From Treponema sp. (GTDB lineage: Bacteria > Spirochaetota > Spirochaetia > Treponematales > Treponemataceae): 64,000 nt of DNA. How positions within the stretch are numbered: position 1 is the first letter of the stretch; each line of letters opens with the position of its first letter. Below, in pieces: positions 1 to 64,000 of the stretch. The DNA lies in contig JAKSTG010000003.1 in NCBI GenBank assembly GCA_024402695.1, positions 94,482 through 158,481 of the forward strand, written 5' to 3'. Made by a program: the position numbers and the translations under genes. Under the pieces are notes generated by a model. The model searched no databases. It saw nothing but the letters and a program-made list of their open reading frames with translations, and was not told where the DNA came from.

Positions 1-1010
1 TCAAAGAGGGAAGCGAAATGGAACAGGATCACATTTTCGTAGCAATGGGAGAACTTGGCTTCCCATCAAGAATCCTTTCTGAACGTTCCAATTCATACCT
101 GACTTTTGTTTCTCCAGAAGAAACAATCGTGAATACAGGTAACATCGGACATGTAACTCCTAACATTATCAATGACCTTTACCGTTTCCGCTCAATTGAT
201 TCAGATACAAAAATTTACGGAATTATCGGATGGCCTTTGAAGAAGACTTCAAGTCCTGAAATTCATAACCAGGGCTACATCGGACACGGCATGAATGCAG
301 TTTATGTTCCTGTTCGTTCACCAAATGTTCCGGATGCTCTTGCACTTTGTAATCAGGTTGGAATACAAGGCCTTTCTGTAACTGTGCCTCATAAAGAAGA
401 CGTAATGTTCTATCTTTCAGAAATTTCTTCTGAAGCTAAAACAATCGGGGCCGTAAACACAATCGTAAGAAAAACAAAAGGCTGGTCAGGTTTCAATACT
501 GATGCTTACGGTTTCCAGCGTTCTCTTGAAGAACTGCTTGAAACAAAGAAACTTAAGAAACAGAAGGTGGCAATTATTGGTGCCGGTGGTGCTGCAAAAG
601 CCATTGCTTATGTAATCAAACAGATGGGCGGTAAAGCTTGCGTATTCAATAGAACTCTTTCAAATGCAAAGAGCCTTGCTGATAAATACGGATTCGATTA
701 TTCGGATCTTTCACCGGCCTGTATTGATAAACTGGCTGAGTATTCCGGCTTGATTATACAGACTACTTCCGTTGGAATGAACTCTGACGGAAACTCAACT
801 CCGGAAACAGATCCAATCTATTTCTACGATTTCAAAGGTCATGAAATTGTTTATGACATTATTTATACACCTGCGGTTACTCCGATTATGAAACGTGCTT
901 CAATTGCCGGCTGCAAAACCTGCAACGGTTTGAAAATGCTTCAGTATCAGGGATACATGCAGTTCAAGATTTTTACAGGAGAAGATTACGAAAATGTTAA
1001 GTCAGAATGA
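1..1010 (+). CDS. aroDE: Bifunctional 3-dehydroquinate dehydratase/shikimate dehydrogenase, 5' end missing
   Basis: The reading frame is open to the left edge, so the start lies outside the window; the ATG at 18 is probably internal. The first ~55 visible residues look like the C-terminal end of type I dehydroquinate dehydratase (MGELG, PSRIL, then the SYLTF strand). From about residue 65 the protein is shikimate dehydrogenase: GIIGWPL near the N-terminus of that domain, SVTVPHK substrate loop, GAVNT, FNTD, and the nucleotide-binding GAGGAAKA motif. The product would carry out two consecutive steps of chorismate synthesis in the cytoplasm. AroD-AroE fusions are known in plants and chlamydiae, and I infer one here from the continuous frame. 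The 3' end overlaps rpiA by 17 bases, which suggests co-transcription. Confidence 0.88.
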   Translation, partial: KEGSEMEQDHIFVAMGELGFPSRILSERSNSYLTFVSPEETIVNTGNIGHVTPNIINDLYRFRSIDSDTKIYGIIGWPLKKTSSPEIHNQGYIGHGMNAVYVPVRSPNVPDALALCNQVGIQGLSVTVPHKEDVMFYLSEISSEAKTIGAVNTIVRKTKGWSGFNTDAYGFQRSLEELLETKKLKKQKVAIIGAGGAAKAIAYVIKQMGGKACVFNRTLSNAKSLADKYGFDYSDLSPACIDKLAEYSGLIIQTTSVGMNSDGNSTPETDPIYFYDFKGHEIVYDIIYTPAVTPIMKRASIAGCKTCNGLKMLQYQGYMQFKIFTGEDYENVKSE

Positions 1011-1722
1011 ACAGAAAGTACTGGCAGCTCAGACTGCAGTAGATACTCTGGTAGAAAAGGGAATTCTTAAAAGTGGAATGAAAGTAGGACTTGGAACAGG
1101 TTCTACAGCTATGCCAGCAGTTGACCGTGTTGCTTACCACATTCAGCAGGGAACTCTTAAAGATATTAAAGCTGTTGTAACAAGCTTTCAGACAGAAAAC
1201 CGCTGTCTGGATCTGGACATCCCTGTTTATTCTATGAATGACAGAAGAATCGGCGGGGTTCTTGATGTTGCCATTGACGGTGCAGATGAAATTGATCCAG
1301 ACTGCAACCTGATTAAAGGCGGCGGAGCTGCTCATGTTCGCGAAAAGATTGTTGAATACAATTCAAAGGTTCTTGTAATTGTAGCAGACCAGTCAAAAGT
1401 TGTTCCACATATTGGAACAGGTTTCAAGGTTCCTGTAGAAATTATTCCAGATAGCAGACAGGCTGTTACCAATCAGCTGGAAGCACTTGGTGCTAAATGT
1501 TACCTTCGCGAAGGAGTAAAGAAAGCTGGTCCTGTTGTTACAGACAACGGAAACCAGATCCTTGACTGCCAGTGGGAAAAGCCAATCGAAGATCTTGCTG
1601 CTATGGAAGTTAAGATCAACCAGATTGTTGGGGTTGTAGAAAACGGGCTTTTTGCAGGAAAGAATCCGGTTGCTTTTATTGCAAAAGAAGACGGAAACGT
1701 AGAAATCCGTAACCTTAAATAA
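994..1722 (+). CDS. rpiA: Ribose-5-phosphate isomerase A
   Basis: This 242-residue protein interconverts ribose 5-phosphate and ribulose 5-phosphate in the non-oxidative pentose phosphate pathway. It shows the RpiA signatures in order: GLGTGSTA phosphate-binding loop near residue 32, DGADEID near residue 92, and KGGGAAHVREKI near residue 105. The length is slightly above the usual ~220. The ATG at 994 lies inside the end of the shikimate dehydrogenase frame, with a GGAG 13 bases upstream, so translation may be coupled. A rho-independent terminator follows directly, so aroDE-rpiA may form the end of an operon. Confidence 0.95.
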   Translation: MLSQNEQKVLAAQTAVDTLVEKGILKSGMKVGLGTGSTAMPAVDRVAYHIQQGTLKDIKAVVTSFQTENRCLDLDIPVYSMNDRRIGGVLDVAIDGADEIDPDCNLIKGGGAAHVREKIVEYNSKVLVIVADQSKVVPHIGTGFKVPVEIIPDSRQAVTNQLEALGAKCYLREGVKKAGPVVTDNGNQILDCQWEKPIEDLAAMEVKINQIVGVVENGLFAGKNPVAFIAKEDGNVEIRNLK

Positions 1723-1729
1723 ACTTGAA

Positions 1730-1759
1730 AGCCTGCTGGAAACGGCAGGCTCATTTTTT
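1730..1759 (+). terminator. Rho-independent terminator after rpiA
   Basis: A perfect 7-bp stem (AGCCTGC at 1730-1736 with GCAGGCT at 1745-1751) is followed by a T run. The T run touches the ATG at 1760 of the next gene, so that gene must be expressed by read-through, or starts further downstream. Confidence 0.8.
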
Positions 1760-3196
1760 ATGTATTCGCCGTTCCCAACAGAAATCGCATATCATTACTG
1801 CCTCATTCTTAAGCGCCGCCTTCAGGAAGGTTTTTTGAAGCTTGAACAAGTGACACGACTTTCTGCGGAGAGAGCAGGCCAGGGCGTAATGCTCGGGACT
1901 CTTGTCTGTTCAGATTCCGAAAATAACAGAATCGTTCTGTGCGCCTCAAGCGGCATATCAAAAAAAATGATTCTTTCTTCGGATAAGAATCAAACTGAAT
2001 GGATTTCTGGTGGAGAAAAATTTATACTTGTTCCGCCTGTAGTAAGCGCTGAAGAAATTGATAAAGCCCTTAAAAAAAATGATGGGGAAATCCACCGCCT
2101 TACAGATTTAATAAACAGCTCAGATAAGGATTCTGTTTCTGAACTGAAAGAAAAACGAAAAAAACTTTGTGATGAATCCCTTGAAGAAGTTCGTAAACTC
2201 TACGGGTTCAATACTGTTTTTAAATCTTCTTATTCTCTTGCAGGCACTCAGCTCCCTACAGGAACCGGCGACTGCTGTGAACCTAAACTTTTCCATTATG
2301 CTTTGAGTCAAGGTCTTAAGCCTGTGAGTCTTGCTCAGATTTTTTATGAGGAAGCGGGGTCCGGGAACTCCCGGCGAGAGGGGTGTGGCGAAGACGGCCA
2401 GAGCCGGCTGAGCCCAGGGGAGAGACTTCTCCCCTTAAAAACAGAATATGTTCCGCCCTGCGATGAACGCTGTGGTTTTCTTCTTCCAAAAATGCTTGGT
2501 CTTGAAGTGCTTTACTGTGACCGGTTCATTGTGGTTGTGAATAAACCTTCTGGACTTCTTTCGGTTCCTGGTCGTGGAGAAGAAAAACAGGACTGCGTTG
2601 TGAAACGGGTCAAAGCTTTATACGGCGATTTATGTTTGATTGAACAGCCTTCAGTTCATCGATTGGATATGGAAACTTCGGGCATTCTGGTTCTGGCTTT
2701 TACGGAAGAAGCGCATAGAAATCTTTCGGCCCAGTTTGAAAAGGGGACAGTCCATAAAGAGTATGTGGCTCTTCTTGAAGGGGTTCTTGAAAAACAGGCC
2801 GTAGGTGAACTGGCTCCAAAAAGAGGAGAAAAGGAAGGCTGCATAAAACTGAAGTTCCGCCTGGATCCTGAAAACCGACCTCATCAGATTTATGATGAAG
2901 TTTACGGCAAAGAAGGAATCACAAAATGGAAGAATGAGGGACTTGTTTGGTACGAGGCTCCTGACAATACAAAAACCAAAGCTACAAAAATCCGTTTCTT
3001 CCCGGAGACCGGGCGGACACATCAGCTTCGTCTTGCTTCTGCGGACAAGCATGGACTTGGACTTCCGATAATCGGTGACTCTTTGTACGGTCACTGTTCA
3101 GAGGGACAGAGACTTATGCTTCATGCAGAGAAAATTACATTCCGCCATCCAATAAATGACCGGCTTATGACTTTTGAAAAGAAAGGGGATTTTTAA
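1760..3196 (+). CDS. RluA-family 23S rRNA pseudouridine synthase with N-terminal domain
   Basis: The C-terminal half (from about residue 250) is an RluA-type pseudouridine synthase: NKPSGLLSVPG, then HRLDMETSG with catalytic Asp303, then the RTHQLR motif near the end. The N-terminal ~195 residues match the extra domain of the long RluA subfamily, with GTGDCCEPKL and a coiled-coil-like charged stretch around residues 105-145. The expected PPCDERCG linker motif follows. Between the two lies a GC-rich stretch, residues ~198-226 (bases 2353-2437), that reads like a translated repeat element rather than native protein (entered separately). There is no clear ribosome binding site at 1760, because the preceding terminator abuts it, so a downstream start cannot be excluded. 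The substrate position in rRNA or tRNA cannot be told from sequence. Confidence 0.88.
   Translation: MYSPFPTEIAYHYCLILKRRLQEGFLKLEQVTRLSAERAGQGVMLGTLVCSDSENNRIVLCASSGISKKMILSSDKNQTEWISGGEKFILVPPVVSAEEIDKALKKNDGEIHRLTDLINSSDKDSVSELKEKRKKLCDESLEEVRKLYGFNTVFKSSYSLAGTQLPTGTGDCCEPKLFHYALSQGLKPVSLAQIFYEEAGSGNSRREGCGEDGQSRLSPGERLLPLKTEYVPPCDERCGFLLPKMLGLEVLYCDRFIVVVNKPSGLLSVPGRGEEKQDCVVKRVKALYGDLCLIEQPSVHRLDMETSGILVLAFTEEAHRNLSAQFEKGTVHKEYVALLEGVLEKQAVGELAPKRGEKEGCIKLKFRLDPENRPHQIYDEVYGKEGITKWKNEGLVWYEAPDNTKTKATKIRFFPETGRTHQLRLASADKHGLGLPIIGDSLYGHCSEGQRLMLHAEKITFRHPINDRLMTFEKKGDF
2353..2437 (+). repeat. Triple-hairpin palindromic repeat inserted in frame in a coding gene
   Basis: Three consecutive hairpins fill this stretch: CCGGG/CCCGG (2361-2374), CGGC/GCCG (2395-2406) and AGGGGAGA/TCTCCCCT (2416-2435). 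It is much more GC-rich than the flanking coding DNA. The order and intervening text (GGGGT, GCG-AG, AGGGG) match the reverse complement of the intergenic element at about 14105-14186. It adds about 28 residues rich in Gly, Ser, Arg and Glu to the variable linker of the pseudouridine synthase without a stop or frameshift. Confidence 0.65.
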
Positions 3197-3197
3197 T

Positions 3198-3929
3198 TTA
3201 GATTTTCAGACTGCCAAGGGTTTCGCCGATTGAATCGTGAATTACCAGGCTTGCATATTGGTCTGCCTGAGTTTTCCCTTTGTTGATAAGAACAAGATAT
3301 TTGCCCTGGAAATAGCGGATAAGTCCTGCTGCAGGATAAACTGTCAGGGAAGTTCCGCCAATTATGAGCATGTCTGCTTTTGAGATGGCTTCTACGGCTC
3401 CGTTCACACAATCATCATCAAGTCCTTCTTCGTATAAAACTACATCAGGCTTAACAATGCCGCCGCATACATCGCAGACCGGATAAGCTTCGTTTTTATT
3501 GTTCATGTAGTTTACATCAAAGAATTTTTTACAGCTCATGCAGTTATTGCGCAGTGTACTTCCGTGCAGTTCATATACGCTCTGACTGCCGGCCATCTGG
3601 TGAAGTCCGTCTATGTTCTGTGTAATTACGGCAGAAAGTTTTCCGGCTTTTTCCATGGCTGCCAGGGCGGTGTGTGCTTTGTTTGGTTTGATGCCTTCGA
3701 TGAGAATCTTTTCCCGGTAGAAGCGGAAAAATTCAGGACGGTTTGTATCAAAGAAAGTTCGGCTTAAAATTGTTTCAGGCGGGTAGTCCCATTTCTGGTT
3801 GTAAAGTCCGTCTACGCTTCTGAAGTCTGGAATTCCGCTTTCGGTTGAAACTCCGGCGCCGCCGAAGAAAACAATATTTTCCGAGTCGTCGTACATTTTC
3901 TGAAGTATTTCAATTTTTACAGGATCCAT
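3198..3929 (-). CDS. cobB: Sir2-family NAD-dependent protein deacylase
   Basis: A 243-residue sirtuin that removes acyl groups from lysines using NAD. The Rossmann motif GAGVSTESGIPDFRS begins at residue 24, TQNIDGLH near residue 104, and the catalytic His lies in ELHGS (residue 122). Four zinc-binding cysteines are present as CMSC (130, 133) and CDVC (152, 155). It follows hslO on the same strand with a 32-base gap, so the two are probably one operon. It converges with the pseudouridine synthase gene, the two stops being nearly adjacent. Which acyl group it prefers cannot be judged from sequence. Confidence 0.93.
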   Translation of the reverse strand: MDPVKIEILQKMYDDSENIVFFGGAGVSTESGIPDFRSVDGLYNQKWDYPPETILSRTFFDTNRPEFFRFYREKILIEGIKPNKAHTALAAMEKAGKLSAVITQNIDGLHQMAGSQSVYELHGSTLRNNCMSCKKFFDVNYMNNKNEAYPVCDVCGGIVKPDVVLYEEGLDDDCVNGAVEAISKADMLIIGGTSLTVYPAAGLIRYFQGKYLVLINKGKTQADQYASLVIHDSIGETLGSLKI

Positions 3930-3961
3930 ATTAGTTTCTCCGGCTGGTATGAAGCTTTGTT

Positions 3962-4948
3962 CTATTCAGTAAGCATTTCTTTTGTAATGTAGTAAACGCT
4001 TCCGCAGTTCTGGCAGATTACTTCCAGAGGGAATTTTTCTGTTGCCAGAATATCGTCAAGTTCTGCTTTTCCAAGATTTTTGATTCTCATGGCAAAGTTG
4101 CTTGCAGAACAAGGACAGTCAAAAATAACGTCACGATCAAGAACTGCAGTAGGTTTGAATTCGCGGAAAAGGCCGTAAACGATATCTTCACGGTTGCCTT
4201 CTTCGCTGAACCACTGTCCCGGGTTAGGAAGGGCGTTCAGAGCCATTTCTACGCGGTAAATCAGTTCTTCGCGGATTTCTTCTGCATTTTCTTTTCCACT
4301 GTTTGCAGTCTGGGCGCTTACTTTGCTGTAACCACCGGCTTCAGGCATAACCTGAACATACATACCGCCAGCCCCTGTTACACGGCCAAGTTTATCAAAC
4401 TGGATTCCTGTTTTGAATGCAGAGTGAATCTGTTCACTCTGGTCAAAGAAGTAAGCCAGGTCCATGGCGATGTTCTTGAACTGGATTTCAACAGAACTTG
4501 TTGCAGGTTCCTTCATTCCCGGAGTCAGTTTTGACATGGTCATGGTTCCACCTGTTCCGAAGAAAGGAGCAAGGTCCCAGCTTTCCAGAGGTTTTTCAAG
4601 AGGAATGTGATCCTGCATAAGGTGTCCGCGAACGTATCCGATGGAATCAGCTTCTACAACGAATCCTTTACAGATTCCGTCTGTCTGGTATGAGAAAGTC
4701 CAGTGTTCTTTTTCGCCTGATTTCATAAGAGGAATAAACAATGATGCGCACAGAAGAGCCTGGCCCAGAATATATGTTTCAAGAATCCCCAGATTCTGGT
4801 TTGCCCTCATCTGGTTTACCATTTCGGTACCATTAAAGAAAGCACCGCGGAACTGACCTTCAGCCATAACGAAAATGGTCATTCCGTCTTTATCGATTTT
4901 TGATAAATGTTCAATTAATTCTTTGTCTTTGATTTCTGCCTTGTTCAT
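3962..4948 (-). CDS. hslO: Hsp33 redox-regulated chaperone
   Basis: A 328-residue cytoplasmic holdase chaperone activated by oxidation. The C-terminal zinc switch is intact, with CPC at residues 278-280 and CQNC at 312-315, giving the family's C-X-C-X(n)-C-X2-C spacing. The N-terminal part has the usual Hsp33 beta-rich fold signatures, such as GIGYVRGHL-like and GTGGTMTM stretches. It is the first gene of a probable hslO-cobB operon and is divergent from era. Pairing a redox chaperone with an NAD-dependent deacylase suggests a stress or metabolic-state unit, but that is inference. No strong ribosome binding site precedes the ATG. Confidence 0.94.
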   Translation of the reverse strand: MNKAEIKDKELIEHLSKIDKDGMTIFVMAEGQFRGAFFNGTEMVNQMRANQNLGILETYILGQALLCASLFIPLMKSGEKEHWTFSYQTDGICKGFVVEADSIGYVRGHLMQDHIPLEKPLESWDLAPFFGTGGTMTMSKLTPGMKEPATSSVEIQFKNIAMDLAYFFDQSEQIHSAFKTGIQFDKLGRVTGAGGMYVQVMPEAGGYSKVSAQTANSGKENAEEIREELIYRVEMALNALPNPGQWFSEEGNREDIVYGLFREFKPTAVLDRDVIFDCPCSASNFAMRIKNLGKAELDDILATEKFPLEVICQNCGSVYYITKEMLTE

Positions 4949-4993
4949 AATAATGAAGTTTATTCTTTATAAAAGAAATTGTATACTGTTTTC

Positions 4994-5929
4994 ATGTCAG
5001 AAATTAAATCAACTGTTGAATCGAATCCGAATCCGGATGTTCTTAAAACTGCTCTTGTAGCCATTATTGGCCGTCCTAGTGCCGGAAAATCTACTTTCCT
5101 GAATACAGCCTGTCAGGAAGCTGTAAGCATTGTATCTCCAATGCCACAGACTACCAGAAACGCCATTCGTGGTATTGTAAATACTTCTTACGGTCAGCTG
5201 GTATTTGTTGATACTCCGGGTTATCACGACTCTGAGAAGAAACTGAACCTTAAGCTTCGCGGAGTTACAGAAACTACTCTGGAAGGATCGGACTGTGTTC
5301 TTTATGTTGTGGATTCAAGCCGCGAACCAGGGGACGAAGAAAAAATCACTGCAGAACTTATTAAGAATTACCAGAAGCGCATGATTGTTGCCATCAACAA
5401 AACTGATCTTGCAGGCGCAAAACCGGACAAGGCAAAGGCTTTTGTAAAATCAATTCTGACTGAAATCCCTGATGAACGTATTCTTGAAATGTCGGCAAAA
5501 AAAGACAACGGCATCAACGAAGTTCTTAAGGCTCTTTATGATATTTCTCCTGTGGCTCCGGCCATGTATACAGAAGATTTTTATACTGACCAGGATATGA
5601 AATTCCGTATTTCCGAAGCAATCCGCGGTGAAGCAATCAACCGTCTGGAACAGGAAATTCCCCATGCGGTTTACGTTAATGTGGCAGACCTGGAATTCCG
5701 CAATGAGGGCAAAAAGCTCTGGGTACGTGCTTTCCTTTGCGTTGAGCGGGAAAGCCAGAAAGGCATTGTAATCGGTAAAGGAGCTTCGAAAATCAAGGAA
5801 ATCAGAGCCGCATCTCTTAAGGCTCTGAACATGATTTATCCATATAAAGTGGAACTGGATCTTCAGGTAAAAGTTGATAAAAACTGGCGCCAGAAAGATC
5901 TTACAATTTCACGTCTTATTCCTGAATAA
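4994..5929 (+). CDS. era: GTPase Era (16S rRNA / 30S assembly)
   Basis: Era binds 16S rRNA and helps mature the small ribosomal subunit. The G1 motif GRPSAGKST is at residues 26-34, the switch Thr-rich segment PQTTRN follows, then DTPG and NKTD. The C-terminal KH domain contains GIVIGKGASKIKEI. I start at the ATG at 4994 (MSEIKS); a TTG five codons upstream has no support. A TATACT box at 4982-4987 sits only 6 bases before this ATG and there is no ribosome binding site, so the mRNA may be leaderless. The N-terminus is about 20 residues longer than typical Era. Confidence 0.95.
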   Translation: MSEIKSTVESNPNPDVLKTALVAIIGRPSAGKSTFLNTACQEAVSIVSPMPQTTRNAIRGIVNTSYGQLVFVDTPGYHDSEKKLNLKLRGVTETTLEGSDCVLYVVDSSREPGDEEKITAELIKNYQKRMIVAINKTDLAGAKPDKAKAFVKSILTEIPDERILEMSAKKDNGINEVLKALYDISPVAPAMYTEDFYTDQDMKFRISEAIRGEAINRLEQEIPHAVYVNVADLEFRNEGKKLWVRAFLCVERESQKGIVIGKGASKIKEIRAASLKALNMIYPYKVELDLQVKVDKNWRQKDLTISRLIPE

Positions 5930-5956
5930 AGTATCTCCAAAGTCTCCAATTTGTGA

Positions 5957-5962
5957 TATAAT
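5957..5962 (+). promoter_or_regulatory. Extended -10 promoter box close to a start codon
   Basis: TATAAT preceded by TG (extended -10) lies 12 bases before the ATG at 5975. No ribosome binding site separates them, so the predicted leader is only about 5 bases. Confidence 0.5.
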
Positions 5963-5974
5963 ACATTTTGTATT

Positions 5975-8179
5975 ATGAAAGCAAACAATAAAAAAGGGGA
6001 CTACAAGTTCCGTTTCATCCAGCAGGGCGGCCTTCTTCAGGTTCAGATCAACACAATTGATGATGTTCTGAATCTGGATAAACTGGACCCTAAGCTGTGG
6101 ACTATTCTGGCTTGTCCTGTAAAAGGACTCGAATTCAGCGAAGAAACTCTTTCTATTCTTGATAAGGATAAGAACGGACGCGTTCGTGTACCGGAAATCC
6201 TTTCAGCCGTTGATTTTATTAAGAAATATTTCGCAGATCCGTCAGTTATCATGACAGAAGGGGATTCGATTCCTTTGAATGCCCTTGGAACAATGAATTT
6301 TGACTGCGGACATTCACCTCGTACTTCGGCCCGCGCACTTCTTGGCGTTCTGGGTAAAAACGAGGCACAGGAAATTACTCTTGCAGATCTGAACTCTGAC
6401 GATTCAATGTTCTCTCCTGCAGTTCTTAACGGAGACGGCGTTGTTCCTCCTGAAGCTTGTACAGACGCAGGTGCTGCTTCTGTAATCAAAGACATTATTG
6501 AAATTACAGGCGGAACAGATGATGTAAGCGGAGTAAAAGGAATTACCCGCGCCCAGTTCGAAGATTTCTTTGCTTCAATCAAAGGTGTAAACGAATGGCG
6601 CAAGAACTCTGCTGCTGAAGATTCTGAAAACTCAGAGATTTTCTTCCTTAAGGAAAAAACAGATGCTGCCGCAGCCAGCTATATGCAGGTATGCGAAAAA
6701 ATCAATGATTACTTTCTTCGCTGTTCCCTGGCTTCTTTTGATGCTGATGCAAAAGGAATTCTTGATGCAGAAAAGAATGCAATGTACATGACAGAAGGTC
6801 ATCTGAGTTCAATTGAACAGCTGGCACAGATGCCACTTTCTGCAATTGAAGCTGGAAAACCACTGCCTCTTGATAATTCAATTAACCCTGCATGGAAAGA
6901 AAAAATTGAAAACTTCAAGAAGAACGTTCTTGAAAATATCACAAAGCAGAATCTTGAAGAACTGACCGAAAGTCACTGGAAAAAGATCGAAAGCCTTTTT
7001 GCACCTTATGTTGCCTGGTTCAATGCAAGACCTGTAAATGATGCCGTAAACCTTCCTGTTGAACGTATCTCAGAAATTCTTGCAGGAAATTATGAAGCTA
7101 CAATTGATGAACTTTTAACAAAAGAATCAGAACAGCCTCCTGTAGCCGCCGCTTCAGTAGATCTTAGAAAAATGATTCTTCTTCGCCGCGACTTCGTAAA
7201 GCTTCTTAAAAACTTTGTATGTTTTGAAAATTTCTACAAGCAGGATGAAAAAGCAATCTTCCAGGCTGGTAGTCTTTATCTTGACGGCCGTGCCTGTGAC
7301 CTTTGTTTCAAGGTTGAAGATATTGCAAAACATTCAACAATGGCTCTTCGTTCCGCTTGTTTCCTGATTTACTGTGAATGTCAGAAACACGATGATTCAG
7401 GCAAGAAAATGAATATTGCCGCTCTTATGAGTGACGGAAATACAGACAACATCATTGTTGGACGTAACGGTATTTTCTATGATCGTAACGGAGATGACTG
7501 GGATGCTACAATCACAAAGATTCTGGACAATCCAGTTAGTATCAAACAGGCTTTTTGGAGTCCGTATAGAAAACTTGGAAATTTCATTACAGATAAAATC
7601 AACAAGATGGCAAATGATGCAGATGCAAAGGCTTCTGCAAAAATGCAGAACGCTGTAAACGATCCTAAAGCTACAGCAACAGCTGCCGCCGCCGCTCCAG
7701 CTCCTGCAAAGAAGACAGACATCGGTTCCATTGCTGCAATTAGTATTGCAGTGTCAGGAATTGCAGGTGTGATCACTTCACTTGTTGGAATTTTCAAGGA
7801 TAATTTATTAATGGCTGTTTTTGGAATCGTTGGTGCGTTATTATTGATTTCTTTCCCATCAATGATTATTGCTGCTCTGAAACTTCGAAAACGTAATATT
7901 GCATCAATACTCGATGCTAATGGATGGGCAGTTAATGGTAACGTAAAAATAACACGTGTATTGGGAAAAATATTTACCCACGTTGCAAAATTCCCTGCAG
8001 GTTCAAGACTGAACAAAAAAGATCCATACGCACAGAAAGGCTTCCCATGGAAGCGTACTATTTTTGTAGTAATTCTTATTGCAGTTCTCGGTTTCCTGGC
8101 ATACTGTCAGTTCGTAAATCCTGACCTGATCGGAGGCAGTCCTTCAGAATATATTCAGGACTGGATCTCACAGATTTGA
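5975..8179 (+). CDS. Large membrane-associated protein with an EF-hand-like loop, function unknown
   Basis: I do not recognise the family of this 734-residue protein. It has no signal peptide. Near residue 60 there is a canonical EF-hand loop (DKDKNGRVRVPE), and near residue 150 a looser one (NGDGVVPPEA), suggesting Ca2+ binding. A long helical middle follows. Around residues 555-570 an Ala/Pro-rich linker leads into hydrophobic segments at about 575-640 (two helices) and a single helix at about 690-710 near the C-terminus. I infer a large cytoplasmic N-terminal part tethered to the inner membrane by its C-terminus. It stands alone between era and a convergent transporter gene. Calcium binding is a motif-based guess. 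Confidence 0.7.
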   Translation: MKANNKKGDYKFRFIQQGGLLQVQINTIDDVLNLDKLDPKLWTILACPVKGLEFSEETLSILDKDKNGRVRVPEILSAVDFIKKYFADPSVIMTEGDSIPLNALGTMNFDCGHSPRTSARALLGVLGKNEAQEITLADLNSDDSMFSPAVLNGDGVVPPEACTDAGAASVIKDIIEITGGTDDVSGVKGITRAQFEDFFASIKGVNEWRKNSAAEDSENSEIFFLKEKTDAAAASYMQVCEKINDYFLRCSLASFDADAKGILDAEKNAMYMTEGHLSSIEQLAQMPLSAIEAGKPLPLDNSINPAWKEKIENFKKNVLENITKQNLEELTESHWKKIESLFAPYVAWFNARPVNDAVNLPVERISEILAGNYEATIDELLTKESEQPPVAAASVDLRKMILLRRDFVKLLKNFVCFENFYKQDEKAIFQAGSLYLDGRACDLCFKVEDIAKHSTMALRSACFLIYCECQKHDDSGKKMNIAALMSDGNTDNIIVGRNGIFYDRNGDDWDATITKILDNPVSIKQAFWSPYRKLGNFITDKINKMANDADAKASAKMQNAVNDPKATATAAAAAPAPAKKTDIGSIAAISIAVSGIAGVITSLVGIFKDNLLMAVFGIVGALLLISFPSMIIAALKLRKRNIASILDANGWAVNGNVKITRVLGKIFTHVAKFPAGSRLNKKDPYAQKGFPWKRTIFVVILIAVLGFLAYCQFVNPDLIGGSPSEYIQDWISQI

Positions 8180-8192
8180 AGGGATGCCGATT

Positions 8193-9125
8193 TTAAAGAT
8201 TACAAAGTGCAAGGGCTGCTGAAGCAATAAGCGGAATTGTGAAAATTGAGAAAAGGGTACCTATGGCAACCATTGTAACGGCTGTCTGGGTATCCTTTTC
8301 GTATTTAGCGGCAAACATGGTTGTGTTTGCTGCTGTTGGTGCACTTATGGCAATAACCATTGCAGGCAGAATATTGTCACGTATTCCGCAAAGATAAAGC
8401 AAAGTAAGGGCTGTAAGAGGGCACAGAACAAGCCTTAAAAAAATACCAAGAACCAGCTTCAGATCTTTAAGGACAGCAAAGCTTGTAATCTGAGCAAGGT
8501 AGAATCCTATGATAATCATTGGAAGCGGTGTGTTCAGGTTTGAAAGGTGAACAACAGGTGATGCAATAATTGCCGGTAGTTTAATTGGACTTAGAAAAAT
8601 AATAAGCCCTACAGTAATACCGATTATTCCTGGATTCAGGAAAACTTTCTTGATATTAATTTCACTCATTTTTCCGCTCATAAGAACAAGTCCGTAAGTC
8701 CAGGTCAGCAAATTGAAAACAGCTATATATGCAGTTCCAAGAAATACGCCTTCGGTTCCCAGTATGGCGTTCTGGAGTGGAAGTGCCATGTACCCGCAGT
8801 TTGAAAAAATAATTCCGTATCTTAAAACTGCCTGTTTGGCTTTATCTTTATCGTGAATCAATAAATAAGAAAGAAGCATGCTTAAAAAGTGAAGAGCTGC
8901 GGCACATATTGCACTTATAATAAGCTTTTTTACAAGCAGAGGATCATATTCCCTGTTGAAGGAATTTATGACAACAGTAGGGGTTACGAAATAAAGAATA
9001 AAATTCGTAAGATGTTTGATTGTGTATTCATCAAGAATGCTTTTCTTTGCACAAATAAATCCAATAGAAATAAGAATAAAAAGAACTGCAACCTGTGTTG
9101 CAACTGTCATAAAACTGGAATACAT
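8193..9125 (-). CDS. AEC-family (auxin efflux carrier-like) transporter
   Basis: A 310-residue integral membrane protein with about ten hydrophobic helices and the two-half repeat of the AEC family, for example the SNCGYMALPL segment in the first half and the SAPTAANTTMFAAKY segment in the second. Bacterial AEC proteins export or exchange small organic acids such as malate; the substrate is not predictable here. The ATG at 9123-9125 lies only 6 bases after a TATACT box (9132-9137, minus strand), with no ribosome binding site. The gene is divergent from tRNA-Thr and convergent with the EF-hand-like gene. Confidence 0.88.
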   Translation of the reverse strand: MYSSFMTVATQVAVLFILISIGFICAKKSILDEYTIKHLTNFILYFVTPTVVINSFNREYDPLLVKKLIISAICAAALHFLSMLLSYLLIHDKDKAKQAVLRYGIIFSNCGYMALPLQNAILGTEGVFLGTAYIAVFNLLTWTYGLVLMSGKMSEINIKKVFLNPGIIGITVGLIIFLSPIKLPAIIASPVVHLSNLNTPLPMIIIGFYLAQITSFAVLKDLKLVLGIFLRLVLCPLTALTLLYLCGIRDNILPAMVIAISAPTAANTTMFAAKYEKDTQTAVTMVAIGTLFSIFTIPLIASAALALCNL

Positions 9126-9131
9126 AAGGAA

Positions 9132-9137
9132 AGTATA
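9132..9137 (-). promoter_or_regulatory. -10 box 6 bases before the AEC transporter start
   Basis: TATACT on the minus strand ends 6 bases before the ATG, which would place the transcription start at or next to the start codon. Confidence 0.45.
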
Positions 9138-9174
9138 GCGCGTTTCAATTCTTTTCGAAATCCCGAATTTTTTG

Positions 9175-9180
9175 TATAAT
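9175..9180 (+). promoter_or_regulatory. -10 box of tRNA-Thr
   Basis: TATAAT ends 12 bases before the mature tRNA 5' end. No good -35 is visible at 17 bases. Confidence 0.55.
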
Positions 9181-9192
9181 AAAGTATTATTT

Positions 9193-9265
9193 GCCGTTTT
9201 AGCTCACCTGGTAGAGCAGCTCCCTCGTAACGAGCAGGTATTCGGTTCAAGTCCGGAAAACGGCT
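9193..9265 (+). tRNA. tRNA-Thr(CGT)
   Basis: Folded by hand: the 7-bp acceptor stem GCCGTTT/AAACGGC is perfect; D stem GCTC/GAGC; anticodon stem GCTCC/CGAGC with one C-C mismatch at the loop; loop CTCGTAA with anticodon CGT; T arm TTCGG-TTCAAGT-CCGGA. The discriminator base is T and CCA is not encoded. Anticodon CGT reads ACG, threonine. The 3' 22 bases recur 208 bases downstream. Confidence 0.93.
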
Positions 9266-9280
9266 AAAGAAAATTGTGAA
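9244..9280 (+). repeat. 37-bp direct repeat, copy 1 (tRNA-Thr 3' end and flank)
   Basis: The last 22 bases of tRNA-Thr plus 15 bases of 3' flank are repeated exactly at 9452-9488. This is the geometry of attL/attR left by an element that integrated into a tRNA 3' end. Confidence 0.85.
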
Positions 9281-9451
9281 TTTTTTAACTTTTGAAAATA
9301 TAACGATTCATAAAATGGTGAACCGAATAACGGAGTGAGCGCAGAAAAAAGCGATGAAGGAGCTTTTTTCTGATAAGTCGCCATGGATGGCGACGACAGC
9401 GAACGTAGGCGCCCGAAAGGAGTAAACACGACGTTTACGACTGGAGGGGGA
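9281..9451 (+). mobile_element. Small structured insert between tRNA-Thr 3'-end repeats
   Basis: There is no coding frame here. It contains an 11-bp stem CAGAAAAAAGC/GCTTTTTTCTG (9342-9372), a perfect GTCGCCAT/ATGGCGAC hairpin (9377-9394) and GTAAAC/GTTTAC (9422-9438). The stretch AACCGAATAACGGAGTGAGCG at its start resembles the middle of the triple-hairpin repeats at 2.4 and 14.1 kb. It may be a non-autonomous insert or the remnant of a larger integrated element. Confidence 0.45.
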
Positions 9452-9488
9452 GGTTCAAGTCCGGAAAACGGCTAAAGAAAATTGTGAA
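9452..9488 (+). repeat. 37-bp direct repeat, copy 2 (displaced tRNA 3' end)
   Basis: This is identical to 9244-9280. It carries only the T loop and acceptor 3' half of tRNA-Thr, with no D or anticodon arm, so it is not a second tRNA gene. Confidence 0.85.
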
Positions 9489-9511
9489 GTCTTTGACTTA
9501 CGAAAAAAAAT

Positions 9512-10618
9512 ATGACAAATCTGTTTGTTGGCGACAATCTGGATGTTCTTACTTCACATCTGGATGAATGGCGTGGAAAAATCAATCTTATATACACAGA
9601 TCCTCCTTACAATACCGGAAATACTTTTACATATAATGACGACTTTTCACAGAAAGGGGATCGCCACAGTTCCTGGCTTTCTTTCATAAAGGAACGGCTT
9701 CTTCTTGCCCGCGAAGTCCTTTCTTCTGACGGCTGTATTTTTATTGCCATTGGCGATGATGAACTTTACCGCCTTAAAATCCTTTGTGATGAAGTCTTTG
9801 GCGAAGAAAACTTCGTTAACAATTTTATGTGGCTTCACGGTAAAGGGAAAAAAGATTCCTGGAGTCGTACCCTTACAGAAAACAATCTTTGCTATGCAAA
9901 GGACAAGAACAACCTCAAACCTTTTACTGAAATACTGGAAACAAACTGGGCTGTAAAAAACGCAGACAATGATCCTCGCGGTCCCTGGTTTTCGGGCAGC
10001 ATTTCTTTTTCAGAGAAACGTTCAAGTCCGACCCACAGAAATTTTTACACAGTAACTTCTCCAAGCGGAATCAAATGGGAACGCCAGTGGCTTTGTTCAA
10101 AGGAAGAGATGGAAACTCTTCTTCTGGATAACCGCATCTATTTTGGCGAAGCTCCTGAGTTCAAAAATGTTCCAAGGGAAAAAATCTTCAACGGCAAGAA
10201 AGAAGAAATCATTCCAAAAAACATAATCGAAAACGTTGGGTCAACAAGAGATGCCCAGAATTATCTGGACGGTCTTCTTGGTGTAAAAGGTATTTTTGAT
10301 AATCCAAAACCGGTAGGACTTGTTGAACATCTTATAAAAATCACCTGCATGGCTAAAGATATAACTGTCATGGATTTTTTTGCCGGAAGCGGAACTACTG
10401 CCGAAGCTGTGGAAAAATTGAACAGGGAAGACGGCGGAAACCGTTCCTGCATTCTCATTCAGAAAGATGAAAAGACTTTCGAAGTTGAGGATGGAAAAGA
10501 AAAAGCCCGCCGCGGATGCGAAGCTGCATTCGAAGCGGGTTTTAAAAGTATAGCCGAAATCACAAAGGCAAGAGTTGAAAAAATCCTGCCGGCGGGCCAG
10601 ACACTGAAAATCTTCTAG
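9512..10618 (+). CDS. Orphan DNA methyltransferase, type III Mod-like (beta class)
   Basis: A 368-residue S-adenosylmethionine-dependent amino-methyltransferase acting on adenine N6 or cytosine N4. Motif IV TDPPYNTG is at residues 29-36 and the SAM-binding motif DFFAGSGTTAEAV at 288-300. This order (catalytic motif first) defines the beta class, which includes type III Mod subunits and M.HinfI-like enzymes. No restriction or helicase gene lies next to it, so it looks like an orphan. It is shorter than full type III Mod proteins (~500-650 residues). It starts 23 bases after the displaced tRNA 3' end, so it may be cargo of a former integrated element. No clear ribosome binding site precedes the ATG. 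It converges with the acyl-CoA synthetase gene, overlapping it by 4 bases. The recognition site is unknown. Confidence 0.88.
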   Translation: MTNLFVGDNLDVLTSHLDEWRGKINLIYTDPPYNTGNTFTYNDDFSQKGDRHSSWLSFIKERLLLAREVLSSDGCIFIAIGDDELYRLKILCDEVFGEENFVNNFMWLHGKGKKDSWSRTLTENNLCYAKDKNNLKPFTEILETNWAVKNADNDPRGPWFSGSISFSEKRSSPTHRNFYTVTSPSGIKWERQWLCSKEEMETLLLDNRIYFGEAPEFKNVPREKIFNGKKEEIIPKNIIENVGSTRDAQNYLDGLLGVKGIFDNPKPVGLVEHLIKITCMAKDITVMDFFAGSGTTAEAVEKLNREDGGNRSCILIQKDEKTFEVEDGKEKARRGCEAAFEAGFKSIAEITKARVEKILPAGQTLKIF

Positions 10619-12630
10619 TTCTGGAAATTCTGCAGGAACTCCTGCATTGCTTCCTGGAATTTTTCCGGCATCATTTCCTGGAGTTTTTCAGGCATAATCT
10701 TGCGCTGTTTTTTAGTTTCCTTTGTAAACATAGCGGTAATCTTTGCTTTATAGTTCTGCAGAACTTTGTAACGGATCAGACCGCCTTTTGCAGAGAATTC
10801 TTCTTCAGGATGCTGGAAGTTTTCCATCATAAAGAAAGTGCTTACGCGTTCACAGTTTTTGAAACCGTTCTTTGAAGAAATAAGTCTTTCAATTTCACGG
10901 GTAATAAGTTCCTGTGCGAATCCTGAATCCAGAAGTTTCTGAACAGAATTGTATTTTTCTCCGGCATTGTCTGCCGATTTCTGAAGTTCAGCAACATCAG
11001 GAATGATGATGGCACCCAGAGTGTTTTCATCCTGGCCACATACAACTGCTTGAAGAATATATGGAGATTCAACAAGTTTTGCTTCAATAGGGAAAGGTTC
11101 AACGTTTTCTCCGGAACGGAGAACGATTGTATCTTTTGAACGTCCTTTAATTGCCAGTTCTCCGTTGTAGGTTGCAACTGCAATGTCTCCTGTATTTAGC
11201 CAGCCGTCTTCAGAAAGAATTTCGGCTGTAAGTTCAGGACGTTTGTAATATCCCTTCATTACGTTAAGACCTTTAATATAGAGAACACCTTTTTCACCAG
11301 GTTTTGCTGGAGTTCCGTCGGCCTTAATGATTTTTGCATCGTTGTATTCCAAAGGTCTTCCGATTGTTCCAAGAACAGGAGCAAAACGGTTTCTGATGGA
11401 AACGATAGGAGCTGTTTCTGTCATACCGTAACCTTCAACAACCTGTATTCCAACTGCGTTAAAGAATTTGTCCAGTTTTGGAGGACATCCACCGCCACCT
11501 GAAATTCCACAGATGAAGCGTCCGCCAAGAAGTGCCTTGATCTTCTTGAAGAAAAGTTTTTCTCCAAGGACACGGAGAGGGTAAAGAATACCGTAAGGAA
11601 TATAGAGAAGTTTACACATGGCGTGTTTGAAACTTCCCCGTTCTTTATAGTAACGGTTCAGTCCGTGAATTGTGTTTTTCATAGAAAGAGAACTTGAGGA
11701 AGCTCCCGCAAGAATCTGGAACAGAACCCATGTAAGGGCTGACTGTGATTTGATTTTCTTAGAGATTGACTGGTAAAGAGAATCCCATACGCGTGGAACA
11801 CAAGGCATGAACTGAGGACGAACCTTCTGGAAATCAGAAAGGAGAACCGAAGAAATAGGTTTTGAGTAACACATGGTTCCCGCAAAGAACATGATGTAGT
11901 ATTCCAGTTCGCGTTCGTAAACGTGCCAGATTGGAAGAATACAGAGAGAACGTTCTCCACGGTGGAATCCCAGAGTAGAGGCAATGCCTTCAAGCTGGCA
12001 CAGGAAGTTTTTGTGGGTAAGCATAACTCCCTTTGGAGTTCCTGTTGTTCCAGAAGTAAAGATGATAGTGGCAACATCTTCTGTTTTGCCTTTCCATACT
12101 TCTTTTTCTATTTTATCCGGATTTTTTTCGCGCCATTCGGCACCTGCTTTCATAATATCTGCGTAGTGCCAGATTTTTCTGCCTTTTACGTCAAAACGGT
12201 CCAGGGCTTTGTTCTGCGAATCAATAAGAATGATGTTTTCCAGAGTTGGAATATCGTCTATACATTCGCAGAGTTTACCAAGAACGTAAGGATTTTCTAC
12301 AGAAACTGTCTTACATTCAGTAAAACTCAGGATGTAGCGCAGTTCATTTACTGTAACATCGCTTCCGCGTGGAATATCGGCACAGCCAAGAACCATGGAT
12401 CCAAGGCTTACTACCTGCCATTCCTGGCGGTTGTCGGCAATATGACCAATGTGTTCGCCGCGTTTTGTGCCCATTGTAATAAGACCGGCGGCAAAATCGA
12501 ACATCTGTTCGCATAATTCTTTGTATGTTGTTGGCTGGAAAGTGCCTGAAGAATCTTTTGTAAGCTGCGCATCAGTAGCTGGAAAACAGAGTCCCTGATG
12601 ATAAAGCAGTTCTGGAAGTGTATTAATCAT
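10615..12630 (-). CDS. fadD: Long-chain acyl-CoA synthetase (AMP-forming)
   Basis: A 671-residue adenylate-forming enzyme that activates fatty acids to acyl-CoA. The P-loop motif SGTTGTPKG is at 193-201, then GYGMTETAP near residue 405 and GWLNTGDIA near 475. The length fits the eukaryote-like long-chain synthetase group common in spirochaetes, and there is no signal peptide. The promoter is very clear: TTGACA, 17 bases, TAGAAT, and the ATG follows 8 bases later with no ribosome binding site, so the mRNA should be leaderless or nearly so. The -35 sits in a 13-base motif shared with the fabG promoter, hinting at common control of lipid genes. Treponemes often scavenge host fatty acids. Confidence 0.9.
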   Translation of the reverse strand: MINTLPELLYHQGLCFPATDAQLTKDSSGTFQPTTYKELCEQMFDFAAGLITMGTKRGEHIGHIADNRQEWQVVSLGSMVLGCADIPRGSDVTVNELRYILSFTECKTVSVENPYVLGKLCECIDDIPTLENIILIDSQNKALDRFDVKGRKIWHYADIMKAGAEWREKNPDKIEKEVWKGKTEDVATIIFTSGTTGTPKGVMLTHKNFLCQLEGIASTLGFHRGERSLCILPIWHVYERELEYYIMFFAGTMCYSKPISSVLLSDFQKVRPQFMPCVPRVWDSLYQSISKKIKSQSALTWVLFQILAGASSSSLSMKNTIHGLNRYYKERGSFKHAMCKLLYIPYGILYPLRVLGEKLFFKKIKALLGGRFICGISGGGGCPPKLDKFFNAVGIQVVEGYGMTETAPIVSIRNRFAPVLGTIGRPLEYNDAKIIKADGTPAKPGEKGVLYIKGLNVMKGYYKRPELTAEILSEDGWLNTGDIAVATYNGELAIKGRSKDTIVLRSGENVEPFPIEAKLVESPYILQAVVCGQDENTLGAIIIPDVAELQKSADNAGEKYNSVQKLLDSGFAQELITREIERLISSKNGFKNCERVSTFFMMENFQHPEEEFSAKGGLIRYKVLQNYKAKITAMFTKETKKQRKIMPEKLQEMMPEKFQEAMQEFLQNFQN

Positions 12631-12638
12631 AATGTTAC

Positions 12639-12667
12639 ATTCTATTTAATATGACAAAATATGTCAA
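12639..12667 (-). promoter_or_regulatory. Consensus promoter of the acyl-CoA synthetase gene
   Basis: On the minus strand TTGACA (12662-12667), a 17-base spacer and TAGAAT (12639-12644) precede the ATG by 8 bases. TGACA-AAATA-TGTCA (12652-12666 as read on the plus strand) forms an inverted repeat across the -35 and may be an operator. Confidence 0.75.
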
Positions 12668-12701
12668 ATTGTCATTTTAGATGCCTTTACCTTATAACCT
12701 T

Positions 12702-12730
12702 TTGAAATTTATAGAAAAAAACAGTAAAAT
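12702..12730 (+). promoter_or_regulatory. purD promoter
   Basis: TTGAAA (12702-12707), a 17-base spacer and TAAAAT (12725-12730) end 7 bases before the purD ATG at 12738. Confidence 0.7.
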
Positions 12731-12737
12731 GCTTTCT

Positions 12738-14081
12738 ATGAATATTATTGTAGTTGGCAATGGCGGACGTGAGCACGCTATCTGCTGGAAATTGGCTCAG
12801 AGTTCTTTGGTTGATAAGATTGTTGCTGTACCTGGAAACGGTGGAACTGCATTTGAAGAAAAATGTGTAAACGTTGATCCAAAAAAATGCGATTACCTTG
12901 TTGACGGTGAAAATCCTTTCGTACAGATTGCAAAACACGAAAACTGTCGTATGGCCGTTATCGGGCCGGAAGATCCACTGGCAGACGGTCTTGCAGATGT
13001 ATTCTGGAACGCAGGTATTCCTGTTGTAGGTCCTAAGAAAGCCGGAGCACAGCTGGAAGCCTCAAAAGACCTTTCTAAGAAATTCATGAAAGAATATAAC
13101 GTAGCCTGTGCAGCCAGCGAAACTTTTGTTAATCAGGAAGCTGCTGTTGAATACGTTAAAAAGCACGGTGCACCTATCGTAATCAAGGCCGACGGTCTTG
13201 CTGCTGGTAAAGGTGTTACAGTTGCCGCTACAGTTGAAGAAGCTGTTGCCGCTATCGATGATATTATGAATTCCGGCCGCGTTGGTTCAGCCGGTAAAAA
13301 AATTGTTGTTGAAGACTATCTTGAAGGTGTAGAAATCTCGGTTCTGGCCGCTGTTTCTTGTACACCTGAATACGCAGTGCAGGGAAGTGCATGTATCGTT
13401 CCTTTCCTTCCTTCACGCGACCACAAACGCCTTATGGACGGAGCAAAAGGTCCTAATACTGGCGGAATGGGAACCGTTTGTCCTCTGGACGATGTAACTC
13501 CAGAAATGATGGCAGAATTCGACAAGACAATTCTCCAGCCAACTCTTAACGGTCTTATCAAAGAAAAGTTCGATTACCGCGGATTCATTTTCTTCGGTGT
13601 TATGCTTACTAAGAACGGACCAAAACTTCTTGAATACAATGTACGTCTTGGTGACCCTGAAACTCAGAGCGTTCTTCCACTTATGGACTTCGACTTTGCC
13701 GCTATGTGTATGTCTATCATGAACGGAACTCTCAAAGATTTCGAAATGAAATGGAAGAAAGGTTACCAGTGTTCACCTGTAATGGTTTCAGGCGGATACC
13801 CTGGAGACTACGAAAAAAATATCCCAATTTCAGTAAACGAAAATCTTCTTAAACTCAGTACTTCAAAAATCTTCTATGCAGGCGCCGTTGTTGGTCGCCG
13901 CAGCGATGACGAAGAACTTCTGACTTCCGGCGGACGCGTTCTTGCCTGTTCAGCATACGGAACAACATTCAAAGAAGCCTGGGAAAAAGCCTACATGGGA
14001 ATCAGCGCTGTTAAGTTCGACAAAGCCTTCTACCGCAAGGACATCGGACTTCCTGGAGCCGCTGAAAGTGGAAAGCTCTAA
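12738..14081 (+). CDS. purD: Phosphoribosylamine-glycine ligase
   Basis: GAR synthetase is the second step of purine synthesis, joining phosphoribosylamine and glycine with ATP. I start at 12738 because MNIIVVGNGGREHA is the standard PurD N-terminus. An in-frame ATG at 12681 would add 19 residues lying across the promoter. ATP-grasp features follow: KADGLAAGKGV near residue 155, GPNTGGMG near residue 235, and EYNVRLGDPETQ near residue 300. The promoter puts the transcription start at or within a few bases of the ATG, and no ribosome binding site is present. It is divergent from the acyl-CoA synthetase gene. Confidence 0.95.
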   Translation: MNIIVVGNGGREHAICWKLAQSSLVDKIVAVPGNGGTAFEEKCVNVDPKKCDYLVDGENPFVQIAKHENCRMAVIGPEDPLADGLADVFWNAGIPVVGPKKAGAQLEASKDLSKKFMKEYNVACAASETFVNQEAAVEYVKKHGAPIVIKADGLAAGKGVTVAATVEEAVAAIDDIMNSGRVGSAGKKIVVEDYLEGVEISVLAAVSCTPEYAVQGSACIVPFLPSRDHKRLMDGAKGPNTGGMGTVCPLDDVTPEMMAEFDKTILQPTLNGLIKEKFDYRGFIFFGVMLTKNGPKLLEYNVRLGDPETQSVLPLMDFDFAAMCMSIMNGTLKDFEMKWKKGYQCSPVMVSGGYPGDYEKNIPISVNENLLKLSTSKIFYAGAVVGRRSDDEELLTSGGRVLACSAYGTTFKEAWEKAYMGISAVKFDKAFYRKDIGLPGAAESGKL

Positions 14082-14104
14082 AGCAAGTTATAGGTAATAA
14101 ATAA

Positions 14105-14186
14105 TAGGGAGGGGAAAAGCCTTCCCCTCGCTCCGAACCTTCGGTTCTACGCTACCCCTTCTGCGGGCCTCAATCGCCGGCCCGCA
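14105..14186 (-). repeat. Triple-hairpin palindromic repeat, intergenic copy
   Basis: Three hairpins lie in a row: AGGGGAA/TTCCCCT (14110-14128), GAACC/GGTTC (14135-14147) and GCGGGCC/GGCCCGC (14163-14185). Read on the minus strand, the order and linking sequence match the in-frame copy at 2353-2437, with several base changes that keep stems paired. Confidence 0.65.
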
Positions 14187-14189
14187 ACG

Positions 14190-14214
14190 CCCGCTTTTTG
14201 GCGGGTATTTTTTT
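14190..14214 (+). terminator. Terminator after purD
   Basis: CCCGC/GCGGG with a T-rich loop is followed by TATTTTTTT. It ends just before the ribosome binding site of the M20 peptidase gene. Confidence 0.7.
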
Positions 14215-14226
14215 AGGAGAAATATC

Positions 14227-15447
14227 ATGATTGAAAGCATTAAAAATTATATGAATTCAAAAAAACAGGAAATGGTTGAGCTTCAGAAAAAACTTACATG
14301 TGTTAAGGCTCTGGCACCGGAAAACGGCGGTGACGGGGAATCTGAAAAAGCCGCAGTTCTTCTGGACTGGCTTAAATCAAAGGGATTCAAAAATCTTGAA
14401 GTTTTCAATGCGCCGGACAGTCGTGTAAGTTCCGGCGTTCGTCCAAGTATTGTTGCTACAATTCCTGGCAGCGATGCTTCAGCTCCTGTAATCTGGGTTA
14501 TGGCTCATATGGATGTTGTTCCTACCGGTGAACTTTCAATGTGGGAAACAAATCCATGGGAATGTGTAGAAAAAGACGGAAAACTTTTTGGCCGTGGAGT
14601 AGAAGACAATCAGCAGGGCCTTCTTTCCATGACTTTTGCTGCCTTATATCTGCTTGAAAATAATATTACTCCTAAAAATACAGTTAAACTCCTTTTTGTT
14701 GCCGATGAAGAATGTGGAAGTGCCTATGGCTGTCAGTGGCTTGTAGAAAACACAAATCTCTTTAATAAAACAGATATGGTCCTTATTCCTGACGGAGGAG
14801 ATCCAAAAGGTGAAACAATAGAAATTGCCGAAAAGAACCTTATGTGGATGAAACTTCACGTAAAAGGAAAACAGACACACGGTTCCCGTCCTGACACAGG
14901 AATCAACGCCTGTCTGGCATCAAATGACCTGGCACTTCGTCTTCACGGCCTTGAAAAAATCTTCAATAAAAAAGATGAACTTTTTGAACCTGATTATTCA
15001 ACTTTCCAGCCTACAATGCATTTGAAGAACGTAGATGGAATCAACATTATTCCTGGTGATGAAGTTTTCTATATGGATTGCCGTATTCTTCCATGCTACA
15101 CAATTTCTGAAGTTCAGGCAGAAGCAGAAAAAATCATTTCGGGAATCGAAAAAGACTACGGCGTAAAAGTAGAATTCTCTTTGGCACAGAAATCAGAAAG
15201 CCCTGCAACTTCAAAAGATTCACCGGTTGTAAAACTTCTTTCTTCTGCAATCGAAAAAGCTCATGGACAGAAAACCCGTTGCATCGGAATTGGTGGCGGT
15301 ACTGTTGGTGCCGAACTTCGCCGCGAAGGAATTGACTGTGTTGTATGGAGTACTTTGAATGATATGGCCCACCAGCCAAACGAGTACTGCATCATCGACA
15401 ACATGGTTAAAGACGCTATAACACTTTCCGTAGTTTTCGCCGGCTAA
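14227..15447 (+). CDS. M20-family metallopeptidase/deacylase (DapE/PepV-like)
   Basis: A 406-residue cytoplasmic zinc hydrolase. MAHMDVVP supplies His94 and Asp96, GRGVEDNQQG the bridging Asp, and DEECGS the catalytic and metal Glu pair. The lid domain begins near KLHVKGKQTHGS, and GIGGGT supplies the C-terminal segment. The family includes dipeptidases, succinyl-diaminopimelate desuccinylase and aminoacylases, and sequence alone does not separate them; the bulky insert and WETNPWE stretch favour a dipeptidase of the PepV type. GGAG lies 9 bases before the ATG. A repeat-filled gap follows the gene. Confidence 0.85.
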   Translation: MIESIKNYMNSKKQEMVELQKKLTCVKALAPENGGDGESEKAAVLLDWLKSKGFKNLEVFNAPDSRVSSGVRPSIVATIPGSDASAPVIWVMAHMDVVPTGELSMWETNPWECVEKDGKLFGRGVEDNQQGLLSMTFAALYLLENNITPKNTVKLLFVADEECGSAYGCQWLVENTNLFNKTDMVLIPDGGDPKGETIEIAEKNLMWMKLHVKGKQTHGSRPDTGINACLASNDLALRLHGLEKIFNKKDELFEPDYSTFQPTMHLKNVDGINIIPGDEVFYMDCRILPCYTISEVQAEAEKIISGIEKDYGVKVEFSLAQKSESPATSKDSPVVKLLSSAIEKAHGQKTRCIGIGGGTVGAELRREGIDCVVWSTLNDMAHQPNEYCIIDNMVKDAITLSVVFAG

Positions 15448-15491
15448 AACAGTATGTATCTGGTTTAAATCTACATATAAATTTAAATCTC

Positions 15492-15630
15492 AAAAACTTA
15501 CTCCCAGTCAAAAAGTGGCCATCTAGCAACGCTAGCTAGCGTCGCTAGACGCGTACGCGCGGCAAAGAAACTATCGAGCCGCGCTACGAGTCTTGCTGAT
15601 GGCACACTTTTTTCCTTCGCGTAAGTTTTT
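15492..15630 (-). repeat. Long-hairpin element A, copy 1 (139 bp)
   Basis: It has perfect 10-base terminal inverted repeats AAAAACTTAC/GTAAGTTTTT. Inside, GCCATC(T)AGCAA pairs with TTGCTGATGGC with single-base bulges. The centre has CGCTAGCTAGCG and GCGCGGC/GCCGCGC stems. The reverse complement at 47521-47659 matches at 138 of 139 positions by my reading. Confidence 0.85.
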
Positions 15631-15668
15631 AATACTTGTGTTTAATATGTACGTTTAAACAAAATGTA

Positions 15669-15903
15669 AAAAACTTACGACAGACGAAAAAGTAATACTT
15701 AAAATACATCTGCAAAAGAACTGACGCGAAGGAGCAAAATGTGATGTGCAGTGGCACTTTGAGCGTGGCTTTATAGGTTCCTATACACGCTCAACGTGCA
15801 GCGCAATATGCGCGTCCTGCACATCCATTTTGAGACTGGGAGGAAGTTCTTTTTATACTATATACCCTCTAAGATTACGTTTTGGTATTGGGAGTAAGTT
15901 TTT
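15669..15903 (+). repeat. Element D, interrupted by a nested element B
   Basis: The ends are AAAAACTTAC (15669-15678) and GTAAGTTTTT (15894-15903). Inside them AAAAAGTAATACTTA pairs with TAAGATTACGTTTT with one bulge. Element B occupies what would be the apical loop, so B appears to have inserted into a pre-existing D. Confidence 0.6.
15715..15855 (+). repeat. Long-hairpin element B, copy 1
   Basis: The terminal stem is AAAAGAACT/AGTTCTTTT. The conserved cores are GCGAAGGAGC on the left and GACTGGGAG on the right. The interior has GATGTGCAG/CTGCACATC, TTGAGCGTG/CACGCTCAA capped by TATAGG-TT-CCTATA, and a GCGCA/TGCGC hairpin. Confidence 0.8.
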
Positions 15904-15944
15904 GAGATTACAATTTAAACGTACGTTTTTTATTAAGGAGTGGG

Positions 15945-16562
15945 CTATTCTCTTACAAAACGCTGAGCTGGAGTTACAATCCAGATTGCTTCCAGTTCAG
16001 TGTCTCCTGCGTTGGTCATTGTATGAGGAGCTGTGGCAGGGAAGGAAACGCTGTCTCCGGCTTCCATAGAGTAAACCTGGTTTTCGTAATGGAGTTCGCC
16101 TTTTCCTTTTGTAATAATCCCCATTTCACGTCCGATATGTCCGTAAGAACCGCCTCTGTGTGTGCTTGAGTGAGGAGGAATACGGATAACGTAAGCTTCG
16201 AAGTTGTTTGTTTTGTCGTTGGCATCAGGCTTCAGAAGTTCTTCATATTCAACATCATCTTCGGCCATTTTTGCACGTTCACCTTTTCTGATAATCTGCA
16301 CAGGATGAGATCTGCGGTATTCTTCAAAAAGGAATTCAAGATTAATATCCAGCACGTCTGCCAGTGAAAGCAGAGTATCGATTGCTGGGGAAACATGGTT
16401 TCTTTCAATCTGAGAAACAAGACTTTCGGATACACCGGCCATCTGGGCAACATATTTAAGAGTATAACCTTTGTGTTCGCGCATCTGGCGGAGTTTTTCT
16501 CCGAAGTGATATGGCACTTTCTTTTTTGGTTCTACGTTTTCGTTATTTTGCGAAGGTGTCAT
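15945..16562 (-). CDS. XRE-family regulator with C-terminal cupin domain
   Basis: A 205-residue cytoplasmic transcription factor. The helix-turn-helix covers about residues 18-75 (LRQMREHKGYTLKYVAQMAG, then SLVSQIERN). A small beta-barrel cupin at about 125-200 (HRGGSYGHIGREMGIITKG, AGDSVSFPATAPHTMTN) presumably binds an effector. The start overlaps the end of the upstream unknown gene by 20 bases, with AGGAG inside that gene, so the two are co-translated. XRE-cupin regulators usually control metabolic or polyamine genes; the target here is not evident. Confidence 0.9.
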   Translation of the reverse strand: MTPSQNNENVEPKKKVPYHFGEKLRQMREHKGYTLKYVAQMAGVSESLVSQIERNHVSPAIDTLLSLADVLDINLEFLFEEYRRSHPVQIIRKGERAKMAEDDVEYEELLKPDANDKTNNFEAYVIRIPPHSSTHRGGSYGHIGREMGIITKGKGELHYENQVYSMEAGDSVSFPATAPHTMTNAGDTELEAIWIVTPAQRFVRE

Positions 16563-17622
16563 TTTTCTGTTTCTCCTTGTTCCGTTCTGTTACGAACTGA
16601 ATAAAGTAATCTTCAATAGTTTTATGTGGTCCGTCCAGGTTCAAACGTTTGCGGCTTCTGGCATTATCACGGCGGATAGTATACATAGAATAGAAGTCAC
16701 GGTAATCCAATCCGGCGTCGGCTTTTACGTGCTGGCCAAGGAAGCTTGAAACTTCGTCACGGCCAATGGCTGCAATGCCTTTTTCCCGGAGAATTGAACG
16801 GAGTGTATTTATCTGTTCATAAGAAATTCCAAACAGGAATTCTTCCATAGCTTGAGTAACACCCTTGTCGCCCATTTTCTGTTTGATGAACTGAATCCAA
16901 GGTTCGTCCATCTGCATGGAAATAAGAAGAAGTTCACTGGTTCCCATCATTGTACCGAAGGCAGGTGCCAGCTTGCGGCGGGCAGACCATACGGACTGGA
17001 GAACAGGAGCGGCTGTTTCCGCAGTCTGGTCGTTCCAGTGTTCCCAAAGAAGCAGAAGGGACAGGGCCCATTCTCTTCGGAATTCTTCCGGCTGTGTATT
17101 GTCACGGATCAGGTTCAGATAGACGTCTTCTGCAAGCATGCTGAACATGGCAGAAATAGTTTCGTTGGCAAGCTGTGTTGCAAGTTTTTTACTTTCAGGA
17201 GTATCCAGGCGTCCTGCAAACTTTGAGAAAGAGGAAAGAGTATGTGCTTTTGCTACAAGGAACCCGCGTCCCAGAGTTGCTTTTGATGGCAACTGAAGGG
17301 TAGCGTCTCCTTCATCAAGGTGCTTGATAAGTGAGGAAATCAGGATTGTCGGGGTACGTGTACCACCGGCAAGTTCATGTCGTTCAAGAAGTGAAGGAAA
17401 ACGGGCAACAGCTTTTGCCAGTTGTTCCAGATCCTGAAGACGGTCGTTGAAAATCTTCCATCTTTCTTCGTCGTGTTCCTTTACAAGGGGCATGAACTGG
17501 TTAATGAGCATGCGCTCCTGGGGAGTAAGAAGGCTTACTTCCTTTTCGGAGATTTTTTCCTGAGAATCATTGTCAAAAAAAGAGTTGATATCAACCGAGA
17601 TGTATTCACTGTTATCTGACAT
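16543..17622 (-). CDS. Conserved-looking protein of unknown function, operon partner of the XRE-cupin regulator
   Basis: I do not recognise this 359-residue soluble protein. It has no signal peptide or membrane segment and looks mostly helical, with a charged N-terminus (residues 1-80), a Leu/Ala-rich middle and a basic C-terminal third (RRDNARSRKRLN near residue 315). It starts from a good promoter (TTGAAA, 17 bases, TATAAT) with a normal leader and an AAAGG ribosome binding site. The coupling to the regulator suggests they act in one circuit; the role is unknown. Confidence 0.8.
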   Translation of the reverse strand: MSDNSEYISVDINSFFDNDSQEKISEKEVSLLTPQERMLINQFMPLVKEHDEERWKIFNDRLQDLEQLAKAVARFPSLLERHELAGGTRTPTILISSLIKHLDEGDATLQLPSKATLGRGFLVAKAHTLSSFSKFAGRLDTPESKKLATQLANETISAMFSMLAEDVYLNLIRDNTQPEEFRREWALSLLLLWEHWNDQTAETAAPVLQSVWSARRKLAPAFGTMMGTSELLLISMQMDEPWIQFIKQKMGDKGVTQAMEEFLFGISYEQINTLRSILREKGIAAIGRDEVSSFLGQHVKADAGLDYRDFYSMYTIRRDNARSRKRLNLDGPHKTIEDYFIQFVTERNKEKQKNDTFAK

Positions 17623-17655
17623 ACTTTTTGCCTTTCATTGAAAGAATTACCTTTA

Positions 17656-17684
17656 ATTATACTTCATTAATTAAATATTTTCAA
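17656..17684 (-). promoter_or_regulatory. Promoter of the unknown gene / XRE-cupin operon
   Basis: On the minus strand TTGAAA (17679-17684), a 17-base spacer and TATAAT (17656-17661) give a predicted leader of about 28 bases that contains a ribosome binding site. Confidence 0.7.
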
Positions 17685-17737
17685 AAAAAATTATGCTATT
17701 AAACTGCATAAATAAACTGTAAAAATCTGCCGAAAAT

Positions 17738-18967
17738 ATGAATATGAGAAAATTTGTCCTTATTTTTTTATGTTCAATCATGGCTTTTTCGGTTTTTGCA
17801 CAGACAGAAGAACAGAAACCTGTTTATACTGCGGAACAGCAGAGACTTCGTGTAACTGCGGAAGATATTCGTCTTGTTCCTGAAACTGATTTGCCTACAA
17901 AAGGCTATCATCTTTATGTTAGAAAACGTCCGGAAATTGAGTCCATCATGCTTACTGAAACAACAAAGGATCCGGAAGGAAAAAACGATAGTTTTGCTTA
18001 CAGAGCCCGTGAATATAACAAATATAATGGAGATGAAATCAGATTCCTTAACGGCCTTCCACTGGTTTCTGAGTGGGCAAAATACTCTCTGGTTGATTCT
18101 ACCCCGGAAGATTTTAAAGCCTTTGGAAAAGCTTTCCATATATATATTCCTGAAGTTCTGGATTACGGGTATGAATGGGAACGTCACGGAAGCGTAACAA
18201 TCGGAAAGGGAACTTTCATCAATATCCGTACTTTTGAAAAGAAATATGCTGATTATACAGGTGCTTTCATGGACAGCCCTTTCATGTTTGATCTTCGTGA
18301 ACATCCTAAAAAGGTGGTTAAGGCTCCTGTTGAAGAAACACCTGTTGCAGAAACGGTTCTTACAGATGATTACAATCCTATAGCAAACGACAAATTCAGT
18401 GAAATCGCAGAGAACCTGGTTCTGTCAAAAGGTCCTGAATCTCTTACAGACGATATCCTGAAGTGCCTTGAGAATCTGGATCCTAAAACTCCATGTGATC
18501 TGGTTTTTGCAATTGATGCTACAGGCAGCATGAAAAATGACCTGGAGACTTTGAAATCGGAACTGGTTCCGGGTCTTCTTGAAAAGTTCAGAGATTTTGA
18601 AGATATCCGCTTCGGGCTTCTTTTCTACCGGGATTACACAGACAGTTTCCGTTACAGAGAACTTCCTGTAAAGCTTTTTGAAATGACCCCAAGTCTTACA
18701 GACTTCAACAAAAATCTTGCAAGCATTGTGATCAAGGGAAAAGAGGGTGGTGATATTCCGGAAGCAGTTTATGAAGCCCTTTATGCATCTGTAGCCTTTA
18801 CAAACCTTCGTCCGGGAGCTTACAAAAAAGTAATCCTTATTGGCGATGCTGAACCTCATCCGACCCCAAGAGGCACCCGCAAATATTCACGGGAATATGT
18901 AACAAAACAGATTCTTGCTGCCGATGCACATGTTGATGCAATCCTTCTTCCTGAAGGAGAAAAATGA
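17738..18967 (+). CDS. Secreted von Willebrand factor A-domain protein
   Basis: A 409-residue protein with an N-terminal signal peptide (about 1-22, ending FAQ-T). A vWA domain starts near residue 255, with the metal-ion site DATGS at 260-264 in place of the usual DxSxS, and GGDIPEAV further on. The central ~230 residues form no family I recognise. A periplasmic or surface binding role is likely. No clear ribosome binding site lies before either candidate ATG (17738 or 17744). The next gene, fabG, has its own promoter overlapping this gene's end. Confidence 0.85.
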   Translation: MNMRKFVLIFLCSIMAFSVFAQTEEQKPVYTAEQQRLRVTAEDIRLVPETDLPTKGYHLYVRKRPEIESIMLTETTKDPEGKNDSFAYRAREYNKYNGDEIRFLNGLPLVSEWAKYSLVDSTPEDFKAFGKAFHIYIPEVLDYGYEWERHGSVTIGKGTFINIRTFEKKYADYTGAFMDSPFMFDLREHPKKVVKAPVEETPVAETVLTDDYNPIANDKFSEIAENLVLSKGPESLTDDILKCLENLDPKTPCDLVFAIDATGSMKNDLETLKSELVPGLLEKFRDFEDIRFGLLFYRDYTDSFRYRELPVKLFEMTPSLTDFNKNLASIVIKGKEGGDIPEAVYEALYASVAFTNLRPGAYKKVILIGDAEPHPTPRGTRKYSREYVTKQILAADAHVDAILLPEGEK

Positions 18968-18995
18968 TTGACATATTTTGAAAATTTGTCATAAT
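18968..18995 (+). promoter_or_regulatory. fabG promoter with TTGACATATTTTG motif
   Basis: TTGACA (18968-18973), 16 bases and CATAAT (18990-18995) end 9 bases before the ATG at 19005. TTGACATATTTTG (18968-18980) is identical to the -35 region of the acyl-CoA synthetase promoter. TGACA...TGTCA arms also flank the spacer. Confidence 0.65.
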
Positions 18996-19004
18996 AAAGA
19001 TATT

Positions 19005-19772
19005 ATGGAAAATACAGAAAACGAAGTTGAAATCAAAAGAGTACTGGTTACCGGTGCCTCAGGCGGAATCGGACGTGCAATTGCTGTTGCATGTGCAAAA
19101 GAAGGTTACTATGTAATCTGTCATTATAATGGAAGCGAAGCCAAAGCCCAGGAGACTTTGGATATGGTAAAAGCTGCTGGTTCAGACGGAGAAATCTTAC
19201 AGTTCAATGTTTCTGATCGTGCCGACTGCGAAGCAAAGCTTAAACCGCTGGCTCTTAAATATGGCGCCCTTTGGGGAATCGTAAACAATGCCGGAATCAC
19301 ACGAGACAACATCTTTGCTGCAATGAAAGGTGATCAGTGGGACGATGTAATTAACACAAATCTTGGAAGTTTTTACAATGTTGTTAAGCCTCTTATTATG
19401 CCAATGATTGGACGTAAGAATACACGTGGTGGTCGTATCGTAACAGTTTCCTCAATTGTTGGTGTACACGGAAACGGCGGACAGACAAACTACTCTGCAT
19501 CAAAAGCAGGTCTTATTGGTGCTTCAAAATCCCTGGCTCTGGAACTTGCAAGTCGTGGCGTTACAGTAAACTGTATTGCACCTGGTTTTATTGATACAGA
19601 TATGACAAAAGCAATCAGACCTGAAGCAATGGAAGCTATTCTTAAAGGAATCCCAATGGGACGTCCTGGACAGCCGGAAGAAATCGGTTCTGTAGCAGCA
19701 TTCCTTCTTTCTGAAGGTGCTTCTTACATTACAGGTCAGGTTCTTGAAGTAAGCGGTGGTCTTACATCGTAG
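19005..19772 (+). CDS. fabG: 3-oxoacyl-ACP reductase (SDR family)
   Basis: A short-chain dehydrogenase that reduces 3-oxoacyl-ACP with NADPH in fatty acid elongation. TGASGGIGRA is the cofactor motif near residue 15, NNAGITRD follows near residue 95, and the catalytic Tyr163/Lys167 lie in YSASKAG. The C-terminus shows the FabG pattern PGFIDTDMT and ASYITGQVLEVSGG. I start at ATG 19005; an upstream TTG would lie inside the promoter. The predicted leader is 0-3 bases. A strong terminator follows. Other SDR oxidoreductases are possible, but the motif set fits FabG best. Confidence 0.9.
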   Translation: MENTENEVEIKRVLVTGASGGIGRAIAVACAKEGYYVICHYNGSEAKAQETLDMVKAAGSDGEILQFNVSDRADCEAKLKPLALKYGALWGIVNNAGITRDNIFAAMKGDQWDDVINTNLGSFYNVVKPLIMPMIGRKNTRGGRIVTVSSIVGVHGNGGQTNYSASKAGLIGASKSLALELASRGVTVNCIAPGFIDTDMTKAIRPEAMEAILKGIPMGRPGQPEEIGSVAAFLLSEGASYITGQVLEVSGGLTS

Positions 19773-19803
19773 TTTTATTCAAGACATAATCAGATAAATA
19801 CAA

Positions 19804-19836
19804 AACGTTCTGAGTTTCCTCAGAACGTTTTTTTTT
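19804..19836 (+). terminator. Strong terminator after fabG
   Basis: An 11-bp perfect stem AACGTTCTGAG/CTCAGAACGTT with a TTTC loop is followed by at least seven T. Confidence 0.92.
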
Positions 19837-19857
19837 GAGCCATTGAAATCAGTAGTT

Positions 19858-20646
19858 TTATTTGATTTCGAAATCTTTGACTTTAATTCCAAACCGGCCG
19901 GCAAAGTCTCGCGCTCTCCATGCATTGAAAATTACGTCATTGGGGAAGTGAGCATCAGAATTGCAGATTATGGTTGCTCTTGAGTCTGCAGCCAATTCCC
20001 AGAATTCAACATAAGGATAAATCTGTCTGATTCCACGGTTTGTTTCCTGGGTTGTTTTTGCCAGACCGTATCCGTTTATTTCAATTGGTATATTTAAATC
20101 AACAGCGGCATCGATTATAGCGCGGCTTACTGCTTTTGTGTTTTCTGTCCATTCGTGCATTGTGGCCATAAAAAGATCCGGATGAGCAATAAAATCAAAA
20201 AGGCCGCTTTTCATTCCTGAAATGACCTGATCCGCATACATAATCAGTTCTTTATCATTCTGAATTTCTTGAGATCCTGGATGGAGCCCGTTCTTCATAA
20301 TCCAGTGCTGTCCTAAAACCAGATACTGAGCTCCAAACTTTCCACGTAGTTCATCTCTGTACCAGCTTTCATAAACCGGATCCCATTCACATTCAAAGCC
20401 TGTGTAAACAGGAAAGTCTACAGCTTCTGCTGCTTCCTTTATAAGGTTCAGATAAAGAGGAACTTCATCAGCATCCATGCGTACGTTTTCCCAAGGGTCC
20501 GGAAAATCTTTTGGAAAAGGGCAGTGGTCAGAAAAGCCAAGGGCTTTGCATCCTTCTTTCTGTGCCTGAAGTGCGAAATCTACAGGTTTTCCCTGTGCAT
20601 GTCCGCAAAGGTAAGTATGTGTGTGAAAATTACCAAGTTTTTCCAT
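19858..20646 (-). CDS. PHP-domain phosphoesterase, histidinol-phosphatase-like
   Basis: A 262-residue cytoplasmic metal-dependent phosphoesterase. The N-terminal FHTHTYLCGHA supplies metal His residues; FSDHCPF, GFECEWD, LGQHW, IAHPD and NSDAH supply the remaining PHP-domain ligands in order. This matches HisJ-type histidinol phosphatases, but no other his genes are present, so another phosphate monoester may be the substrate. The minus-strand TATAGT box (20653-20658) lies 6 bases before the ATG, without a ribosome binding site. Confidence 0.85.
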   Translation of the reverse strand: MEKLGNFHTHTYLCGHAQGKPVDFALQAQKEGCKALGFSDHCPFPKDFPDPWENVRMDADEVPLYLNLIKEAAEAVDFPVYTGFECEWDPVYESWYRDELRGKFGAQYLVLGQHWIMKNGLHPGSQEIQNDKELIMYADQVISGMKSGLFDFIAHPDLFMATMHEWTENTKAVSRAIIDAAVDLNIPIEINGYGLAKTTQETNRGIRQIYPYVEFWELAADSRATIICNSDAHFPNDVIFNAWRARDFAGRFGIKVKDFEIK

Positions 20647-20681
20647 ATTATTACTATAAAGAAAAAATACGATTTTTTCAT

Positions 20682-20687
20682 TATAAT
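20682..20687 (+). promoter_or_regulatory. -10 box 7 bases before the TIGR02757-family start
   Basis: TATAAT lies 7 bases before the ATG at 20695. The divergent PHP gene has its own -10 (TATAGT, minus strand) at 20653-20658. The 48-base gap therefore serves two near-leaderless genes. Confidence 0.55.
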
Positions 20688-20694
20688 CGGAAAT

Positions 20695-21525
20695 ATGAAC
20701 AAAACTCAGGTTAATGAACTTTTAAGGAATTTGGCAGAAAAATACGAAACTGCAGATTTCCTTACGGCGGATCCGAGCCGTTTTCTGCGTCAGTACAAGC
20801 GAACAACAGATATCGAGGTTTTCTCCTTTACAGCCGCTATGCTTTCCTTTGGAAACAGAAAGCAGTTCATTCCAAAAATCGAGTTTTTACAAGGCCTTGC
20901 CGACAACTGGGCAGGGAAGAAAGGTCTTGAACCTTCCTTTGCGGCCTGGATCATGTCCGGCGCTTATCGGGAAATGCTTGTTGCTCCTGATGGAGATGCA
21001 GACAAAAAGTTTTACCGGTTCTATTCCTACAAAGATATGTATGCTTTTTTCGATGAACTTCAGATGATTCTGCGAATTGCAGGTTCCATGGGCCGTTTTT
21101 TTCGCGAGTCTTTTCAGGATATGCAGCCTACAGAATTAAGGGAAGGTAACAGGACTGCATCAATTTCGGATCTTTCTCCTGACCTTGCTTTGGACAGGAT
21201 TATTTCCATGTCTTTCCCTAATTCCGCTATTGTCTCAAAAGGAAAAAACTCTGCAAATAAACGTATTCACATGTTCCTTCGCTGGATGGTTCGAAGAAAT
21301 TCTCCTGTTGATTTAGGATTGTGGTCCTGGTACAGTCCGAAAGATCTTTTAATGCCTCTTGATGTGCATGTCATGGAGGAGGGAATAAAACTGGGGCTGC
21401 TACCCGAAAATGCCAAGGCCGACAGGAAGACTGCGGTGACGCTTACAAAACGGCTTCGGGAGATTTGGCCGGAAGATCCGTGCAAAGGCGACTTCGCCTT
21501 GTTCGGTTTGGGAGTTGATAGTTAA
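20695..21525 (+). CDS. TIGR02757-family protein, function unknown
   Basis: This looks like the TIGR02757/DUF2400 family: an N-terminal DPSRFLRQYK, then AAMLSFGNRKQFI, the central NSANKRIHMFLRWMVR and a C-terminal PLDVHVMEEGIKLGL. The chain is about 276 residues from ATG 20695. The helical pattern with KRIHMFLRWMVR and LDVHV is reminiscent of HhH base-excision glycosylases, so a nucleic-acid role is possible. In-frame codons upstream of 20695 overlap the PHP gene and the promoter, so I exclude them. Confidence 0.82.
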   Translation: MNKTQVNELLRNLAEKYETADFLTADPSRFLRQYKRTTDIEVFSFTAAMLSFGNRKQFIPKIEFLQGLADNWAGKKGLEPSFAAWIMSGAYREMLVAPDGDADKKFYRFYSYKDMYAFFDELQMILRIAGSMGRFFRESFQDMQPTELREGNRTASISDLSPDLALDRIISMSFPNSAIVSKGKNSANKRIHMFLRWMVRRNSPVDLGLWSWYSPKDLLMPLDVHVMEEGIKLGLLPENAKADRKTAVTLTKRLREIWPEDPCKGDFALFGLGVDS

Positions 21526-21558
21526 AAAAAAGGCTGTCCAAAATGGACAGCCTTTTTT
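21525..21558. terminator. Bidirectional terminator
   Basis: A-rich lead, AGGCTGTCCA/TGGACAGCCT stem and T run. It serves the convergent TIGR02757-family and lipoprotein genes. Confidence 0.92.
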
Positions 21559-21583
21559 GTCGTGTCAAAGACACGAAATATAA

Positions 21584-22621
21584 TTAGTCACGAACGTATG
21601 TGAGGAGTGAAGATCCGTCTGATTCTTCGAGATCATTCCAGATACAGAGTGAAAGTCCTTCGATTGGAGCATCTGCCAGTTCAAGTTCGAATTCAATTTC
21701 AGTAACATCATCAGCAACGATGTTTTCTGCGATTACTTTTCCTGATCCTGCATTTACATCGATTTCTTTCCACCATCCTGCAACAGCAGCTGTGTTTTCT
21801 ACAACGCGGCAGTGGAGGGCAGCAATGTTGTTGTTAGAACGTGTTTTCCAGTAAACCTTGATTTTGTCACCTGGGATTGGCCAGTCTGCATCCAGGTCGA
21901 ATTTGTTTGTAATAGCAACGATTGCCTGGTAGTTTGTTGGATCAGCCATTGTATCCTGAACACCGTTTACCCATGGGTAGTTTGGCTGAAGTTCAAGGTA
22001 AGCAAGGTCTTTTGAAAGGTCAAAGTTGTAAACTTTTGGTTCTTTGTGGTTTTCTACAGCAACGAAATCTCCTGCTGGAGTACCGATGTCTGATTCACAA
22101 ACTCTTTCAACAGTTGCATTTGCAAGACCACCGTTCTGTTCACCGTATGCGAAGCAAACTTTGAAGTTAGCTTTCATGTTTGCGCTAACAGGGAATGTGT
22201 AGTCCAGTTCAACTGGAGTTCCAGCTTTAACATCTTTAATGAATGTATCAGGTTCTGAACAAAGGTTTGTCCAGTAGTTAGCAGCTGCAGAGTCATCAAC
22301 GATTCCAATTCTCAGGCTGTCAATGTCCATATCAGTAGTAATTTTTCCTTTGATAACGACTGTATCACCTTTCTGAACTTTGTTTACTTTTACAACTTTT
22401 GAAAGGTCAACTACAACCTGACGTGTAGAAGATCCTGATTCACCATACTGTGAGTTGTCCATGAATGAGAATGAATCTCCTGCATCAGCAATGTCCAGTA
22501 CGTATGTCATTGGGTGTTCGTATCCAACTACAGCGGCTTTGCTTGATCCACCTGTAGATCCACAACTTACAAGGCTGAGAGCCAGGGCTGCAGCAGCAGC
22601 GAATGTCAATAATTTTTTCAT
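21584..22621 (-). CDS. Lipoprotein, paralogue of the upstream neighbour
   Basis: A 345-residue protein with a lipoprotein signal (MKKLLTFAAAAALALSLVSC, Cys20). I do not recognise a family. The mature part is rich in Asp, Val and aromatic residues in a beta-sandwich-like pattern. It ends SSLLTYVRD, as does its neighbour. The two share long stretches (NHKEPKVY, VQDTMADPTNYQ, DWPIPGDKIK, WKTRSNN), so they arose by tandem duplication. AGGAGG lies 7 bases before the ATG. The promoter fits TTGCTT, 17 bases, TAAAAT. Binding of a carbohydrate or other ligand at the envelope is a guess. Confidence 0.85.
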   Translation of the reverse strand: MKKLLTFAAAAALALSLVSCGSTGGSSKAAVVGYEHPMTYVLDIADAGDSFSFMDNSQYGESGSSTRQVVVDLSKVVKVNKVQKGDTVVIKGKITTDMDIDSLRIGIVDDSAAANYWTNLCSEPDTFIKDVKAGTPVELDYTFPVSANMKANFKVCFAYGEQNGGLANATVERVCESDIGTPAGDFVAVENHKEPKVYNFDLSKDLAYLELQPNYPWVNGVQDTMADPTNYQAIVAITNKFDLDADWPIPGDKIKVYWKTRSNNNIAALHCRVVENTAAVAGWWKEIDVNAGSGKVIAENIVADDVTEIEFELELADAPIEGLSLCIWNDLEESDGSSLLTYVRD

Positions 22622-22773
22622 TTATAAATCCTCCTGCGATTTATATACTCTTTAATTAAACTCATTTTACAACGGTATTTAAATTTAAGCAAAATATTTT
22701 TTTGTTTTAATTAAATTAATTAAAATTTAAGTAAAAAATATGGATTTTATATCAATTTTTTTTGATTTATTTT

Positions 22774-22814
22774 AAAAAAATACCCCTGAATTGTTTTTCA
22801 CAAGTTCAGGGGTA
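22774..22814 (-). terminator. Terminator of the upstream lipoprotein gene
   Basis: On the minus strand TACCCCTGAA/TTCAGGGGTA (10 bp) is followed by seven T. It separates the two paralogues into distinct units. Confidence 0.88.
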
Positions 22815-22863
22815 TTTTCCCAAAAGGGGAACTCAAGAAATCTTGAGTCAGTTCAGATTATAA

Positions 22864-23904
22864 TTAGTCACGAACGTATGTAAGGAGTGAAGATCCGTTA
22901 GATTCTTCCAGGTCATTCCACAGACAGAATGAGATACCGTCGATTGGAGCTTCTGCTACTTCGAATTCAGCTGTGATGATAGTTACTTCATCAGCTTTGA
23001 TGTTTTCAGCGATAATCTGTCCTGAACCACCGTTTACGTCGATTTCTTTCCACCAGTTTACAGCAGGTGTGTTTTCGATGAGACGACAGTGAATAGCAGC
23101 GATGTCGTTGTTTGAACGTGTTTTCCATGTGATCTTGATTTTGTCACCTGGGATTGGCCAGTCGAGGTCTTTGTCGAATTTCTGTGTGAAAGCGATAACT
23201 GTCTGGTAGTTTGTTGGATCAGCCATTGTATCCTGAACACCATCAACCCAAGGGTAGTTTGGTTCCATTGTTACGTAAGCCATGTCTTTAGACATATCGA
23301 ATTCGTAAACTTTTGGTTCTTTGTGGTTTTCCTGTGCTACGAAGTCACCCTGTGGTGTTCCGATATCACATTCTGCTACTTTTTCAGCTGTGAAGTTAGA
23401 AGCAGGACCGTTCTGTTCGCCGTAAGCGAGAACCAGCATACATTCTCCACCAGCTTTGTTTACAATGTTCAGTGTAAGGTCGATATCAAATGGAACTCCT
23501 GCTTTGATTCCTTCAACGAAGTTCTGTCCTTCGTTAAGAACTGTCCATGAGCTTGAGTTGTCTACGATGCTTACCATAAGAGAATCAATGTCGATTTCTG
23601 ATGTAAGGCGTCCTACCAGGTGAACTGTATCACCTTTCTGTGGTTTATTTGGTTTTACAATGCTGTACCATGAAGTTTTCTTTGTGTAGCTTGTCTGACG
23701 TGTTGACTGACCTGGTGTACCGTACTGTGAGTTATCATCCATGTAGATAACTCCGTCTTTTGTTGCAGAAGCGATATCCAGTGTGTAAGTCATTGGATGT
23801 GGGTATCCTGCTTTTGGTGCTTTTGCAGCTCCGCCTGTTGAACCACAGCTCATAAGGCTGAGTCCAAGTACTGCTGCGGCAGCAATTGAAAGTAATTTTT
23901 TCAT
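22864..23904 (-). CDS. Lipoprotein, tandem paralogue
   Basis: A 346-residue lipoprotein (signal ends LSLMSC, Cys20), closely related to the gene at 21584-22621 over its whole length. The most diverged part is residues ~55-180. The untranslated leaders also match (CGTT.TAAAAT, then AATC..AGGAGGATTT before the ATG), so the duplication covered the promoter region. Strong ribosome binding sites and biased codons suggest abundant expression. The function is unknown; an envelope location is inferred from the lipobox. Confidence 0.85.
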   Translation of the reverse strand: MKKLLSIAAAAVLGLSLMSCGSTGGAAKAPKAGYPHPMTYTLDIASATKDGVIYMDDNSQYGTPGQSTRQTSYTKKTSWYSIVKPNKPQKGDTVHLVGRLTSEIDIDSLMVSIVDNSSSWTVLNEGQNFVEGIKAGVPFDIDLTLNIVNKAGGECMLVLAYGEQNGPASNFTAEKVAECDIGTPQGDFVAQENHKEPKVYEFDMSKDMAYVTMEPNYPWVDGVQDTMADPTNYQTVIAFTQKFDKDLDWPIPGDKIKITWKTRSNNDIAAIHCRLIENTPAVNWWKEIDVNGGSGQIIAENIKADEVTIITAEFEVAEAPIDGISFCLWNDLEESNGSSLLTYVRD

Positions 23905-24051
23905 TTTTTAAATCCTCCTAAGATTTATAACTATGTAAGATAATTTATTTTATAACGGGTTTTTAAATTTTAAGGTAAGGTATTTTCCTTAAAATTCTAA
24001 AAAAAAATTCAAATTTTTTCTGAAAACTGATTTAAATTTGTCAGGGATACT

Positions 24052-24089
24052 TATAGACTATAGAAACAGTCTATAGGCAGGTTATAGGC
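24052..24089 (+). promoter_or_regulatory. Candidate operator upstream of the PLP enzyme gene
   Basis: TATAGACT (24052-24059) and AGTCTATA (24068-24075) form a perfect 8-bp inverted repeat. TATAGGC then occurs at 24072 and again at 24083, one helical turn apart. It lies about 35-70 bases upstream of the TATAAT at 24123-24128. Confidence 0.4.
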
Positions 24090-24138
24090 GTGAATTAACG
24101 TAAATTTGTAAAAAAGCTACTATATAATGGGGTTTATA

Positions 24139-25416
24139 ATGAAAATCGAAACAAAATGTCTTCATTCCGGTTATACACCAAAAAATGGTGAACCAAGTCA
24201 GGTACCTATCGTTCAGAGTACAACTTACCGCTTTGATTCTTGTGATCATGTTGCTGCTCTTTTTGACAAACCAACAGAATTCATGTATTCACGTTTTGCA
24301 AATCCAACTTGTGAAGCAGTAGAAAAGAAAATTGCCGATCTTGAAGGCGGTGTAGGCTGTATGCTCACTTCATCTGGCCAGGCTGCATCACTTCTTTCTA
24401 TATTAAACCTTTGTTCTGCAGGTGACAGTTTTATCGCTTCTTCTTCTATTTACGGGGGAACAATCAATCTTTTCGGTTTTACTCTTAAAAAGCTTGGTAT
24501 TGAAGTTATCTGGGTAGACGTTGATGCTGACTACGACACAATCGTTAAGGCAATCAAACCAAATACAAAATGTATTTTCGGTGAAACAATTGCAAATCCT
24601 GCCCTTACAATTTTTGACTTTGAACTTTGGGCAAAAGCCGCACACGACAATGACATTCCTCTTATTGTAGACAATACTTTTGCAACTCCATACCTTTGTC
24701 GTCCTTTCGAATTCGGCTGTGACATTGTTGTTCACTCAACAACAAAATACATGGACGGACACGCAGTACAGGGTGGTGGTGCCATCGTTGACTCAGGTAA
24801 CTTTGACTGGGAAGCTGCTTACAAGAAAACAGGAAAATTCGCAGACATGGTTGAACCTGATGAATCTTACCATGGACTTAAATATGTAGGAGACTTCGGA
24901 AAAGCCGCTTATATCGTAAAAGCAAGAACTCAGCTTATGCGCGACTTCGGATGTTATCCTGCAGCACAGAGTGCTTTCTACCTGAACCTTGGTCTGGAAA
25001 CACTTTCAGTTCGTATGCCACGTTACTGTGAAAACGCAAAGAAAGTTGCTGAATACTTCAAGAAATCTGACAAGATTGCCAGCGTAACTTACCCAGGACT
25101 TCCTGGAGACAAATACTACGAAAAGGCACAGAAGTATCTTCCACTTGGAACAGCCGGTGTAGTTTCAATTTCAATTAAGGGTGGCCGCGATGCAGCAGTT
25201 CGCTTCATGGATGCTCTGAAACTTGCCTCAGACGAAGTTCATGTTGCCGACATCCGTACTTGTGTTCTTCACCCTGCAAGTGCAACACACCGCCAGCTTT
25301 CTGACGAACAGCTTGTTGCTGCCGGAATTGACGGCGGTATGGTTCGCTTCTCTTGTGGTCTTGAAAATGTAGAAGACATTATTGCTGATATTGATCGCGG
25401 TCTCGCAGCTATCTAG
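24139..25416 (+). CDS. Cys/Met metabolism PLP enzyme (O-acetylhomoserine sulfhydrylase or methionine gamma-lyase type)
   Basis: A 425-residue fold-type I PLP enzyme. It has the family start (ETKCLHSGY), YSRFANPTCEAVEKKIADLEGG, SSGQAAS, and PLP Lys203 in STTKYMDGH. The ~45-residue insert after the active-site Lys and the length fit O-acetylhomoserine sulfhydrylase (MetY), but methionine gamma-lyase is nearly as good. I start at ATG 24139 (MKIETK), which has GGGG before it. A TATAAT at 24123-24128 puts the RNA start within a few bases. A long terminator follows. Confidence 0.88.
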   Translation: MKIETKCLHSGYTPKNGEPSQVPIVQSTTYRFDSCDHVAALFDKPTEFMYSRFANPTCEAVEKKIADLEGGVGCMLTSSGQAASLLSILNLCSAGDSFIASSSIYGGTINLFGFTLKKLGIEVIWVDVDADYDTIVKAIKPNTKCIFGETIANPALTIFDFELWAKAAHDNDIPLIVDNTFATPYLCRPFEFGCDIVVHSTTKYMDGHAVQGGGAIVDSGNFDWEAAYKKTGKFADMVEPDESYHGLKYVGDFGKAAYIVKARTQLMRDFGCYPAAQSAFYLNLGLETLSVRMPRYCENAKKVAEYFKKSDKIASVTYPGLPGDKYYEKAQKYLPLGTAGVVSISIKGGRDAAVRFMDALKLASDEVHVADIRTCVLHPASATHRQLSDEQLVAAGIDGGMVRFSCGLENVEDIIADIDRGLAAI

Positions 25417-25440
25417 AAAATCTGATTGTCTGATATATAA

Positions 25441-25489
25441 AAAGCTGTCTTTTGAAGTTTTTTCTAAGCTTCAAGGACAGCTTTTTTTT
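25441..25489 (+). terminator. Terminator after the PLP enzyme gene
   Basis: AAAGCTGTC/GACAGCTTT outer stem and TTGAAG/CTTCAA inner stem, then a run of T. Confidence 0.9.
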
Positions 25490-25659
25490 ATGTTTTTCCG
25501 CCCCAAAAAGCCCTTATTCGGGCCAAAAAAGCCAAAAAAAAATAAAAAAATGTTGTAAAAACGGGAAAAACTCCAAAACATAATATTGTCATAGGGTGAA
25601 TTCCGTAGTAACATCATACGTTAGGGTTTTTTGTTTTTTTAAAAACCCGCGGAAAACTA

Positions 25660-27594
25660 ATGAAAAATATTAAAAAAGTTGTTTTATTTCTTATTCTGAT
25701 TACCTTCCTTGCCAAAGGGTTTGCACTTGAATTTTCTCTTCGTGCTGTACCTACTGCATTTTTCCCTTGTTTGACTGGAGGTGCCGCAAAGTTTGAAACT
25801 GTTGGTGGCGGTGCATTTATTGATGGCGGCATCACACTTATGGACATGTTTGACGTTGGTCCTGAAATGGGAGTTTTCATTGTTCCTAAAATTGCATCAG
25901 GTGAATTTCTTGACGGTGAAGATCCAAACGCTGTTTTCATTCCTGTAGGAGTTCACGGAGAAGCAACTTTTTATCCTTTATCAAGACTTCAGACAACAGT
26001 CGGAGCTGCAGCCGGTTTTTATATCGGGACATCATCAAATAAAGTAGAGAACTCTGTATGGTATAGACTGTACGGAGACGCAGGTTTCAGACTTAACCCT
26101 ATGATTACTCTGGGTGTAAATGCGTCTCTTTTGGATTTTCAGAGCAGAACCTATTTCGGTAACCCTGGTTGTGCAGGTGTAACCGCAGGTGTTTCGGTTC
26201 AGGTAAAACTTGATACTGTTAAAAACGTAGGATCTGTTGACGGTGCCGTTTCTCAGGACGAAGATGTGTTCCCGCTTTTCTATGCAGTCTACAAAAATGT
26301 GCCTGTTGGGCAGGTCATAATAGGTAATAATGAGTCTGCCGGCATCAATAATGTGGTTGTAAAGTTCCGTGCAGCAGGTTATACCGCTTCGGAAATCGAA
26401 TGTGGCAGAATCAAATACATCAGAAAGCACAATACAGCTGAAGTTGATCTTTATGCCGACTTTGATGAGAACATTCTTCAGTTCTCTGAAGCCGGAAAAA
26501 TCCCTGGCGAAGTTGTAGTTGAATATGAACTCCTTGGTCAGAAGCGTTATTCAGTAATTCCTGTAATCATTCCTGTTTACAACCGTAACCAGGTCCGCTG
26601 GACTGATCCTGAAGTTCTGGCCAGTTATATTTCCGTTAAGTCTCAGGAAGTTCTTGAGTTTTCAAAATACGTAGTAGGAATTGCCCGTAACCATTTGCGT
26701 TCGGGGCTTAACCGTAACATGCAGTTTGCAATGTACCTTTTTGAAGGTATCAGACTTGCAGGCATCAAGTGCGAAAAAGATTCAGATACTCCTTATGCAG
26801 AATACCATGCTGATCCTGACATGCTTGACTTTATTCAGTATCCGTTCCAGACAATGCAGTTCAAAACAGGGGATTGTGATGATGTAGGAATCCTTACAAT
26901 GGCTCTTATGGAATCAGTTGGTATTCAGGTCGCATACATCCCTATGGCCGATGACTTTATTGTCTGCTTCAACACGGGAATCAAAGGAACAAAAGCTGAT
27001 TCTTTTTTTGACGGTTATGACCGCTTTATTGTAATTGGTGATGAAGTATGGATTCCACTGGCAATGTCTTCTCTCCGCGAAGGTTTCGTAAACTGCTGGT
27101 ATAAGGCAATTACTGATCTTCAGCAGGCAGAAGAAAACTACGAAGACATAAATCTTGTAATTCTTGAAGATGCCTGGCAAAGTTACGCACCTGCCGGTTT
27201 CTCAAGCGGAAAAGAAATTGATGTTAAGCCTGAAGAAGCGGCTCTTGTTTCTGCTTCCGAAGTTGATCTTTCACGTTATATCACAACTGAATACGGTCCG
27301 CGTATCGCAGCCGTTCAGGCTCAGATCAGAGCAAACGGACCAAGCGTAGAATTATACAATCAGCTTGGTCTTCTATATGTCCGTGCCGGAATGTACTCCA
27401 GTGCACTTCCGGTTTATGAACAGTCTGCAAAGATGGGTTCTACATCAGCTATGAACAATCTTGGAAACATCTGTTCTTTGCAGAAGAAATATGCTGAAGC
27501 CCTTGCATGGTACGAAAAGAGTCTTGAACTGGATCCTGAAAACAAGACCGCCTTGAAGGGTGTGGCTCGCATGAAAAGCGAGATAGAAAAGTAG
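25660..27594 (+). CDS. Outer-membrane-like protein with degenerate transglutaminase-like domain and TPRs
   Basis: A 644-residue exported protein. The signal peptide covers about 1-23 (LAKGFA). Residues ~25-180 alternate Gly/aromatic strands like a small outer-membrane barrel. An Ig-like segment (~195-305) ends in PVIIPVYNRN. A transglutaminase-like core follows with Cys406 in GDCDD. At the aligned catalytic positions the His of the neighbour is Asp432 and the Glu is Ala468, so catalysis is doubtful. Two TPR units (566-644) close the protein. The next gene begins 23 bases later and encodes a longer paralogue. The ribosome binding site is weak. The family name is unknown to me; the layout is seen directly. 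Confidence 0.75.
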   Translation: MKNIKKVVLFLILITFLAKGFALEFSLRAVPTAFFPCLTGGAAKFETVGGGAFIDGGITLMDMFDVGPEMGVFIVPKIASGEFLDGEDPNAVFIPVGVHGEATFYPLSRLQTTVGAAAGFYIGTSSNKVENSVWYRLYGDAGFRLNPMITLGVNASLLDFQSRTYFGNPGCAGVTAGVSVQVKLDTVKNVGSVDGAVSQDEDVFPLFYAVYKNVPVGQVIIGNNESAGINNVVVKFRAAGYTASEIECGRIKYIRKHNTAEVDLYADFDENILQFSEAGKIPGEVVVEYELLGQKRYSVIPVIIPVYNRNQVRWTDPEVLASYISVKSQEVLEFSKYVVGIARNHLRSGLNRNMQFAMYLFEGIRLAGIKCEKDSDTPYAEYHADPDMLDFIQYPFQTMQFKTGDCDDVGILTMALMESVGIQVAYIPMADDFIVCFNTGIKGTKADSFFDGYDRFIVIGDEVWIPLAMSSLREGFVNCWYKAITDLQQAEENYEDINLVILEDAWQSYAPAGFSSGKEIDVKPEEAALVSASEVDLSRYITTEYGPRIAAVQAQIRANGPSVELYNQLGLLYVRAGMYSSALPVYEQSAKMGSTSAMNNLGNICSLQKKYAEALAWYEKSLELDPENKTALKGVARMKSEIEK

Positions 27595-27617
27595 TTTTTA
27601 GTGGTAATTAAAAAAGT

Positions 27618-30600
27618 ATGGCAAAAAGAAAAACAACCCTGAAAGCAAAACGAGCTTCTTCTACGGCAAAAAAAGCCGCCGCAACTGCCGGTGTGGTTCT
27701 GTTCCTTGGAGCAACACCAGCTTATGCAAAACCTCAGTTTCTTTTAGGATTTTATCCTAATGTAAACATTCCGTTCTCTGTAGGCGGAAGTCCTTTGGGT
27801 GATTCGGCCGCAAAAGGAGAACTTGCTTACGGTATAGGCGGAACAGCCCGTTTCATTGTTCGTCCTGTTCCTATTGTTGATGTCTTTGCAGAAGGAACTT
27901 ACAACGTTCTGTCGTATCCTTATCTTAGAGACAATAAATATCTTGAACATCAGAAAATCAATCAGGTAAATGCTTATCTTGGAGCAGGGTATAATATCCC
28001 GCTTAATGACAGATTCAGCCTGAACGCTTCGATGAAAGCCGGTGTTTCTTTTGTAAACAGTGAACCGATTCTTTCTGCTGGAGCTTCTTTAGGATTCTCT
28101 TATAAATTCCATCCTGCTGTATCTGCCAGTGTAAATGTTAATGCCGATGTAAACGGACCAAAGATTATTCCTGTTGGACTTACTCCGGGGCTGGTAATCA
28201 ATCTGAATGAAGTTTTCTTCAAACAGAACAATGTTGATATTGAAGTTGTGGACCAGCAGCCGGTTTTCCCTGTTTTCTATTCATGGTATGAATCTAATGC
28301 CTTCGGTACAGTTCGAATCGCAAACCTGGAAGAAGGGGAAATCAGAAACGTAAAAGTTAGTTTCTTCCAGCCTCAGTACATGGCACAGCCTCATGTTTGT
28401 TGGGAAGAAGAAGTTCTTGGAAGAGAAGAGTTCATGGATGTAGACCTGACTGCCTTCTTCAATGAACGCATGCTGGAACTTACAGAACTTACAGATACTC
28501 AGTCTTCTGTAACAGTTGAATATACATATCTTGGACAGAAGCGCCGTAAAGAAATCCCTGTAATCATTCCGGTTTATGACCGTAACGCCATGAACTGGGA
28601 AGATGACCGCCGCGCCGCATCTTTCGTTTCCTCGAAAGATCCTGCCGCTATGTATTTCGCAAAACAGGTTGCAAGTATAGTCAGCGATAACCTTCGTTCC
28701 GGAGTCCCACAGAATATTCAGTACGCAATGGGTATTTTCGAAGCTTTGGATCAGTTCGGTCTGAGCTATGTTATTGACCCAACAAGTGCTTACTCCGACA
28801 AAATCGGAGGCAACTCAATCGACTTCCTTCAGTTCCCATACCAGACACTTATGTATCGTGGTGGTGACTGTGACGATATTTCCATTCTTGTCTGTTCGCT
28901 TTTTGAAGCAGTTTCTATTAATACCGCTTTCATTACAGTTCCTGGTCATATTTATATGGCTTTTGACACAGGCGTTTCCGAAGAAGATGCGCCTTCTCAG
29001 TTTTCGGATCTTTCGCAGGTAATTATTCGTGACGGAAAAGTCTGGATGCCTCTTGAAGTAACAATCAGTGATGAAGGATTCAATAAAGCCTGGCGCGTAG
29101 GTGCCCGTGAATGGAACGTTGCCGATATCAACGGCGAAGCAGCACTTTATCCTATGGCAGAATCCTGGCAGATTTACAAACCTGTAAGTGTGCCTGGTGC
29201 TCAGGCAAACTTTGTTATGCCTGAAAAGAGACTCATTGCAAAGCGTTTTGAACACCGCATTGATGAATGGGTTATGCGCGAAATTGAACCTTCAATCAGA
29301 GAATACAGAGCTGTTCTTGCCGCAAAATACGACAAAGCCGTTCAGAATAATCTTGGGGTTCTTTACAGCCGTTACGGACTTTTCAGCGAAGCTGAATCGG
29401 AATTCAAGGACCTTAGAAAAAAAGGTTACCTGCCTGCTGTAATCAATACAGCAAACGTTTACTTTGCAAAACAGAGCTACAACAAAGCTCTTGCTTCATA
29501 TAAAGCAGTTCTGCGTGAAGATCCAGAAAATGAACTTGCAGTTCTTGGTATTTCCCGCTGCCAGTGGGAACTTGGAAATTTCCGCGAAAGCGACAAGTAT
29601 TACGATCAGCTTAAGGAAATGAATCCTGAACTGGCCGGTGAATACACTTATCTGGCATCCTTTACTGAATCTAAAGGCCGTGCATATTCTTTGGCTGAAC
29701 GCCTGGATACTTTGTCCTGGTCTTTGCAGCATTCAGAAGCAATGCCTGTTAAAGAAGATGAGCGTCTTAAGAAAGCAGCTGTCAGCAACAATGAACCGGA
29801 GCCAGAATACGAACTTCCTCCTCTGGATCTGACAGATGAAAACCGTTTCGAAATGGACAACGTTCCTGAAGAAAAGAAACGCGAAACAGAAGAAGAACTT
29901 CTTGCAGAGATTCAGGAAGAAGAAAGGGAAGAAGCCGAAGCCGCAGAGCTTGAACCAGTTATCGAACAGAACCTGGTTCTGGCACCAGAAGATTTTGCCG
30001 TTGAAGAACTTGCAGCAGCCGAACCGGTTGCAGAACTGGAACCGGTTTCAGACCCTGAAACACTTTTTGCAGGGGAGCTTCCTGACTTCCTGTTTGCAGA
30101 TCTTAAATCTTTGGAACCAGACTTCCTCGTAGAAGAATCAGAAGAAGAAACTCCTGAAGAAAAGGCAATCGCCGCTCTTGAAAAAGAAAACAAAAAAGCA
30201 GAAGAGCCTGTATATCAGGATGTATGGACAAAAATCGTAGTTGAAGAAAAGAAGGAAGAAGAAGCTCCTGTAGTTAATCGTGAAATCCCACGCTTTACAG
30301 AATCTCCTTCTGCTGAATGGGCTCCAGAAGAAGCCTTCACTGTAGCAGTAATTCCTGGAATGCGCTCATTCGACGAAGAAATGGGAAATACCCAGAATGA
30401 AAAAGCCTTCCTTTTCCAGGAAACAGAAGACGATTCAGACGATGTTGAAAACTTTGACGTTTTTGCAAGCAACGAAGACACAGCAGTTCTTGCAAAACAG
30501 GAAGAAGACAATGTTGAAGTAAATCCATTCGGAAGCTTCTTTGACGATCCACTTCCACCTGTTCTTCCAGCCGAAGAACTTAAAGAAGAAATTAAGGCAG

Positions 30601-30995
30601 TTTCTGAAGAAAAGAATTCTGCTTATGAAAAATCAACAGAACCTGTTGTAACAGAAAATGTTGAAGCACCTGAAACAGAAGAAGTTTCTGGAATTGCTGA
30701 AGTTTCCGGAACCTCTGCAGCGGGAAAAGTTCCTGCGGTTGAAGTAAACGAAAGCGCAGCTCCGGCAATAGCCGTTGAATCAGCAGAAACTAAAGTTTCA
30801 GAAAAAATAGAAAACTCTGAGTCAAAGACCGAAGAAAGATCTTCCGCAGCTGAATCAGTTTCGGAAAAAGAAGAAAAGGAAAGTAAAGGTGGTATAGCCG
30901 CCGTTGTCGCTCTGCTCCTGTCTTCTGCAGGTGCTTTGAGTGTTAGCCTTAGCAAGAAAAAACGTAAGCCGGAATCGGCAGAAGGAAACAAATAA
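27618..30995 (+). CDS. Envelope protein: barrel-like N-terminus, transglutaminase-like domain, TPRs, acidic linker, C-terminal membrane helix
   Basis: An 1125-residue paralogue of the previous protein. The signal peptide (1-38) ends TPAYA. The order is: barrel-like domain 40-200, Ig-like 210-310, transglutaminase-like 330-490 with Cys418 (GDCDD), His444 (PGHIY) and Glu480 (WMPLEVT) as plausible catalytic triad, TPRs 574-681, and a ~360-residue Glu/Pro/Ala-rich linker (725-1085). It ends with a hydrophobic helix (1091-1111) and a Lys-rich tail SKKKRK. If the N-terminal barrel sits in the outer membrane and the C-terminal helix in the inner membrane, the acidic linker would span the periplasm; that is inference. 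The stop codon overlaps the ATG of the giant gene (TAATG). Confidence 0.75.
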   Translation: MAKRKTTLKAKRASSTAKKAAATAGVVLFLGATPAYAKPQFLLGFYPNVNIPFSVGGSPLGDSAAKGELAYGIGGTARFIVRPVPIVDVFAEGTYNVLSYPYLRDNKYLEHQKINQVNAYLGAGYNIPLNDRFSLNASMKAGVSFVNSEPILSAGASLGFSYKFHPAVSASVNVNADVNGPKIIPVGLTPGLVINLNEVFFKQNNVDIEVVDQQPVFPVFYSWYESNAFGTVRIANLEEGEIRNVKVSFFQPQYMAQPHVCWEEEVLGREEFMDVDLTAFFNERMLELTELTDTQSSVTVEYTYLGQKRRKEIPVIIPVYDRNAMNWEDDRRAASFVSSKDPAAMYFAKQVASIVSDNLRSGVPQNIQYAMGIFEALDQFGLSYVIDPTSAYSDKIGGNSIDFLQFPYQTLMYRGGDCDDISILVCSLFEAVSINTAFITVPGHIYMAFDTGVSEEDAPSQFSDLSQVIIRDGKVWMPLEVTISDEGFNKAWRVGAREWNVADINGEAALYPMAESWQIYKPVSVPGAQANFVMPEKRLIAKRFEHRIDEWVMREIEPSIREYRAVLAAKYDKAVQNNLGVLYSRYGLFSEAESEFKDLRKKGYLPAVINTANVYFAKQSYNKALASYKAVLREDPENELAVLGISRCQWELGNFRESDKYYDQLKEMNPELAGEYTYLASFTESKGRAYSLAERLDTLSWSLQHSEAMPVKEDERLKKAAVSNNEPEPEYELPPLDLTDENRFEMDNVPEEKKRETEEELLAEIQEEEREEAEAAELEPVIEQNLVLAPEDFAVEELAAAEPVAELEPVSDPETLFAGELPDFLFADLKSLEPDFLVEESEEETPEEKAIAALEKENKKAEEPVYQDVWTKIVVEEKKEEEAPVVNREIPRFTESPSAEWAPEEAFTVAVIPGMRSFDEEMGNTQNEKAFLFQETEDDSDDVENFDVFASNEDTAVLAKQEEDNVEVNPFGSFFDDPLPPVLPAEELKEEIKAVSEEKNSAYEKSTEPVVTENVEAPETEEVSGIAEVSGTSAAGKVPAVEVNESAAPAIAVESAETKVSEKIENSESKTEERSSAAESVSEKEEKESKGGIAAVVALLLSSAGALSVSLSKKKRKPESAEGNK

Positions 30996-33900
30996 TGAAG
31001 AAAGTTAGAAAAATTTTTGCTTTATCTCTCGCAGCTTTTATGCTTCTGACAGTTACAGCCTGTAAAAACTGGATGACAGGCGGACTTTTTGACAGCATTG
31101 AAGAAGAAGTAAAAGTTGCTACAGCAGACAAAATCCCTGTTTATGTAAGTACTGCCGCATCTGTAATGGGTAAGACAGTTCCAGAAGGAGAATCAACCCA
31201 GAAGATGGGAGTTTCTTTCACAGTAAAACTGGAACGTATTGAACCTTCTTATGCTTTTTACAAATGGTTTGCTTTCTCTACAAAGGATCTTGAAGAAGCA
31301 AAATCAGAAGGACTTGGAGATAAGTTCCCTTTCAATACACAGAACCCTAACAGAAACTTCGTTCTTGATGATGACTTCGAAACAAGATACATGAAGTATT
31401 CTGAAAAACTGGCCGGTGCAGTTGAAATCAAAAATGCAGACAAAGAAGAAGCCGTTGTAACAATCAAAGAAGTTCGAGATGACATTGTTATTGTTCCTGT
31501 TTGTGCAGCTCGCGCTGTTCTGAACTCCGATGATACTTATCCTGCAACTCTGGCCTACATGCTGGACCAGAGAGCCGTACGCAACCAGAGAGTTGTTCTG
31601 GCCTTTGACAAGGATATGGATTTTTCAACTTTTGTTACCTGTACAAATCCTTCAAAGACTTATGAAAAAGATGAAAACGACAATAATATTTATTACATCG
31701 AAAAAGAAGACGGGGATGTAGAATATTTCTATGACTGGGACCGTTCAAAGATTCAGATCTCGGTTTACGATACAAACAAAAACCTTCTTTCTGATGATGA
31801 ATCATATTCTTTCTTCAAGCTTCCAATGCCTAACCCAAAGGATAGCCGTCAGATCTTCATTACACCTGACACACAGAACAAGAAGCTTCCAAAATTTGCA
31901 AAAATCAGAATTACAATTGCTGAAGAAGTAAAAGACTCTTACGGTTACAAACTGGAAAGTGATATTGTTTATACTTATCTGGTAGGTGCAAGTGATGACG
32001 AAGGTAACCCAATCTTCAAACTTCTTTCTTGTGGTCGTCCTCGTACTGGTCTTGCCGCAAACGAAAACACCTGGTCCGATTACGATGGATTTATGGATGC
32101 CGAAGGAGACCTTACAACTGTTCTTCCTGAAGCTACTACAAACATCAATGACTGGACAAGCGACCTTGTGAGCCAGACTTTTGCACACCGTATTACAGAC
32201 AGAATTGATGTTCTTGTTCAGATTGTAGATATGGTTAAAGAGGGGGTTGAAAGTACAACCGCTTCCGACAACGAAATTGATCACTTTACAGTTCGCGCAC
32301 GCCACCTTGTAAACCTTGACGGAACTCCTGGAACAGGTGCAATCTATGAAAACATCGCCGAAAAAAATTACGATGCTCTTATTTACCATGGAGGCGCAAA
32401 GAACTTCGAAGACGGTGAACCTGGTGAAAATTGTAATGACCCTGATGCAGGTTATGCATTCCCATATTATCTTCCAGAAAATATTCCTGACGGACTTATA
32501 AAGCTGGAGTTTTTTGCAGTTGATATTACAGGAAACTCTGGGGAAGAGACTCCTTACGCAATTTACGTTGTAAAAGATACTTCAGCTCCTGATATTTCAT
32601 CTCAGGCAAGCAAAATTAAATCTGCTTCTGTAAATACACTGAACTCATGGTTCAATGACAGAACAATCGAAGCTCTTTCTTTCAGAGCTGATTCATCAAA
32701 CAAATTTGTAGATACAATTAATGTTGGAACAGAAGAGAATCCTGTAATTCATGATGTTGCTCCAATCTTCATGAGCGATGGAACCAATGCAAAACTTTTC
32801 TGGAACTTCGGTAATTCTCCAACAGACATGGCCGGCATTCAGGAAATTAAATACGGAGAAGATGACATTTACGAAATGACAAACCTGGTAGACTTTATTA
32901 AAGACCAGGGTGTTCAGGGTGCTATGACTTTCTATGCACAGGTATCCGATGACCTTGGAAACGTTTCTGATTTTGTAAAAATTCCTCTGGAAATTTACTA
33001 CGACAATCAGGCTCCTGCAAATACTGGAATCTTGCCTCCTGGAAGCGAAAATGGAATTTACCCTGAAACAGGAATTGAAAAGGGAAGCACATTAACAGAA
33101 CCTAAGAAATATTTTACACGCGATACATCTCTTTCACTTACACTTTCTTCTGTAGATGCAGATTCAGCTACAGGTGTTGAATCTGCCGCAGCCACTGCAA
33201 CTTCTTCGGGACTGGCAGGTTTCTTTGTTTCAGAATCAAAATATGCCGATGTACAGGCAGAAGCTCTTAAGGTAGAAAACGGTGTACAGATTTCACCGGA
33301 CTTCAAAAAGGCTGTAGACGGAAAATCAACCGTACAGTTTGCAACAGGGGCCGAAAACGATACAGGTAAAAATTACTTCCTGTACTCCATGGACTATGCA
33401 TTGAACCCTTCTGAAGTTCCTACAGAAATTACAGTTATTCAGGATACAACTGGTCCAGGCGTAGAATTTACAGACAATGCTTCCTACTCATACAAAGCTG
33501 AATCAGAATATTTTAAGGAACTGGATGATGAAGCCGACGGCTCAGACGATTCCGATATTGCTCTTGGAACAGCAGGAAGCGAAAACCTTTCTGGTGAAGT
33601 AAAAGGTGTTTCAAAGGGAATATATTATTACAACCTTTCACAGGATTCTTTCCCTATAGATGTAACAATTAAAAACCAGCACGCTGGCCTGGATTCAGGT
33701 CTCTACTATTTTGAAGTTGAAAATGCAGCAACAGGCGTTAAAACTTCTTATGGAATGAATGCCGCAAAAGCCACAGAAAGAACTGAATCTGTAAATCTTC
33801 CGGAAGGAACTTATAAAGTGATTGCCTACGATAATCTGGGCAACAAAACAGTAACAGAAACCTTCACAATTGTTCAGGATAAGAGCATTCCTGAAACAGG

Positions 33901-36900
33901 AAATTTCTCAATCTGGGGTACAAAAATTGTTCCTGAAGGAGAAAACGGATATAACTCAGAATCAACAAATATACGCACCGTTGACCTGGTTTTTTCTTCT
34001 GATGATACAGTTGTAATGGACTCATCAAATACGGGAATCAGAAAATTGATTCTTAAAGGAGCCTCTTTCAGACAGGATAACCTTGTAGTAAAAGCCGGAG
34101 AAACAGTCCTTGTAAAAAATACTGATTATCTGATTCAGGCTGCCGCTGATGATTCGGAAGAAACTTATATTACTTTCATCAGACCAAGAACAGAAACTTC
34201 ATACAGAATTGAAAATGTAATGCTTCCTGAAGAAGACGGAAGAAAATACATCTACATTAAAGCAATGGATGCTTCTGGAAATACAAACGCAGACTGGATC
34301 GATGCTTATATCGATTCCGACAGCCAGGCACCTTCAATTTCTTCTGTAAGCGGTCTTGCTTCTAAATACATGCTGGACAGCACAGGAAACAGAACATATA
34401 CAAACAGCAATATTATTTCTGTTGAAATTAAAGCTCACGATAAGACTTCGGGTATCAAACAGATTTACATTACAGATACAGCTTCTGAAGTTCCAAATGT
34501 TTCAGGTGGGGTAGTAGGAAATAATACAATTCCAGCCGGAACAAAACTGATTCAGAATAATTCGGTTGTAACTGTAAACGGTGTTGAACGTGCAAGTACT
34601 TACGAAAACGGAATGATCACTCTGGATTCTCCTGTTGATACAGAAGAAGATGTAACAATTATTGTTACTAATGTGCGCATTCCTGATGACACTAAACAGG
34701 GTATGCAGACTGTTCATGTAATCCTCTTTGATAACACAGGTCTTAGAAACGAAAGTTCAAAACCAGCTTCAATTGTTTATGATACAACAGGACCTGCAAT
34801 CGAAGTTGAAGATTATGCTTCAAGTACATTCGACGGCATTACCCACAAAAAATACCGTTCGAATGATACAGCCAGTGATATTCTGGCAGTAACAGGTACA
34901 ACTGGACGTGTAAACGGTCTTGTTTCAGGAGATTATTTCTACAACCTGGAAGAAGGAAGTGCTTCTGAAAATCCTGGCTTCAGATTTATCGTTACAATCA
35001 AAGATGAAAACATCACAAACAATCAGCTTGTTGCCGACGGAAGTACAAGCGGTATTTATAAATTCTATGTTGATAAAGTTCTTGCTTCTTCAGTAGAAGA
35101 GGGAACAACTGCTTATAATTCTGGGGATCATATTTATCTTACAGAAGGTACTTACCGTATCCGTGCTCTTGATAATCTTGAAAACCAGACAGTTTCAAAT
35201 AATATTCATGTAAAGGCAGATAACGGAAGACCTGTAAACGTAACAGACCTTGTGATTACAGGTAAATATAAAGACGGGGTAACTCCATATTCAACTGCAA
35301 CTGCTATAAAAGATGTAAAAATAAACTTCAGCGCAGGTGATGATGAAAGCGGTAAAGTAAATACAGGTATCTATAAGATTACATTTTCGGGTGATGCTGT
35401 ATTTGCAAATGCCACCCTTAATGTAGTAACTGAAAGCAACGGTGTAAGAACTGTAACTCCTCTTGTTAAGAAAACAGATGGAAACAGCGGCTGGGATTAT
35501 TCTATGACCGCTGGTAATGGAACTGTTCAGTTCCTCTTCAGGGAACCTGTTGCTGAACGCAGAATTTATGAAGTTCAGGGGGTAAGACTCACCGACAGCG
35601 ATGCAAAGAAAACAATCAGTATATCTATTGCTGACTTTACAGAAAATGAATCTGCTTCTGACGGAACAGCAGAAATCTTCAAGGATGAAACAGAACCTGT
35701 TACTTCTAATGTAAATATTATTTCAACTGATCCTGAGGTTGTACAGGGTGAAAACAAACTGAATGTTACAAATGACGAAAAAGTAACAGTTACATTCAGT
35801 ATTTATGATGTGACTTCAGGTATCAAGAAAATTACAATCTGCGACAAGAACGGAAACAGCCTTTTGACAACAGGAACAGACGGTTCTGTAATTACAGCTG
35901 TACGTGATGGAAATTCTGTTGTTCTGTCCGCAACAGTTTCTGCAGATGCCATTGTATTTGAAAATGCCGGAGCAATGATTTCCGAAACATCATTCAATTT
36001 TACTGTAACAAATGTCTCAATGCCTAAAGAGAATGGAGACTTTGTACAGGGAAGAAATTATTTCTACGTAAAAGCTTACGATGATGTTCTGAACGTGGCT
36101 TCTGAAGCAGCAACAGGAAGCATCGTATTTGATAATGTGCCTCCAAAGCCATTGATTGAATTCGCCGGGTCTCATTTCTTTGATCCAAAACAGTCTAGAA
36201 AGATGTCTTCGTCATATAGTGCATATATGGATGAAGTAGGAAAAATATTCTTCTCTAACTCAAGTTATTTCTATTTTAAGGTAGATGGGGGAGACGATTC
36301 TTCAGAAGGAATAGAAACTGCAGGGTATGCCGGATATAAAGTATGGTACAAAACTTCAGCCTTTGATGTTTCTGATCCGGCCACTTATTCCGGTTCTAAA
36401 CCACCAGTGAGTGGTGATTGGTATAGGATAGATAATAGTCAGAAATATATTAAGATTTTTGTTTATGACGCCATAGGAAATTACAGTACACTGGTTCCAG
36501 GCTTTACCGATTTCCAGCTTGTTGATGACCAAACAGCTCCTGCCAAGGTGGACTATAAGATTTACAAATCCGGAACTAATACAGAAATTTCAGATTCCTT
36601 TAATGATGAAAATCCGGAAGCAGATGTTGTTTTCAAAGTCAAGGATACACTTTCGGGAATCAGTTATTTTGACTTCTCTGATTCACATAATTCTGGTGAT
36701 AATAGTATGTGGAATCAGATTATTTCTGGTTCTCCAGATTTAAGAGTTGAAGTATCTGAAGATGATGGTGTTACATGGAAAACCTACAAAGAAGGAAAAT
36801 ATGATCCTGCTGTTGACCAGCATTACAGTTCTGTAGCTGGTGGAGCCACATACGACGCAGAAAAGGGTTACTTTGTAGACTCAGAAGGAAATCTTGATCC

Positions 36901-39900
36901 TTATGTTTATTTCCATAACTACATGGAAAATGGAAAACCTTTTGCAAGATGTTTTGCATTCTATGAACCTCTCAAACCGAACAAAGAATATACAATAAAG
37001 ATTTCAAACATAAGTTTTGCAAATAATACAAAAATACGTCCTTCGGACAGCAGAACAAACTGGGACTCAGATATTGGATTCAATATATATGTATATGACT
37101 GTGTACAGAAGGGCTGTTTGAGTCTTGAAAAACCACTTGTCTGGGATACTCACAAACCAGAAATCAAAGGTGTAGAGTTTGCCGCTTCAGAAGGTTATGA
37201 CCCTAACTTTACAAGTGATTTATCTCTTACAAAACATGACCTTGTAATTACCTACGATGAACCAAAGGATTCAACTTATGGTGGTGCTTCAGGAGTTAAG
37301 GATATCAAGCTTGAATTAACAACCAATATTGGAACTATAGACTTAAGCACAGTAAATCTGCTTTCTTCAGACAATCTGAAACTGTATGCAAAAAGTGGTT
37401 CTTCAGAAACTGCACTTACAATTAAAGAAAAGAAACTGCTTGAAGCTTCAAGCAGTAAAACTTCTTCTCTTATTACAATCAGTAGTCCAAGCAGCACTGT
37501 AAAAGGTTCTTCATACAAACTGGTTATAAAAGGACTGACAATTGCCGGTGGTGACGTTGATATGGTTGAAAATATCAAAGTTACACTTACCGACTTTGCC
37601 GGAAACGTTTCTGACAATACAGGAAACACAAACAACGTTGTTGAAATCGGTTATGATAAGACAGCTCCTGTCATGCACCCTGTTTACGGAAATGAAGTTA
37701 TTGACGGAAAACTGGCCCGTTCATATTTCAAAACCGTATTCGGTAAACCAACTGTCCTTTCTCTGCATCATGCAACAAGCAATTCTGATTCTACAAAAAT
37801 TCACAATAATTCAAGTATTGCAAATAATATGGTCTTCAATATTTTCCCTGAACCTGGGGATGAAATTCAGAATTATGGGGATGGAATTGAATGTCCTGCT
37901 CCTTATTCTGGAACAGCATGGGAAGACAATGCTGATCTGACTGAACTTGTTCTCCGTTTCAACAAGAACGGTTCAGGCGTAAAAAGCATCAAATTAGCCG
38001 CAGAAGGAAATTCGGTTGATTCATGGGACTTCCGCCGAATCCTCTTTAATCCTTCAAAAGTTCGTGTAAGTATTGATGAAGGACAGCATTGGTACAGTCC
38101 GGGTTCTTCCGCTCTCCCATATACTGTTACAAGCGATACTCTTACTTTCACTAATTCAGGAATCTGTCCTAAAGGTGAGAACTGTTCAGTAATGATTAAG
38201 GGGATAATGCCAAACTTTAAGGCTACATATTGCCGTCACAATTCCGATGGAGATTATCGTGAAAACATCTGGTGGTCCGATGTAGTAGTTACAAGTTTTG
38301 CAAATAAAGCAAATACTTATAATTTTGCACTTGCTCTTGCAGATGACGTTGATACTCCGGAATTAACAAGAAAAAAGATTTCGGTAACAGACACTTCTTC
38401 AACTGATACATCATTTACTGATGGTGAAACTATTCAGATTAAGGGAAGAATTCAGAGTAAATCAACTCATAAAGTTTATAGTTCTGGTCTCTGGGCTATT
38501 CAGCTTAGCGGAGCAGAATTTGATCCGTCTGTAAATCCATCTTTTAAAGCTTATATTTCAAAACCAACCGGAGACTATGGAAGAAAGCTGCTTCTTCCTA
38601 ATTCAGTGACTTATGATGATGGAGATCTGATATCTTATTCTTACGATTCAACTAATGATTATTCTGTAAGAAGAACGGTAGACGAACTGACAACTGTTTC
38701 AAAAGTTGATGCAAACCCTTCTCAGTTTAAGTTTAGTATTTCGTCAGACAAATCCACATTGTATCTGAACATGCCGCTTGATATAGATGATACTCAAGAC
38801 TTTACTCTTAGCGGAATCAAACTTCCTTCAGGAGTTCTTGATGGAAATCACGATGGTGCTCAGAATATTTCCCTTAAGTTGATTAAGTATTCAGGACTTA
38901 CAAATGATCCTGATGACCGTTACTGGGATTACGATGAATCAAATGAAAGGGATGAAAGCTACAAAACAATGTTCCGTGAAGTTGAAGCATATTATTCTGC
39001 AACAGAAGAGCATAGATGCGCCGTTAACTTCGCACAGAACAGAACAAACAGCATTACTCTTGATACAGTAGATCCTGTAATTACATGGTATGATGCTTCT
39101 GACTATAATCCAAATTATTTTAGACTCGCTCCACAAGATGAACAGGGACGTACAGTTTATTATGCAGGTAGCTCAGGATATTCTTACATTAACTTTAACT
39201 TCCAAGATGACTCGGGAATTAAAGGTTTTGCATTTACAAATACTGCAACTGCTCCTACACGACCTTCAGATTTTTATATAGCAAATACCCAGAAATATGA
39301 TATTTATTACTTTAATGAAACAAACGAATCTTTAAATGTAGTAAAATATATTCATGTTATGGATAATACAGGTCATGTAACATCAAGACCGGTAACTTAT
39401 CTGGCTTCTGAAGATTCAGTTCCAACTATATGGAAAGTGGATAATACAAAACCATCAGTAAAAACAGTGACACGTCATTATTACGGTGATACTGCTGAAA
39501 CAAGATATGTATTAAATCTTGTTTCAACCGATGCTTCTTCACCAAAACTCAATGTCTACAAAGGTATTTCTGATACTCTTTCAGGAAAGTTTACAGATAG
39601 CTATATTGAGTTTGATCCTTCTACTCAGGAATATCAGACTGTCCCAGGTGACGTAAATGACTTCTTTGAAGATTCAGGTTCCGGACTTTATGGAACCTGT
39701 CCGACAACTCAGACTGGGGGAGCCTATTTTGACAAAATCTATGTTGATGAAAGTGGAAATCCCGATTTCACCTGGAAAACAAGCGATTCTTATTTCAAAG
39801 TAATGGATAAAGTTGGTAGGGGATGCGAAAAATCAATTGGAATATCAAGTTATGTGGATTCTACAGCTCCAATACTGGGTATTAGCGGAATAACCGCTCC

Positions 39901-42900
39901 AGAAGGTAAATCTGTTTACCGCGCATCCGCACTTTCCACAGATTCAACAAGTCCTTCTGTAATTTATTTTAATTCGACATCAGCGGAAGATGGTGTAGAA
40001 ATTACATTCAGTGCTAAAGATACAGGAGAAAATGCAACAGGTGTTTACAAAGTAACAGTTGGAGGAAGCGGTCTTGCTTCAGGTGCTGACGGAGCTTCTG
40101 CAAGACTTGCAAATGCTATAAGCCTTTCAACTTCAGCTACAACCGTAACCTGGAACCTTGGTAAAGGTGAAGAAAAAACTGAAGGCGAAGCAAACGGACT
40201 TCTTCGTTCAATTACCATTACAGACTGGGTTGGAAACGCAACAACTTACTGGTTCAAGCTGATAAGCGATGTTACACCTCCAGCTGTAAGTCTTTCTTCA
40301 AACAGTCCGTTCGTTGAATCTACAGATATTTCTGTTTATATGACTTCAGTTGATGAAGAAAACAACAAGCTGAATCTGTATTTCAGCCCGACAATCTATG
40401 ATAGAAATAATGGATCAGGATCTGTTGATATTTTGATCAATAAGGTTTTGACAGGACTTTCTGATGACTGTTCAGGTCTTGTTGCAGATAAATGGTACAC
40501 AGACAGAGACTGTTCGGTTGAAGCAACCAAGATTACTCTTACCCAGTCATTCAGAAACAACAGGGCACAGGATCCTGTTGCTAGTCCGGCAAAATTCTAT
40601 GCAAAAGATAATGTTGGAAACCTGCTGGAATTCGATGTAGCTACAAAGGTAAATACTGTTTATTACAGTTCAAGTTACAGCCTTTCAATTCCTTATGCCG
40701 ACGGATGGTATGCTTCAAATATAAGTGAAGGAAAAATATCGTTCATGCCATCTACAACAACAACTCTTTACCTGAACGGAGCTAAGAATACAACCTTTAC
40801 AGTTGGTGATGCTAACGGAGTTAAGTACGTTCTTAAAGAAGGCGGTAGAAATAAGGACTCAGGAAATTTAGGTTGGGGTAACGGTGGATATGTAGATTCA
40901 TTCAGTTATAGATTGGAAACAGGAAAAACATATTCAATTGAACTTGGAAGCGCATGGAATCAGAATCTTCCAACAACAACATTCACTGTTCAGACTGTAC
41001 TGGATGATACAGTACCAGCAATCTCAGGAACTTATGTTGCAGCCCATACTTGGGAAGATTCTGATGGAAAACGTTACTATGCAGGAACCGACAATGGAAC
41101 TGTTTACATCAGCGAAAACGGTTCTGTTACAATCGCTCTTGGTAACGAACTTCTTTCTGATGCCGGTTCAGGTATAAAAGGCTGGTATCTGAATCCAACC
41201 GATAGAGCTGAATCTATTACTCTTAATAAGGACAACCTGGAACAGGATGTATTCCTTGTAGATAATATTGGAAATTATACCGTTCATAAGTTCTCTGTAA
41301 CTTTGGATAAAGATTCACCGGTTTATACTCCTGTGACCGGATCTGATCTTTTTGCAGTTCATGAGTATTCTGCCGAAGAACCATATAAGGTAACTGCAGC
41401 AAATAAAGTAATCTTTACCGGTGATTCATTGGAGCTTTCTCTTCCTGTAATTTCGGATTCAGGTTCCGGACTTAATGGAAACTGGACTGTCAAAACCGGA
41501 ACTGCAGTTTATAGTTCTGTTACAAACAAGATTACATTTACAGGAACTGAATCAGTTACTCTGGCTCTTTATGACAATGTAAACAATGAGACTGAAGTAA
41601 CTGTAAATGCATTTAAAGTAGGCGAAATTCCTGCACTTTCTCTTGCAAAAGCTGATTCGGACATTGAAACCGGAACCTTCGGTGAAGCTTCATACACAGT
41701 TTATACAAAAGCAGATGCAGCTGTATTTAATGTTACAAAAACAAATGAGCTTGCAGGCTTCACAACTTTCAAGTGTGGAGACGATGAAATAAGCGGAAAT
41801 ACACTTTCACTTGGAAACGGAAACTATGTTCTTAAAGCATCAGATGAACTGGGAAGAGAAACAATTTATAATCTTACAGTTGTTGTTGATCAGACAGCCC
41901 CTGACTTTACAGGAAACATAGTTCCTGCAGAACATTTCTGGAGTGAAGCTGAACCTTATTTTGCCGCTGCTGCTGGAAATTCAATTGTTGTAAACGGAAA
42001 ACTTGCATCGGGAACTCCAGTTCAGTTTACACTGCCTGCAGCAAGTGACGGGGATGCAGGAGTAGGTGTAGACGGCTGGTACGAAAGTTCAACTGAAAAC
42101 GGAACTTATACAAAAATCACAGAAACCTCAGTTTCTGTATCAGGAGAAAAATGGCTTTGTCTTAAAGACCGCCTTGGAAATGCTTCTGTTCCTTTCCAGT
42201 TTGCAAGTGTAGAAAATACAAGACCTTCACTTGCAACAGGTTATGAAGGGGCAGGTTCTGTCCAGGATGGTACAAATACATATACAGCTGGTAAATCAGT
42301 ATTTACAACCTGGTACAGCAGTAAGTCTTACCCGGACAAATGGAACGGTTCAACAAACTTCATGGCTGCCGGAACTAAGGGAGGAGATGAAGCAGATACT
42401 TCTCACAATAATTTAGTGGCAGCAGTTGTTACAGAAACTGGAAGTGGAATCTATCAGCTTATTCTGAAGACTGTCGCAGAACCTAAAGTAAACTGGATTG
42501 GTTACATGGATCCTTTATATGAAAATGGAAGTATCAAGTATAATGATACAACTCAGATTGCCGGGGCTCAGAGTTCACAGGCAAAGTATAATCCATTGAA
42601 CTCTGTCCAGATAGATAAGTCATATTATATCAAGGGCTGGTCAGTTCAGACTTCTGAAACTCCGGATGCAGATGGAACTTATACAACTGTTATTACTCTT
42701 CCTCTTAAACCTTATGTTCTTAATCCGACAAACGGAACCAAGGATGATGTAAACAATGCTACTGGAACACAATTGGAAAGTTCTTTGAAACTGAGTAATA
42801 ACCAGTATATTTTCGTATTCGGTAAAAATATTGGAAATAGCCTTGAAGTTGTTGATTTTGCAGGAAACTCTTCAAATGATGTGGCAGTTTCTGCTTCCGT

Positions 42901-43459
42901 AAACACTTCACTCTTCGGACGCTTTACTGTGGCAATCACAGAAATCTCTTCGAAGATCCCTGAAGCTGTAGGCGGCACAATCCGTCGCGCCTTTACTTCA
43001 AACGACAGAAGTGAAGTTAAGAATGAACGTAAAGCCCGCAAGGCAGAAAAATCAACAGCAGTTCAGGCACCTGTTGTAACACAGACAACAGAACAGACTT
43101 CAAAAGAAGGAAAGAAAGTTCTGCAGAATGTTGCTGAACGTGCCGCAGAGCTTGAAGCCGCTTCAAAATCAGCTGGAACTTCAACCTTCCGCCATGAAGC
43201 AGAAGCAATTCTTGCAGCGGGAGCAAAGGTTCTTCCTGAAATCGCAGAAGAGGCCGAAAATTGCGGTATTTCTCCTGAAGTTAATATTTCTGAAAATGTT
43301 GTAAATTCAGAGAAAATTCTTGCCAATAACGGTGATGAAATGTATAATAACTCTAATATTGCAAAAAGTGTGGTCATTTCTATCATCGCTGTTCTGTTAC
43401 TTCTTTGCAGTTTACTTGTTATCATTAAGACAACAAAAAAACAAAACGAAAAAAAATAG
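30995..43459 (+). CDS. Giant 4154-residue Ig-repeat lipoprotein with C-terminal membrane helix
   Basis: This single uninterrupted frame of 12.5 kb starts with a lipoprotein signal (LLTVTAC, Cys23). Residues ~190-335 resemble an SbsA-type bacterial Ig domain (VVLAFDKDMDFSTF, then KIRITIAEEVKDSYGY). About twenty Asp-x-x-x-Pro linkers (DTSAP, DTTGP, DQTAP, DKTAP, DSTAP and similar) mark consecutive beta-sandwich modules. Residues 817-1262 and 1263-1712 form a tandem ~450-residue repeat. A charged helical stalk (~4000-4110) leads to a membrane helix at about 4126-4144 and a basic tail. Lipid at one end and a membrane helix at the other is unusual. It is coupled to the preceding gene by TAATG. Possible roles are adhesin, surface fibre or periplasm-spanning tether; none is proven. 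Confidence 0.8.
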   Translation: MKKVRKIFALSLAAFMLLTVTACKNWMTGGLFDSIEEEVKVATADKIPVYVSTAASVMGKTVPEGESTQKMGVSFTVKLERIEPSYAFYKWFAFSTKDLEEAKSEGLGDKFPFNTQNPNRNFVLDDDFETRYMKYSEKLAGAVEIKNADKEEAVVTIKEVRDDIVIVPVCAARAVLNSDDTYPATLAYMLDQRAVRNQRVVLAFDKDMDFSTFVTCTNPSKTYEKDENDNNIYYIEKEDGDVEYFYDWDRSKIQISVYDTNKNLLSDDESYSFFKLPMPNPKDSRQIFITPDTQNKKLPKFAKIRITIAEEVKDSYGYKLESDIVYTYLVGASDDEGNPIFKLLSCGRPRTGLAANENTWSDYDGFMDAEGDLTTVLPEATTNINDWTSDLVSQTFAHRITDRIDVLVQIVDMVKEGVESTTASDNEIDHFTVRARHLVNLDGTPGTGAIYENIAEKNYDALIYHGGAKNFEDGEPGENCNDPDAGYAFPYYLPENIPDGLIKLEFFAVDITGNSGEETPYAIYVVKDTSAPDISSQASKIKSASVNTLNSWFNDRTIEALSFRADSSNKFVDTINVGTEENPVIHDVAPIFMSDGTNAKLFWNFGNSPTDMAGIQEIKYGEDDIYEMTNLVDFIKDQGVQGAMTFYAQVSDDLGNVSDFVKIPLEIYYDNQAPANTGILPPGSENGIYPETGIEKGSTLTEPKKYFTRDTSLSLTLSSVDADSATGVESAAATATSSGLAGFFVSESKYADVQAEALKVENGVQISPDFKKAVDGKSTVQFATGAENDTGKNYFLYSMDYALNPSEVPTEITVIQDTTGPGVEFTDNASYSYKAESEYFKELDDEADGSDDSDIALGTAGSENLSGEVKGVSKGIYYYNLSQDSFPIDVTIKNQHAGLDSGLYYFEVENAATGVKTSYGMNAAKATERTESVNLPEGTYKVIAYDNLGNKTVTETFTIVQDKSIPETGNFSIWGTKIVPEGENGYNSESTNIRTVDLVFSSDDTVVMDSSNTGIRKLILKGASFRQDNLVVKAGETVLVKNTDYLIQAAADDSEETYITFIRPRTETSYRIENVMLPEEDGRKYIYIKAMDASGNTNADWIDAYIDSDSQAPSISSVSGLASKYMLDSTGNRTYTNSNIISVEIKAHDKTSGIKQIYITDTASEVPNVSGGVVGNNTIPAGTKLIQNNSVVTVNGVERASTYENGMITLDSPVDTEEDVTIIVTNVRIPDDTKQGMQTVHVILFDNTGLRNESSKPASIVYDTTGPAIEVEDYASSTFDGITHKKYRSNDTASDILAVTGTTGRVNGLVSGDYFYNLEEGSASENPGFRFIVTIKDENITNNQLVADGSTSGIYKFYVDKVLASSVEEGTTAYNSGDHIYLTEGTYRIRALDNLENQTVSNNIHVKADNGRPVNVTDLVITGKYKDGVTPYSTATAIKDVKINFSAGDDESGKVNTGIYKITFSGDAVFANATLNVVTESNGVRTVTPLVKKTDGNSGWDYSMTAGNGTVQFLFREPVAERRIYEVQGVRLTDSDAKKTISISIADFTENESASDGTAEIFKDETEPVTSNVNIISTDPEVVQGENKLNVTNDEKVTVTFSIYDVTSGIKKITICDKNGNSLLTTGTDGSVITAVRDGNSVVLSATVSADAIVFENAGAMISETSFNFTVTNVSMPKENGDFVQGRNYFYVKAYDDVLNVASEAATGSIVFDNVPPKPLIEFAGSHFFDPKQSRKMSSSYSAYMDEVGKIFFSNSSYFYFKVDGGDDSSEGIETAGYAGYKVWYKTSAFDVSDPATYSGSKPPVSGDWYRIDNSQKYIKIFVYDAIGNYSTLVPGFTDFQLVDDQTAPAKVDYKIYKSGTNTEISDSFNDENPEADVVFKVKDTLSGISYFDFSDSHNSGDNSMWNQIISGSPDLRVEVSEDDGVTWKTYKEGKYDPAVDQHYSSVAGGATYDAEKGYFVDSEGNLDPYVYFHNYMENGKPFARCFAFYEPLKPNKEYTIKISNISFANNTKIRPSDSRTNWDSDIGFNIYVYDCVQKGCLSLEKPLVWDTHKPEIKGVEFAASEGYDPNFTSDLSLTKHDLVITYDEPKDSTYGGASGVKDIKLELTTNIGTIDLSTVNLLSSDNLKLYAKSGSSETALTIKEKKLLEASSSKTSSLITISSPSSTVKGSSYKLVIKGLTIAGGDVDMVENIKVTLTDFAGNVSDNTGNTNNVVEIGYDKTAPVMHPVYGNEVIDGKLARSYFKTVFGKPTVLSLHHATSNSDSTKIHNNSSIANNMVFNIFPEPGDEIQNYGDGIECPAPYSGTAWEDNADLTELVLRFNKNGSGVKSIKLAAEGNSVDSWDFRRILFNPSKVRVSIDEGQHWYSPGSSALPYTVTSDTLTFTNSGICPKGENCSVMIKGIMPNFKATYCRHNSDGDYRENIWWSDVVVTSFANKANTYNFALALADDVDTPELTRKKISVTDTSSTDTSFTDGETIQIKGRIQSKSTHKVYSSGLWAIQLSGAEFDPSVNPSFKAYISKPTGDYGRKLLLPNSVTYDDGDLISYSYDSTNDYSVRRTVDELTTVSKVDANPSQFKFSISSDKSTLYLNMPLDIDDTQDFTLSGIKLPSGVLDGNHDGAQNISLKLIKYSGLTNDPDDRYWDYDESNERDESYKTMFREVEAYYSATEEHRCAVNFAQNRTNSITLDTVDPVITWYDASDYNPNYFRLAPQDEQGRTVYYAGSSGYSYINFNFQDDSGIKGFAFTNTATAPTRPSDFYIANTQKYDIYYFNETNESLNVVKYIHVMDNTGHVTSRPVTYLASEDSVPTIWKVDNTKPSVKTVTRHYYGDTAETRYVLNLVSTDASSPKLNVYKGISDTLSGKFTDSYIEFDPSTQEYQTVPGDVNDFFEDSGSGLYGTCPTTQTGGAYFDKIYVDESGNPDFTWKTSDSYFKVMDKVGRGCEKSIGISSYVDSTAPILGISGITAPEGKSVYRASALSTDSTSPSVIYFNSTSAEDGVEITFSAKDTGENATGVYKVTVGGSGLASGADGASARLANAISLSTSATTVTWNLGKGEEKTEGEANGLLRSITITDWVGNATTYWFKLISDVTPPAVSLSSNSPFVESTDISVYMTSVDEENNKLNLYFSPTIYDRNNGSGSVDILINKVLTGLSDDCSGLVADKWYTDRDCSVEATKITLTQSFRNNRAQDPVASPAKFYAKDNVGNLLEFDVATKVNTVYYSSSYSLSIPYADGWYASNISEGKISFMPSTTTTLYLNGAKNTTFTVGDANGVKYVLKEGGRNKDSGNLGWGNGGYVDSFSYRLETGKTYSIELGSAWNQNLPTTTFTVQTVLDDTVPAISGTYVAAHTWEDSDGKRYYAGTDNGTVYISENGSVTIALGNELLSDAGSGIKGWYLNPTDRAESITLNKDNLEQDVFLVDNIGNYTVHKFSVTLDKDSPVYTPVTGSDLFAVHEYSAEEPYKVTAANKVIFTGDSLELSLPVISDSGSGLNGNWTVKTGTAVYSSVTNKITFTGTESVTLALYDNVNNETEVTVNAFKVGEIPALSLAKADSDIETGTFGEASYTVYTKADAAVFNVTKTNELAGFTTFKCGDDEISGNTLSLGNGNYVLKASDELGRETIYNLTVVVDQTAPDFTGNIVPAEHFWSEAEPYFAAAAGNSIVVNGKLASGTPVQFTLPAASDGDAGVGVDGWYESSTENGTYTKITETSVSVSGEKWLCLKDRLGNASVPFQFASVENTRPSLATGYEGAGSVQDGTNTYTAGKSVFTTWYSSKSYPDKWNGSTNFMAAGTKGGDEADTSHNNLVAAVVTETGSGIYQLILKTVAEPKVNWIGYMDPLYENGSIKYNDTTQIAGAQSSQAKYNPLNSVQIDKSYYIKGWSVQTSETPDADGTYTTVITLPLKPYVLNPTNGTKDDVNNATGTQLESSLKLSNNQYIFVFGKNIGNSLEVVDFAGNSSNDVAVSASVNTSLFGRFTVAITEISSKIPEAVGGTIRRAFTSNDRSEVKNERKARKAEKSTAVQAPVVTQTTEQTSKEGKKVLQNVAERAAELEAASKSAGTSTFRHEAEAILAAGAKVLPEIAEEAENCGISPEVNISENVVNSEKILANNGDEMYNNSNIAKSVVISIIAVLLLLCSLLVIIKTTKKQNEKK
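33443..36130 (+). repeat. Two tandem ~450-codon repeats inside the giant gene
   Basis: Unit 1 (33443-34780) and unit 2 (34781-36130) both begin DTTGP. Both proceed through GxYYxNL or DYFYNL, LPEGTYKVIAYDNLGN or LTEGTYRIRALDNLEN, NTGIRKLIL or NTGIYKITF, and a third module with DKTSGIKQIYI or DVTSGIKKITI. They are diverged copies, so the duplication is not recent. Confidence 0.7.
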
Positions 43460-43490
43460 CGGATTTTGAATCTGCTTATCAAAATTAGTA

Positions 43491-43518
43491 GTCACGGGAT
43501 AAATGAGGAACCCGTGAC
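43491..43518 (+). promoter_or_regulatory. Stem-loop just upstream of the first FecR-like gene
   Basis: GTCACGGG/CCCGTGAC is a perfect 8-bp stem with a 12-base loop and ends 4 bases before the CGGAGGA ribosome binding site. It has no T run. It could protect or process the mRNA so that the small downstream genes are expressed above the giant gene. Confidence 0.5.
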
Positions 43519-43530
43519 ACCGGAGGAAAT

Positions 43531-43947
43531 ATGAAAGCAAAAAAAGTTATTCTTGCAGTCGTATTCGCAGTTGTAGCTGCCTGTGCATTCGCAGCAGACT
43601 ACACAGTAGCCAGCGTTACAGGAAAAGTTCAGTATGAATCTGCACCTGGAACATGGAAAGACATCGCAAAGGGAGATGTATTATCAGCCTCAACAGTTAT
43701 CAATACTGGTCTGAACTCAAAACTCGTTCTTAAGATCGACAGCGACACAATCACAATCAAACCTATGCAGAAAGGAACAATCGAAAAGCTTCTTTCTACT
43801 TCTGGTGTTGTAAAAAGTGGTGCCAAAGGCAAACTGAACGTAGCTAAAGGTGAAACAGCAGACGATGAAACTGTAAAATCGAAGGGTATTTCAACTGCTT
43901 CTTCTCGCGCTTCAGAAGCAAAAGAAGACCTGGAATGGGACGAATAA
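43531..43947 (+). CDS. Small secreted FecR-like protein 1
   Basis: A 138-residue protein with a signal peptide (about 1-21, ACAFA-A). The rest is a FecR-like domain: SVTGKVQYE, WKDIAKGDVLS, INTGLNSKLVLKIDSDTITI. It lacks the cytoplasmic and transmembrane parts of the FecR anti-sigma protein, so this is a stand-alone periplasmic or surface version. The C-terminus RASEAKEDLEWDE is nearly the same as in the next protein. GGAGG lies 6 bases before the ATG. From memory, T. pallidum carries FecR-like proteins next to an adenylate cyclase (TP0483-TP0485 region), one of them reported to bind fibronectin; the relation here needs alignment. Confidence 0.82.
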   Translation: MKAKKVILAVVFAVVAACAFAADYTVASVTGKVQYESAPGTWKDIAKGDVLSASTVINTGLNSKLVLKIDSDTITIKPMQKGTIEKLLSTSGVVKSGAKGKLNVAKGETADDETVKSKGISTASSRASEAKEDLEWDE

Positions 43948-43978
43948 TCCCGACTATCCTAAATCTTAAGGAATGGTT

Positions 43979-44365
43979 ATGAAAAAAAGTTTATTGGTAG
44001 CAGCTCTTGTTGCTGTGGTAAGTATGTCTGCTTTTGCAGAAAAACTTACAGTGTCTTACGTAGAAGGCAAAGTAACAGTTCTTACAGGCGATGAATGGAT
44101 TTCTGTTTCAGAAGGAATGGTTCTTGATACAGAAGATTCAATCAATACAGGACTTAACGCTGCTGTAGCTTTCGACAACGGTGACTCAATCAAACCAATG
44201 AGAAAAGGCAAGATTTGTGACCTTGTTAAAGCATCTTCAGGAAGCATGGTTCTTGGTTCAAAACTGACAAAAGAATCTATGAAAACTCTTGCAGCAGCTA
44301 ATAAGACTGCAGACGGTGCAGGACGTGCATCGGAAGCCAAAGAAGATCTGGACTGGGACGAGTAA
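43979..44365 (+). CDS. Small secreted FecR-like protein 2
   Basis: A paralogue of the previous gene: signal peptide ending SAFA, then VSYVEGKVTV, WISVSEGMVL, INTGLNAAVAFDNGDSIKPM and the tail RASEAKEDLDWDE. The conserved 13-residue tail in two otherwise diverged proteins suggests it is a recognition or docking signal. I use the ATG at 43979, because the AAGGA ribosome binding site overlaps the ATG at 43973. A terminator follows 41 bases after the stop. Confidence 0.82.
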   Translation: MKKSLLVAALVAVVSMSAFAEKLTVSYVEGKVTVLTGDEWISVSEGMVLDTEDSINTGLNAAVAFDNGDSIKPMRKGKICDLVKASSGSMVLGSKLTKESMKTLAAANKTADGAGRASEAKEDLDWDE

Positions 44366-44406
44366 TCCCGGAACAAATTACATCATGATTTGTTAATTTA
44401 TTGATC

Positions 44407-44464
44407 AAAATCCTGTGGGGAGGGAACCGGTTAATCAGGTTGGACTCTCACAGGATTTTTTTTT
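44407..44464 (+). terminator. Terminator between FecR-like 2 and the cyclase gene
   Basis: AAAATCCTGTG (44407-44417) pairs over 11 bp with CACAGGATTTT (44449-44459), with inner AACC/GGTT pairing and a run of nine T. It would limit read-through into the cyclase gene. Confidence 0.82.
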
Positions 44465-44511
44465 GATTTAACTGAACGAATATACTTCAAATAAAAAGTA
44501 TTGAGGAATTT

Positions 44512-47325
44512 ATGAAAAAGTATCTTAGTTTTGTGATTGCATTTCTTGCAATCGGTCTTTGTTGTCTTTCTATCTTTACCAGTGTAGATAACAAAATCAA
44601 CGACGTGTTCATGAGAGCAACACATCCTACCGAAGAAAGCGACAAAGTTGTAATGCTCATGGTAGATGACAACTCTGTTGAACATGTTGGAACCTGGCCA
44701 TGGAACCGTAACGTTATGGCAGATACAATCGTCTATGCACGCGAACTTGGCGCCGACTCGGTTGTATTCGATCTTAGCTATCTGGATCCTAGCAGCCGTT
44801 CTGCCGATCCGGAATACGTAGAAAAAGAACTTCCAGGTTATATTGACCAGGGCTTTGAGTCTCTTTCTCAGGGTGTAAGCGATATTATCGATTATTTTGC
44901 AGACGGCACACTTACTGCCGACGATGCAGAATACGCAAAAGAAAGTTTCGTTGAATCAAGCGAATCTGTAAAAGACCAGATCAAGACAAACGTTTCTTAC
45001 GTTGTAACAGACAACGATGCTTACCTTGCAAACTGTCTGAACTTCTTTGAGAACGCCTTCCTTACTCTGGACTTTGAAAATCGTGATGAAAACGAAGGCA
45101 GCCCAAAAAGTTCTGATATTTACTACCTGGCTACAAAAATTGCCCTACAGAACATTGATGCTTCACAGGACACAAAAACTCCTGAATTCAATACAATGAT
45201 GCCGGCCTTGGACTGCCTTATTAAGAAAGCCCATGGTGCAGGTTTCGTAAACTCTGAACCTGACGACGACGGTTACCGCCGCCGCGTTCACCTGGTTTTC
45301 AAGTACGACGGCGTTTACTACGGGCAGCTGGTATTTGTTCCACTTCTGAACAAATTCGGAAATCCAGAAGTTGTCATTACAGACAAAACAATCACTCTTA
45401 AAGACGCAAAAATTTCTGAAACAGAAACAAAGGATATCGTCATTCCTCGCTGTGAAGACGGATCTGTTCTTATCAATTTTCCAAAAGAGAAAGCCTTCAA
45501 GGGAAAGAAATTCCTTGATTACAACTACATCAGCGTATGGAGCATCTATCAGCTTAAACGCGCAGAAAAAGCTCTCCTTAGACAGCTTAAGGATATGGAT
45601 GATGGAGCTGTGTTCCTTGACCTTGGTCTTGATGATACTCCTCTTGATATTTACCAGAACGCAGACTATATCCGCGAAGCAATGTACGAAGGCACAGATG
45701 ATGAAATTAACTTTGAAACCTTCACTCAGTACAGAAACGACTTCTTTGATCTGGTAGGAGAAATTCTTTCTGATGAAACTCTTGAATTCCTTCTTGATTT
45801 GAACGAAGAGTATGAAGAATACTGTGAATCGCTTAAAGAAATCTTCGAAGAAACAAGAACTACTTACAATTCAATCATGAAATGTCGTGAAAAGGTTCAT
45901 GACCAGATTAACGGTGCTATGCTGATTGTAGGTACTTCTGCTACAAGTACAACTGACTACGGCCTTACACTTTACGAAGAAAACTTCCCTAACGTAGGTG
46001 TTCACTCGGCTGTTGCCAACATGATTCTTGCAGAAGACTTCCTTGATGATTCTCCATGGTGGATTTCTTTAATCCTGGCTGTTATCTTCTGTATGCTTTA
46101 CCTCGTTATTGCTAAGAAACTTTCTACAGGTAAATCACTTATCGTCGGTTTTGCTCTGTTGGTAGTTTTGTTTACTTCAGAATGGGGCTTCTTCGCTCTT
46201 ACAAAAATCTACATCGGAACTTTCATTCCGGTTGTTTCTTTGTTCGTTACTTTTGTTGCCCTTACGGTTATCGGTTACCTTACAGCCAGCCACGAAAAGA
46301 AATTCATTCAGGGTGCATTCGCCCAGTGTCTTTCAAAGGACGTTGTTAATGACATCGTAAACAATCCTTCAAGCCTGAAGCTTGGTGGTGAAAACCGCAA
46401 CATGTCGGCCATCTTTACAGACATCCAGAAATTCTCAGGCTTTAGTGAACTTATGAACGCCGACGAACTGGTTGCTCTTCTTAACTATTACCTTACTCCA
46501 ATGAGTGACATCATTATGGAAGAGGGCGGAATGGTTGATAAATATGAAGGTGATGCTATCGTTGCTCTGGTTGGTGCTCCGCTCCAGATGGAAGACCACG
46601 CAGCCCGTGCCTGTGCCGCAGCCCTTAAGATGAAGAAATATGAAAAGAAAATGAACGATGAAATCGTAGCTTATTCAATCAGCGATGCTACAGATATTCC
46701 TGAAAATCTTCGTTCTGCATTCAAAAAACTTACATCTCACGGTCGCCGCATCTTTACCCGCATTGGTATCAACTCGGGAGAAATGGTTGCCGGATTCATG
46801 GGTTCTGAAAAGAAAAAGAACTACACAATGATGGGTAACAACGTAAACCTTGCATCCCGCCTTGAAGGGGTAAACAAACAGTATTCGACTGGCGGTATCA
46901 TGATTTCTGAAGCAACTAGAAATCTGATCGGCGATGAGTTTATTGTTCGTTCCCTGGACCGCGTTCAGGTTGTAAACGTTAAGACTCCAATGCGCCTTTA
47001 TGAACTTATGGAAACAAAGGCCGATGCAGACGAAAAACTTCTTAAGTATGTTGCATACTGGGAAGCCACAATGAAAGTATTCGAAAGCGGGGATTATTCA
47101 AAGGCTCTGGAAATGTTCAAGAAATGTTATGCCGCAAAGTCTGACGACAAAGTTGCTGAATATTACATTACTTTGATTGAAAAGTTCTTTATCAATGGAA
47201 CTTACCCAACCAAAGATGATGACTTCGGTGTTGAATACAACGCAGAAAACCCAGAAGACATGGATCCTTCTTGGGTAGGCACCCCTAAAGAGATTAAGGG
47301 TACATTTACTTTATTGAATAAATAG
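44512..47325 (+). CDS. CHASE2-domain class III adenylate cyclase
   Basis: A 937-residue membrane receptor enzyme. An N-terminal membrane helix is followed by a large extracytoplasmic CHASE2-like sensor (about 35-500). Three membrane helices (about 520-600) and a class III cyclase domain (about 630-830) come next, with an unassigned helical tail last. Metal-binding Asp637 (FTDIQKFSGF) and Asp681 (KYEGDAI) are present, as are Asn779 and Arg783 (NVNLASR). The purine-selecting pair is Lys677 and Thr772; Lys/Thr is typical of class IIIb enzymes, many of which respond to bicarbonate, so ATP rather than GTP is expected. Its place after two FecR-like proteins suggests those feed the CHASE2 sensor. 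Confidence 0.9.
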   Translation: MKKYLSFVIAFLAIGLCCLSIFTSVDNKINDVFMRATHPTEESDKVVMLMVDDNSVEHVGTWPWNRNVMADTIVYARELGADSVVFDLSYLDPSSRSADPEYVEKELPGYIDQGFESLSQGVSDIIDYFADGTLTADDAEYAKESFVESSESVKDQIKTNVSYVVTDNDAYLANCLNFFENAFLTLDFENRDENEGSPKSSDIYYLATKIALQNIDASQDTKTPEFNTMMPALDCLIKKAHGAGFVNSEPDDDGYRRRVHLVFKYDGVYYGQLVFVPLLNKFGNPEVVITDKTITLKDAKISETETKDIVIPRCEDGSVLINFPKEKAFKGKKFLDYNYISVWSIYQLKRAEKALLRQLKDMDDGAVFLDLGLDDTPLDIYQNADYIREAMYEGTDDEINFETFTQYRNDFFDLVGEILSDETLEFLLDLNEEYEEYCESLKEIFEETRTTYNSIMKCREKVHDQINGAMLIVGTSATSTTDYGLTLYEENFPNVGVHSAVANMILAEDFLDDSPWWISLILAVIFCMLYLVIAKKLSTGKSLIVGFALLVVLFTSEWGFFALTKIYIGTFIPVVSLFVTFVALTVIGYLTASHEKKFIQGAFAQCLSKDVVNDIVNNPSSLKLGGENRNMSAIFTDIQKFSGFSELMNADELVALLNYYLTPMSDIIMEEGGMVDKYEGDAIVALVGAPLQMEDHAARACAAALKMKKYEKKMNDEIVAYSISDATDIPENLRSAFKKLTSHGRRIFTRIGINSGEMVAGFMGSEKKKNYTMMGNNVNLASRLEGVNKQYSTGGIMISEATRNLIGDEFIVRSLDRVQVVNVKTPMRLYELMETKADADEKLLKYVAYWEATMKVFESGDYSKALEMFKKCYAAKSDDKVAEYYITLIEKFFINGTYPTKDDDFGVEYNAENPEDMDPSWVGTPKEIKGTFTLLNK

Positions 47326-47344
47326 AAGTTTTTAATTAAACATC

Positions 47345-47484
47345 TTAAAAATGGACTCCCGGTCTCAAAATGGATGTGCAGGACGCGCATATTGCGCTGC
47401 ACGTTGAGCGTGTATAGGAACCTATAAAGCCACGCTCAAAGTGCCACTGCACATCACATTTTGCTCCCTCGCGTCCATTTTTAA
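47345..47484 (-). repeat. Long-hairpin element B, copy 2
   Basis: The interior is nearly the same as at 15.7 kb, in opposite orientation. The terminal stem is different, TTAAAAATGGAC/GTCCATTTTTAA, a perfect 12 bp. Confidence 0.85.
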
Positions 47485-47520
47485 GGCTTTTGGTTAAACG
47501 TACATATTAAAACAACAAAT

Positions 47521-47659
47521 AAAAACTTACGCGAAGGAAAAAAGTGTGCCATCAGCAAGACTCGTAGCGCGGCTCGATAGTTTCTTTGCCGCGCGTACGC
47601 GTCTAGCGACGCTAGCTAGCGTTGCTAGATGGCCACTTTTTGACTGGGAGTATGTTTTT
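47521..47659 (+). repeat. Long-hairpin element A, copy 2
   Basis: 139 bp, identical in reverse complement to 15492-15630 except one base in the terminal stem (GTATG for GTAAG). Confidence 0.88.
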
Positions 47660-47721
47660 GAGTTTTCAATTTATATGTACGTTCAATTTAAACCGCTAAG
47701 TATTATCGACAGGGTATTTTA

Positions 47722-49860
47722 TTAAATTCTTACCACCATACTTACTGGTTTTGTGGCGCCCAGAGTTTTTGAACGTTCTGTAGGCACTGCATCTGCAATA
47801 GTAATTACATATTCGCCAGGAACCAGCACGCTGTTTCCATTTTTGTCGATTGTTTCAAAATCCTGTGATGTCAGCTTGAATGCAACATTCTTTGTTTCGC
47901 CTTTTTTGAGAGCAACCTTTTTGAATGCCTTGAGTGTGCAGAACGGATCATCACTTTTTCTTACAGCTTTTGAAATGTAAAGCTGAACAGCATCTTTCCC
48001 GGCAAGGTCACCTGTATTTTTGATGTTTACACTGACTGTCATTCCCCATGAATCAGGTTTTCCAGCTTTGGCTTCTGTATTTTTTATATCAAGGGAATCA
48101 AAGCTGAATGTTGTGTAAGAAAGACCAAATCCGAAAGGGAAGAGTGGTTCTTTTGTTGAATAACGGTAAGTACGGTTTTTCATGCTGTAATTATCGAATG
48201 CAGGAAGATCTTTTGTAGATTTAGGGAAAGTTACAGGAAGATGTCCTGAAGGATTCTTTTCACCGAAGATTACATTTGCTACAGCGTTACCGCCTTCTTC
48301 TCCAGGATACCATACATCCAGGATTGCGTCGGCAATGTCTTCTGGGAAGGCAACAGCCGCACCGTTTGTCAGAACAAGTACAACAGGGGTTCCGCGGTCG
48401 TGTACTGCTTTAAGGTAACTCAACTGCCATTCAGGAAGTTCGATTGCATCGCGGTCGCCTTTTGTGGTTTCTACCGAGTCGCCTTCTTCGCCTTCCATCA
48501 TTCCGTCAAGTCCGAAACAAGCGATTACAACATCAGCTGTTTCACAGGAACCGAGTGTCCATCCGCGCTGTTTTGATGGTCCGTACATTCCACAGCCCAT
48601 ATGGTAATCAACTGCCAGTTCAGGCATTTCTTTCATTTTTGCTGTAAGTCCTTCAAGGATTGTAACCATTTTGCTGTTGAGCCCATAATAGTTACCCAGA
48701 AGAGCATCTATGCTTGATGCGGCAGGTCCGATAATCTGAATCTTTTTCTTTCCGCCGTTGAGAGGCAGAAGGTTATTTTTGTTCTTTAAAAGAACGATTG
48801 ATTCTTCTGCAACCTGAAGGGCCAGTTTGCGGCTCTTTTCTGTATCAACATCTTTAAGTCCCAGGTTTGCCCATGGAAGCTTTTTGGGATTGTCGAACAT
48901 TCCCAGCTTGAATCTTGTCATAAGCAGGCGGAACAGAGAGTCGTTTATTTTTTCTTCAGAAAGGATGCCCTGTCTTACAGCATCAATTGCTGCGTGATAT
49001 GTACATCCGCAGTTCAGGTCACAGGTGTTTTCAATGGCAAGGGCAGCACTTTCTGCCGGTGTTTTTGTTACTTTATGGTTTTCATGGAAGTCGCGTACTG
49101 CCCAGCAGTCAGAAACTACATGGCCTTTGAATCCCCATTTCTCGCGAAGTATATCTTTAAGAAGGAATTTGCTTCCGTTACATGGTTCGTCGTAAAGGCG
49201 CTGGTAAGCACCCATTACAGATTCAACGCCGTTGTCTACCAGGGCCTTGAAAGCAGGAAGATAAGTTTCCCAAAGATCTTTTTTGGTAGGTTTGATGTTG
49301 TCGACATGGCGGCCTGCTTCAGGTCCTGAGTGAACTGCAAAATGTTTTGCACAGGCTGCAGTCTTCATGTAAACAGGATCATCTCCCTGAAGTCCTTTAA
49401 CAGCGGCAATACCCATTTCTGAAGTAAGAACAGGGTCTTCACCGTAAGTCTCCTGGGCGCGTCCCCAGCGTGGGTCACGTACAATATTTATGTTTGGTGT
49501 CCAGAAGGTGAGTCCTGCGAACTGACCGCGGTTTCCTTTTTTTACTGATTCGTTGTATTTTGCGCGTGCTTCATCAGATATAACAGAATATTCTTTTTTA
49601 GCCAGATCTGTGTCCCATGTAGCCGCAAGACCGATTGCCTGTGGGAAAACTGTTGCAGCACCGTTACGGGCAACTCCGTGAAGTCCTTCATTCCACCAGT
49701 TATATTCTGGAATGCCAAGGCGTGGAACAGCCATACTTTCATGAAGCATAAGGGACACTTTTTCTTCCAGTGTCATTTCGCCAATAAGGGCATTTATTTC
49801 GTCTATTCTTTCCTGTTGGATTTTTTCTAAAGAATCCTTTGATTTTTCCGATTTTGCCAT
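47722..49860 (-). CDS. Glycoside hydrolase family 3 (beta-glucosidase/beta-xylosidase)
   Basis: A 712-residue GH3 enzyme with the usual three parts: TIM barrel with RDPRWGRAQETYGEDP, KHFAVHSGPE and the nucleophile region HVVSDCWAV; a second alpha/beta domain (VLVLTNGAAVAFPE, WYPGEEGGNAVA, LPVTFPKS); and a C-terminal fibronectin III-like domain after FPFGFGLSYTTF. There is no signal peptide, so it acts inside the cell on imported oligosaccharides. SDCWAV rather than SDW/SDY is frequent in xylosidase-like GH3 enzymes, but specificity is not certain. AAGGA precedes the ATG. Confidence 0.92.
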   Translation of the reverse strand: MAKSEKSKDSLEKIQQERIDEINALIGEMTLEEKVSLMLHESMAVPRLGIPEYNWWNEGLHGVARNGAATVFPQAIGLAATWDTDLAKKEYSVISDEARAKYNESVKKGNRGQFAGLTFWTPNINIVRDPRWGRAQETYGEDPVLTSEMGIAAVKGLQGDDPVYMKTAACAKHFAVHSGPEAGRHVDNIKPTKKDLWETYLPAFKALVDNGVESVMGAYQRLYDEPCNGSKFLLKDILREKWGFKGHVVSDCWAVRDFHENHKVTKTPAESAALAIENTCDLNCGCTYHAAIDAVRQGILSEEKINDSLFRLLMTRFKLGMFDNPKKLPWANLGLKDVDTEKSRKLALQVAEESIVLLKNKNNLLPLNGGKKKIQIIGPAASSIDALLGNYYGLNSKMVTILEGLTAKMKEMPELAVDYHMGCGMYGPSKQRGWTLGSCETADVVIACFGLDGMMEGEEGDSVETTKGDRDAIELPEWQLSYLKAVHDRGTPVVLVLTNGAAVAFPEDIADAILDVWYPGEEGGNAVANVIFGEKNPSGHLPVTFPKSTKDLPAFDNYSMKNRTYRYSTKEPLFPFGFGLSYTTFSFDSLDIKNTEAKAGKPDSWGMTVSVNIKNTGDLAGKDAVQLYISKAVRKSDDPFCTLKAFKKVALKKGETKNVAFKLTSQDFETIDKNGNSVLVPGEYVITIADAVPTERSKTLGATKPVSMVVRI

Positions 49861-50029
49861 GATTTTTTCCTTATTTAATACAAAACTAACTGAATTTTAC
49901 CATAGAAATAGAATAAAACTATAAGAAAATTACCTAATTTAGTGAAAATTACTTGATTTTACTACAATATGAATTTTTTGAAAAAAAATTGAAAATTTTG
50001 ATTTTTCTTTGAAATTCTTTGTAACTAAT

Positions 50030-50147
50030 TCCAAATAAGGTGGTTTGTTGTATAGAAGCGTGATGAAGCACGTTTTGGCCTTGCTACATAATTTTTTCAT
50101 AACTCCTTTTCGGAACCCCAGTCCCTCCTTACTGGGGTTTCTTTTTT
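50030..50147 (+). ncRNA. Candidate small RNA ending in an orphan terminator
   Basis: AACCCCAGT/ACTGGGGTT (9 bp) followed by TCTTTTTT (50114-50147) is a good plus-strand terminator with no protein gene before it. A CGTG/CACG hairpin (GCGTGATGAAGCACG) lies about 40 bases upstream. A transcript of about 80-110 bases starting near the TATAGA around 50053 would fit. No known RNA family is recognised. The 5' limit is a guess. Confidence 0.3.
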
Positions 50148-50165
50148 GCTTAAGTGTATTTCCCC

Positions 50166-50194
50166 AAAAAAACACTAGATATAGTGTTTTTTTT
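50166..50194 (+). terminator. Second orphan terminator
   Basis: AAACACTA-GATA-TAGTGTTT stem with A run before and T run after; it could act in both directions. It insulates pckG from upstream transcription. Confidence 0.75.
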
Positions 50195-50202
50195 CAGCAT
50201 AA

Positions 50203-50231
50203 TTGAATTCACTTTTATTTTTCATTAAAAT
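50203..50231 (+). promoter_or_regulatory. pckG promoter
   Basis: TTGAAT (50203-50208), a 17-base spacer, TAAAAT (50226-50231). The ~42-base leader carries GGCAGTT-TT-AACTGCC (50252-50267) immediately before AGGAGA. Confidence 0.7.
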
Positions 50232-50279
50232 ATTAGTATCTTAGGAAATAGGGCAGTTTTAACTGCCATAGGAGATATA

Positions 50280-52130
50280 ATGACACTTAATGACATTAAA
50301 CACCCAAAAATTAAGGCTTGGGTAGAAGAATGTGTTGCAATGTGTGAACCTGATGAAGTTTACGTTTGCGACGGATCTGTAGCTGAATACGACCGCCTCA
50401 TGCAGAAATGTGTAGACGCTGGTCTTGCAATTAAACTTGCAAAAAAAGAAAACAGCTTCCTTTTCCGCTCACTTCCAAGTGACGTAGCACGTGTTGAATC
50501 ACGCACATTCATTTCTTCAGTAAAAGAAGAAGATGCTGGTCCAACAAACCACTGGATTGATCCTGTAGAACTCAAAGCTACAATGAAAGGTCTTTACAAA
50601 GGATGTATGCACGGACGCACAATGTACGTAATTCCATTCTGCATGGGACCACTGGGATCTCCAATCTCTAAAAACGGTATCGAAGTTACTGACTCAGAAT
50701 ACGTTGTACTGAACATGGACATCATGACACGTGCAGGTACAAAAGTTCTGGACCTCCTGGGAACAGACGGTGAATTCGTTCCATGTCTCCACTCAGTTGG
50801 TAAACCACTGAACAACGGTGAAAAAGACAACGGAATCTGGCCTTGTGCAGACGTTGAACACAAATACATTTCTCAGTTCCCTGATGAAGGACTCATCTGG
50901 TCTTACGGTTCAGGATACGGCGGAAACGCTCTTCTCGGAAAGAAATGTTTCGCTCTCCGTATTGCTACTGTTCTCGCTCGCAAAGAAGGCTGGCTGGCAG
51001 AACACATGCTTATCCTTAAACTTACAAACCCACAGGGTGAAGTTAAATACGTTACAGGTGCTTTCCCATCAGCATGTGGAAAAACAAACCTGGCTATGCT
51101 TATCCCAACAATTCCTGGTTGGAAAGTTGAAACAATCGGTGATGACATCGCTTGGATGAAATTCGGTGATGATGGTCGTCTTTACGCTATCAACCCAGAA
51201 GCAGGATTCTTCGGAGTTGCTCCAGGAACATCTGCTGAATCTAACAAGAACGCTCTTATCTCTGCAGAAAAGAACACAATTTACACAAACTGTGCTCTTA
51301 CAGAAGACGGAGACGTTTGGTGGGAAGGAATCGGATACCCTGCAACAGGTAACCTGGTTGACTGGAAAGGAAACACACGCCCAGCATTCCCTAAAGACAA
51401 GGCTCCTAAGGGAGAAGAAATGGCACATCCAAACGCACGCTTCACAGCACCAGCTGGACAGTGTCCATGTATCGCACCAGAATGGGAAGATCCAAAAGGT
51501 GTTCCTATCAGCGCTATCCTCTTCGGTGGACGCCGTCCATCAACTGTACCTCTCGTACACCAGAGCCGCAACTGGAACCACGGTGTATTCCTCGGTTCTA
51601 TCGTAGGTTCAGAAATCACAGCTGCTTCTACAATCAACGCAGACGAAGTTGGTAAGATCCGCCGTGACCCATTCGCAATCCTCCCATTCTGTGGATACAA
51701 CATGGGTGACTACTTCCAGCACTGGGTAAACGTAGGTGCTTCTGCAAAAGATCAGGACAAACTTCCTAAGATCTTCTACGTTAACTGGTTCCGCAAGGAC
51801 GAAAACAATGCTGACCTTCCAGGTGGATTCATGTGGCCAGGATACGGTGACAACTCACGTGTTCTCGCTTGGATCTTCGACCGCTGTGACGGAAAAGACA
51901 ATGCTGTTGAAACACCAATCGGATTTATGCCAAAAGAAGGTGCAATCAACACAGAAGGTCTGGCTGACTACTACAAGAAAACACTTCCAGAAATCCTCAA
52001 GGTTGACGTTGAAGGATGGAAGAAAGAACTTAAAGATGTACGTGAAAACCACTACACAAAATTCGGTTCACACCTTCCAAAAGAACTCAGCGCTATTCTG
52101 GACGACATCGAAGCTCGCCTGAACGCATAG
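50280..52130 (+). CDS. pckG: Phosphoenolpyruvate carboxykinase, GTP-dependent
   Basis: A 616-residue enzyme interconverting oxaloacetate and PEP with GTP/GDP. The kinase loop [12 protein letters not shown] with its reactive Cys is near residue 265, followed by [22 protein letters not shown], and [11 protein letters not shown], all GTP-type signatures. In anaerobes it often runs in the carboxylating direction to feed succinate formation; that is family knowledge. It has a strong ribosome binding site, a leader hairpin, a clean promoter and strongly biased codons, all pointing to high expression. A strong terminator follows. Confidence 0.97.
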
Positions 52131-52175
52131 TTCTGGATGATATTGATTGTGGGTATACGCTTTGCGAATGCCTGC

Positions 52176-52210
52176 AAAAAGCCCGCCGTTTCACGGCGGG
52201 CTTTTTTTTT
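52176..52210 (+). terminator. Strong terminator after pckG
   Basis: AAAAAGCCCGCCG pairs with CGGCGGGCTTTTT around a short loop, followed by a T run. Confidence 0.93.
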
Positions 52211-52228
52211 ACAAATGGTCCTTTAGTC

Positions 52229-52293
52229 TGCGGCCCATGAGCTTGTGGTCCCTGAGTCTGCGGTCCCTGAGCCTGTCGAAGGGTCGAAGGGCC
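52229..52293 (+). repeat. 15-bp tandem repeats joined to a CTTCGACAGG-type repeat
   Basis: Three 15-base units begin TGCGGCCCATGAGCT, TGTGGTCCCTGAGTC and TGCGGTCCCTGAGCC. CCTGAGCCTGTCGAAGGG follows, with GTCGAAGGG again. The reverse complement of the last part (CTTCGACAGGCTCAGG) is a dispersed intergenic motif found in many bacterial phyla. Confidence 0.75.
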
Positions 52294-52387
52294 TATTTGT
52301 AGCTATAATTTTGCGGAAGTTCTAGAATTTTAGTCAATTTAAGAAAAAAAATTGAGATTTTTAATAAATTTGAGAAAATAGAGATAC

Positions 52388-52415
52388 TTGAACTGTAACT
52401 TTATTTTGGTATAAT
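52388..52415 (+). promoter_or_regulatory. Promoter of the META-domain lipoprotein gene
   Basis: TTGAAC (52388-52393), 16 bases and TATAAT (52410-52415), with TG one base before the -10. The leader is about 35 bases and has GGAG. Confidence 0.65.
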
Positions 52416-52456
52416 GGTTGTATTGACAAACTACTTCAATAAGGAGATTTACAACA

Positions 52457-52921
52457 ATGAAAAAATCAATTCTTTCTTTTACAGCAACAATTCTGGCAGC
52501 TCTTTCACTTTTTGCATTCGCAGGCTGCAGAAGCAACAAAGTTTCGGCTTACAAAGACAACATTGAACTTATTGGAAAATGGCAGCTTTCAAAGCTTTCC
52601 GGATTCAAAGATGCAGAAGTTCCAGAACTGATTATGGACATTTCCGCAGTAGAAGATGTTGAATTTGGAGAAGAACTTTCGGTATCTGGAAATGGCGGAG
52701 TAAACACATTCTTTGCTACAATCAATGCAAATCACGAGTTCCCACTTGGTGCCAATATGGGTATGACAAAAATGATGGGAAGTCCTGAAGAAATGGCAAT
52801 TGAAGATGCTCTCATGGCTGTTCTCTCAACAGCTGACGACTGGTCTGTTTACAACGGCATGCTTACAATCACAAACGGAAAAGAAACTGCAGTTTACATC
52901 AAACTCTACGGTGAAAAATAA
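52457..52921 (+). CDS. META/HslJ-domain lipoprotein
   Basis: A 154-residue protein with a lipoprotein signal (LFAFAGC, Cys23). The mature part follows the META-domain pattern: IGKWQLSKLSG, a central SGNGGVNTFFATI, then GMTKMMGSPEEMAIEDAL and LTITNGKETAVYIKL at the end. The usual conserved Cys after GG is Val here. META-domain proteins are envelope proteins linked to stress or antibiotic tolerance in other bacteria; the role here is unknown. It stands alone between strong terminators. Confidence 0.8.
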   Translation: MKKSILSFTATILAALSLFAFAGCRSNKVSAYKDNIELIGKWQLSKLSGFKDAEVPELIMDISAVEDVEFGEELSVSGNGGVNTFFATINANHEFPLGANMGMTKMMGSPEEMAIEDALMAVLSTADDWSVYNGMLTITNGKETAVYIKLYGEK

Positions 52922-52940
52922 CAGTTTATCCCGTTAAAGC

Positions 52941-52990
52941 AAAAACGCGTTCCCGTGAAGTGAAGTGCACTTCACGGGAACGCGTTTTTT
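52941..52990. terminator. Very long bidirectional terminator
   Basis: A perfect ~22-bp stem (52941-52962 with 52968-52989) with A and T runs on either side. It separates convergent lipoprotein genes. Confidence 0.95.
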
Positions 52991-53010
52991 TTGTTTCTAA
53001 TTATTAAAAA

Positions 53011-53976
53011 CTAGTAATCAAGAAGAGTCTTTAAGTTGTAGTCAGGTGCATCATTTGCATCGCCATAAGCTTGCCAGCATCTGTAATTTACAGGCATGTT
53101 GGTAAAGAGTGTTGAATCTTCCTTAAATGCATTCAGCATATCCTGAAGAACTTTCTTTGCATCTCTTTTTGTCTTACATGCTACACCAGCAGAAGATTCT
53201 GAAAGGAAATCATAATTGTCTGTTGAGGAATTATATTCAAAGTAATCCATGAAAAAATAAACAGCGTAAGGCCAGAATTCATTTGTACCGTTATCCATAA
53301 CCCAGAAATAACCATGTTTCAGCATGTCATTTCCAGCATCCACATAAGGCATAACAAATCTTTCTTCGTATATTCCCTGAGAATATTTTACAACGTTTCC
53401 TTCATTATCAGTGTACTGTCTTTCGCGGGCTTCGATTCTTTCTGATTTTGAGAATTTTTCCCCGTCTTTGTTCTGAACTGTAAATGAAACAGGTAAATCG
53501 CTCATAAGAGCTTCAAGGTCGTAATCGATTCCGTAATACTGGGTAGCAGAACGGAAGTCATCTGACATATATTTTTTGTAATAATCGGTTACTTCGTTAT
53601 AAACTTTCAGGGCATCAGTCTTGTTTTTTACATAAACCTGACGTGAGCGATAGTCTGTCTGATTTCCACTATCGTCGTAGTAGCTTGTCTGGTAGTGAAC
53701 AATATATTTCCATAAATTATTGTTAAAAGAGTCAACAATCAAAGCAAATCCAACTACCTTTTCATCTGTTTTAATTGAAGTTTCCTCAAAAAGAATTACT
53801 TCGCGATATACACTTACATTTGAATAACTGTTACCAAAACTTGTTTTTCCTAATACTTCACTACTACTGAAATAATCTCCGTCATCTTTCTGGGCACATG
53901 AGGTAAGGCTAAGGGTGAGGGCAAGCAGGGCTGCCAAAGCAAGGCTCAGAGTCCAAATCTTTTTAGTTTTATTCAT
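53011..53976 (-). CDS. Lipoprotein of unknown function
   Basis: About 321 residues with a lipoprotein signal ending LTLSLTSC. I do not recognise the family. The mature chain is rich in Tyr, Asp and Ser with repeated aromatic strands. I place the start at the ATG at 53976 (MNKTKK), because the ATG four codons earlier is part of the GGAGG ribosome binding site. It lies just downstream of, and on the same strand as, the second GH3 gene, with a 62-base gap, so it could share its transcript. Confidence 0.75.
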   Translation of the reverse strand: MNKTKKIWTLSLALAALLALTLSLTSCAQKDDGDYFSSSEVLGKTSFGNSYSNVSVYREVILFEETSIKTDEKVVGFALIVDSFNNNLWKYIVHYQTSYYDDSGNQTDYRSRQVYVKNKTDALKVYNEVTDYYKKYMSDDFRSATQYYGIDYDLEALMSDLPVSFTVQNKDGEKFSKSERIEARERQYTDNEGNVVKYSQGIYEERFVMPYVDAGNDMLKHGYFWVMDNGTNEFWPYAVYFFMDYFEYNSSTDNYDFLSESSAGVACKTKRDAKKVLQDMLNAFKEDSTLFTNMPVNYRCWQAYGDANDAPDYNLKTLLDY

Positions 53977-54050
53977 AAAATCCTCCATAAAACTTTTTTT
54001 ATTTATAAAATTATAACACTTTTTTCTATTTTCAAAAAAGGGAAAAATAC

Positions 54051-56264
54051 CTAAATAAGGGAAAACTCTGCCTGGTTTTCGGTATCGCTGTTTCTGGCAA
54101 TGTTTACAAGGCAGGCACCGGCTTCGCTCTGGAATTTCATGTCGATGTCCCAGAATCTGAACATTTCTTCGGTGATTTCAAAATCAACTTTGCGTTCTTC
54201 GCCTGGATCCAAAGAGATTTTCTGGAAGCCTTTGAGTTCTTTTACAGGGCGCACAACGTTTCCGTGGCAGTCTGTAAGATACATCTGGACTGTTTCGGTT
54301 CCACGTCTTTTGCCTGTGTTCTTCAAAGTTACGCTTGCAGTAATCGGAACTGAGGCTGAAAGTTTGTCCGAGCTTAAGGTAACAGGACTGTATTCAAAAT
54401 CAGTGTAGGTAAGTCCGTAACCGAAAGGGAACAGGTTTCTGTCGATCTGGTCGATGTAGCCCATGCAGAAAGTTTTGTTCAAAGTTCCATCATTTGGGCG
54501 GCCTGAACGGAAGCGGTTGTAATAGGCCGGTTCCTGACCTGTAGTATAAGGGAAACTCATTGGGAGTCTTCCGCCAGGTTCTTTTGTTCCGAAAAGTACG
54601 TCGCAGATTGCGTTTCCTGTTTCGGCACCCGGATACCATACGTACATTACTGCAGCTGAAAGTTCTGCAACTTCTTTAAGTTCCAGAGGACGGCCTGCAA
54701 AAATCAGAGTGATTATGTTTTTGTTTACACGGCTAACTGCGCGAAGAAGATCCATCTGGTCTTCAGGGATTGTAAGATTTGCGCGGCTTGCGGCTTCACC
54801 GGTCATCTGCTGGTGTTCGCCAAGACAAAGAACAACCTTGTCTGATTTTTTTGCGGCTTTTACCGCTTCCTTAAGAAGTTTTTCTTTGAGGGCTTTGTCG
54901 TGTTTGAAGTAATTCCAGTTCTTGTATTTGAAGTCCTGGGAAAGCATCTGGCTGCCCTGGAAGAAAGCTGATGTAAAGGCGGCTCCGGAAGCGGAAAGGT
55001 TTTCTACGCCCTGGCGAATGCTGACCATTTTGGAAATATCAGTAGGGAAGGACCAGGAACCGAAAACTTCATGGCTTTCTGCAAAAGGTCCCATGAAAGA
55101 GATTTTCTGTTCCTTTGCAGGATCAAGAGGAAGTACAGAATCATTTTTCAAAAGCACAAAAGAATCGCAGGCGGCTTCTCTTGCCAGAGCTCTGTGTTCT
55201 TCACAATAGCAGAGTTTTTCCTGTTCAGCCTGGTCTGCATCTTTGTATGGATTTTCGAAAAGCCCAAGATCGTTTTTAAGTTTCAGAATGCGCCATACCG
55301 CTTCATCAATGAGAGATTCCGAAATTGTTCCTTCTTCCACAAGTGGTTTAAGTTCTCTGATATAGGAAAGACTCATCATGTCGATGTCTACACCGGCCTT
55401 TACAGAAAGCTCTGCGGCCTGATGCTGGTCTTTTGCGATTCCGTGTGGAATCAGTTCTTTCAAGGCGCCGTAATCTGAAATAAGGACTCCGTCAAAGTTC
55501 CATTCTTTTCGCAGAACATCTCTCATGAGCCATTTATTTGCTGTAGACGGAACCTGGTTCAAAGTATTGAAACTTGTCATTACCAGTCTGGCCCCTGTAT
55601 CAATTGCTTCCTTGTAGGCAGGAAGGTAACTCTGGCGCAAAGTGCGTTCAGAAAGTTCTACTGTATCATAGTCTCTTCCAGCTTCTGCGCCGCCATAGGC
55701 TGCGAAGTGCTTAACACAGGAAGCAAGTTTTCCTTTTTCTTTTATGTCTTTTCCCTGATAACCGCGAACCATGGCGGAATTCATTTTTCCGTTAAGGAAT
55801 GGATCTTCCCCGGTACTTTCCATTACACGACCCCAGCGGGCATCGCGGCAAAGGTCACACATTGGACTGAAGGTAACGTGAAGTCCTGCGGCAGCCCCTT
55901 CCTTTGCGGCAGCTGCGGCACATTTTTCTGTCATTTCAGGATTGAAGGAAGCTCCCTGGGCAAGGGGAACCGGAAATATTGTTTCAAAGCCGTTGATTAT
56001 ATCCAGCATGAAAATCTGAGGAATGTGATGTGGCTGGGCAGCAATAAGCTTGTCCTGAAGTTCCTTAAGCTTTTCAGCTCCGCTTATACTTAAAACTGAA
56101 CCTGCACGAAGGATTTCTTCTTCAGTGGCGGTAAAATAGTCCAGACCGCCTGTAGTCAGGGCGTTGTGTTCTCCGTGGAAAAGTCCTGAGACCTGAAGCA
56201 TCTGGCCGATCTTTTCATCCAGACTCATATCGTTAAGAAGATTTTTAAGGTTTTCTTCTGTCAT
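54051..56264 (-). CDS. Glycoside hydrolase family 3, second enzyme
   Basis: A 737-residue GH3 protein without a signal peptide. The barrel has ARWGRVMESTGEDPF, VKHFAAYGGAEAGRDY and the nucleophile region VLISDYGALKEL. The second domain has WYPGAETGNAICDVLFG and GRLPMSFPYTTGQEP. The C-terminal fibronectin III-like domain follows LFPFGYGLTYTDFEY. SDYGA and the length fit the BglX beta-glucosidase group, so specificity probably differs from the first GH3. It is divergent from GH43 with an 80-base gap, so the two may be controlled together. GGAG precedes the ATG. Confidence 0.92.
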   Translation of the reverse strand: MTEENLKNLLNDMSLDEKIGQMLQVSGLFHGEHNALTTGGLDYFTATEEEILRAGSVLSISGAEKLKELQDKLIAAQPHHIPQIFMLDIINGFETIFPVPLAQGASFNPEMTEKCAAAAAKEGAAAGLHVTFSPMCDLCRDARWGRVMESTGEDPFLNGKMNSAMVRGYQGKDIKEKGKLASCVKHFAAYGGAEAGRDYDTVELSERTLRQSYLPAYKEAIDTGARLVMTSFNTLNQVPSTANKWLMRDVLRKEWNFDGVLISDYGALKELIPHGIAKDQHQAAELSVKAGVDIDMMSLSYIRELKPLVEEGTISESLIDEAVWRILKLKNDLGLFENPYKDADQAEQEKLCYCEEHRALAREAACDSFVLLKNDSVLPLDPAKEQKISFMGPFAESHEVFGSWSFPTDISKMVSIRQGVENLSASGAAFTSAFFQGSQMLSQDFKYKNWNYFKHDKALKEKLLKEAVKAAKKSDKVVLCLGEHQQMTGEAASRANLTIPEDQMDLLRAVSRVNKNIITLIFAGRPLELKEVAELSAAVMYVWYPGAETGNAICDVLFGTKEPGGRLPMSFPYTTGQEPAYYNRFRSGRPNDGTLNKTFCMGYIDQIDRNLFPFGYGLTYTDFEYSPVTLSSDKLSASVPITASVTLKNTGKRRGTETVQMYLTDCHGNVVRPVKELKGFQKISLDPGEERKVDFEITEEMFRFWDIDMKFQSEAGACLVNIARNSDTENQAEFSLI

Positions 56265-56344
56265 GATTTATCTCCAAAAGTGCTACAAGTTTATCATTTT
56301 TTGTGTTACTTTGTTTATAACAAAATTACAGGAGATTATCGTAA

Positions 56345-57412
56345 ATGGAAGGATATCTTTTCGGACATTTTATTGGCGAAGGCGACGAAAACGGGGAACA
56401 GATTTATTTTGCAGTAAGTGAAGACGGACTTCACTTCAAGGACCTGAACGGAGGAAAACCTGTTCTTGTAAGCGGCATTGGAGAAAAAGGGGTGAGAGAT
56501 CCTTTCCTTTGCAGAAGTCATGCGTCGGATCCTAATGGTCCTTCTTTTTTCCTGGTTGCAACAGATTTGAGCATCTATCACAGAGGCGGCTGGTGGCAGA
56601 ATGAACAGGGGTATTACGATGCTTCCACAACTGGAAGTCCTTACCTTGTTCTGTGGCAGAGCCGTGACCTGGTGAACTGGGGCGAACCTAAGTTGATTAA
56701 AGTAGCTCCTGAAAATGCAGGAATGGCTTGGGCTCCTGAAATGGTTTTCTGCGAAGAAATTGGTGAATATGTCATTTTCTTTGCTTCAAGCATTATGGAT
56801 CCTGCAACAAAAATGAAGGCAAAGCCAAATGCCATTTATTATGTAACAACAAAGGATTTTGAAACTTTCAGCGAAACAAAACTTTTCATAGACTGCCAGA
56901 ATGATGTACCGGGCGGCGAAGGAAAAATCCGCGAAATCATTGATACTACTGTCCTTAAAGTAGGTGACTGGTATTACAGCGCCTCGAAAGACGGAGATAA
57001 TGCAGAAGAAAACGGCGGTATCCGCATCATGAAAACAAAGACTCTTCTGGATTATAAATCATGGGAAAAGGTGCTGGATCTGGATGAACTTGGACTGGAT
57101 ATTTCCGGGCTCAAAAGCAAGACCCTTACAAACTCAAGTCTTGAAGGACCTGAACTTTTCATGTTCAATGAAAAGGACTGGGAAAATCCTGAAGTTCCTG
57201 AATATGGTCTTATTGCGGACCAGTACATTGCCGGAGCAGGATATCTTCCATTAAAAACTACAGATCTTGAAGACAAAGACAACTCGAAGAAATCATGGAA
57301 AATACTTTCTGAATCTGAATATTCCTTTGATAAACTGAAGAAACGTCACGGAACCATTCTGAACATCACTAAGGAAGAACTGGATCGCCTGAACAGCGCT
57401 TTCGGTAAATAA
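56345..57412 (+). CDS. Glycoside hydrolase family 43-like enzyme
   Basis: A 355-residue five-bladed propeller-type enzyme. VRDPFL supplies the likely catalytic base Asp, IIDTTVLK the modulating Asp, and SLEGPELFMF the likely acid Glu, in the GH43 order. The repeated strands (YFAVSEDGLHF, LVLWQSRDLVNWG, YVTTKDFETFSETK) are typical. No signal peptide is present, so it should trim imported arabino- or xylo-oligosaccharides in the cytoplasm. GGAG lies 9 bases before the ATG. A repeat-filled gap follows. Confidence 0.85.
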   Translation: MEGYLFGHFIGEGDENGEQIYFAVSEDGLHFKDLNGGKPVLVSGIGEKGVRDPFLCRSHASDPNGPSFFLVATDLSIYHRGGWWQNEQGYYDASTTGSPYLVLWQSRDLVNWGEPKLIKVAPENAGMAWAPEMVFCEEIGEYVIFFASSIMDPATKMKAKPNAIYYVTTKDFETFSETKLFIDCQNDVPGGEGKIREIIDTTVLKVGDWYYSASKDGDNAEENGGIRIMKTKTLLDYKSWEKVLDLDELGLDISGLKSKTLTNSSLEGPELFMFNEKDWENPEVPEYGLIADQYIAGAGYLPLKTTDLEDKDNSKKSWKILSESEYSFDKLKKRHGTILNITKEELDRLNSAFGK

Positions 57413-57428
57413 AATGTACATTTATATT

Positions 57429-57540
57429 AAAAACAACACTCCCCACAAAAACAATGGAGGCCTCCCGCGGAGCCCCGTCGCTCGCTCTGCTCGGCTCCTT
57501 GCCCACGGTACTCCATTGTCTTTGTTCGCGTGTTGTTTTT
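57429..57540 (-). repeat. Long-hairpin element C (112 bp)
   Basis: It has perfect 11-bp ends AAAAACAACAC/GTGTTGTTTTT. The inner stem is ACAATGGAG/CTCCATTGT, and a GGAGCC/GGCTCC hairpin lies in the centre. The unpaired cores (TCCCC on the left, TTCGCG on the right) match those of A and B, so it is a third type in the same family. Confidence 0.75.
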
Positions 57541-57647
57541 ACCATACATGTGCAAAGCGACACAGTGCCTTTTTAGTTCTGACAACTTTGCTTTTCTTCC
57601 TTGCGTGAATTTTAAACATATAAATAAATGCACTTGTTCGCAAAAGC

Positions 57648-57787
57648 TCAAAAACTAACGCGAGGGAGCAAAATATGATGGGCAGTGGCACTTTGAGCGT
57701 GGCTTTATAGGTTCCTATACACGCTCAACGTGCAGCACAACATGTGCGTCCTGCACATCTATTTTGCGACCGGGAGTTAGTTTTTGA
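57648..57787 (+). repeat. Long-hairpin element B, copy 3
   Basis: The B interior is kept (GCGAGGGAGC, TTGAGCGTG/CACGCTCAA, CCTGCACATC). The terminal stem is again different, TCAAAAACTAAC/GTTAGTTTTTGA, a perfect 12 bp. Confidence 0.85.
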
Positions 57788-57845
57788 ACATTTAAACTCA
57801 ATGTACATTTATTGAATGTTTAAAATAATCCTACATTTTTTCAGA

Positions 57846-57929
57846 AATCTCCAAGATTTAGGAAAAATCCATTATTTTTCAGTGCCTTTTACGGGTGTAA
57901 AATGAAGGTATCTTAAAAATCTGGAGATT
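57846..57929 (+). promoter_or_regulatory. Possible ribosome-binding-site-sequestering pair before the esterase gene
   Basis: AATCTCCAAGATT (57846-57858) is complementary, with one bulge, to AATCTGGAGATT (57918-57929), which contains the ribosome binding site. It acts only if transcription starts upstream of 57846; a TAAAAT at 57898-57903 could instead start a short RNA without it. Confidence 0.3.
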
Positions 57930-57932
57930 ATT

Positions 57933-59537
57933 ATGGCAATGAAAGATCGTCCTAAGGTTACTGTTCTTCCTGATGGTGGAAAAATTTTCGGGAATACTTT
58001 TGAGAAATTCCATCTTAAGTGTTATGTTCCTGCAAACAACATAGAAGGAAAAGTAAATAACTATACCTTCCGTCAGCCTCTTCTTTTGGTATTCGAAGAA
58101 AAGCCTGAAACTCTGGATAATGCTGTTTTCTTCGCAAAAACTACAGGTCTTGCAAAAATCGCTGCTGAAGTTGACGGCTCTGTTTTCTTCATCTATCCAA
58201 CCTGTGAAGGTGGCTGGAAAAATGCCGATGTAAGTCTGTATCAGGAAATCATTGAAAACGTAAAAATGCATCCTGAATACAACGACAATATTGTTGAGCT
58301 TAATAATTTCTTTACACGCCAGTTTGAAGGTTATTACCTGCGCGGTGCAATTTTCCGTGCCGACATTTACAGCTATGGCGAATCAGCTGATTTCGTTGCA
58401 AAAAATCTTATTAAAAAAATTGATGGTCAGTATCTTTGGGGACCGGGAGAAATTACACCGGCAATGATTTCCATGGAAGGACTTTCCGTAGTTCCGGAAA
58501 TCGAAAGAACTGATATTGGAATTTTGAGTATAAACAACAGTGATGAAATCAACGCTGAAATCAAAAAGGCAGGCTGCAATAATCTTCTTATTAAAGACAG
58601 AGCAGATTATTATGGTGATTTTAAGAACTTTGTCCGCAACTTTAAAATGTGGTGCGGTAAAATGGAGATGGAACCAGATTTTGAAAAACTTGGAATGGTT
58701 GAAGAATCTGGAATTGTTGAAGTAAAGACATCACCTGAAAACAAATTTGTAAAAACTCCGACACACAAGGCAGGTTACTTTGCCTACTATAATAAAGGGC
58801 TTTTTGACAATGGTCCTGTACCTTTGATGATGGGCCACCATGGCGGAGGGGACACTGCCATGTTCCTTACTTTCGTTTCCGGCTGGTGGGAAATTGCACA
58901 TAAGTATAATTTCCTTTACGTTGCAATTGACGACCATCTTTCTTTCCCGACATCAGAAATAATGCAGATTATCGAAGGTGTAAAAAAACGTTACAAGGTT
59001 GATGAGTCCCGCATTTATGCAACAGGATTTTCTATGGGAAGTGGAAAGACCTGGGATCTTTACTGCGAGTATCCTGAATATTTTGCAGGCTTTGCACCTG
59101 CAAGTGCACTTTTCCCGATCAAGGAAAATGTGTGGGGAAAATCACTTTCTGATGATATAAATTTTGATACTCCAAAACCGATCTTCTATTCAGGCGGCGA
59201 AGACTCGCCACTTCCTGAACTGCCTGGACAGAACGAAACCTGTCTGGACCGTATTCAGTATATGGCAGGAGTAAACAAACTTAAAAAGGCCGATGAAATC
59301 AAAGCATTGAAGTTCAGTGAAAAAGATTCCTGGGAAGAAAAATATTACGGTGTAACCGCAGATAAAGTTGAAGTGGTCCATAATGATTCACGGAACAGTG
59401 ATCTTTCAATCCGCTATTTCGAAAGCGAAGACGGTGTAACAAGAACTGCTCTTGCAAGTGTTGGGGGACAGCAGCATGAATGCCGCCAGCATACAAATGA
59501 AGAAGCCTGGAAGTTTATTTCCAGGTTTACAAAGTAA
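57933..59537 (+). CDS. Alpha/beta-hydrolase esterase (feruloyl/acetyl esterase-like)
   Basis: A 534-residue protein. The C-terminal part (about 270-534) is an alpha/beta hydrolase with an oxyanion region (MMGHHGGGDTAM), nucleophile Ser367 in GFSMGSG, and a candidate His near the end (GGQQHECRQH). The pattern resembles PHB-depolymerase/feruloyl-esterase-type carbohydrate esterases. The N-terminal ~250 residues are not recognised. No signal peptide is seen. With GH43 upstream and two GH3 genes nearby, removal of ester side groups from imported hemicellulose fragments is a fair inference. GGAG precedes the ATG. Confidence 0.75.
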   Translation: MAMKDRPKVTVLPDGGKIFGNTFEKFHLKCYVPANNIEGKVNNYTFRQPLLLVFEEKPETLDNAVFFAKTTGLAKIAAEVDGSVFFIYPTCEGGWKNADVSLYQEIIENVKMHPEYNDNIVELNNFFTRQFEGYYLRGAIFRADIYSYGESADFVAKNLIKKIDGQYLWGPGEITPAMISMEGLSVVPEIERTDIGILSINNSDEINAEIKKAGCNNLLIKDRADYYGDFKNFVRNFKMWCGKMEMEPDFEKLGMVEESGIVEVKTSPENKFVKTPTHKAGYFAYYNKGLFDNGPVPLMMGHHGGGDTAMFLTFVSGWWEIAHKYNFLYVAIDDHLSFPTSEIMQIIEGVKKRYKVDESRIYATGFSMGSGKTWDLYCEYPEYFAGFAPASALFPIKENVWGKSLSDDINFDTPKPIFYSGGEDSPLPELPGQNETCLDRIQYMAGVNKLKKADEIKALKFSEKDSWEEKYYGVTADKVEVVHNDSRNSDLSIRYFESEDGVTRTALASVGGQQHECRQHTNEEAWKFISRFTK

Positions 59538-59572
59538 AGAATCCATTTAGTTTGCAAAAAGTTTTCTTCTTG

Positions 59573-59578
59573 TATAAT
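59573..59578 (+). promoter_or_regulatory. -10 box 7 bases before the isomerase-like start
   Basis: TATAAT at 59573-59578 with TTGCAA 15 bases upstream; the ATG at 59586 follows 7 bases later without a ribosome binding site. Confidence 0.5.
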
Positions 59579-59585
59579 TGTAGTT

Positions 59586-60407
59586 ATGAGCATGATATTG
59601 ATTTCGACAGGAGCCCTTATAGGGAGACCTCATAACAGAGATTTTACTCTGTTGAAAGATTTTACAAAGCAGCTCAACTGCGATGGTTTTGAGTTCATGA
59701 TGTACAATTCCTGGTACGAAAAAAAAGACCAGCTTCTTTCGTTTCTTGTGAATTCAAAACTGAAGTTTCCTGTAATGCATGCGGAAAAATCTATAGGAGA
59801 AGCTGTCAGCAAAGGCGGTGAAGAAAATTTCGAAGACGCTTTCAACCGATTTAAGATCAACTGTCAGATTGCAAAGGAAATCGGGGCCGGAAAAATGGTG
59901 ATTCATCTTTGGGATGGAATTACTTCGGATCAGAATTTTCAGAACAATATAGAAGCTTATCCGGTTCTTCGGGATATAGCCGCAGAAAAAGATATAGATC
60001 TTCTTTGTGAAAACGTTGTGTGTAACCGTAATAATCCTTTGGATAACTGGAAAATTCTTTATGAAAAATACCCTGATATTCACTTTATCTGGGATACAAA
60101 AATGGCAGCCTTTCATGGTCAGGATGAAGATTTATATACAGATGAAAATGCATGGTTATGGAAAGAAAACCATATCCGGCATTTTCATGTAAATGATTAT
60201 GCCGGCGGTATAATGGACTGGGCAAATTTAAAGACTCTGGCCATTGGTCGGGGACATGTGGATTTTGAAAAGTTTTTTCATTTTATGAAGAATATAGGCT
60301 ATAAGGGTACCTATACTCTGGAAAGTACAGCATTTAATCAGAATGCAGAAATGGATTTTGAAATGCTGGACGGTGAAATTGATTTTATAAAAAAAAGAGT
60401 GAGTTAA
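59586..60407 (+). CDS. Sugar phosphate isomerase/epimerase-like TIM-barrel protein
   Basis: A 273-residue protein of the xylose isomerase-like/AP endonuclease 2 superfamily. Acidic and His ligands lie on successive strands: FEFMMYNSW, MHAEKS, MVIHLWDG, LCENV, FIWDTKMAAFHG, IRHFHVNDY, GRGHVDFEKF and TYTLESTAF. The length and motifs fit IolE/hydroxypyruvate-isomerase-like sugar epimerases. The substrate is unknown, but the neighbourhood points to a hemicellulose-derived sugar. It has its own near-leaderless promoter. Confidence 0.8.
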   Translation: MSMILISTGALIGRPHNRDFTLLKDFTKQLNCDGFEFMMYNSWYEKKDQLLSFLVNSKLKFPVMHAEKSIGEAVSKGGEENFEDAFNRFKINCQIAKEIGAGKMVIHLWDGITSDQNFQNNIEAYPVLRDIAAEKDIDLLCENVVCNRNNPLDNWKILYEKYPDIHFIWDTKMAAFHGQDEDLYTDENAWLWKENHIRHFHVNDYAGGIMDWANLKTLAIGRGHVDFEKFFHFMKNIGYKGTYTLESTAFNQNAEMDFEMLDGEIDFIKKRVS

Positions 60408-60409
60408 CT

Positions 60410-60455
60410 GGCATTCTATTACCTGTGTAGAAGTTCTTGAAAATGCCTGGTTTTT
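60410..60455 (+). terminator. Possible terminator after the isomerase-like gene
   Basis: GGCATT (60410-60415) can pair with AATGCC (60442-60447), followed by TGGTTTTTAT. The stem is short and the loop long. Confidence 0.4.
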
Positions 60456-60578
60456 ATATGAACTCCGCCAGTTTCCTCTTTTTTATTACTCCTTGTATAT
60501 TGAAAAACAATATTTCAAATATTTTTCATATTATTTGTAAATTTTGGAGTTAAATAACCGGACCATTCAAAAGTCCTT

Positions 60579-60625
60579 ACGCCCTTCATTGGGTGTGGGT
60601 TTTTACTGTCTGTATATGTTATAAT
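60579..60625 (+). promoter_or_regulatory. Terminator-like hairpin followed by the ridA promoter
   Basis: ACGCCC-TTCATT-GGGTGT with GGGTTTTT (60579-60605) looks like a weak terminator with no gene before it. An extended -10 (TG-T-TATAAT, 60620-60625) follows at once and would drive ridA. AGGAAA/TTTTCCT lies just before the GGAGG. Confidence 0.45.
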
Positions 60626-60665
60626 AGCAAAATAGAAAAGGAAATGTTTTCCTGGAGGATTTTAT

Positions 60666-61040
60666 ATGACAGTCATTTCAACATCAAAGGCACCTAAAGC
60701 TATAGGTCCATATTCTCAGGGCTTTGTATCTAACGGTTTTGTTTATACATCAGGACAGATTCCTGCAGATCCGGAAAGCGGTGCAATAGTTGGAAATACA
60801 ATTTCTGAACAGGCTGATCGTGCCTGTCGCAATGTCCTTGCCGTTCTTGAAGCTGGTGGATGCTGCGCAAATAAAGTAATCAAGACAACCTGCTTTCTTG
60901 CAAACATGGAAGATTTTGCAGAGTTCAATGCTGTTTACGAAAAATATTTCACAGGAAAACCTGCAAGAAGCTGTGTTGCAGTAAAAACTCTTCCTAAAAA
61001 AGTTCTTTGTGAAATTGAAGCAATCGGAGAACTCGACTGA
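60666..61040 (+). CDS. ridA: RidA-family enamine/imine deaminase
   Basis: A 124-residue YjgF/YER057c/UK114 protein that hydrolyses reactive enamines released by PLP enzymes. The motifs are complete: SKAPKAIGPYSQG, TSGQIP, EQADRACRNVLAVLEAGG, TTCFLANMEDFAEFN and PARSCVAVKTLPKKVLCEIEAIG with the key Arg and Glu. It is cytoplasmic and trimeric in the family. GGAGG lies 8 bases before the ATG. The GNAT gene follows at a 48-base distance and may be co-transcribed. Confidence 0.95.
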   Translation: MTVISTSKAPKAIGPYSQGFVSNGFVYTSGQIPADPESGAIVGNTISEQADRACRNVLAVLEAGGCCANKVIKTTCFLANMEDFAEFNAVYEKYFTGKPARSCVAVKTLPKKVLCEIEAIGELD

Positions 61041-61088
61041 TTGTTCCCGGAAAGTTTTTTCCATAAATAAATACAAGGATTTATATTA

Positions 61089-61622
61089 ATGTTCACAATC
61101 AGACCAGTAAGACCGGAAGACGCACCGCGCCTTCTGGAAATCTATTCTTATTACATTCAGAATACCGCTGTTACTTTTGAGTGGGATGTTCCTTCTGCAG
61201 AAGAATGGATTGAACGCATAAAATCTATTACTGCAAAACATCCTTATTTTGTCTGTGAAATTTCTGAAGAAAAAGACGGGTCATCAGAACCTTATATTAT
61301 TGGTTATGCCTACGCACATACTTTTAACGAGCGGAAAGCATACGACTGGACTTTGGAAACTTCCATCTACCTTGATAAAGATTTTCGGGGAAAAGGAGCC
61401 GGTTCTGCTCTTTATGAAGAGCTTGAAAAAAAATGTAAGGAAATGGGGATAAAAAGCCTTCTTACAAAAATCTGCTATGCAAAAAAAGAAGATGAATATG
61501 TAACTCATGCCAGTGTAAAATTTCATAAGAAACGCGGTTATAAAAAAGCCGGTTACCTGGAAAAAGTTGGTCTGAAATTCAACCGATGGTATGACATTGT
61601 AATGATGCAGAAAAAACTGTAA
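61089..61622 (+). CDS. GNAT N-acetyltransferase, phosphinothricin-acetyltransferase-like
   Basis: A 177-residue single-domain acetyltransferase. The N-terminal IRPVRPEDAPRLLEIYSYYIQNTAVTF is typical of the PAT/MnaT group, ETSIYLDKDFRGKGAGSALYEEL is the acetyl-CoA loop, and FHKKRGYKKAGYLEKVG the C-terminal strand. Members acetylate free amino acids or analogues such as methionine sulfoximine. Pairing with ridA would suit amine or amino-acid detoxification. AAGGA precedes the ATG. Confidence 0.88.
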   Translation: MFTIRPVRPEDAPRLLEIYSYYIQNTAVTFEWDVPSAEEWIERIKSITAKHPYFVCEISEEKDGSSEPYIIGYAYAHTFNERKAYDWTLETSIYLDKDFRGKGAGSALYEELEKKCKEMGIKSLLTKICYAKKEDEYVTHASVKFHKKRGYKKAGYLEKVGLKFNRWYDIVMMQKKL

Positions 61623-61625
61623 AAA

Positions 61626-61675
61626 AAAGGCGGTATTTTTGAAGTGATTTCACTAATACCGCCTTTCTTTTTTTT
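61626..61675. terminator. Bidirectional terminator
   Basis: AAAGGCGGTAT/ATACCGCCTTT with A and T runs, between the convergent GNAT and nhaC genes. The T run reaches into the last codons of nhaC. Confidence 0.9.
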
Positions 61676-63011
61676 ATTCTTCATCTTTAGCTTTCTTTTC
61701 TGGAATTACGTAAATGAATACCAGGAGACTTACAAGAAGCAGAAGAGGGTAGAACATGAACGGAATAACCTGAAAGGCAGAAAGTTCTTCTCCCATGTTC
61801 TGAACGGCGGCAAGAGCAACAAGCATCTGTGCACCGTATGGAAGGAGTCCCTGAAGAACACAAGAGAAAGTGTCCAGAAGGGAAGCTGTTTTTTTAGGTG
61901 AAATTTCATATTCTTTTGCCATTTCTGCAGCAATTGGATTTGACATAACAATGGCAACTGTGTTGTTTGCTGTAGCAATGTCCATTGCTCCAACCAGAAG
62001 TCCAACACCAAGCTGTCCGTTTTTCTTTCCCTTGAAGACTTTGCGGATGCCGTTTAAAAGGGCTGTGAAACCACCGTCTTCACGAATCAAGGCACACATG
62101 GCAGAAACAAGAATTGCAACCATACTGGTTTCGAACATTCCGTTTGCACCAGCGCCCATGTGGGAAATCAGTTCAAAGACAGAACAGTTTCCTGTTGCCA
62201 GCATGATGATACTGCCTGCGATAATACCTGTCAGAAGAACCAGGAATACATTGAATCCGATGATTCCTCCAATCAGAACCAGAATATATGGAACAATCTG
62301 GAGCAGGTGATATTCATTTTCAACAGTACCCTGAAGGTTTGTAGAGAATGAAATAATCAGAATAAGGACGAGGGCAACAATGGCTGCAGGGAGTGCGATC
62401 CAGAAGTTTTCTCGGAACTTGTCTTTCATCTGACAGCCCTGACCGTTACAGGCTGCAATTGTTGTGTCAGAAATAAAGGAAAGGTTGTCTCCGAACATTG
62501 CACCGCCCATTACTGAACCAACACAAAGTGGAAGCCCGAAGCCTGAAGCCTGACTGACTGCAACTGCAATAGGAGTAATAAGAGTGATGGTTCCTACTGA
62601 GGTTCCCATTGCTGTAGAAACAAAACAGGCAACTATGAAAAGAACTGCTACTGCGCATTTTGCAGGAATAATCGAAAGCATGAAATATGCAACGCTTTCA
62701 GCACTTGAACGGCCAACAACACCAACAAATACACCGGCTGTAATGAAGATCATAAGCATTGTGATGATGTTTTTGTCGGCAAGACCTTTACCCATAACTT
62801 CCAGTTTCTGGTCAAAAGAAAGTCCTTTGTTCAGGAAACAGGCTGCTCCGATGGCGACCATGAAGGCTACAACAATAGGGATGTTATAGAATCCCATTGG
62901 GATTTTCATGGCATATTCGAAGATGATACCAAGACCCAGGTAAAGAACGATAAATACCCCGATTGGGATAAGGGCAAGAGGATTACTTTTCTGTGGATTT
63001 GTGTTTTCCAT
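61674..63011 (-). CDS. nhaC: NhaC-family Na+/H+ antiporter
   Basis: A 445-residue membrane protein with roughly 11-12 helices. The signature GGAMFGDNLSFISDTTIAA near residue 165 is diagnostic for NhaC-type exchangers, and STAMGTSVGTITLITPIA precedes it. It exchanges Na+ for protons, or a related amine or organic-acid pair, across the inner membrane. The promoter has TATAAT about 45 bases before the ATG and the leader has GGGA as the binding site. It is a single-gene unit between two terminators. Confidence 0.9.
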   Translation of the reverse strand: MENTNPQKSNPLALIPIGVFIVLYLGLGIIFEYAMKIPMGFYNIPIVVAFMVAIGAACFLNKGLSFDQKLEVMGKGLADKNIITMLMIFITAGVFVGVVGRSSAESVAYFMLSIIPAKCAVAVLFIVACFVSTAMGTSVGTITLITPIAVAVSQASGFGLPLCVGSVMGGAMFGDNLSFISDTTIAACNGQGCQMKDKFRENFWIALPAAIVALVLILIISFSTNLQGTVENEYHLLQIVPYILVLIGGIIGFNVFLVLLTGIIAGSIIMLATGNCSVFELISHMGAGANGMFETSMVAILVSAMCALIREDGGFTALLNGIRKVFKGKKNGQLGVGLLVGAMDIATANNTVAIVMSNPIAAEMAKEYEISPKKTASLLDTFSCVLQGLLPYGAQMLVALAAVQNMGEELSAFQVIPFMFYPLLLLVSLLVFIYVIPEKKAKDEE

Positions 63012-63107
63012 TTGAAATTCCCGTTTTTGTAATAAATGTTTGTTATAGATTCATTATATAACGGGAGAAGTCAAAATGCGAATTTTTATTTTGGCATAAG
63101 TTAAATA

Positions 63108-63154
63108 AAAAAGGCTTTCCGGTTTCAGCTTTTGCTGATTTGGAAAGCCTTTTT
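63108..63154 (-). terminator. Terminator of the phosphohexomutase gene
   Basis: AAAAAGGCTTTCC (63108-63120) pairs with GGAAAGCCTTTTT (63142-63154), with an inner CAGC/GCTG hairpin. It can work on both strands. Confidence 0.85.
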
Positions 63155-63179
63155 CAGTTCAATTTAGCAACTGATTTTA

Positions 63180-64000
63180 TTATGCATTAGCAAGAATGTT
63201 TTTGATGTCTGCTTCGATTGCATCACAAAGGGCAGCAGATTCTTTCTTTGCAGCAGCCAGGTCGCCGGCATTAACCGGTGTACGAGAGTTAACATAGAAC
63301 TTGATCTTTGGTTCTGTTCCAGATGGACGTGCAGATACGATTGTACCGCCTTCCAGGAAGAACTGAAGAACGTTTGATTTTGGAAGTCCGTATGGTGTTT
63401 TTGCTGCAGGATTTGCTGGATCGTATTCAACTGATTCCTGAACGTCGCGAATCTTAACAACTCTTTTTCCTGCCAGAGTTTTGAGTCCTTCTGTGCGGAG
63501 TTTAGCCATGATTCCCTTCATTGTTTCTACACCTGTAGAACCAAGGAATTCCTGGCTGATTGCGCGGTCTTCGAAGAATCCGTGTTCTTTGTAAAGGTCA
63601 TCCAGGTGTTCAAGAATTGATTTACCCTGGCTTGCCCAGTACATTGTCATTTCAGCACACATAGCGGCAGCTGAAACACCGTCTTTGTCCATTACATCGC
63701 GTTCAACTTTGTATCCGTATGATTCTTCAAGACCGAATACATAGTTTTTTGTTCCCTTAGCTTCAAAGTCTGCTTCAACTGCAGCGATCCATTTGAAACC
63801 TGTAAGACATTCCATCATTTCTGCACCGTAGGCTTTACAGATGTAGTCGCCGAATGGTGAAGTAACGATTGAGCGGATTACTGTTGGATTAGATGGCATT
63901 GTTCCCAGTTCTTTTCTTGAAAGGAGAACGTAGTCCATAAGGAGGGCACCCATCTGGTTTCCTGAAAGGAGAACCCAGTTTCCGTCTTTGTCTGGGAAAG
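63180..64000 (-). CDS. Phosphoglucomutase/phosphomannomutase, C-terminal part
   Basis: The frame continues past the right edge, so only the last ~273 residues are seen. LLSGNQMGALLMDYVL matches the domain 3 sugar-binding region, GLEESYGYK the substrate-specificity loop (E-x-S motif), DGVSAAAM follows, and RPSGTEPKIKFYVNSR is the C-terminal phosphate-binding motif. It interconverts hexose 1- and 6-phosphates for glycogen or envelope sugar supply. GEESYG-type loops are typical of alpha-phosphoglucomutase of the Firmicutes/spirochaete kind. Confidence 0.92.
   Translation of the reverse strand, partial: FPDKDGNWVLLSGNQMGALLMDYVLLSRKELGTMPSNPTVIRSIVTSPFGDYICKAYGAEMMECLTGFKWIAAVEADFEAKGTKNYVFGLEESYGYKVERDVMDKDGVSAAAMCAEMTMYWASQGKSILEHLDDLYKEHGFFEDRAISQEFLGSTGVETMKGIMAKLRTEGLKTLAGKRVVKIRDVQESVEYDPANPAAKTPYGLPKSNVLQFFLEGGTIVSARPSGTEPKIKFYVNSRTPVNAGDLAAAKKESAALCDAIEADIKNILANA

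What the first reader, a model, noticed from the sequence alone, without database searches (positions are those of the whole stretch)
25660..47325. Candidate envelope-spanning surface and signalling system
Six adjacent same-strand genes encode two barrel/transglutaminase/TPR proteins, a 4154-residue Ig-repeat lipoprotein, two small FecR-like proteins and a CHASE2 adenylate cyclase. The first three are coupled (23-base gap, then TAATG overlap). Both the 1125-residue and the giant protein have an outer or lipid-linked N-terminus and a C-terminal inner-membrane-type helix with a basic tail. I infer trans-periplasmic tethers whose state could reach the cyclase sensor through the FecR-like proteins. 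I do not know a described system of this make-up.
Basis: inference. Interest (0 to 1): 0.8.

Follow-up and report, generated by a model that had tools for sequence, protein, structure and literature searches.

The report
Barrel-protease pair feeding a cAMP cyclase
A gene cluster in a Treponema bacterium encodes two predicted outer-membrane barrel proteins, one with a likely protease, beside a giant predicted lipoprotein, two small FecR-like proteins and a predicted cAMP-making enzyme; genes of the barrel, FecR-like and enzyme types tend to occur together in the same Treponema genomes and likely form one pathway that carries a surface signal into the cell.

Summary
The six genes are as described, and they belong to a recurring module. 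Of 59 genomes of the genus, 17 carry strong P2 (P0002-type) genes; a short FecR-like gene is in all 17 and in 3 of the other 42; a P0006-type cyclase is in 16 of 17 and 5 of 42. The full order recurs in four other genomes, T. ruminis included. AlphaFold gives P2 an OmpA-like 8-strand barrel, an Ig-like domain, a transglutaminase/LapG-like cysteine-peptidase domain and TPRs. P2 keeps Cys-His-Glu (31 of 31 aligned); its twin P1 has lost His and Glu in 29 of 29. The small proteins weakly match the LapA retention module and end in a conserved RAS...W tail. Across the phylum this tail sits on P2, P1 or the FecR-like protein, on no more than one of them per locus. A terminator-like hairpin precedes the cyclase at 12 of 19 FecR-cyclase junctions. 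I read it as outside-in signalling to cAMP with a Lap-like protease as likely switch. Protein locations, proteolysis, tethering and cAMP output are untested.

The parts
25660..27594 (+). P1 (P0001, 644 aa): paralog of P2, barrel/Ig/transglutaminase-like/TPR by homology; active site degenerate (His and Glu lost)
27618..30995 (+). P2 (P0002, 1125 aa): predicted outer-membrane barrel protein with a likely cysteine-peptidase domain
27735..28202 (+). [not shown]
28233..28595 (+). P2 residues 206-326: Ig-like domain
28605..29177 (+). P2 residues 330-520: transglutaminase/LapG-like domain with C418 (28869-28871), H444 (28947-28949), E480 (29055-29057)
29226..29642 (+). P2 residues 537-675: TPR region
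30894..30950 (+). P2 residues 1093-1111: C-terminal hydrophobic stretch (mean Kyte-Doolittle 2.2) before a basic tail
30995..43459 (+). Giant lipoprotein (P0003, 4154 aa); predicted lipobox Cys23 at 31061-31063; conserved N-terminal part, variable body
43370..43426 (+). P0003 residues 4126-4144: C-terminal hydrophobic stretch (mean Kyte-Doolittle 3.4) before a basic tail
43531..43947 (+). Small FecR/LapA-retention-like protein (P0004, 138 aa)
43906..43944 (+). P0004 C-terminal RAS...W tail
43973..44365 (+). Second small FecR/LapA-retention-like protein (P0005, 130 aa)
44324..44362 (+). P0005 C-terminal RAS...W tail
44408..44463 (+). Terminator-like hairpin with T-run between FecR-like gene and cyclase gene; z -3.1 against shuffles for 44385-44465
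44512..47325 (+). CHASE2 class III adenylate cyclase (P0006, 937 aa); CHASE2 at residues 10-351, catalytic domain at 629-832

Best explanation
The cluster likely works as an outside-in envelope sensor: the predicted outer-membrane barrel pair P1/P2, with the giant lipoprotein, would report their state through the small FecR-like proteins to the CHASE2 domain of the cyclase, which would then change cAMP. I commit to P2 as the likely switch: a transglutaminase/LapG-like cysteine peptidase held at the outer membrane, paired with its degenerate twin P1, that would cut or grip the RAS...W tail, which in Treponema is carried by the FecR-like protein and in other spirochaetes by P2 or P1. The changed FecR-like protein would then act on CHASE2. 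Shown by sequence or prediction: gene order, co-occurrence, domain models, Cys-His-Glu kept in P2 and lost in P1, the tail's distribution, the hairpin. Inferred: where each protein sits, proteolysis, the FecR-CHASE2 contact, the direction of the signal, cAMP as output.
For: Co-occurrence in 59 genomes: FecR-like 17 of 17 against 3 of 42, cyclase 16 of 17 against 5 of 42. All 24 cyclase matches of 520 bits or more have a FecR-like match within 7 kb, 21 of them on the same strand. Full order in the window, G029, G014, G051 and T. ruminis; seven compact P1-P2-FecR-cyclase loci. OmpA-like barrel and a peptidase-type domain with LapG among its matches. Cys-His-Glu in 31 of 31 aligned P2; the Cys in 110 of 110 distinct P2-like genes, 106 as GDCDD and 4 as GDCSD. 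The tail sits on one of P1, P2 or FecR-like protein in 44 of 109 loci, never on two, and in 1 of 857 unlabelled ORFs. Precedents: NsrA barrel to CHASE2 cyclases in S. meliloti (passages); CHASE2 cyclases clustered with FecR, TPR and phosphodiesterase genes in Campylobacterota (passage). Own-genome cNMP-binding domains on four contigs.
Confidence: 0.4

Rival explanations
1. Inside-out, Lap-like control: the retention-like small proteins and the P2 peptidase would hold or release the giant lipoprotein at the surface, and the cyclase would set or read that state, as LapD/LapG do for LapA.
For: LapG among the fold matches of P2; LapA retention-module likeness of 16 of 16 small proteins; giant with a variable body; D-C-D next to the nucleophile as in the calcium site of DvhG (sections of PMC13090378).
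Against: CHASE2 is by name and position an extracytoplasmic input domain, and no GGDEF/EAL receptor is fused here. The giant is a lipobox protein, not a type 1 secreted one by any hit. In six of the seven compact loci no giant is annotated next to the module in view, although one (L026) has a 2747-aa lipoprotein-like ORF right after the cyclase.
Confidence: 0.2
2. Assembly and quality control: P1/P2 would mature or anchor the large lipoproteins, and FecR-cyclase would be an envelope-stress monitor that happens to be encoded with them.
For: P2-like genes are followed by a lipoprotein-type gene in many lineages, often overlapping by a few bases, also without FecR-cyclase. TPR domains are common in assembly factors (recalled).
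Against: Compact P1-P2-FecR-cyclase loci and the tight co-occurrence suggest a closer link; an eight-strand barrel is too narrow to export a giant (recalled).
Confidence: 0.2
3. Mechanical tether: P2 and giant would span the periplasm and pull on the sensor.
For: Hydrophobic C-terminal stretch plus basic tail in 13 of 15 long-form P2 and 12 of 15 giants, and in 109 of 120 listed P2 homologs.
Against: Missing in the compact form that keeps FecR and cyclase; missing on one partner in 5 of 15 pairs.
Confidence: 0.12
4. Neighbours without a shared function.
For: Linkage is incomplete and a hairpin separates FecR from cyclase at 12 of 19 junctions.
Against: Recurrent order, rearranged yet close by in G297, T. 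bryantii NK4A124 and G048, and the co-occurrence table.
Confidence: 0.04

Closest known systems
NsrA with CyaK/CyaD1/CyaD2 of Sinorhizobium meliloti (PMC7529298 and PMC13001267, passages seen)
   Same: Outer-membrane beta-barrel protein needed for signalling to inner-membrane CHASE2 adenylate cyclases; cAMP output
   Different: Here two paralogous small-barrel proteins with a peptidase-like domain, separate FecR-like proteins, a giant lipoprotein and a shared tail; no experiment
CHASE2 cyclase cluster of Campylobacterota (PMC9239204, passage seen)
   Same: CHASE2 adenylate cyclase clustered with a FecR-domain protein and a TPR protein
   Different: That cluster has a phosphodiesterase; the passage names no peptidase domain, giant or barrel pair
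Lap/Dvh systems (LapA-LapG-LapD; DvhA-DvhG-DvhD; PMC13090378, abstract and three sections read)
   Same: Transglutaminase-like cysteine peptidase, retention-module-like sequence, giant envelope protein, cyclic-nucleotide protein in one locus
   Different: Catalytic Glu in place of Asp, peptidase fused to a barrel plus a pseudoenzyme twin, lipoprotein giant, separate retention-like protein, CHASE2 cyclase instead of a c-di-GMP receptor
FecR of FecIRA signalling (recalled)
   Same: FecR-superfamily periplasmic domain between outer and inner membrane
   Different: 138 and 130 aa exported proteins, with no room for a cytoplasmic anti-sigma part
Slam surface-lipoprotein exporters (recalled; PF24575 TPR_Slam matched 3 of 31 P2)
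   Same: TPR plus barrel beside lipoprotein genes
   Different: Barrel is N-terminal with eight strands

Membership tests
CHASE2 class III adenylate cyclase | CHASE2 domain plus class III cyclase domain | tested here: met
   Both over Pfam cut-off; best PDB sequence match is an adenylate cyclase fusion, 8.1e-31
CHASE2 class III adenylate cyclase | Makes cAMP | not testable with these tools
   Sequence only
Outer-membrane barrel receptor for a CHASE2 cyclase (NsrA-like) | Outer-membrane beta-barrel partner | tested here: met
   Predicted eight-strand barrel in P0002, OmpA-like; predicted only
Outer-membrane barrel receptor for a CHASE2 cyclase (NsrA-like) | Partner is required for cAMP signalling | not testable with these tools
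   Needs mutants
Lap system | LapG-type transglutaminase-like cysteine peptidase with C-H-D triad | tested here: inconclusive
   [not shown]
Lap system | LapD-type c-di-GMP receptor in the locus | tested here: not met
   P0006 has CHASE2 and cyclase, no GGDEF/EAL/HD-GYP hit
Lap system | Adhesin carries the retention module itself | tested here: not met
   No NCBIfam hit in P0003; the likeness is in the separate P0004/P0005
Lap system | [T/A/P]AAG cleavage site after the retention module | tested here: inconclusive
   TASSRAS in 98 of 98 W[DEA]E-ending homologs apart from two TASAR variants; TAAS in L026 and L150
FecR (PF04773) | PF04773 over cut-off | tested here: not met
   No hit at E<=0.1 for P0004/P0005; related longer proteins are over cut-off
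Slam | N-terminal TPR and large C-terminal barrel | tested here: not met
   P2 barrel is N-terminal with 8 strands, TPR follows

The most novel reading that the evidence does not exclude
Spirochaetes have a regulated-proteolysis cAMP pathway: a LapG-type peptidase and a pseudopeptidase, each built on an outer-membrane barrel, act on a portable C-terminal RAS...W tag carried by a retention-module-like protein, and the product switches a CHASE2 cyclase. The tag moves between peptidase, pseudopeptidase and small protein from lineage to lineage.
Probability: 0.2. Interest if true: 0.85.

Novelty: new variant of a known kind. Interest (0 to 1): 0.64.

Why it matters
How a signal crosses the outer membrane and periplasm to a CHASE2 cyclase is known in outline for few cases. 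This module gives a defined parts list, a compact natural version, an obvious active-site change (C418A) and a short conserved tail to test. It would also show Lap-like parts wired to cAMP, in a phylum whose outer-membrane biology is poorly understood.

Tried and rejected
Giant as a known family: 0 Pfam and 0 NCBIfam hits, one PDB sequence match at E 0.56. P2 profile against PDB sequences: one match at E 0.23; small-protein profile: best E 0.28. Rfam on the window at gathering thresholds: only the tRNA. PADLOC: hits for P0006 only, all to cyclase models, so no defence reading; the NF058533 'antiphage ProA' match to P0002 (1.1e-6, 26 bits against a cut-off of 1500) was not followed. A DNA-pattern search for the tail in the own genome gave 0; it did not find P0004's own tail, most likely because I miscounted the N run, so it says nothing. 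Sorting-signal reading of the C-terminal helices: no shared motif before the helix seen by eye. SPOR-like look of the G051 P2 end: no SPOR hit at E<=0.01. FecR-cyclase adjacency in general: I entered 49 of the 84 rows, chosen partly because their contigs also had FecR-like matches, so I use only the 24 best rows, which were entered whole.

Literature: searches CHASE2+FecR+adenylate cyclase (2 papers), Treponema+transglutaminase+FecR (0), Treponema+CHASE2 (1, on cyanobacteria by title), Treponema+adenylate cyclase+FecR (0), four terms with outer membrane (40, 10 listed), giant lipoprotein terms (17, 10 listed), LapA/LapG/retention/FecR (14, 10 listed), LapG+cAMP terms (29, 8 listed). No listed title or abstract start describes this system; unlisted rows were not seen and most subscription papers are not held. 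PMC8049484 (T. ruminis genome; term search and 12 passages) has 0 occurrences of FecR, adenylate cyclase and transglutaminase in its main text. The NsrA paper (PMC5952392) is not held.

Results against my reading: three genomes have a short FecR-like gene but no strong P2 (G009, G013, G043). In G009 the end of a helix-tailed large protein, FecR-like gene and cyclase stand in a row, and in G013 such a protein end stands beside the FecR place, so P2 may lie beyond contig ends; G043 was not looked at. The own genome's C35 CHASE2 gene had no FecR-like match within 7 kb. In L051 the cyclase is split into two frames. Count bases: one search picked sequences for GDCDD, so its Cys count is circular. 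Dropped before counts: P2-like hits under 300 bits, FecR-like hits under 100 bits, incomplete genes, duplicates. The set of 15 long-form pairs is the list; L027's 1537-aa lipoprotein beside a short P2, without a helix, is not in it.

Full report
Setting. The window lies on contig C63 of a 3.01 Mb, 139-contig genome. The closest records in the genome collection are Treponema sp. MAGs (horse faeces; UBA1747), and rumen isolates T. bryantii, T. ruminis and T. zioleckii carry relatives. The genus name for the window is my inference from that.

Observation. The six ORFs, their sizes, the 23-base gap and the TAATG overlap are as described. P0006 is a CHASE2 class III cyclase.

Gene order in relatives. 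P0002 against 59 genomes of the genus gave 46 with some match; 17 have a match of 200 bits or more, most of the rest match only around the TPR region. Maps of fetched loci show three forms. Long form: P1-P2-giant-FecR (one or two)-cyclase on one strand in the window, G029, G014, G051 and in the complete genome of T. ruminis RU1. In G297 and T. bryantii NK4A124 the FecR-cyclase pair lies downstream on the other strand; in G048 it lies upstream. Compact form: P1-short P2-FecR-cyclase in seven loci where all four were seen (L026 in this same genome, L044, L045, L051, L058, L060, L063); L043 shows P1-P2-cyclase, with a FecR-like match between them. L026 also has a 2747-aa lipoprotein-like ORF right after the cyclase. 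Third form: P1-P2, with or without a lipoprotein gene, and no FecR-cyclase beside it in the stretch fetched (own-genome C58 = L027, L042, L059, L061, L062, L065).

Co-inheritance. In the same 59 genomes, the short FecR-like protein (94 bits or more) is in 17 of 17 strong-P2 genomes and 3 of 42 others; the P0006-type cyclase (520 bits or more) is in 16 of 17 and 5 of 42 (Fisher 4e-12 and 3e-9, not corrected for kinship). The one miss, G026, is 74% complete and its compact-type FecR-like gene sits at a contig start. All 24 cyclase matches of 520 bits or more have a FecR-like match within 7 kb, 21 on the same strand. Over the phylum the P2 profile matches 45 of 296 genomes at E<=1e-3, so the module is patchy.

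Giant. Fifteen giants share a conserved start (mean pairwise identity 40% over the first 110 mature residues), but outside its closest relative only 154-1339 of the window giant's 4132 mature residues are covered by another giant at E<=1e-5. Two giants in the same slot have a Big_5 Ig-like domain over cut-off; of four lipoproteins scanned from distant loci three have Big_13 and one FG-GAP repeats. A C-terminal hydrophobic stretch with basic tail is in 12 of 15 giants and 13 of 15 partner P2 proteins, both together in 10.

Small proteins and tail. 16 of 16 aligned members match the LapA retention-module model (best 1.5e-7); P0004 and P0005 are below its cut-off, scores of the others were not shown. 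In 118 of 120 listed homologs the protein ends in an RAS...W tail; in the 98 that end W[DEA]E, nine inner positions (T, A, S, R, A, S, A, K, W) do not vary. The same kind of tail ends 20 of 24 complete unpaired P2 proteins, mostly from other spirochaetes, 0 of 66 complete paired P2 proteins, 11 of 83 P1-type proteins and 1 of 857 unlabelled ORFs. In 109 distinct loci, 44 have it on exactly one of the three protein types and none on two. This exchange among partners is sequence-only evidence that P1, P2 and FecR-like proteins serve one machine. A tailed P2 also occurs in a genome without a CHASE2 match (L139), so the tail's own target need not be CHASE2. That it is a cleavage site or docking tag is inference.

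Hairpin. Of 19 same-strand FecR-cyclase junctions, 12 have a stable hairpin followed by at least five T, four have overlapping genes and three have neither by this scan; for L034 and L092 of these the called cyclase start may be too early. Three were folded against shuffles: z -3.1, -4.0 and -3.9. Partial termination that keeps the cyclase below FecR is a plausible role (inference).

Mechanism. The best fit is outside-in signalling, as for NsrA-CyaK (passages) and as suggested for the Campylobacterota cluster (passage), with a Lap-like peptidase step. Rivals are inside-out release of the giant, a maturation role for P1/P2, and mechanical tethering. The compact loci speak against the tether being essential; they speak less clearly against the giant, because giants elsewhere in those genomes were not searched. 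The own genome has cNMP-binding domains on four contigs, so a cAMP readout is possible.

Standing. It is not a Lap system (two defining features tested and not met) and not FecR in the strict Pfam sense. I file it as a new variant of outer-membrane-to-CHASE2 signalling whose parts work, by likeness, as in Lap.

Noticed in passing
window 47340-47640: Long inverted-repeat-like structure downstream of the cyclase gene (fold of 47323-47725: -155.7 kcal/mol, no shuffle control); could be a small mobile or repeat element.
   Followed up: no
window 43457-43530: Hairpin without a T-run between the giant and the first small gene, just upstream of its start.
   Followed up: no
P0002 residues 232-452: Weak match to NCBIfam NF058533 'anti-phage protein ProA' over the Ig-like and peptidase-like region (1.1e-6, far below cut-off).
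   Followed up: no
L026 8176-14820 (own genome C13): A second, compact copy P1-P2-FecR-cyclase in the same genome, genes nearly abutting or overlapping, followed by a 2747-aa lipoprotein-like ORF.
   Followed up: partly
L193, L194: Another arrangement: CHASE2 cyclase divergent from a run with a 392-401-aa protein (no Pfam hit) and a longer PF04773 FecR protein.
   Followed up: partly
L027 1648-3036 and ORFs near L032, L054, L060: ORFs whose ends look by eye like GGDEF or EAL c-di-GMP enzymes lie near some P1-P2 loci; no family search was run on them.
   Followed up: no
L034 6602-10711 and L166+L167 (G051, T. ruminis): P2 lacks the hydrophobic C-terminal stretch and ends in a different conserved-looking stretch; no SPOR hit for the G051 protein at E<=0.01.
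   Followed up: partly
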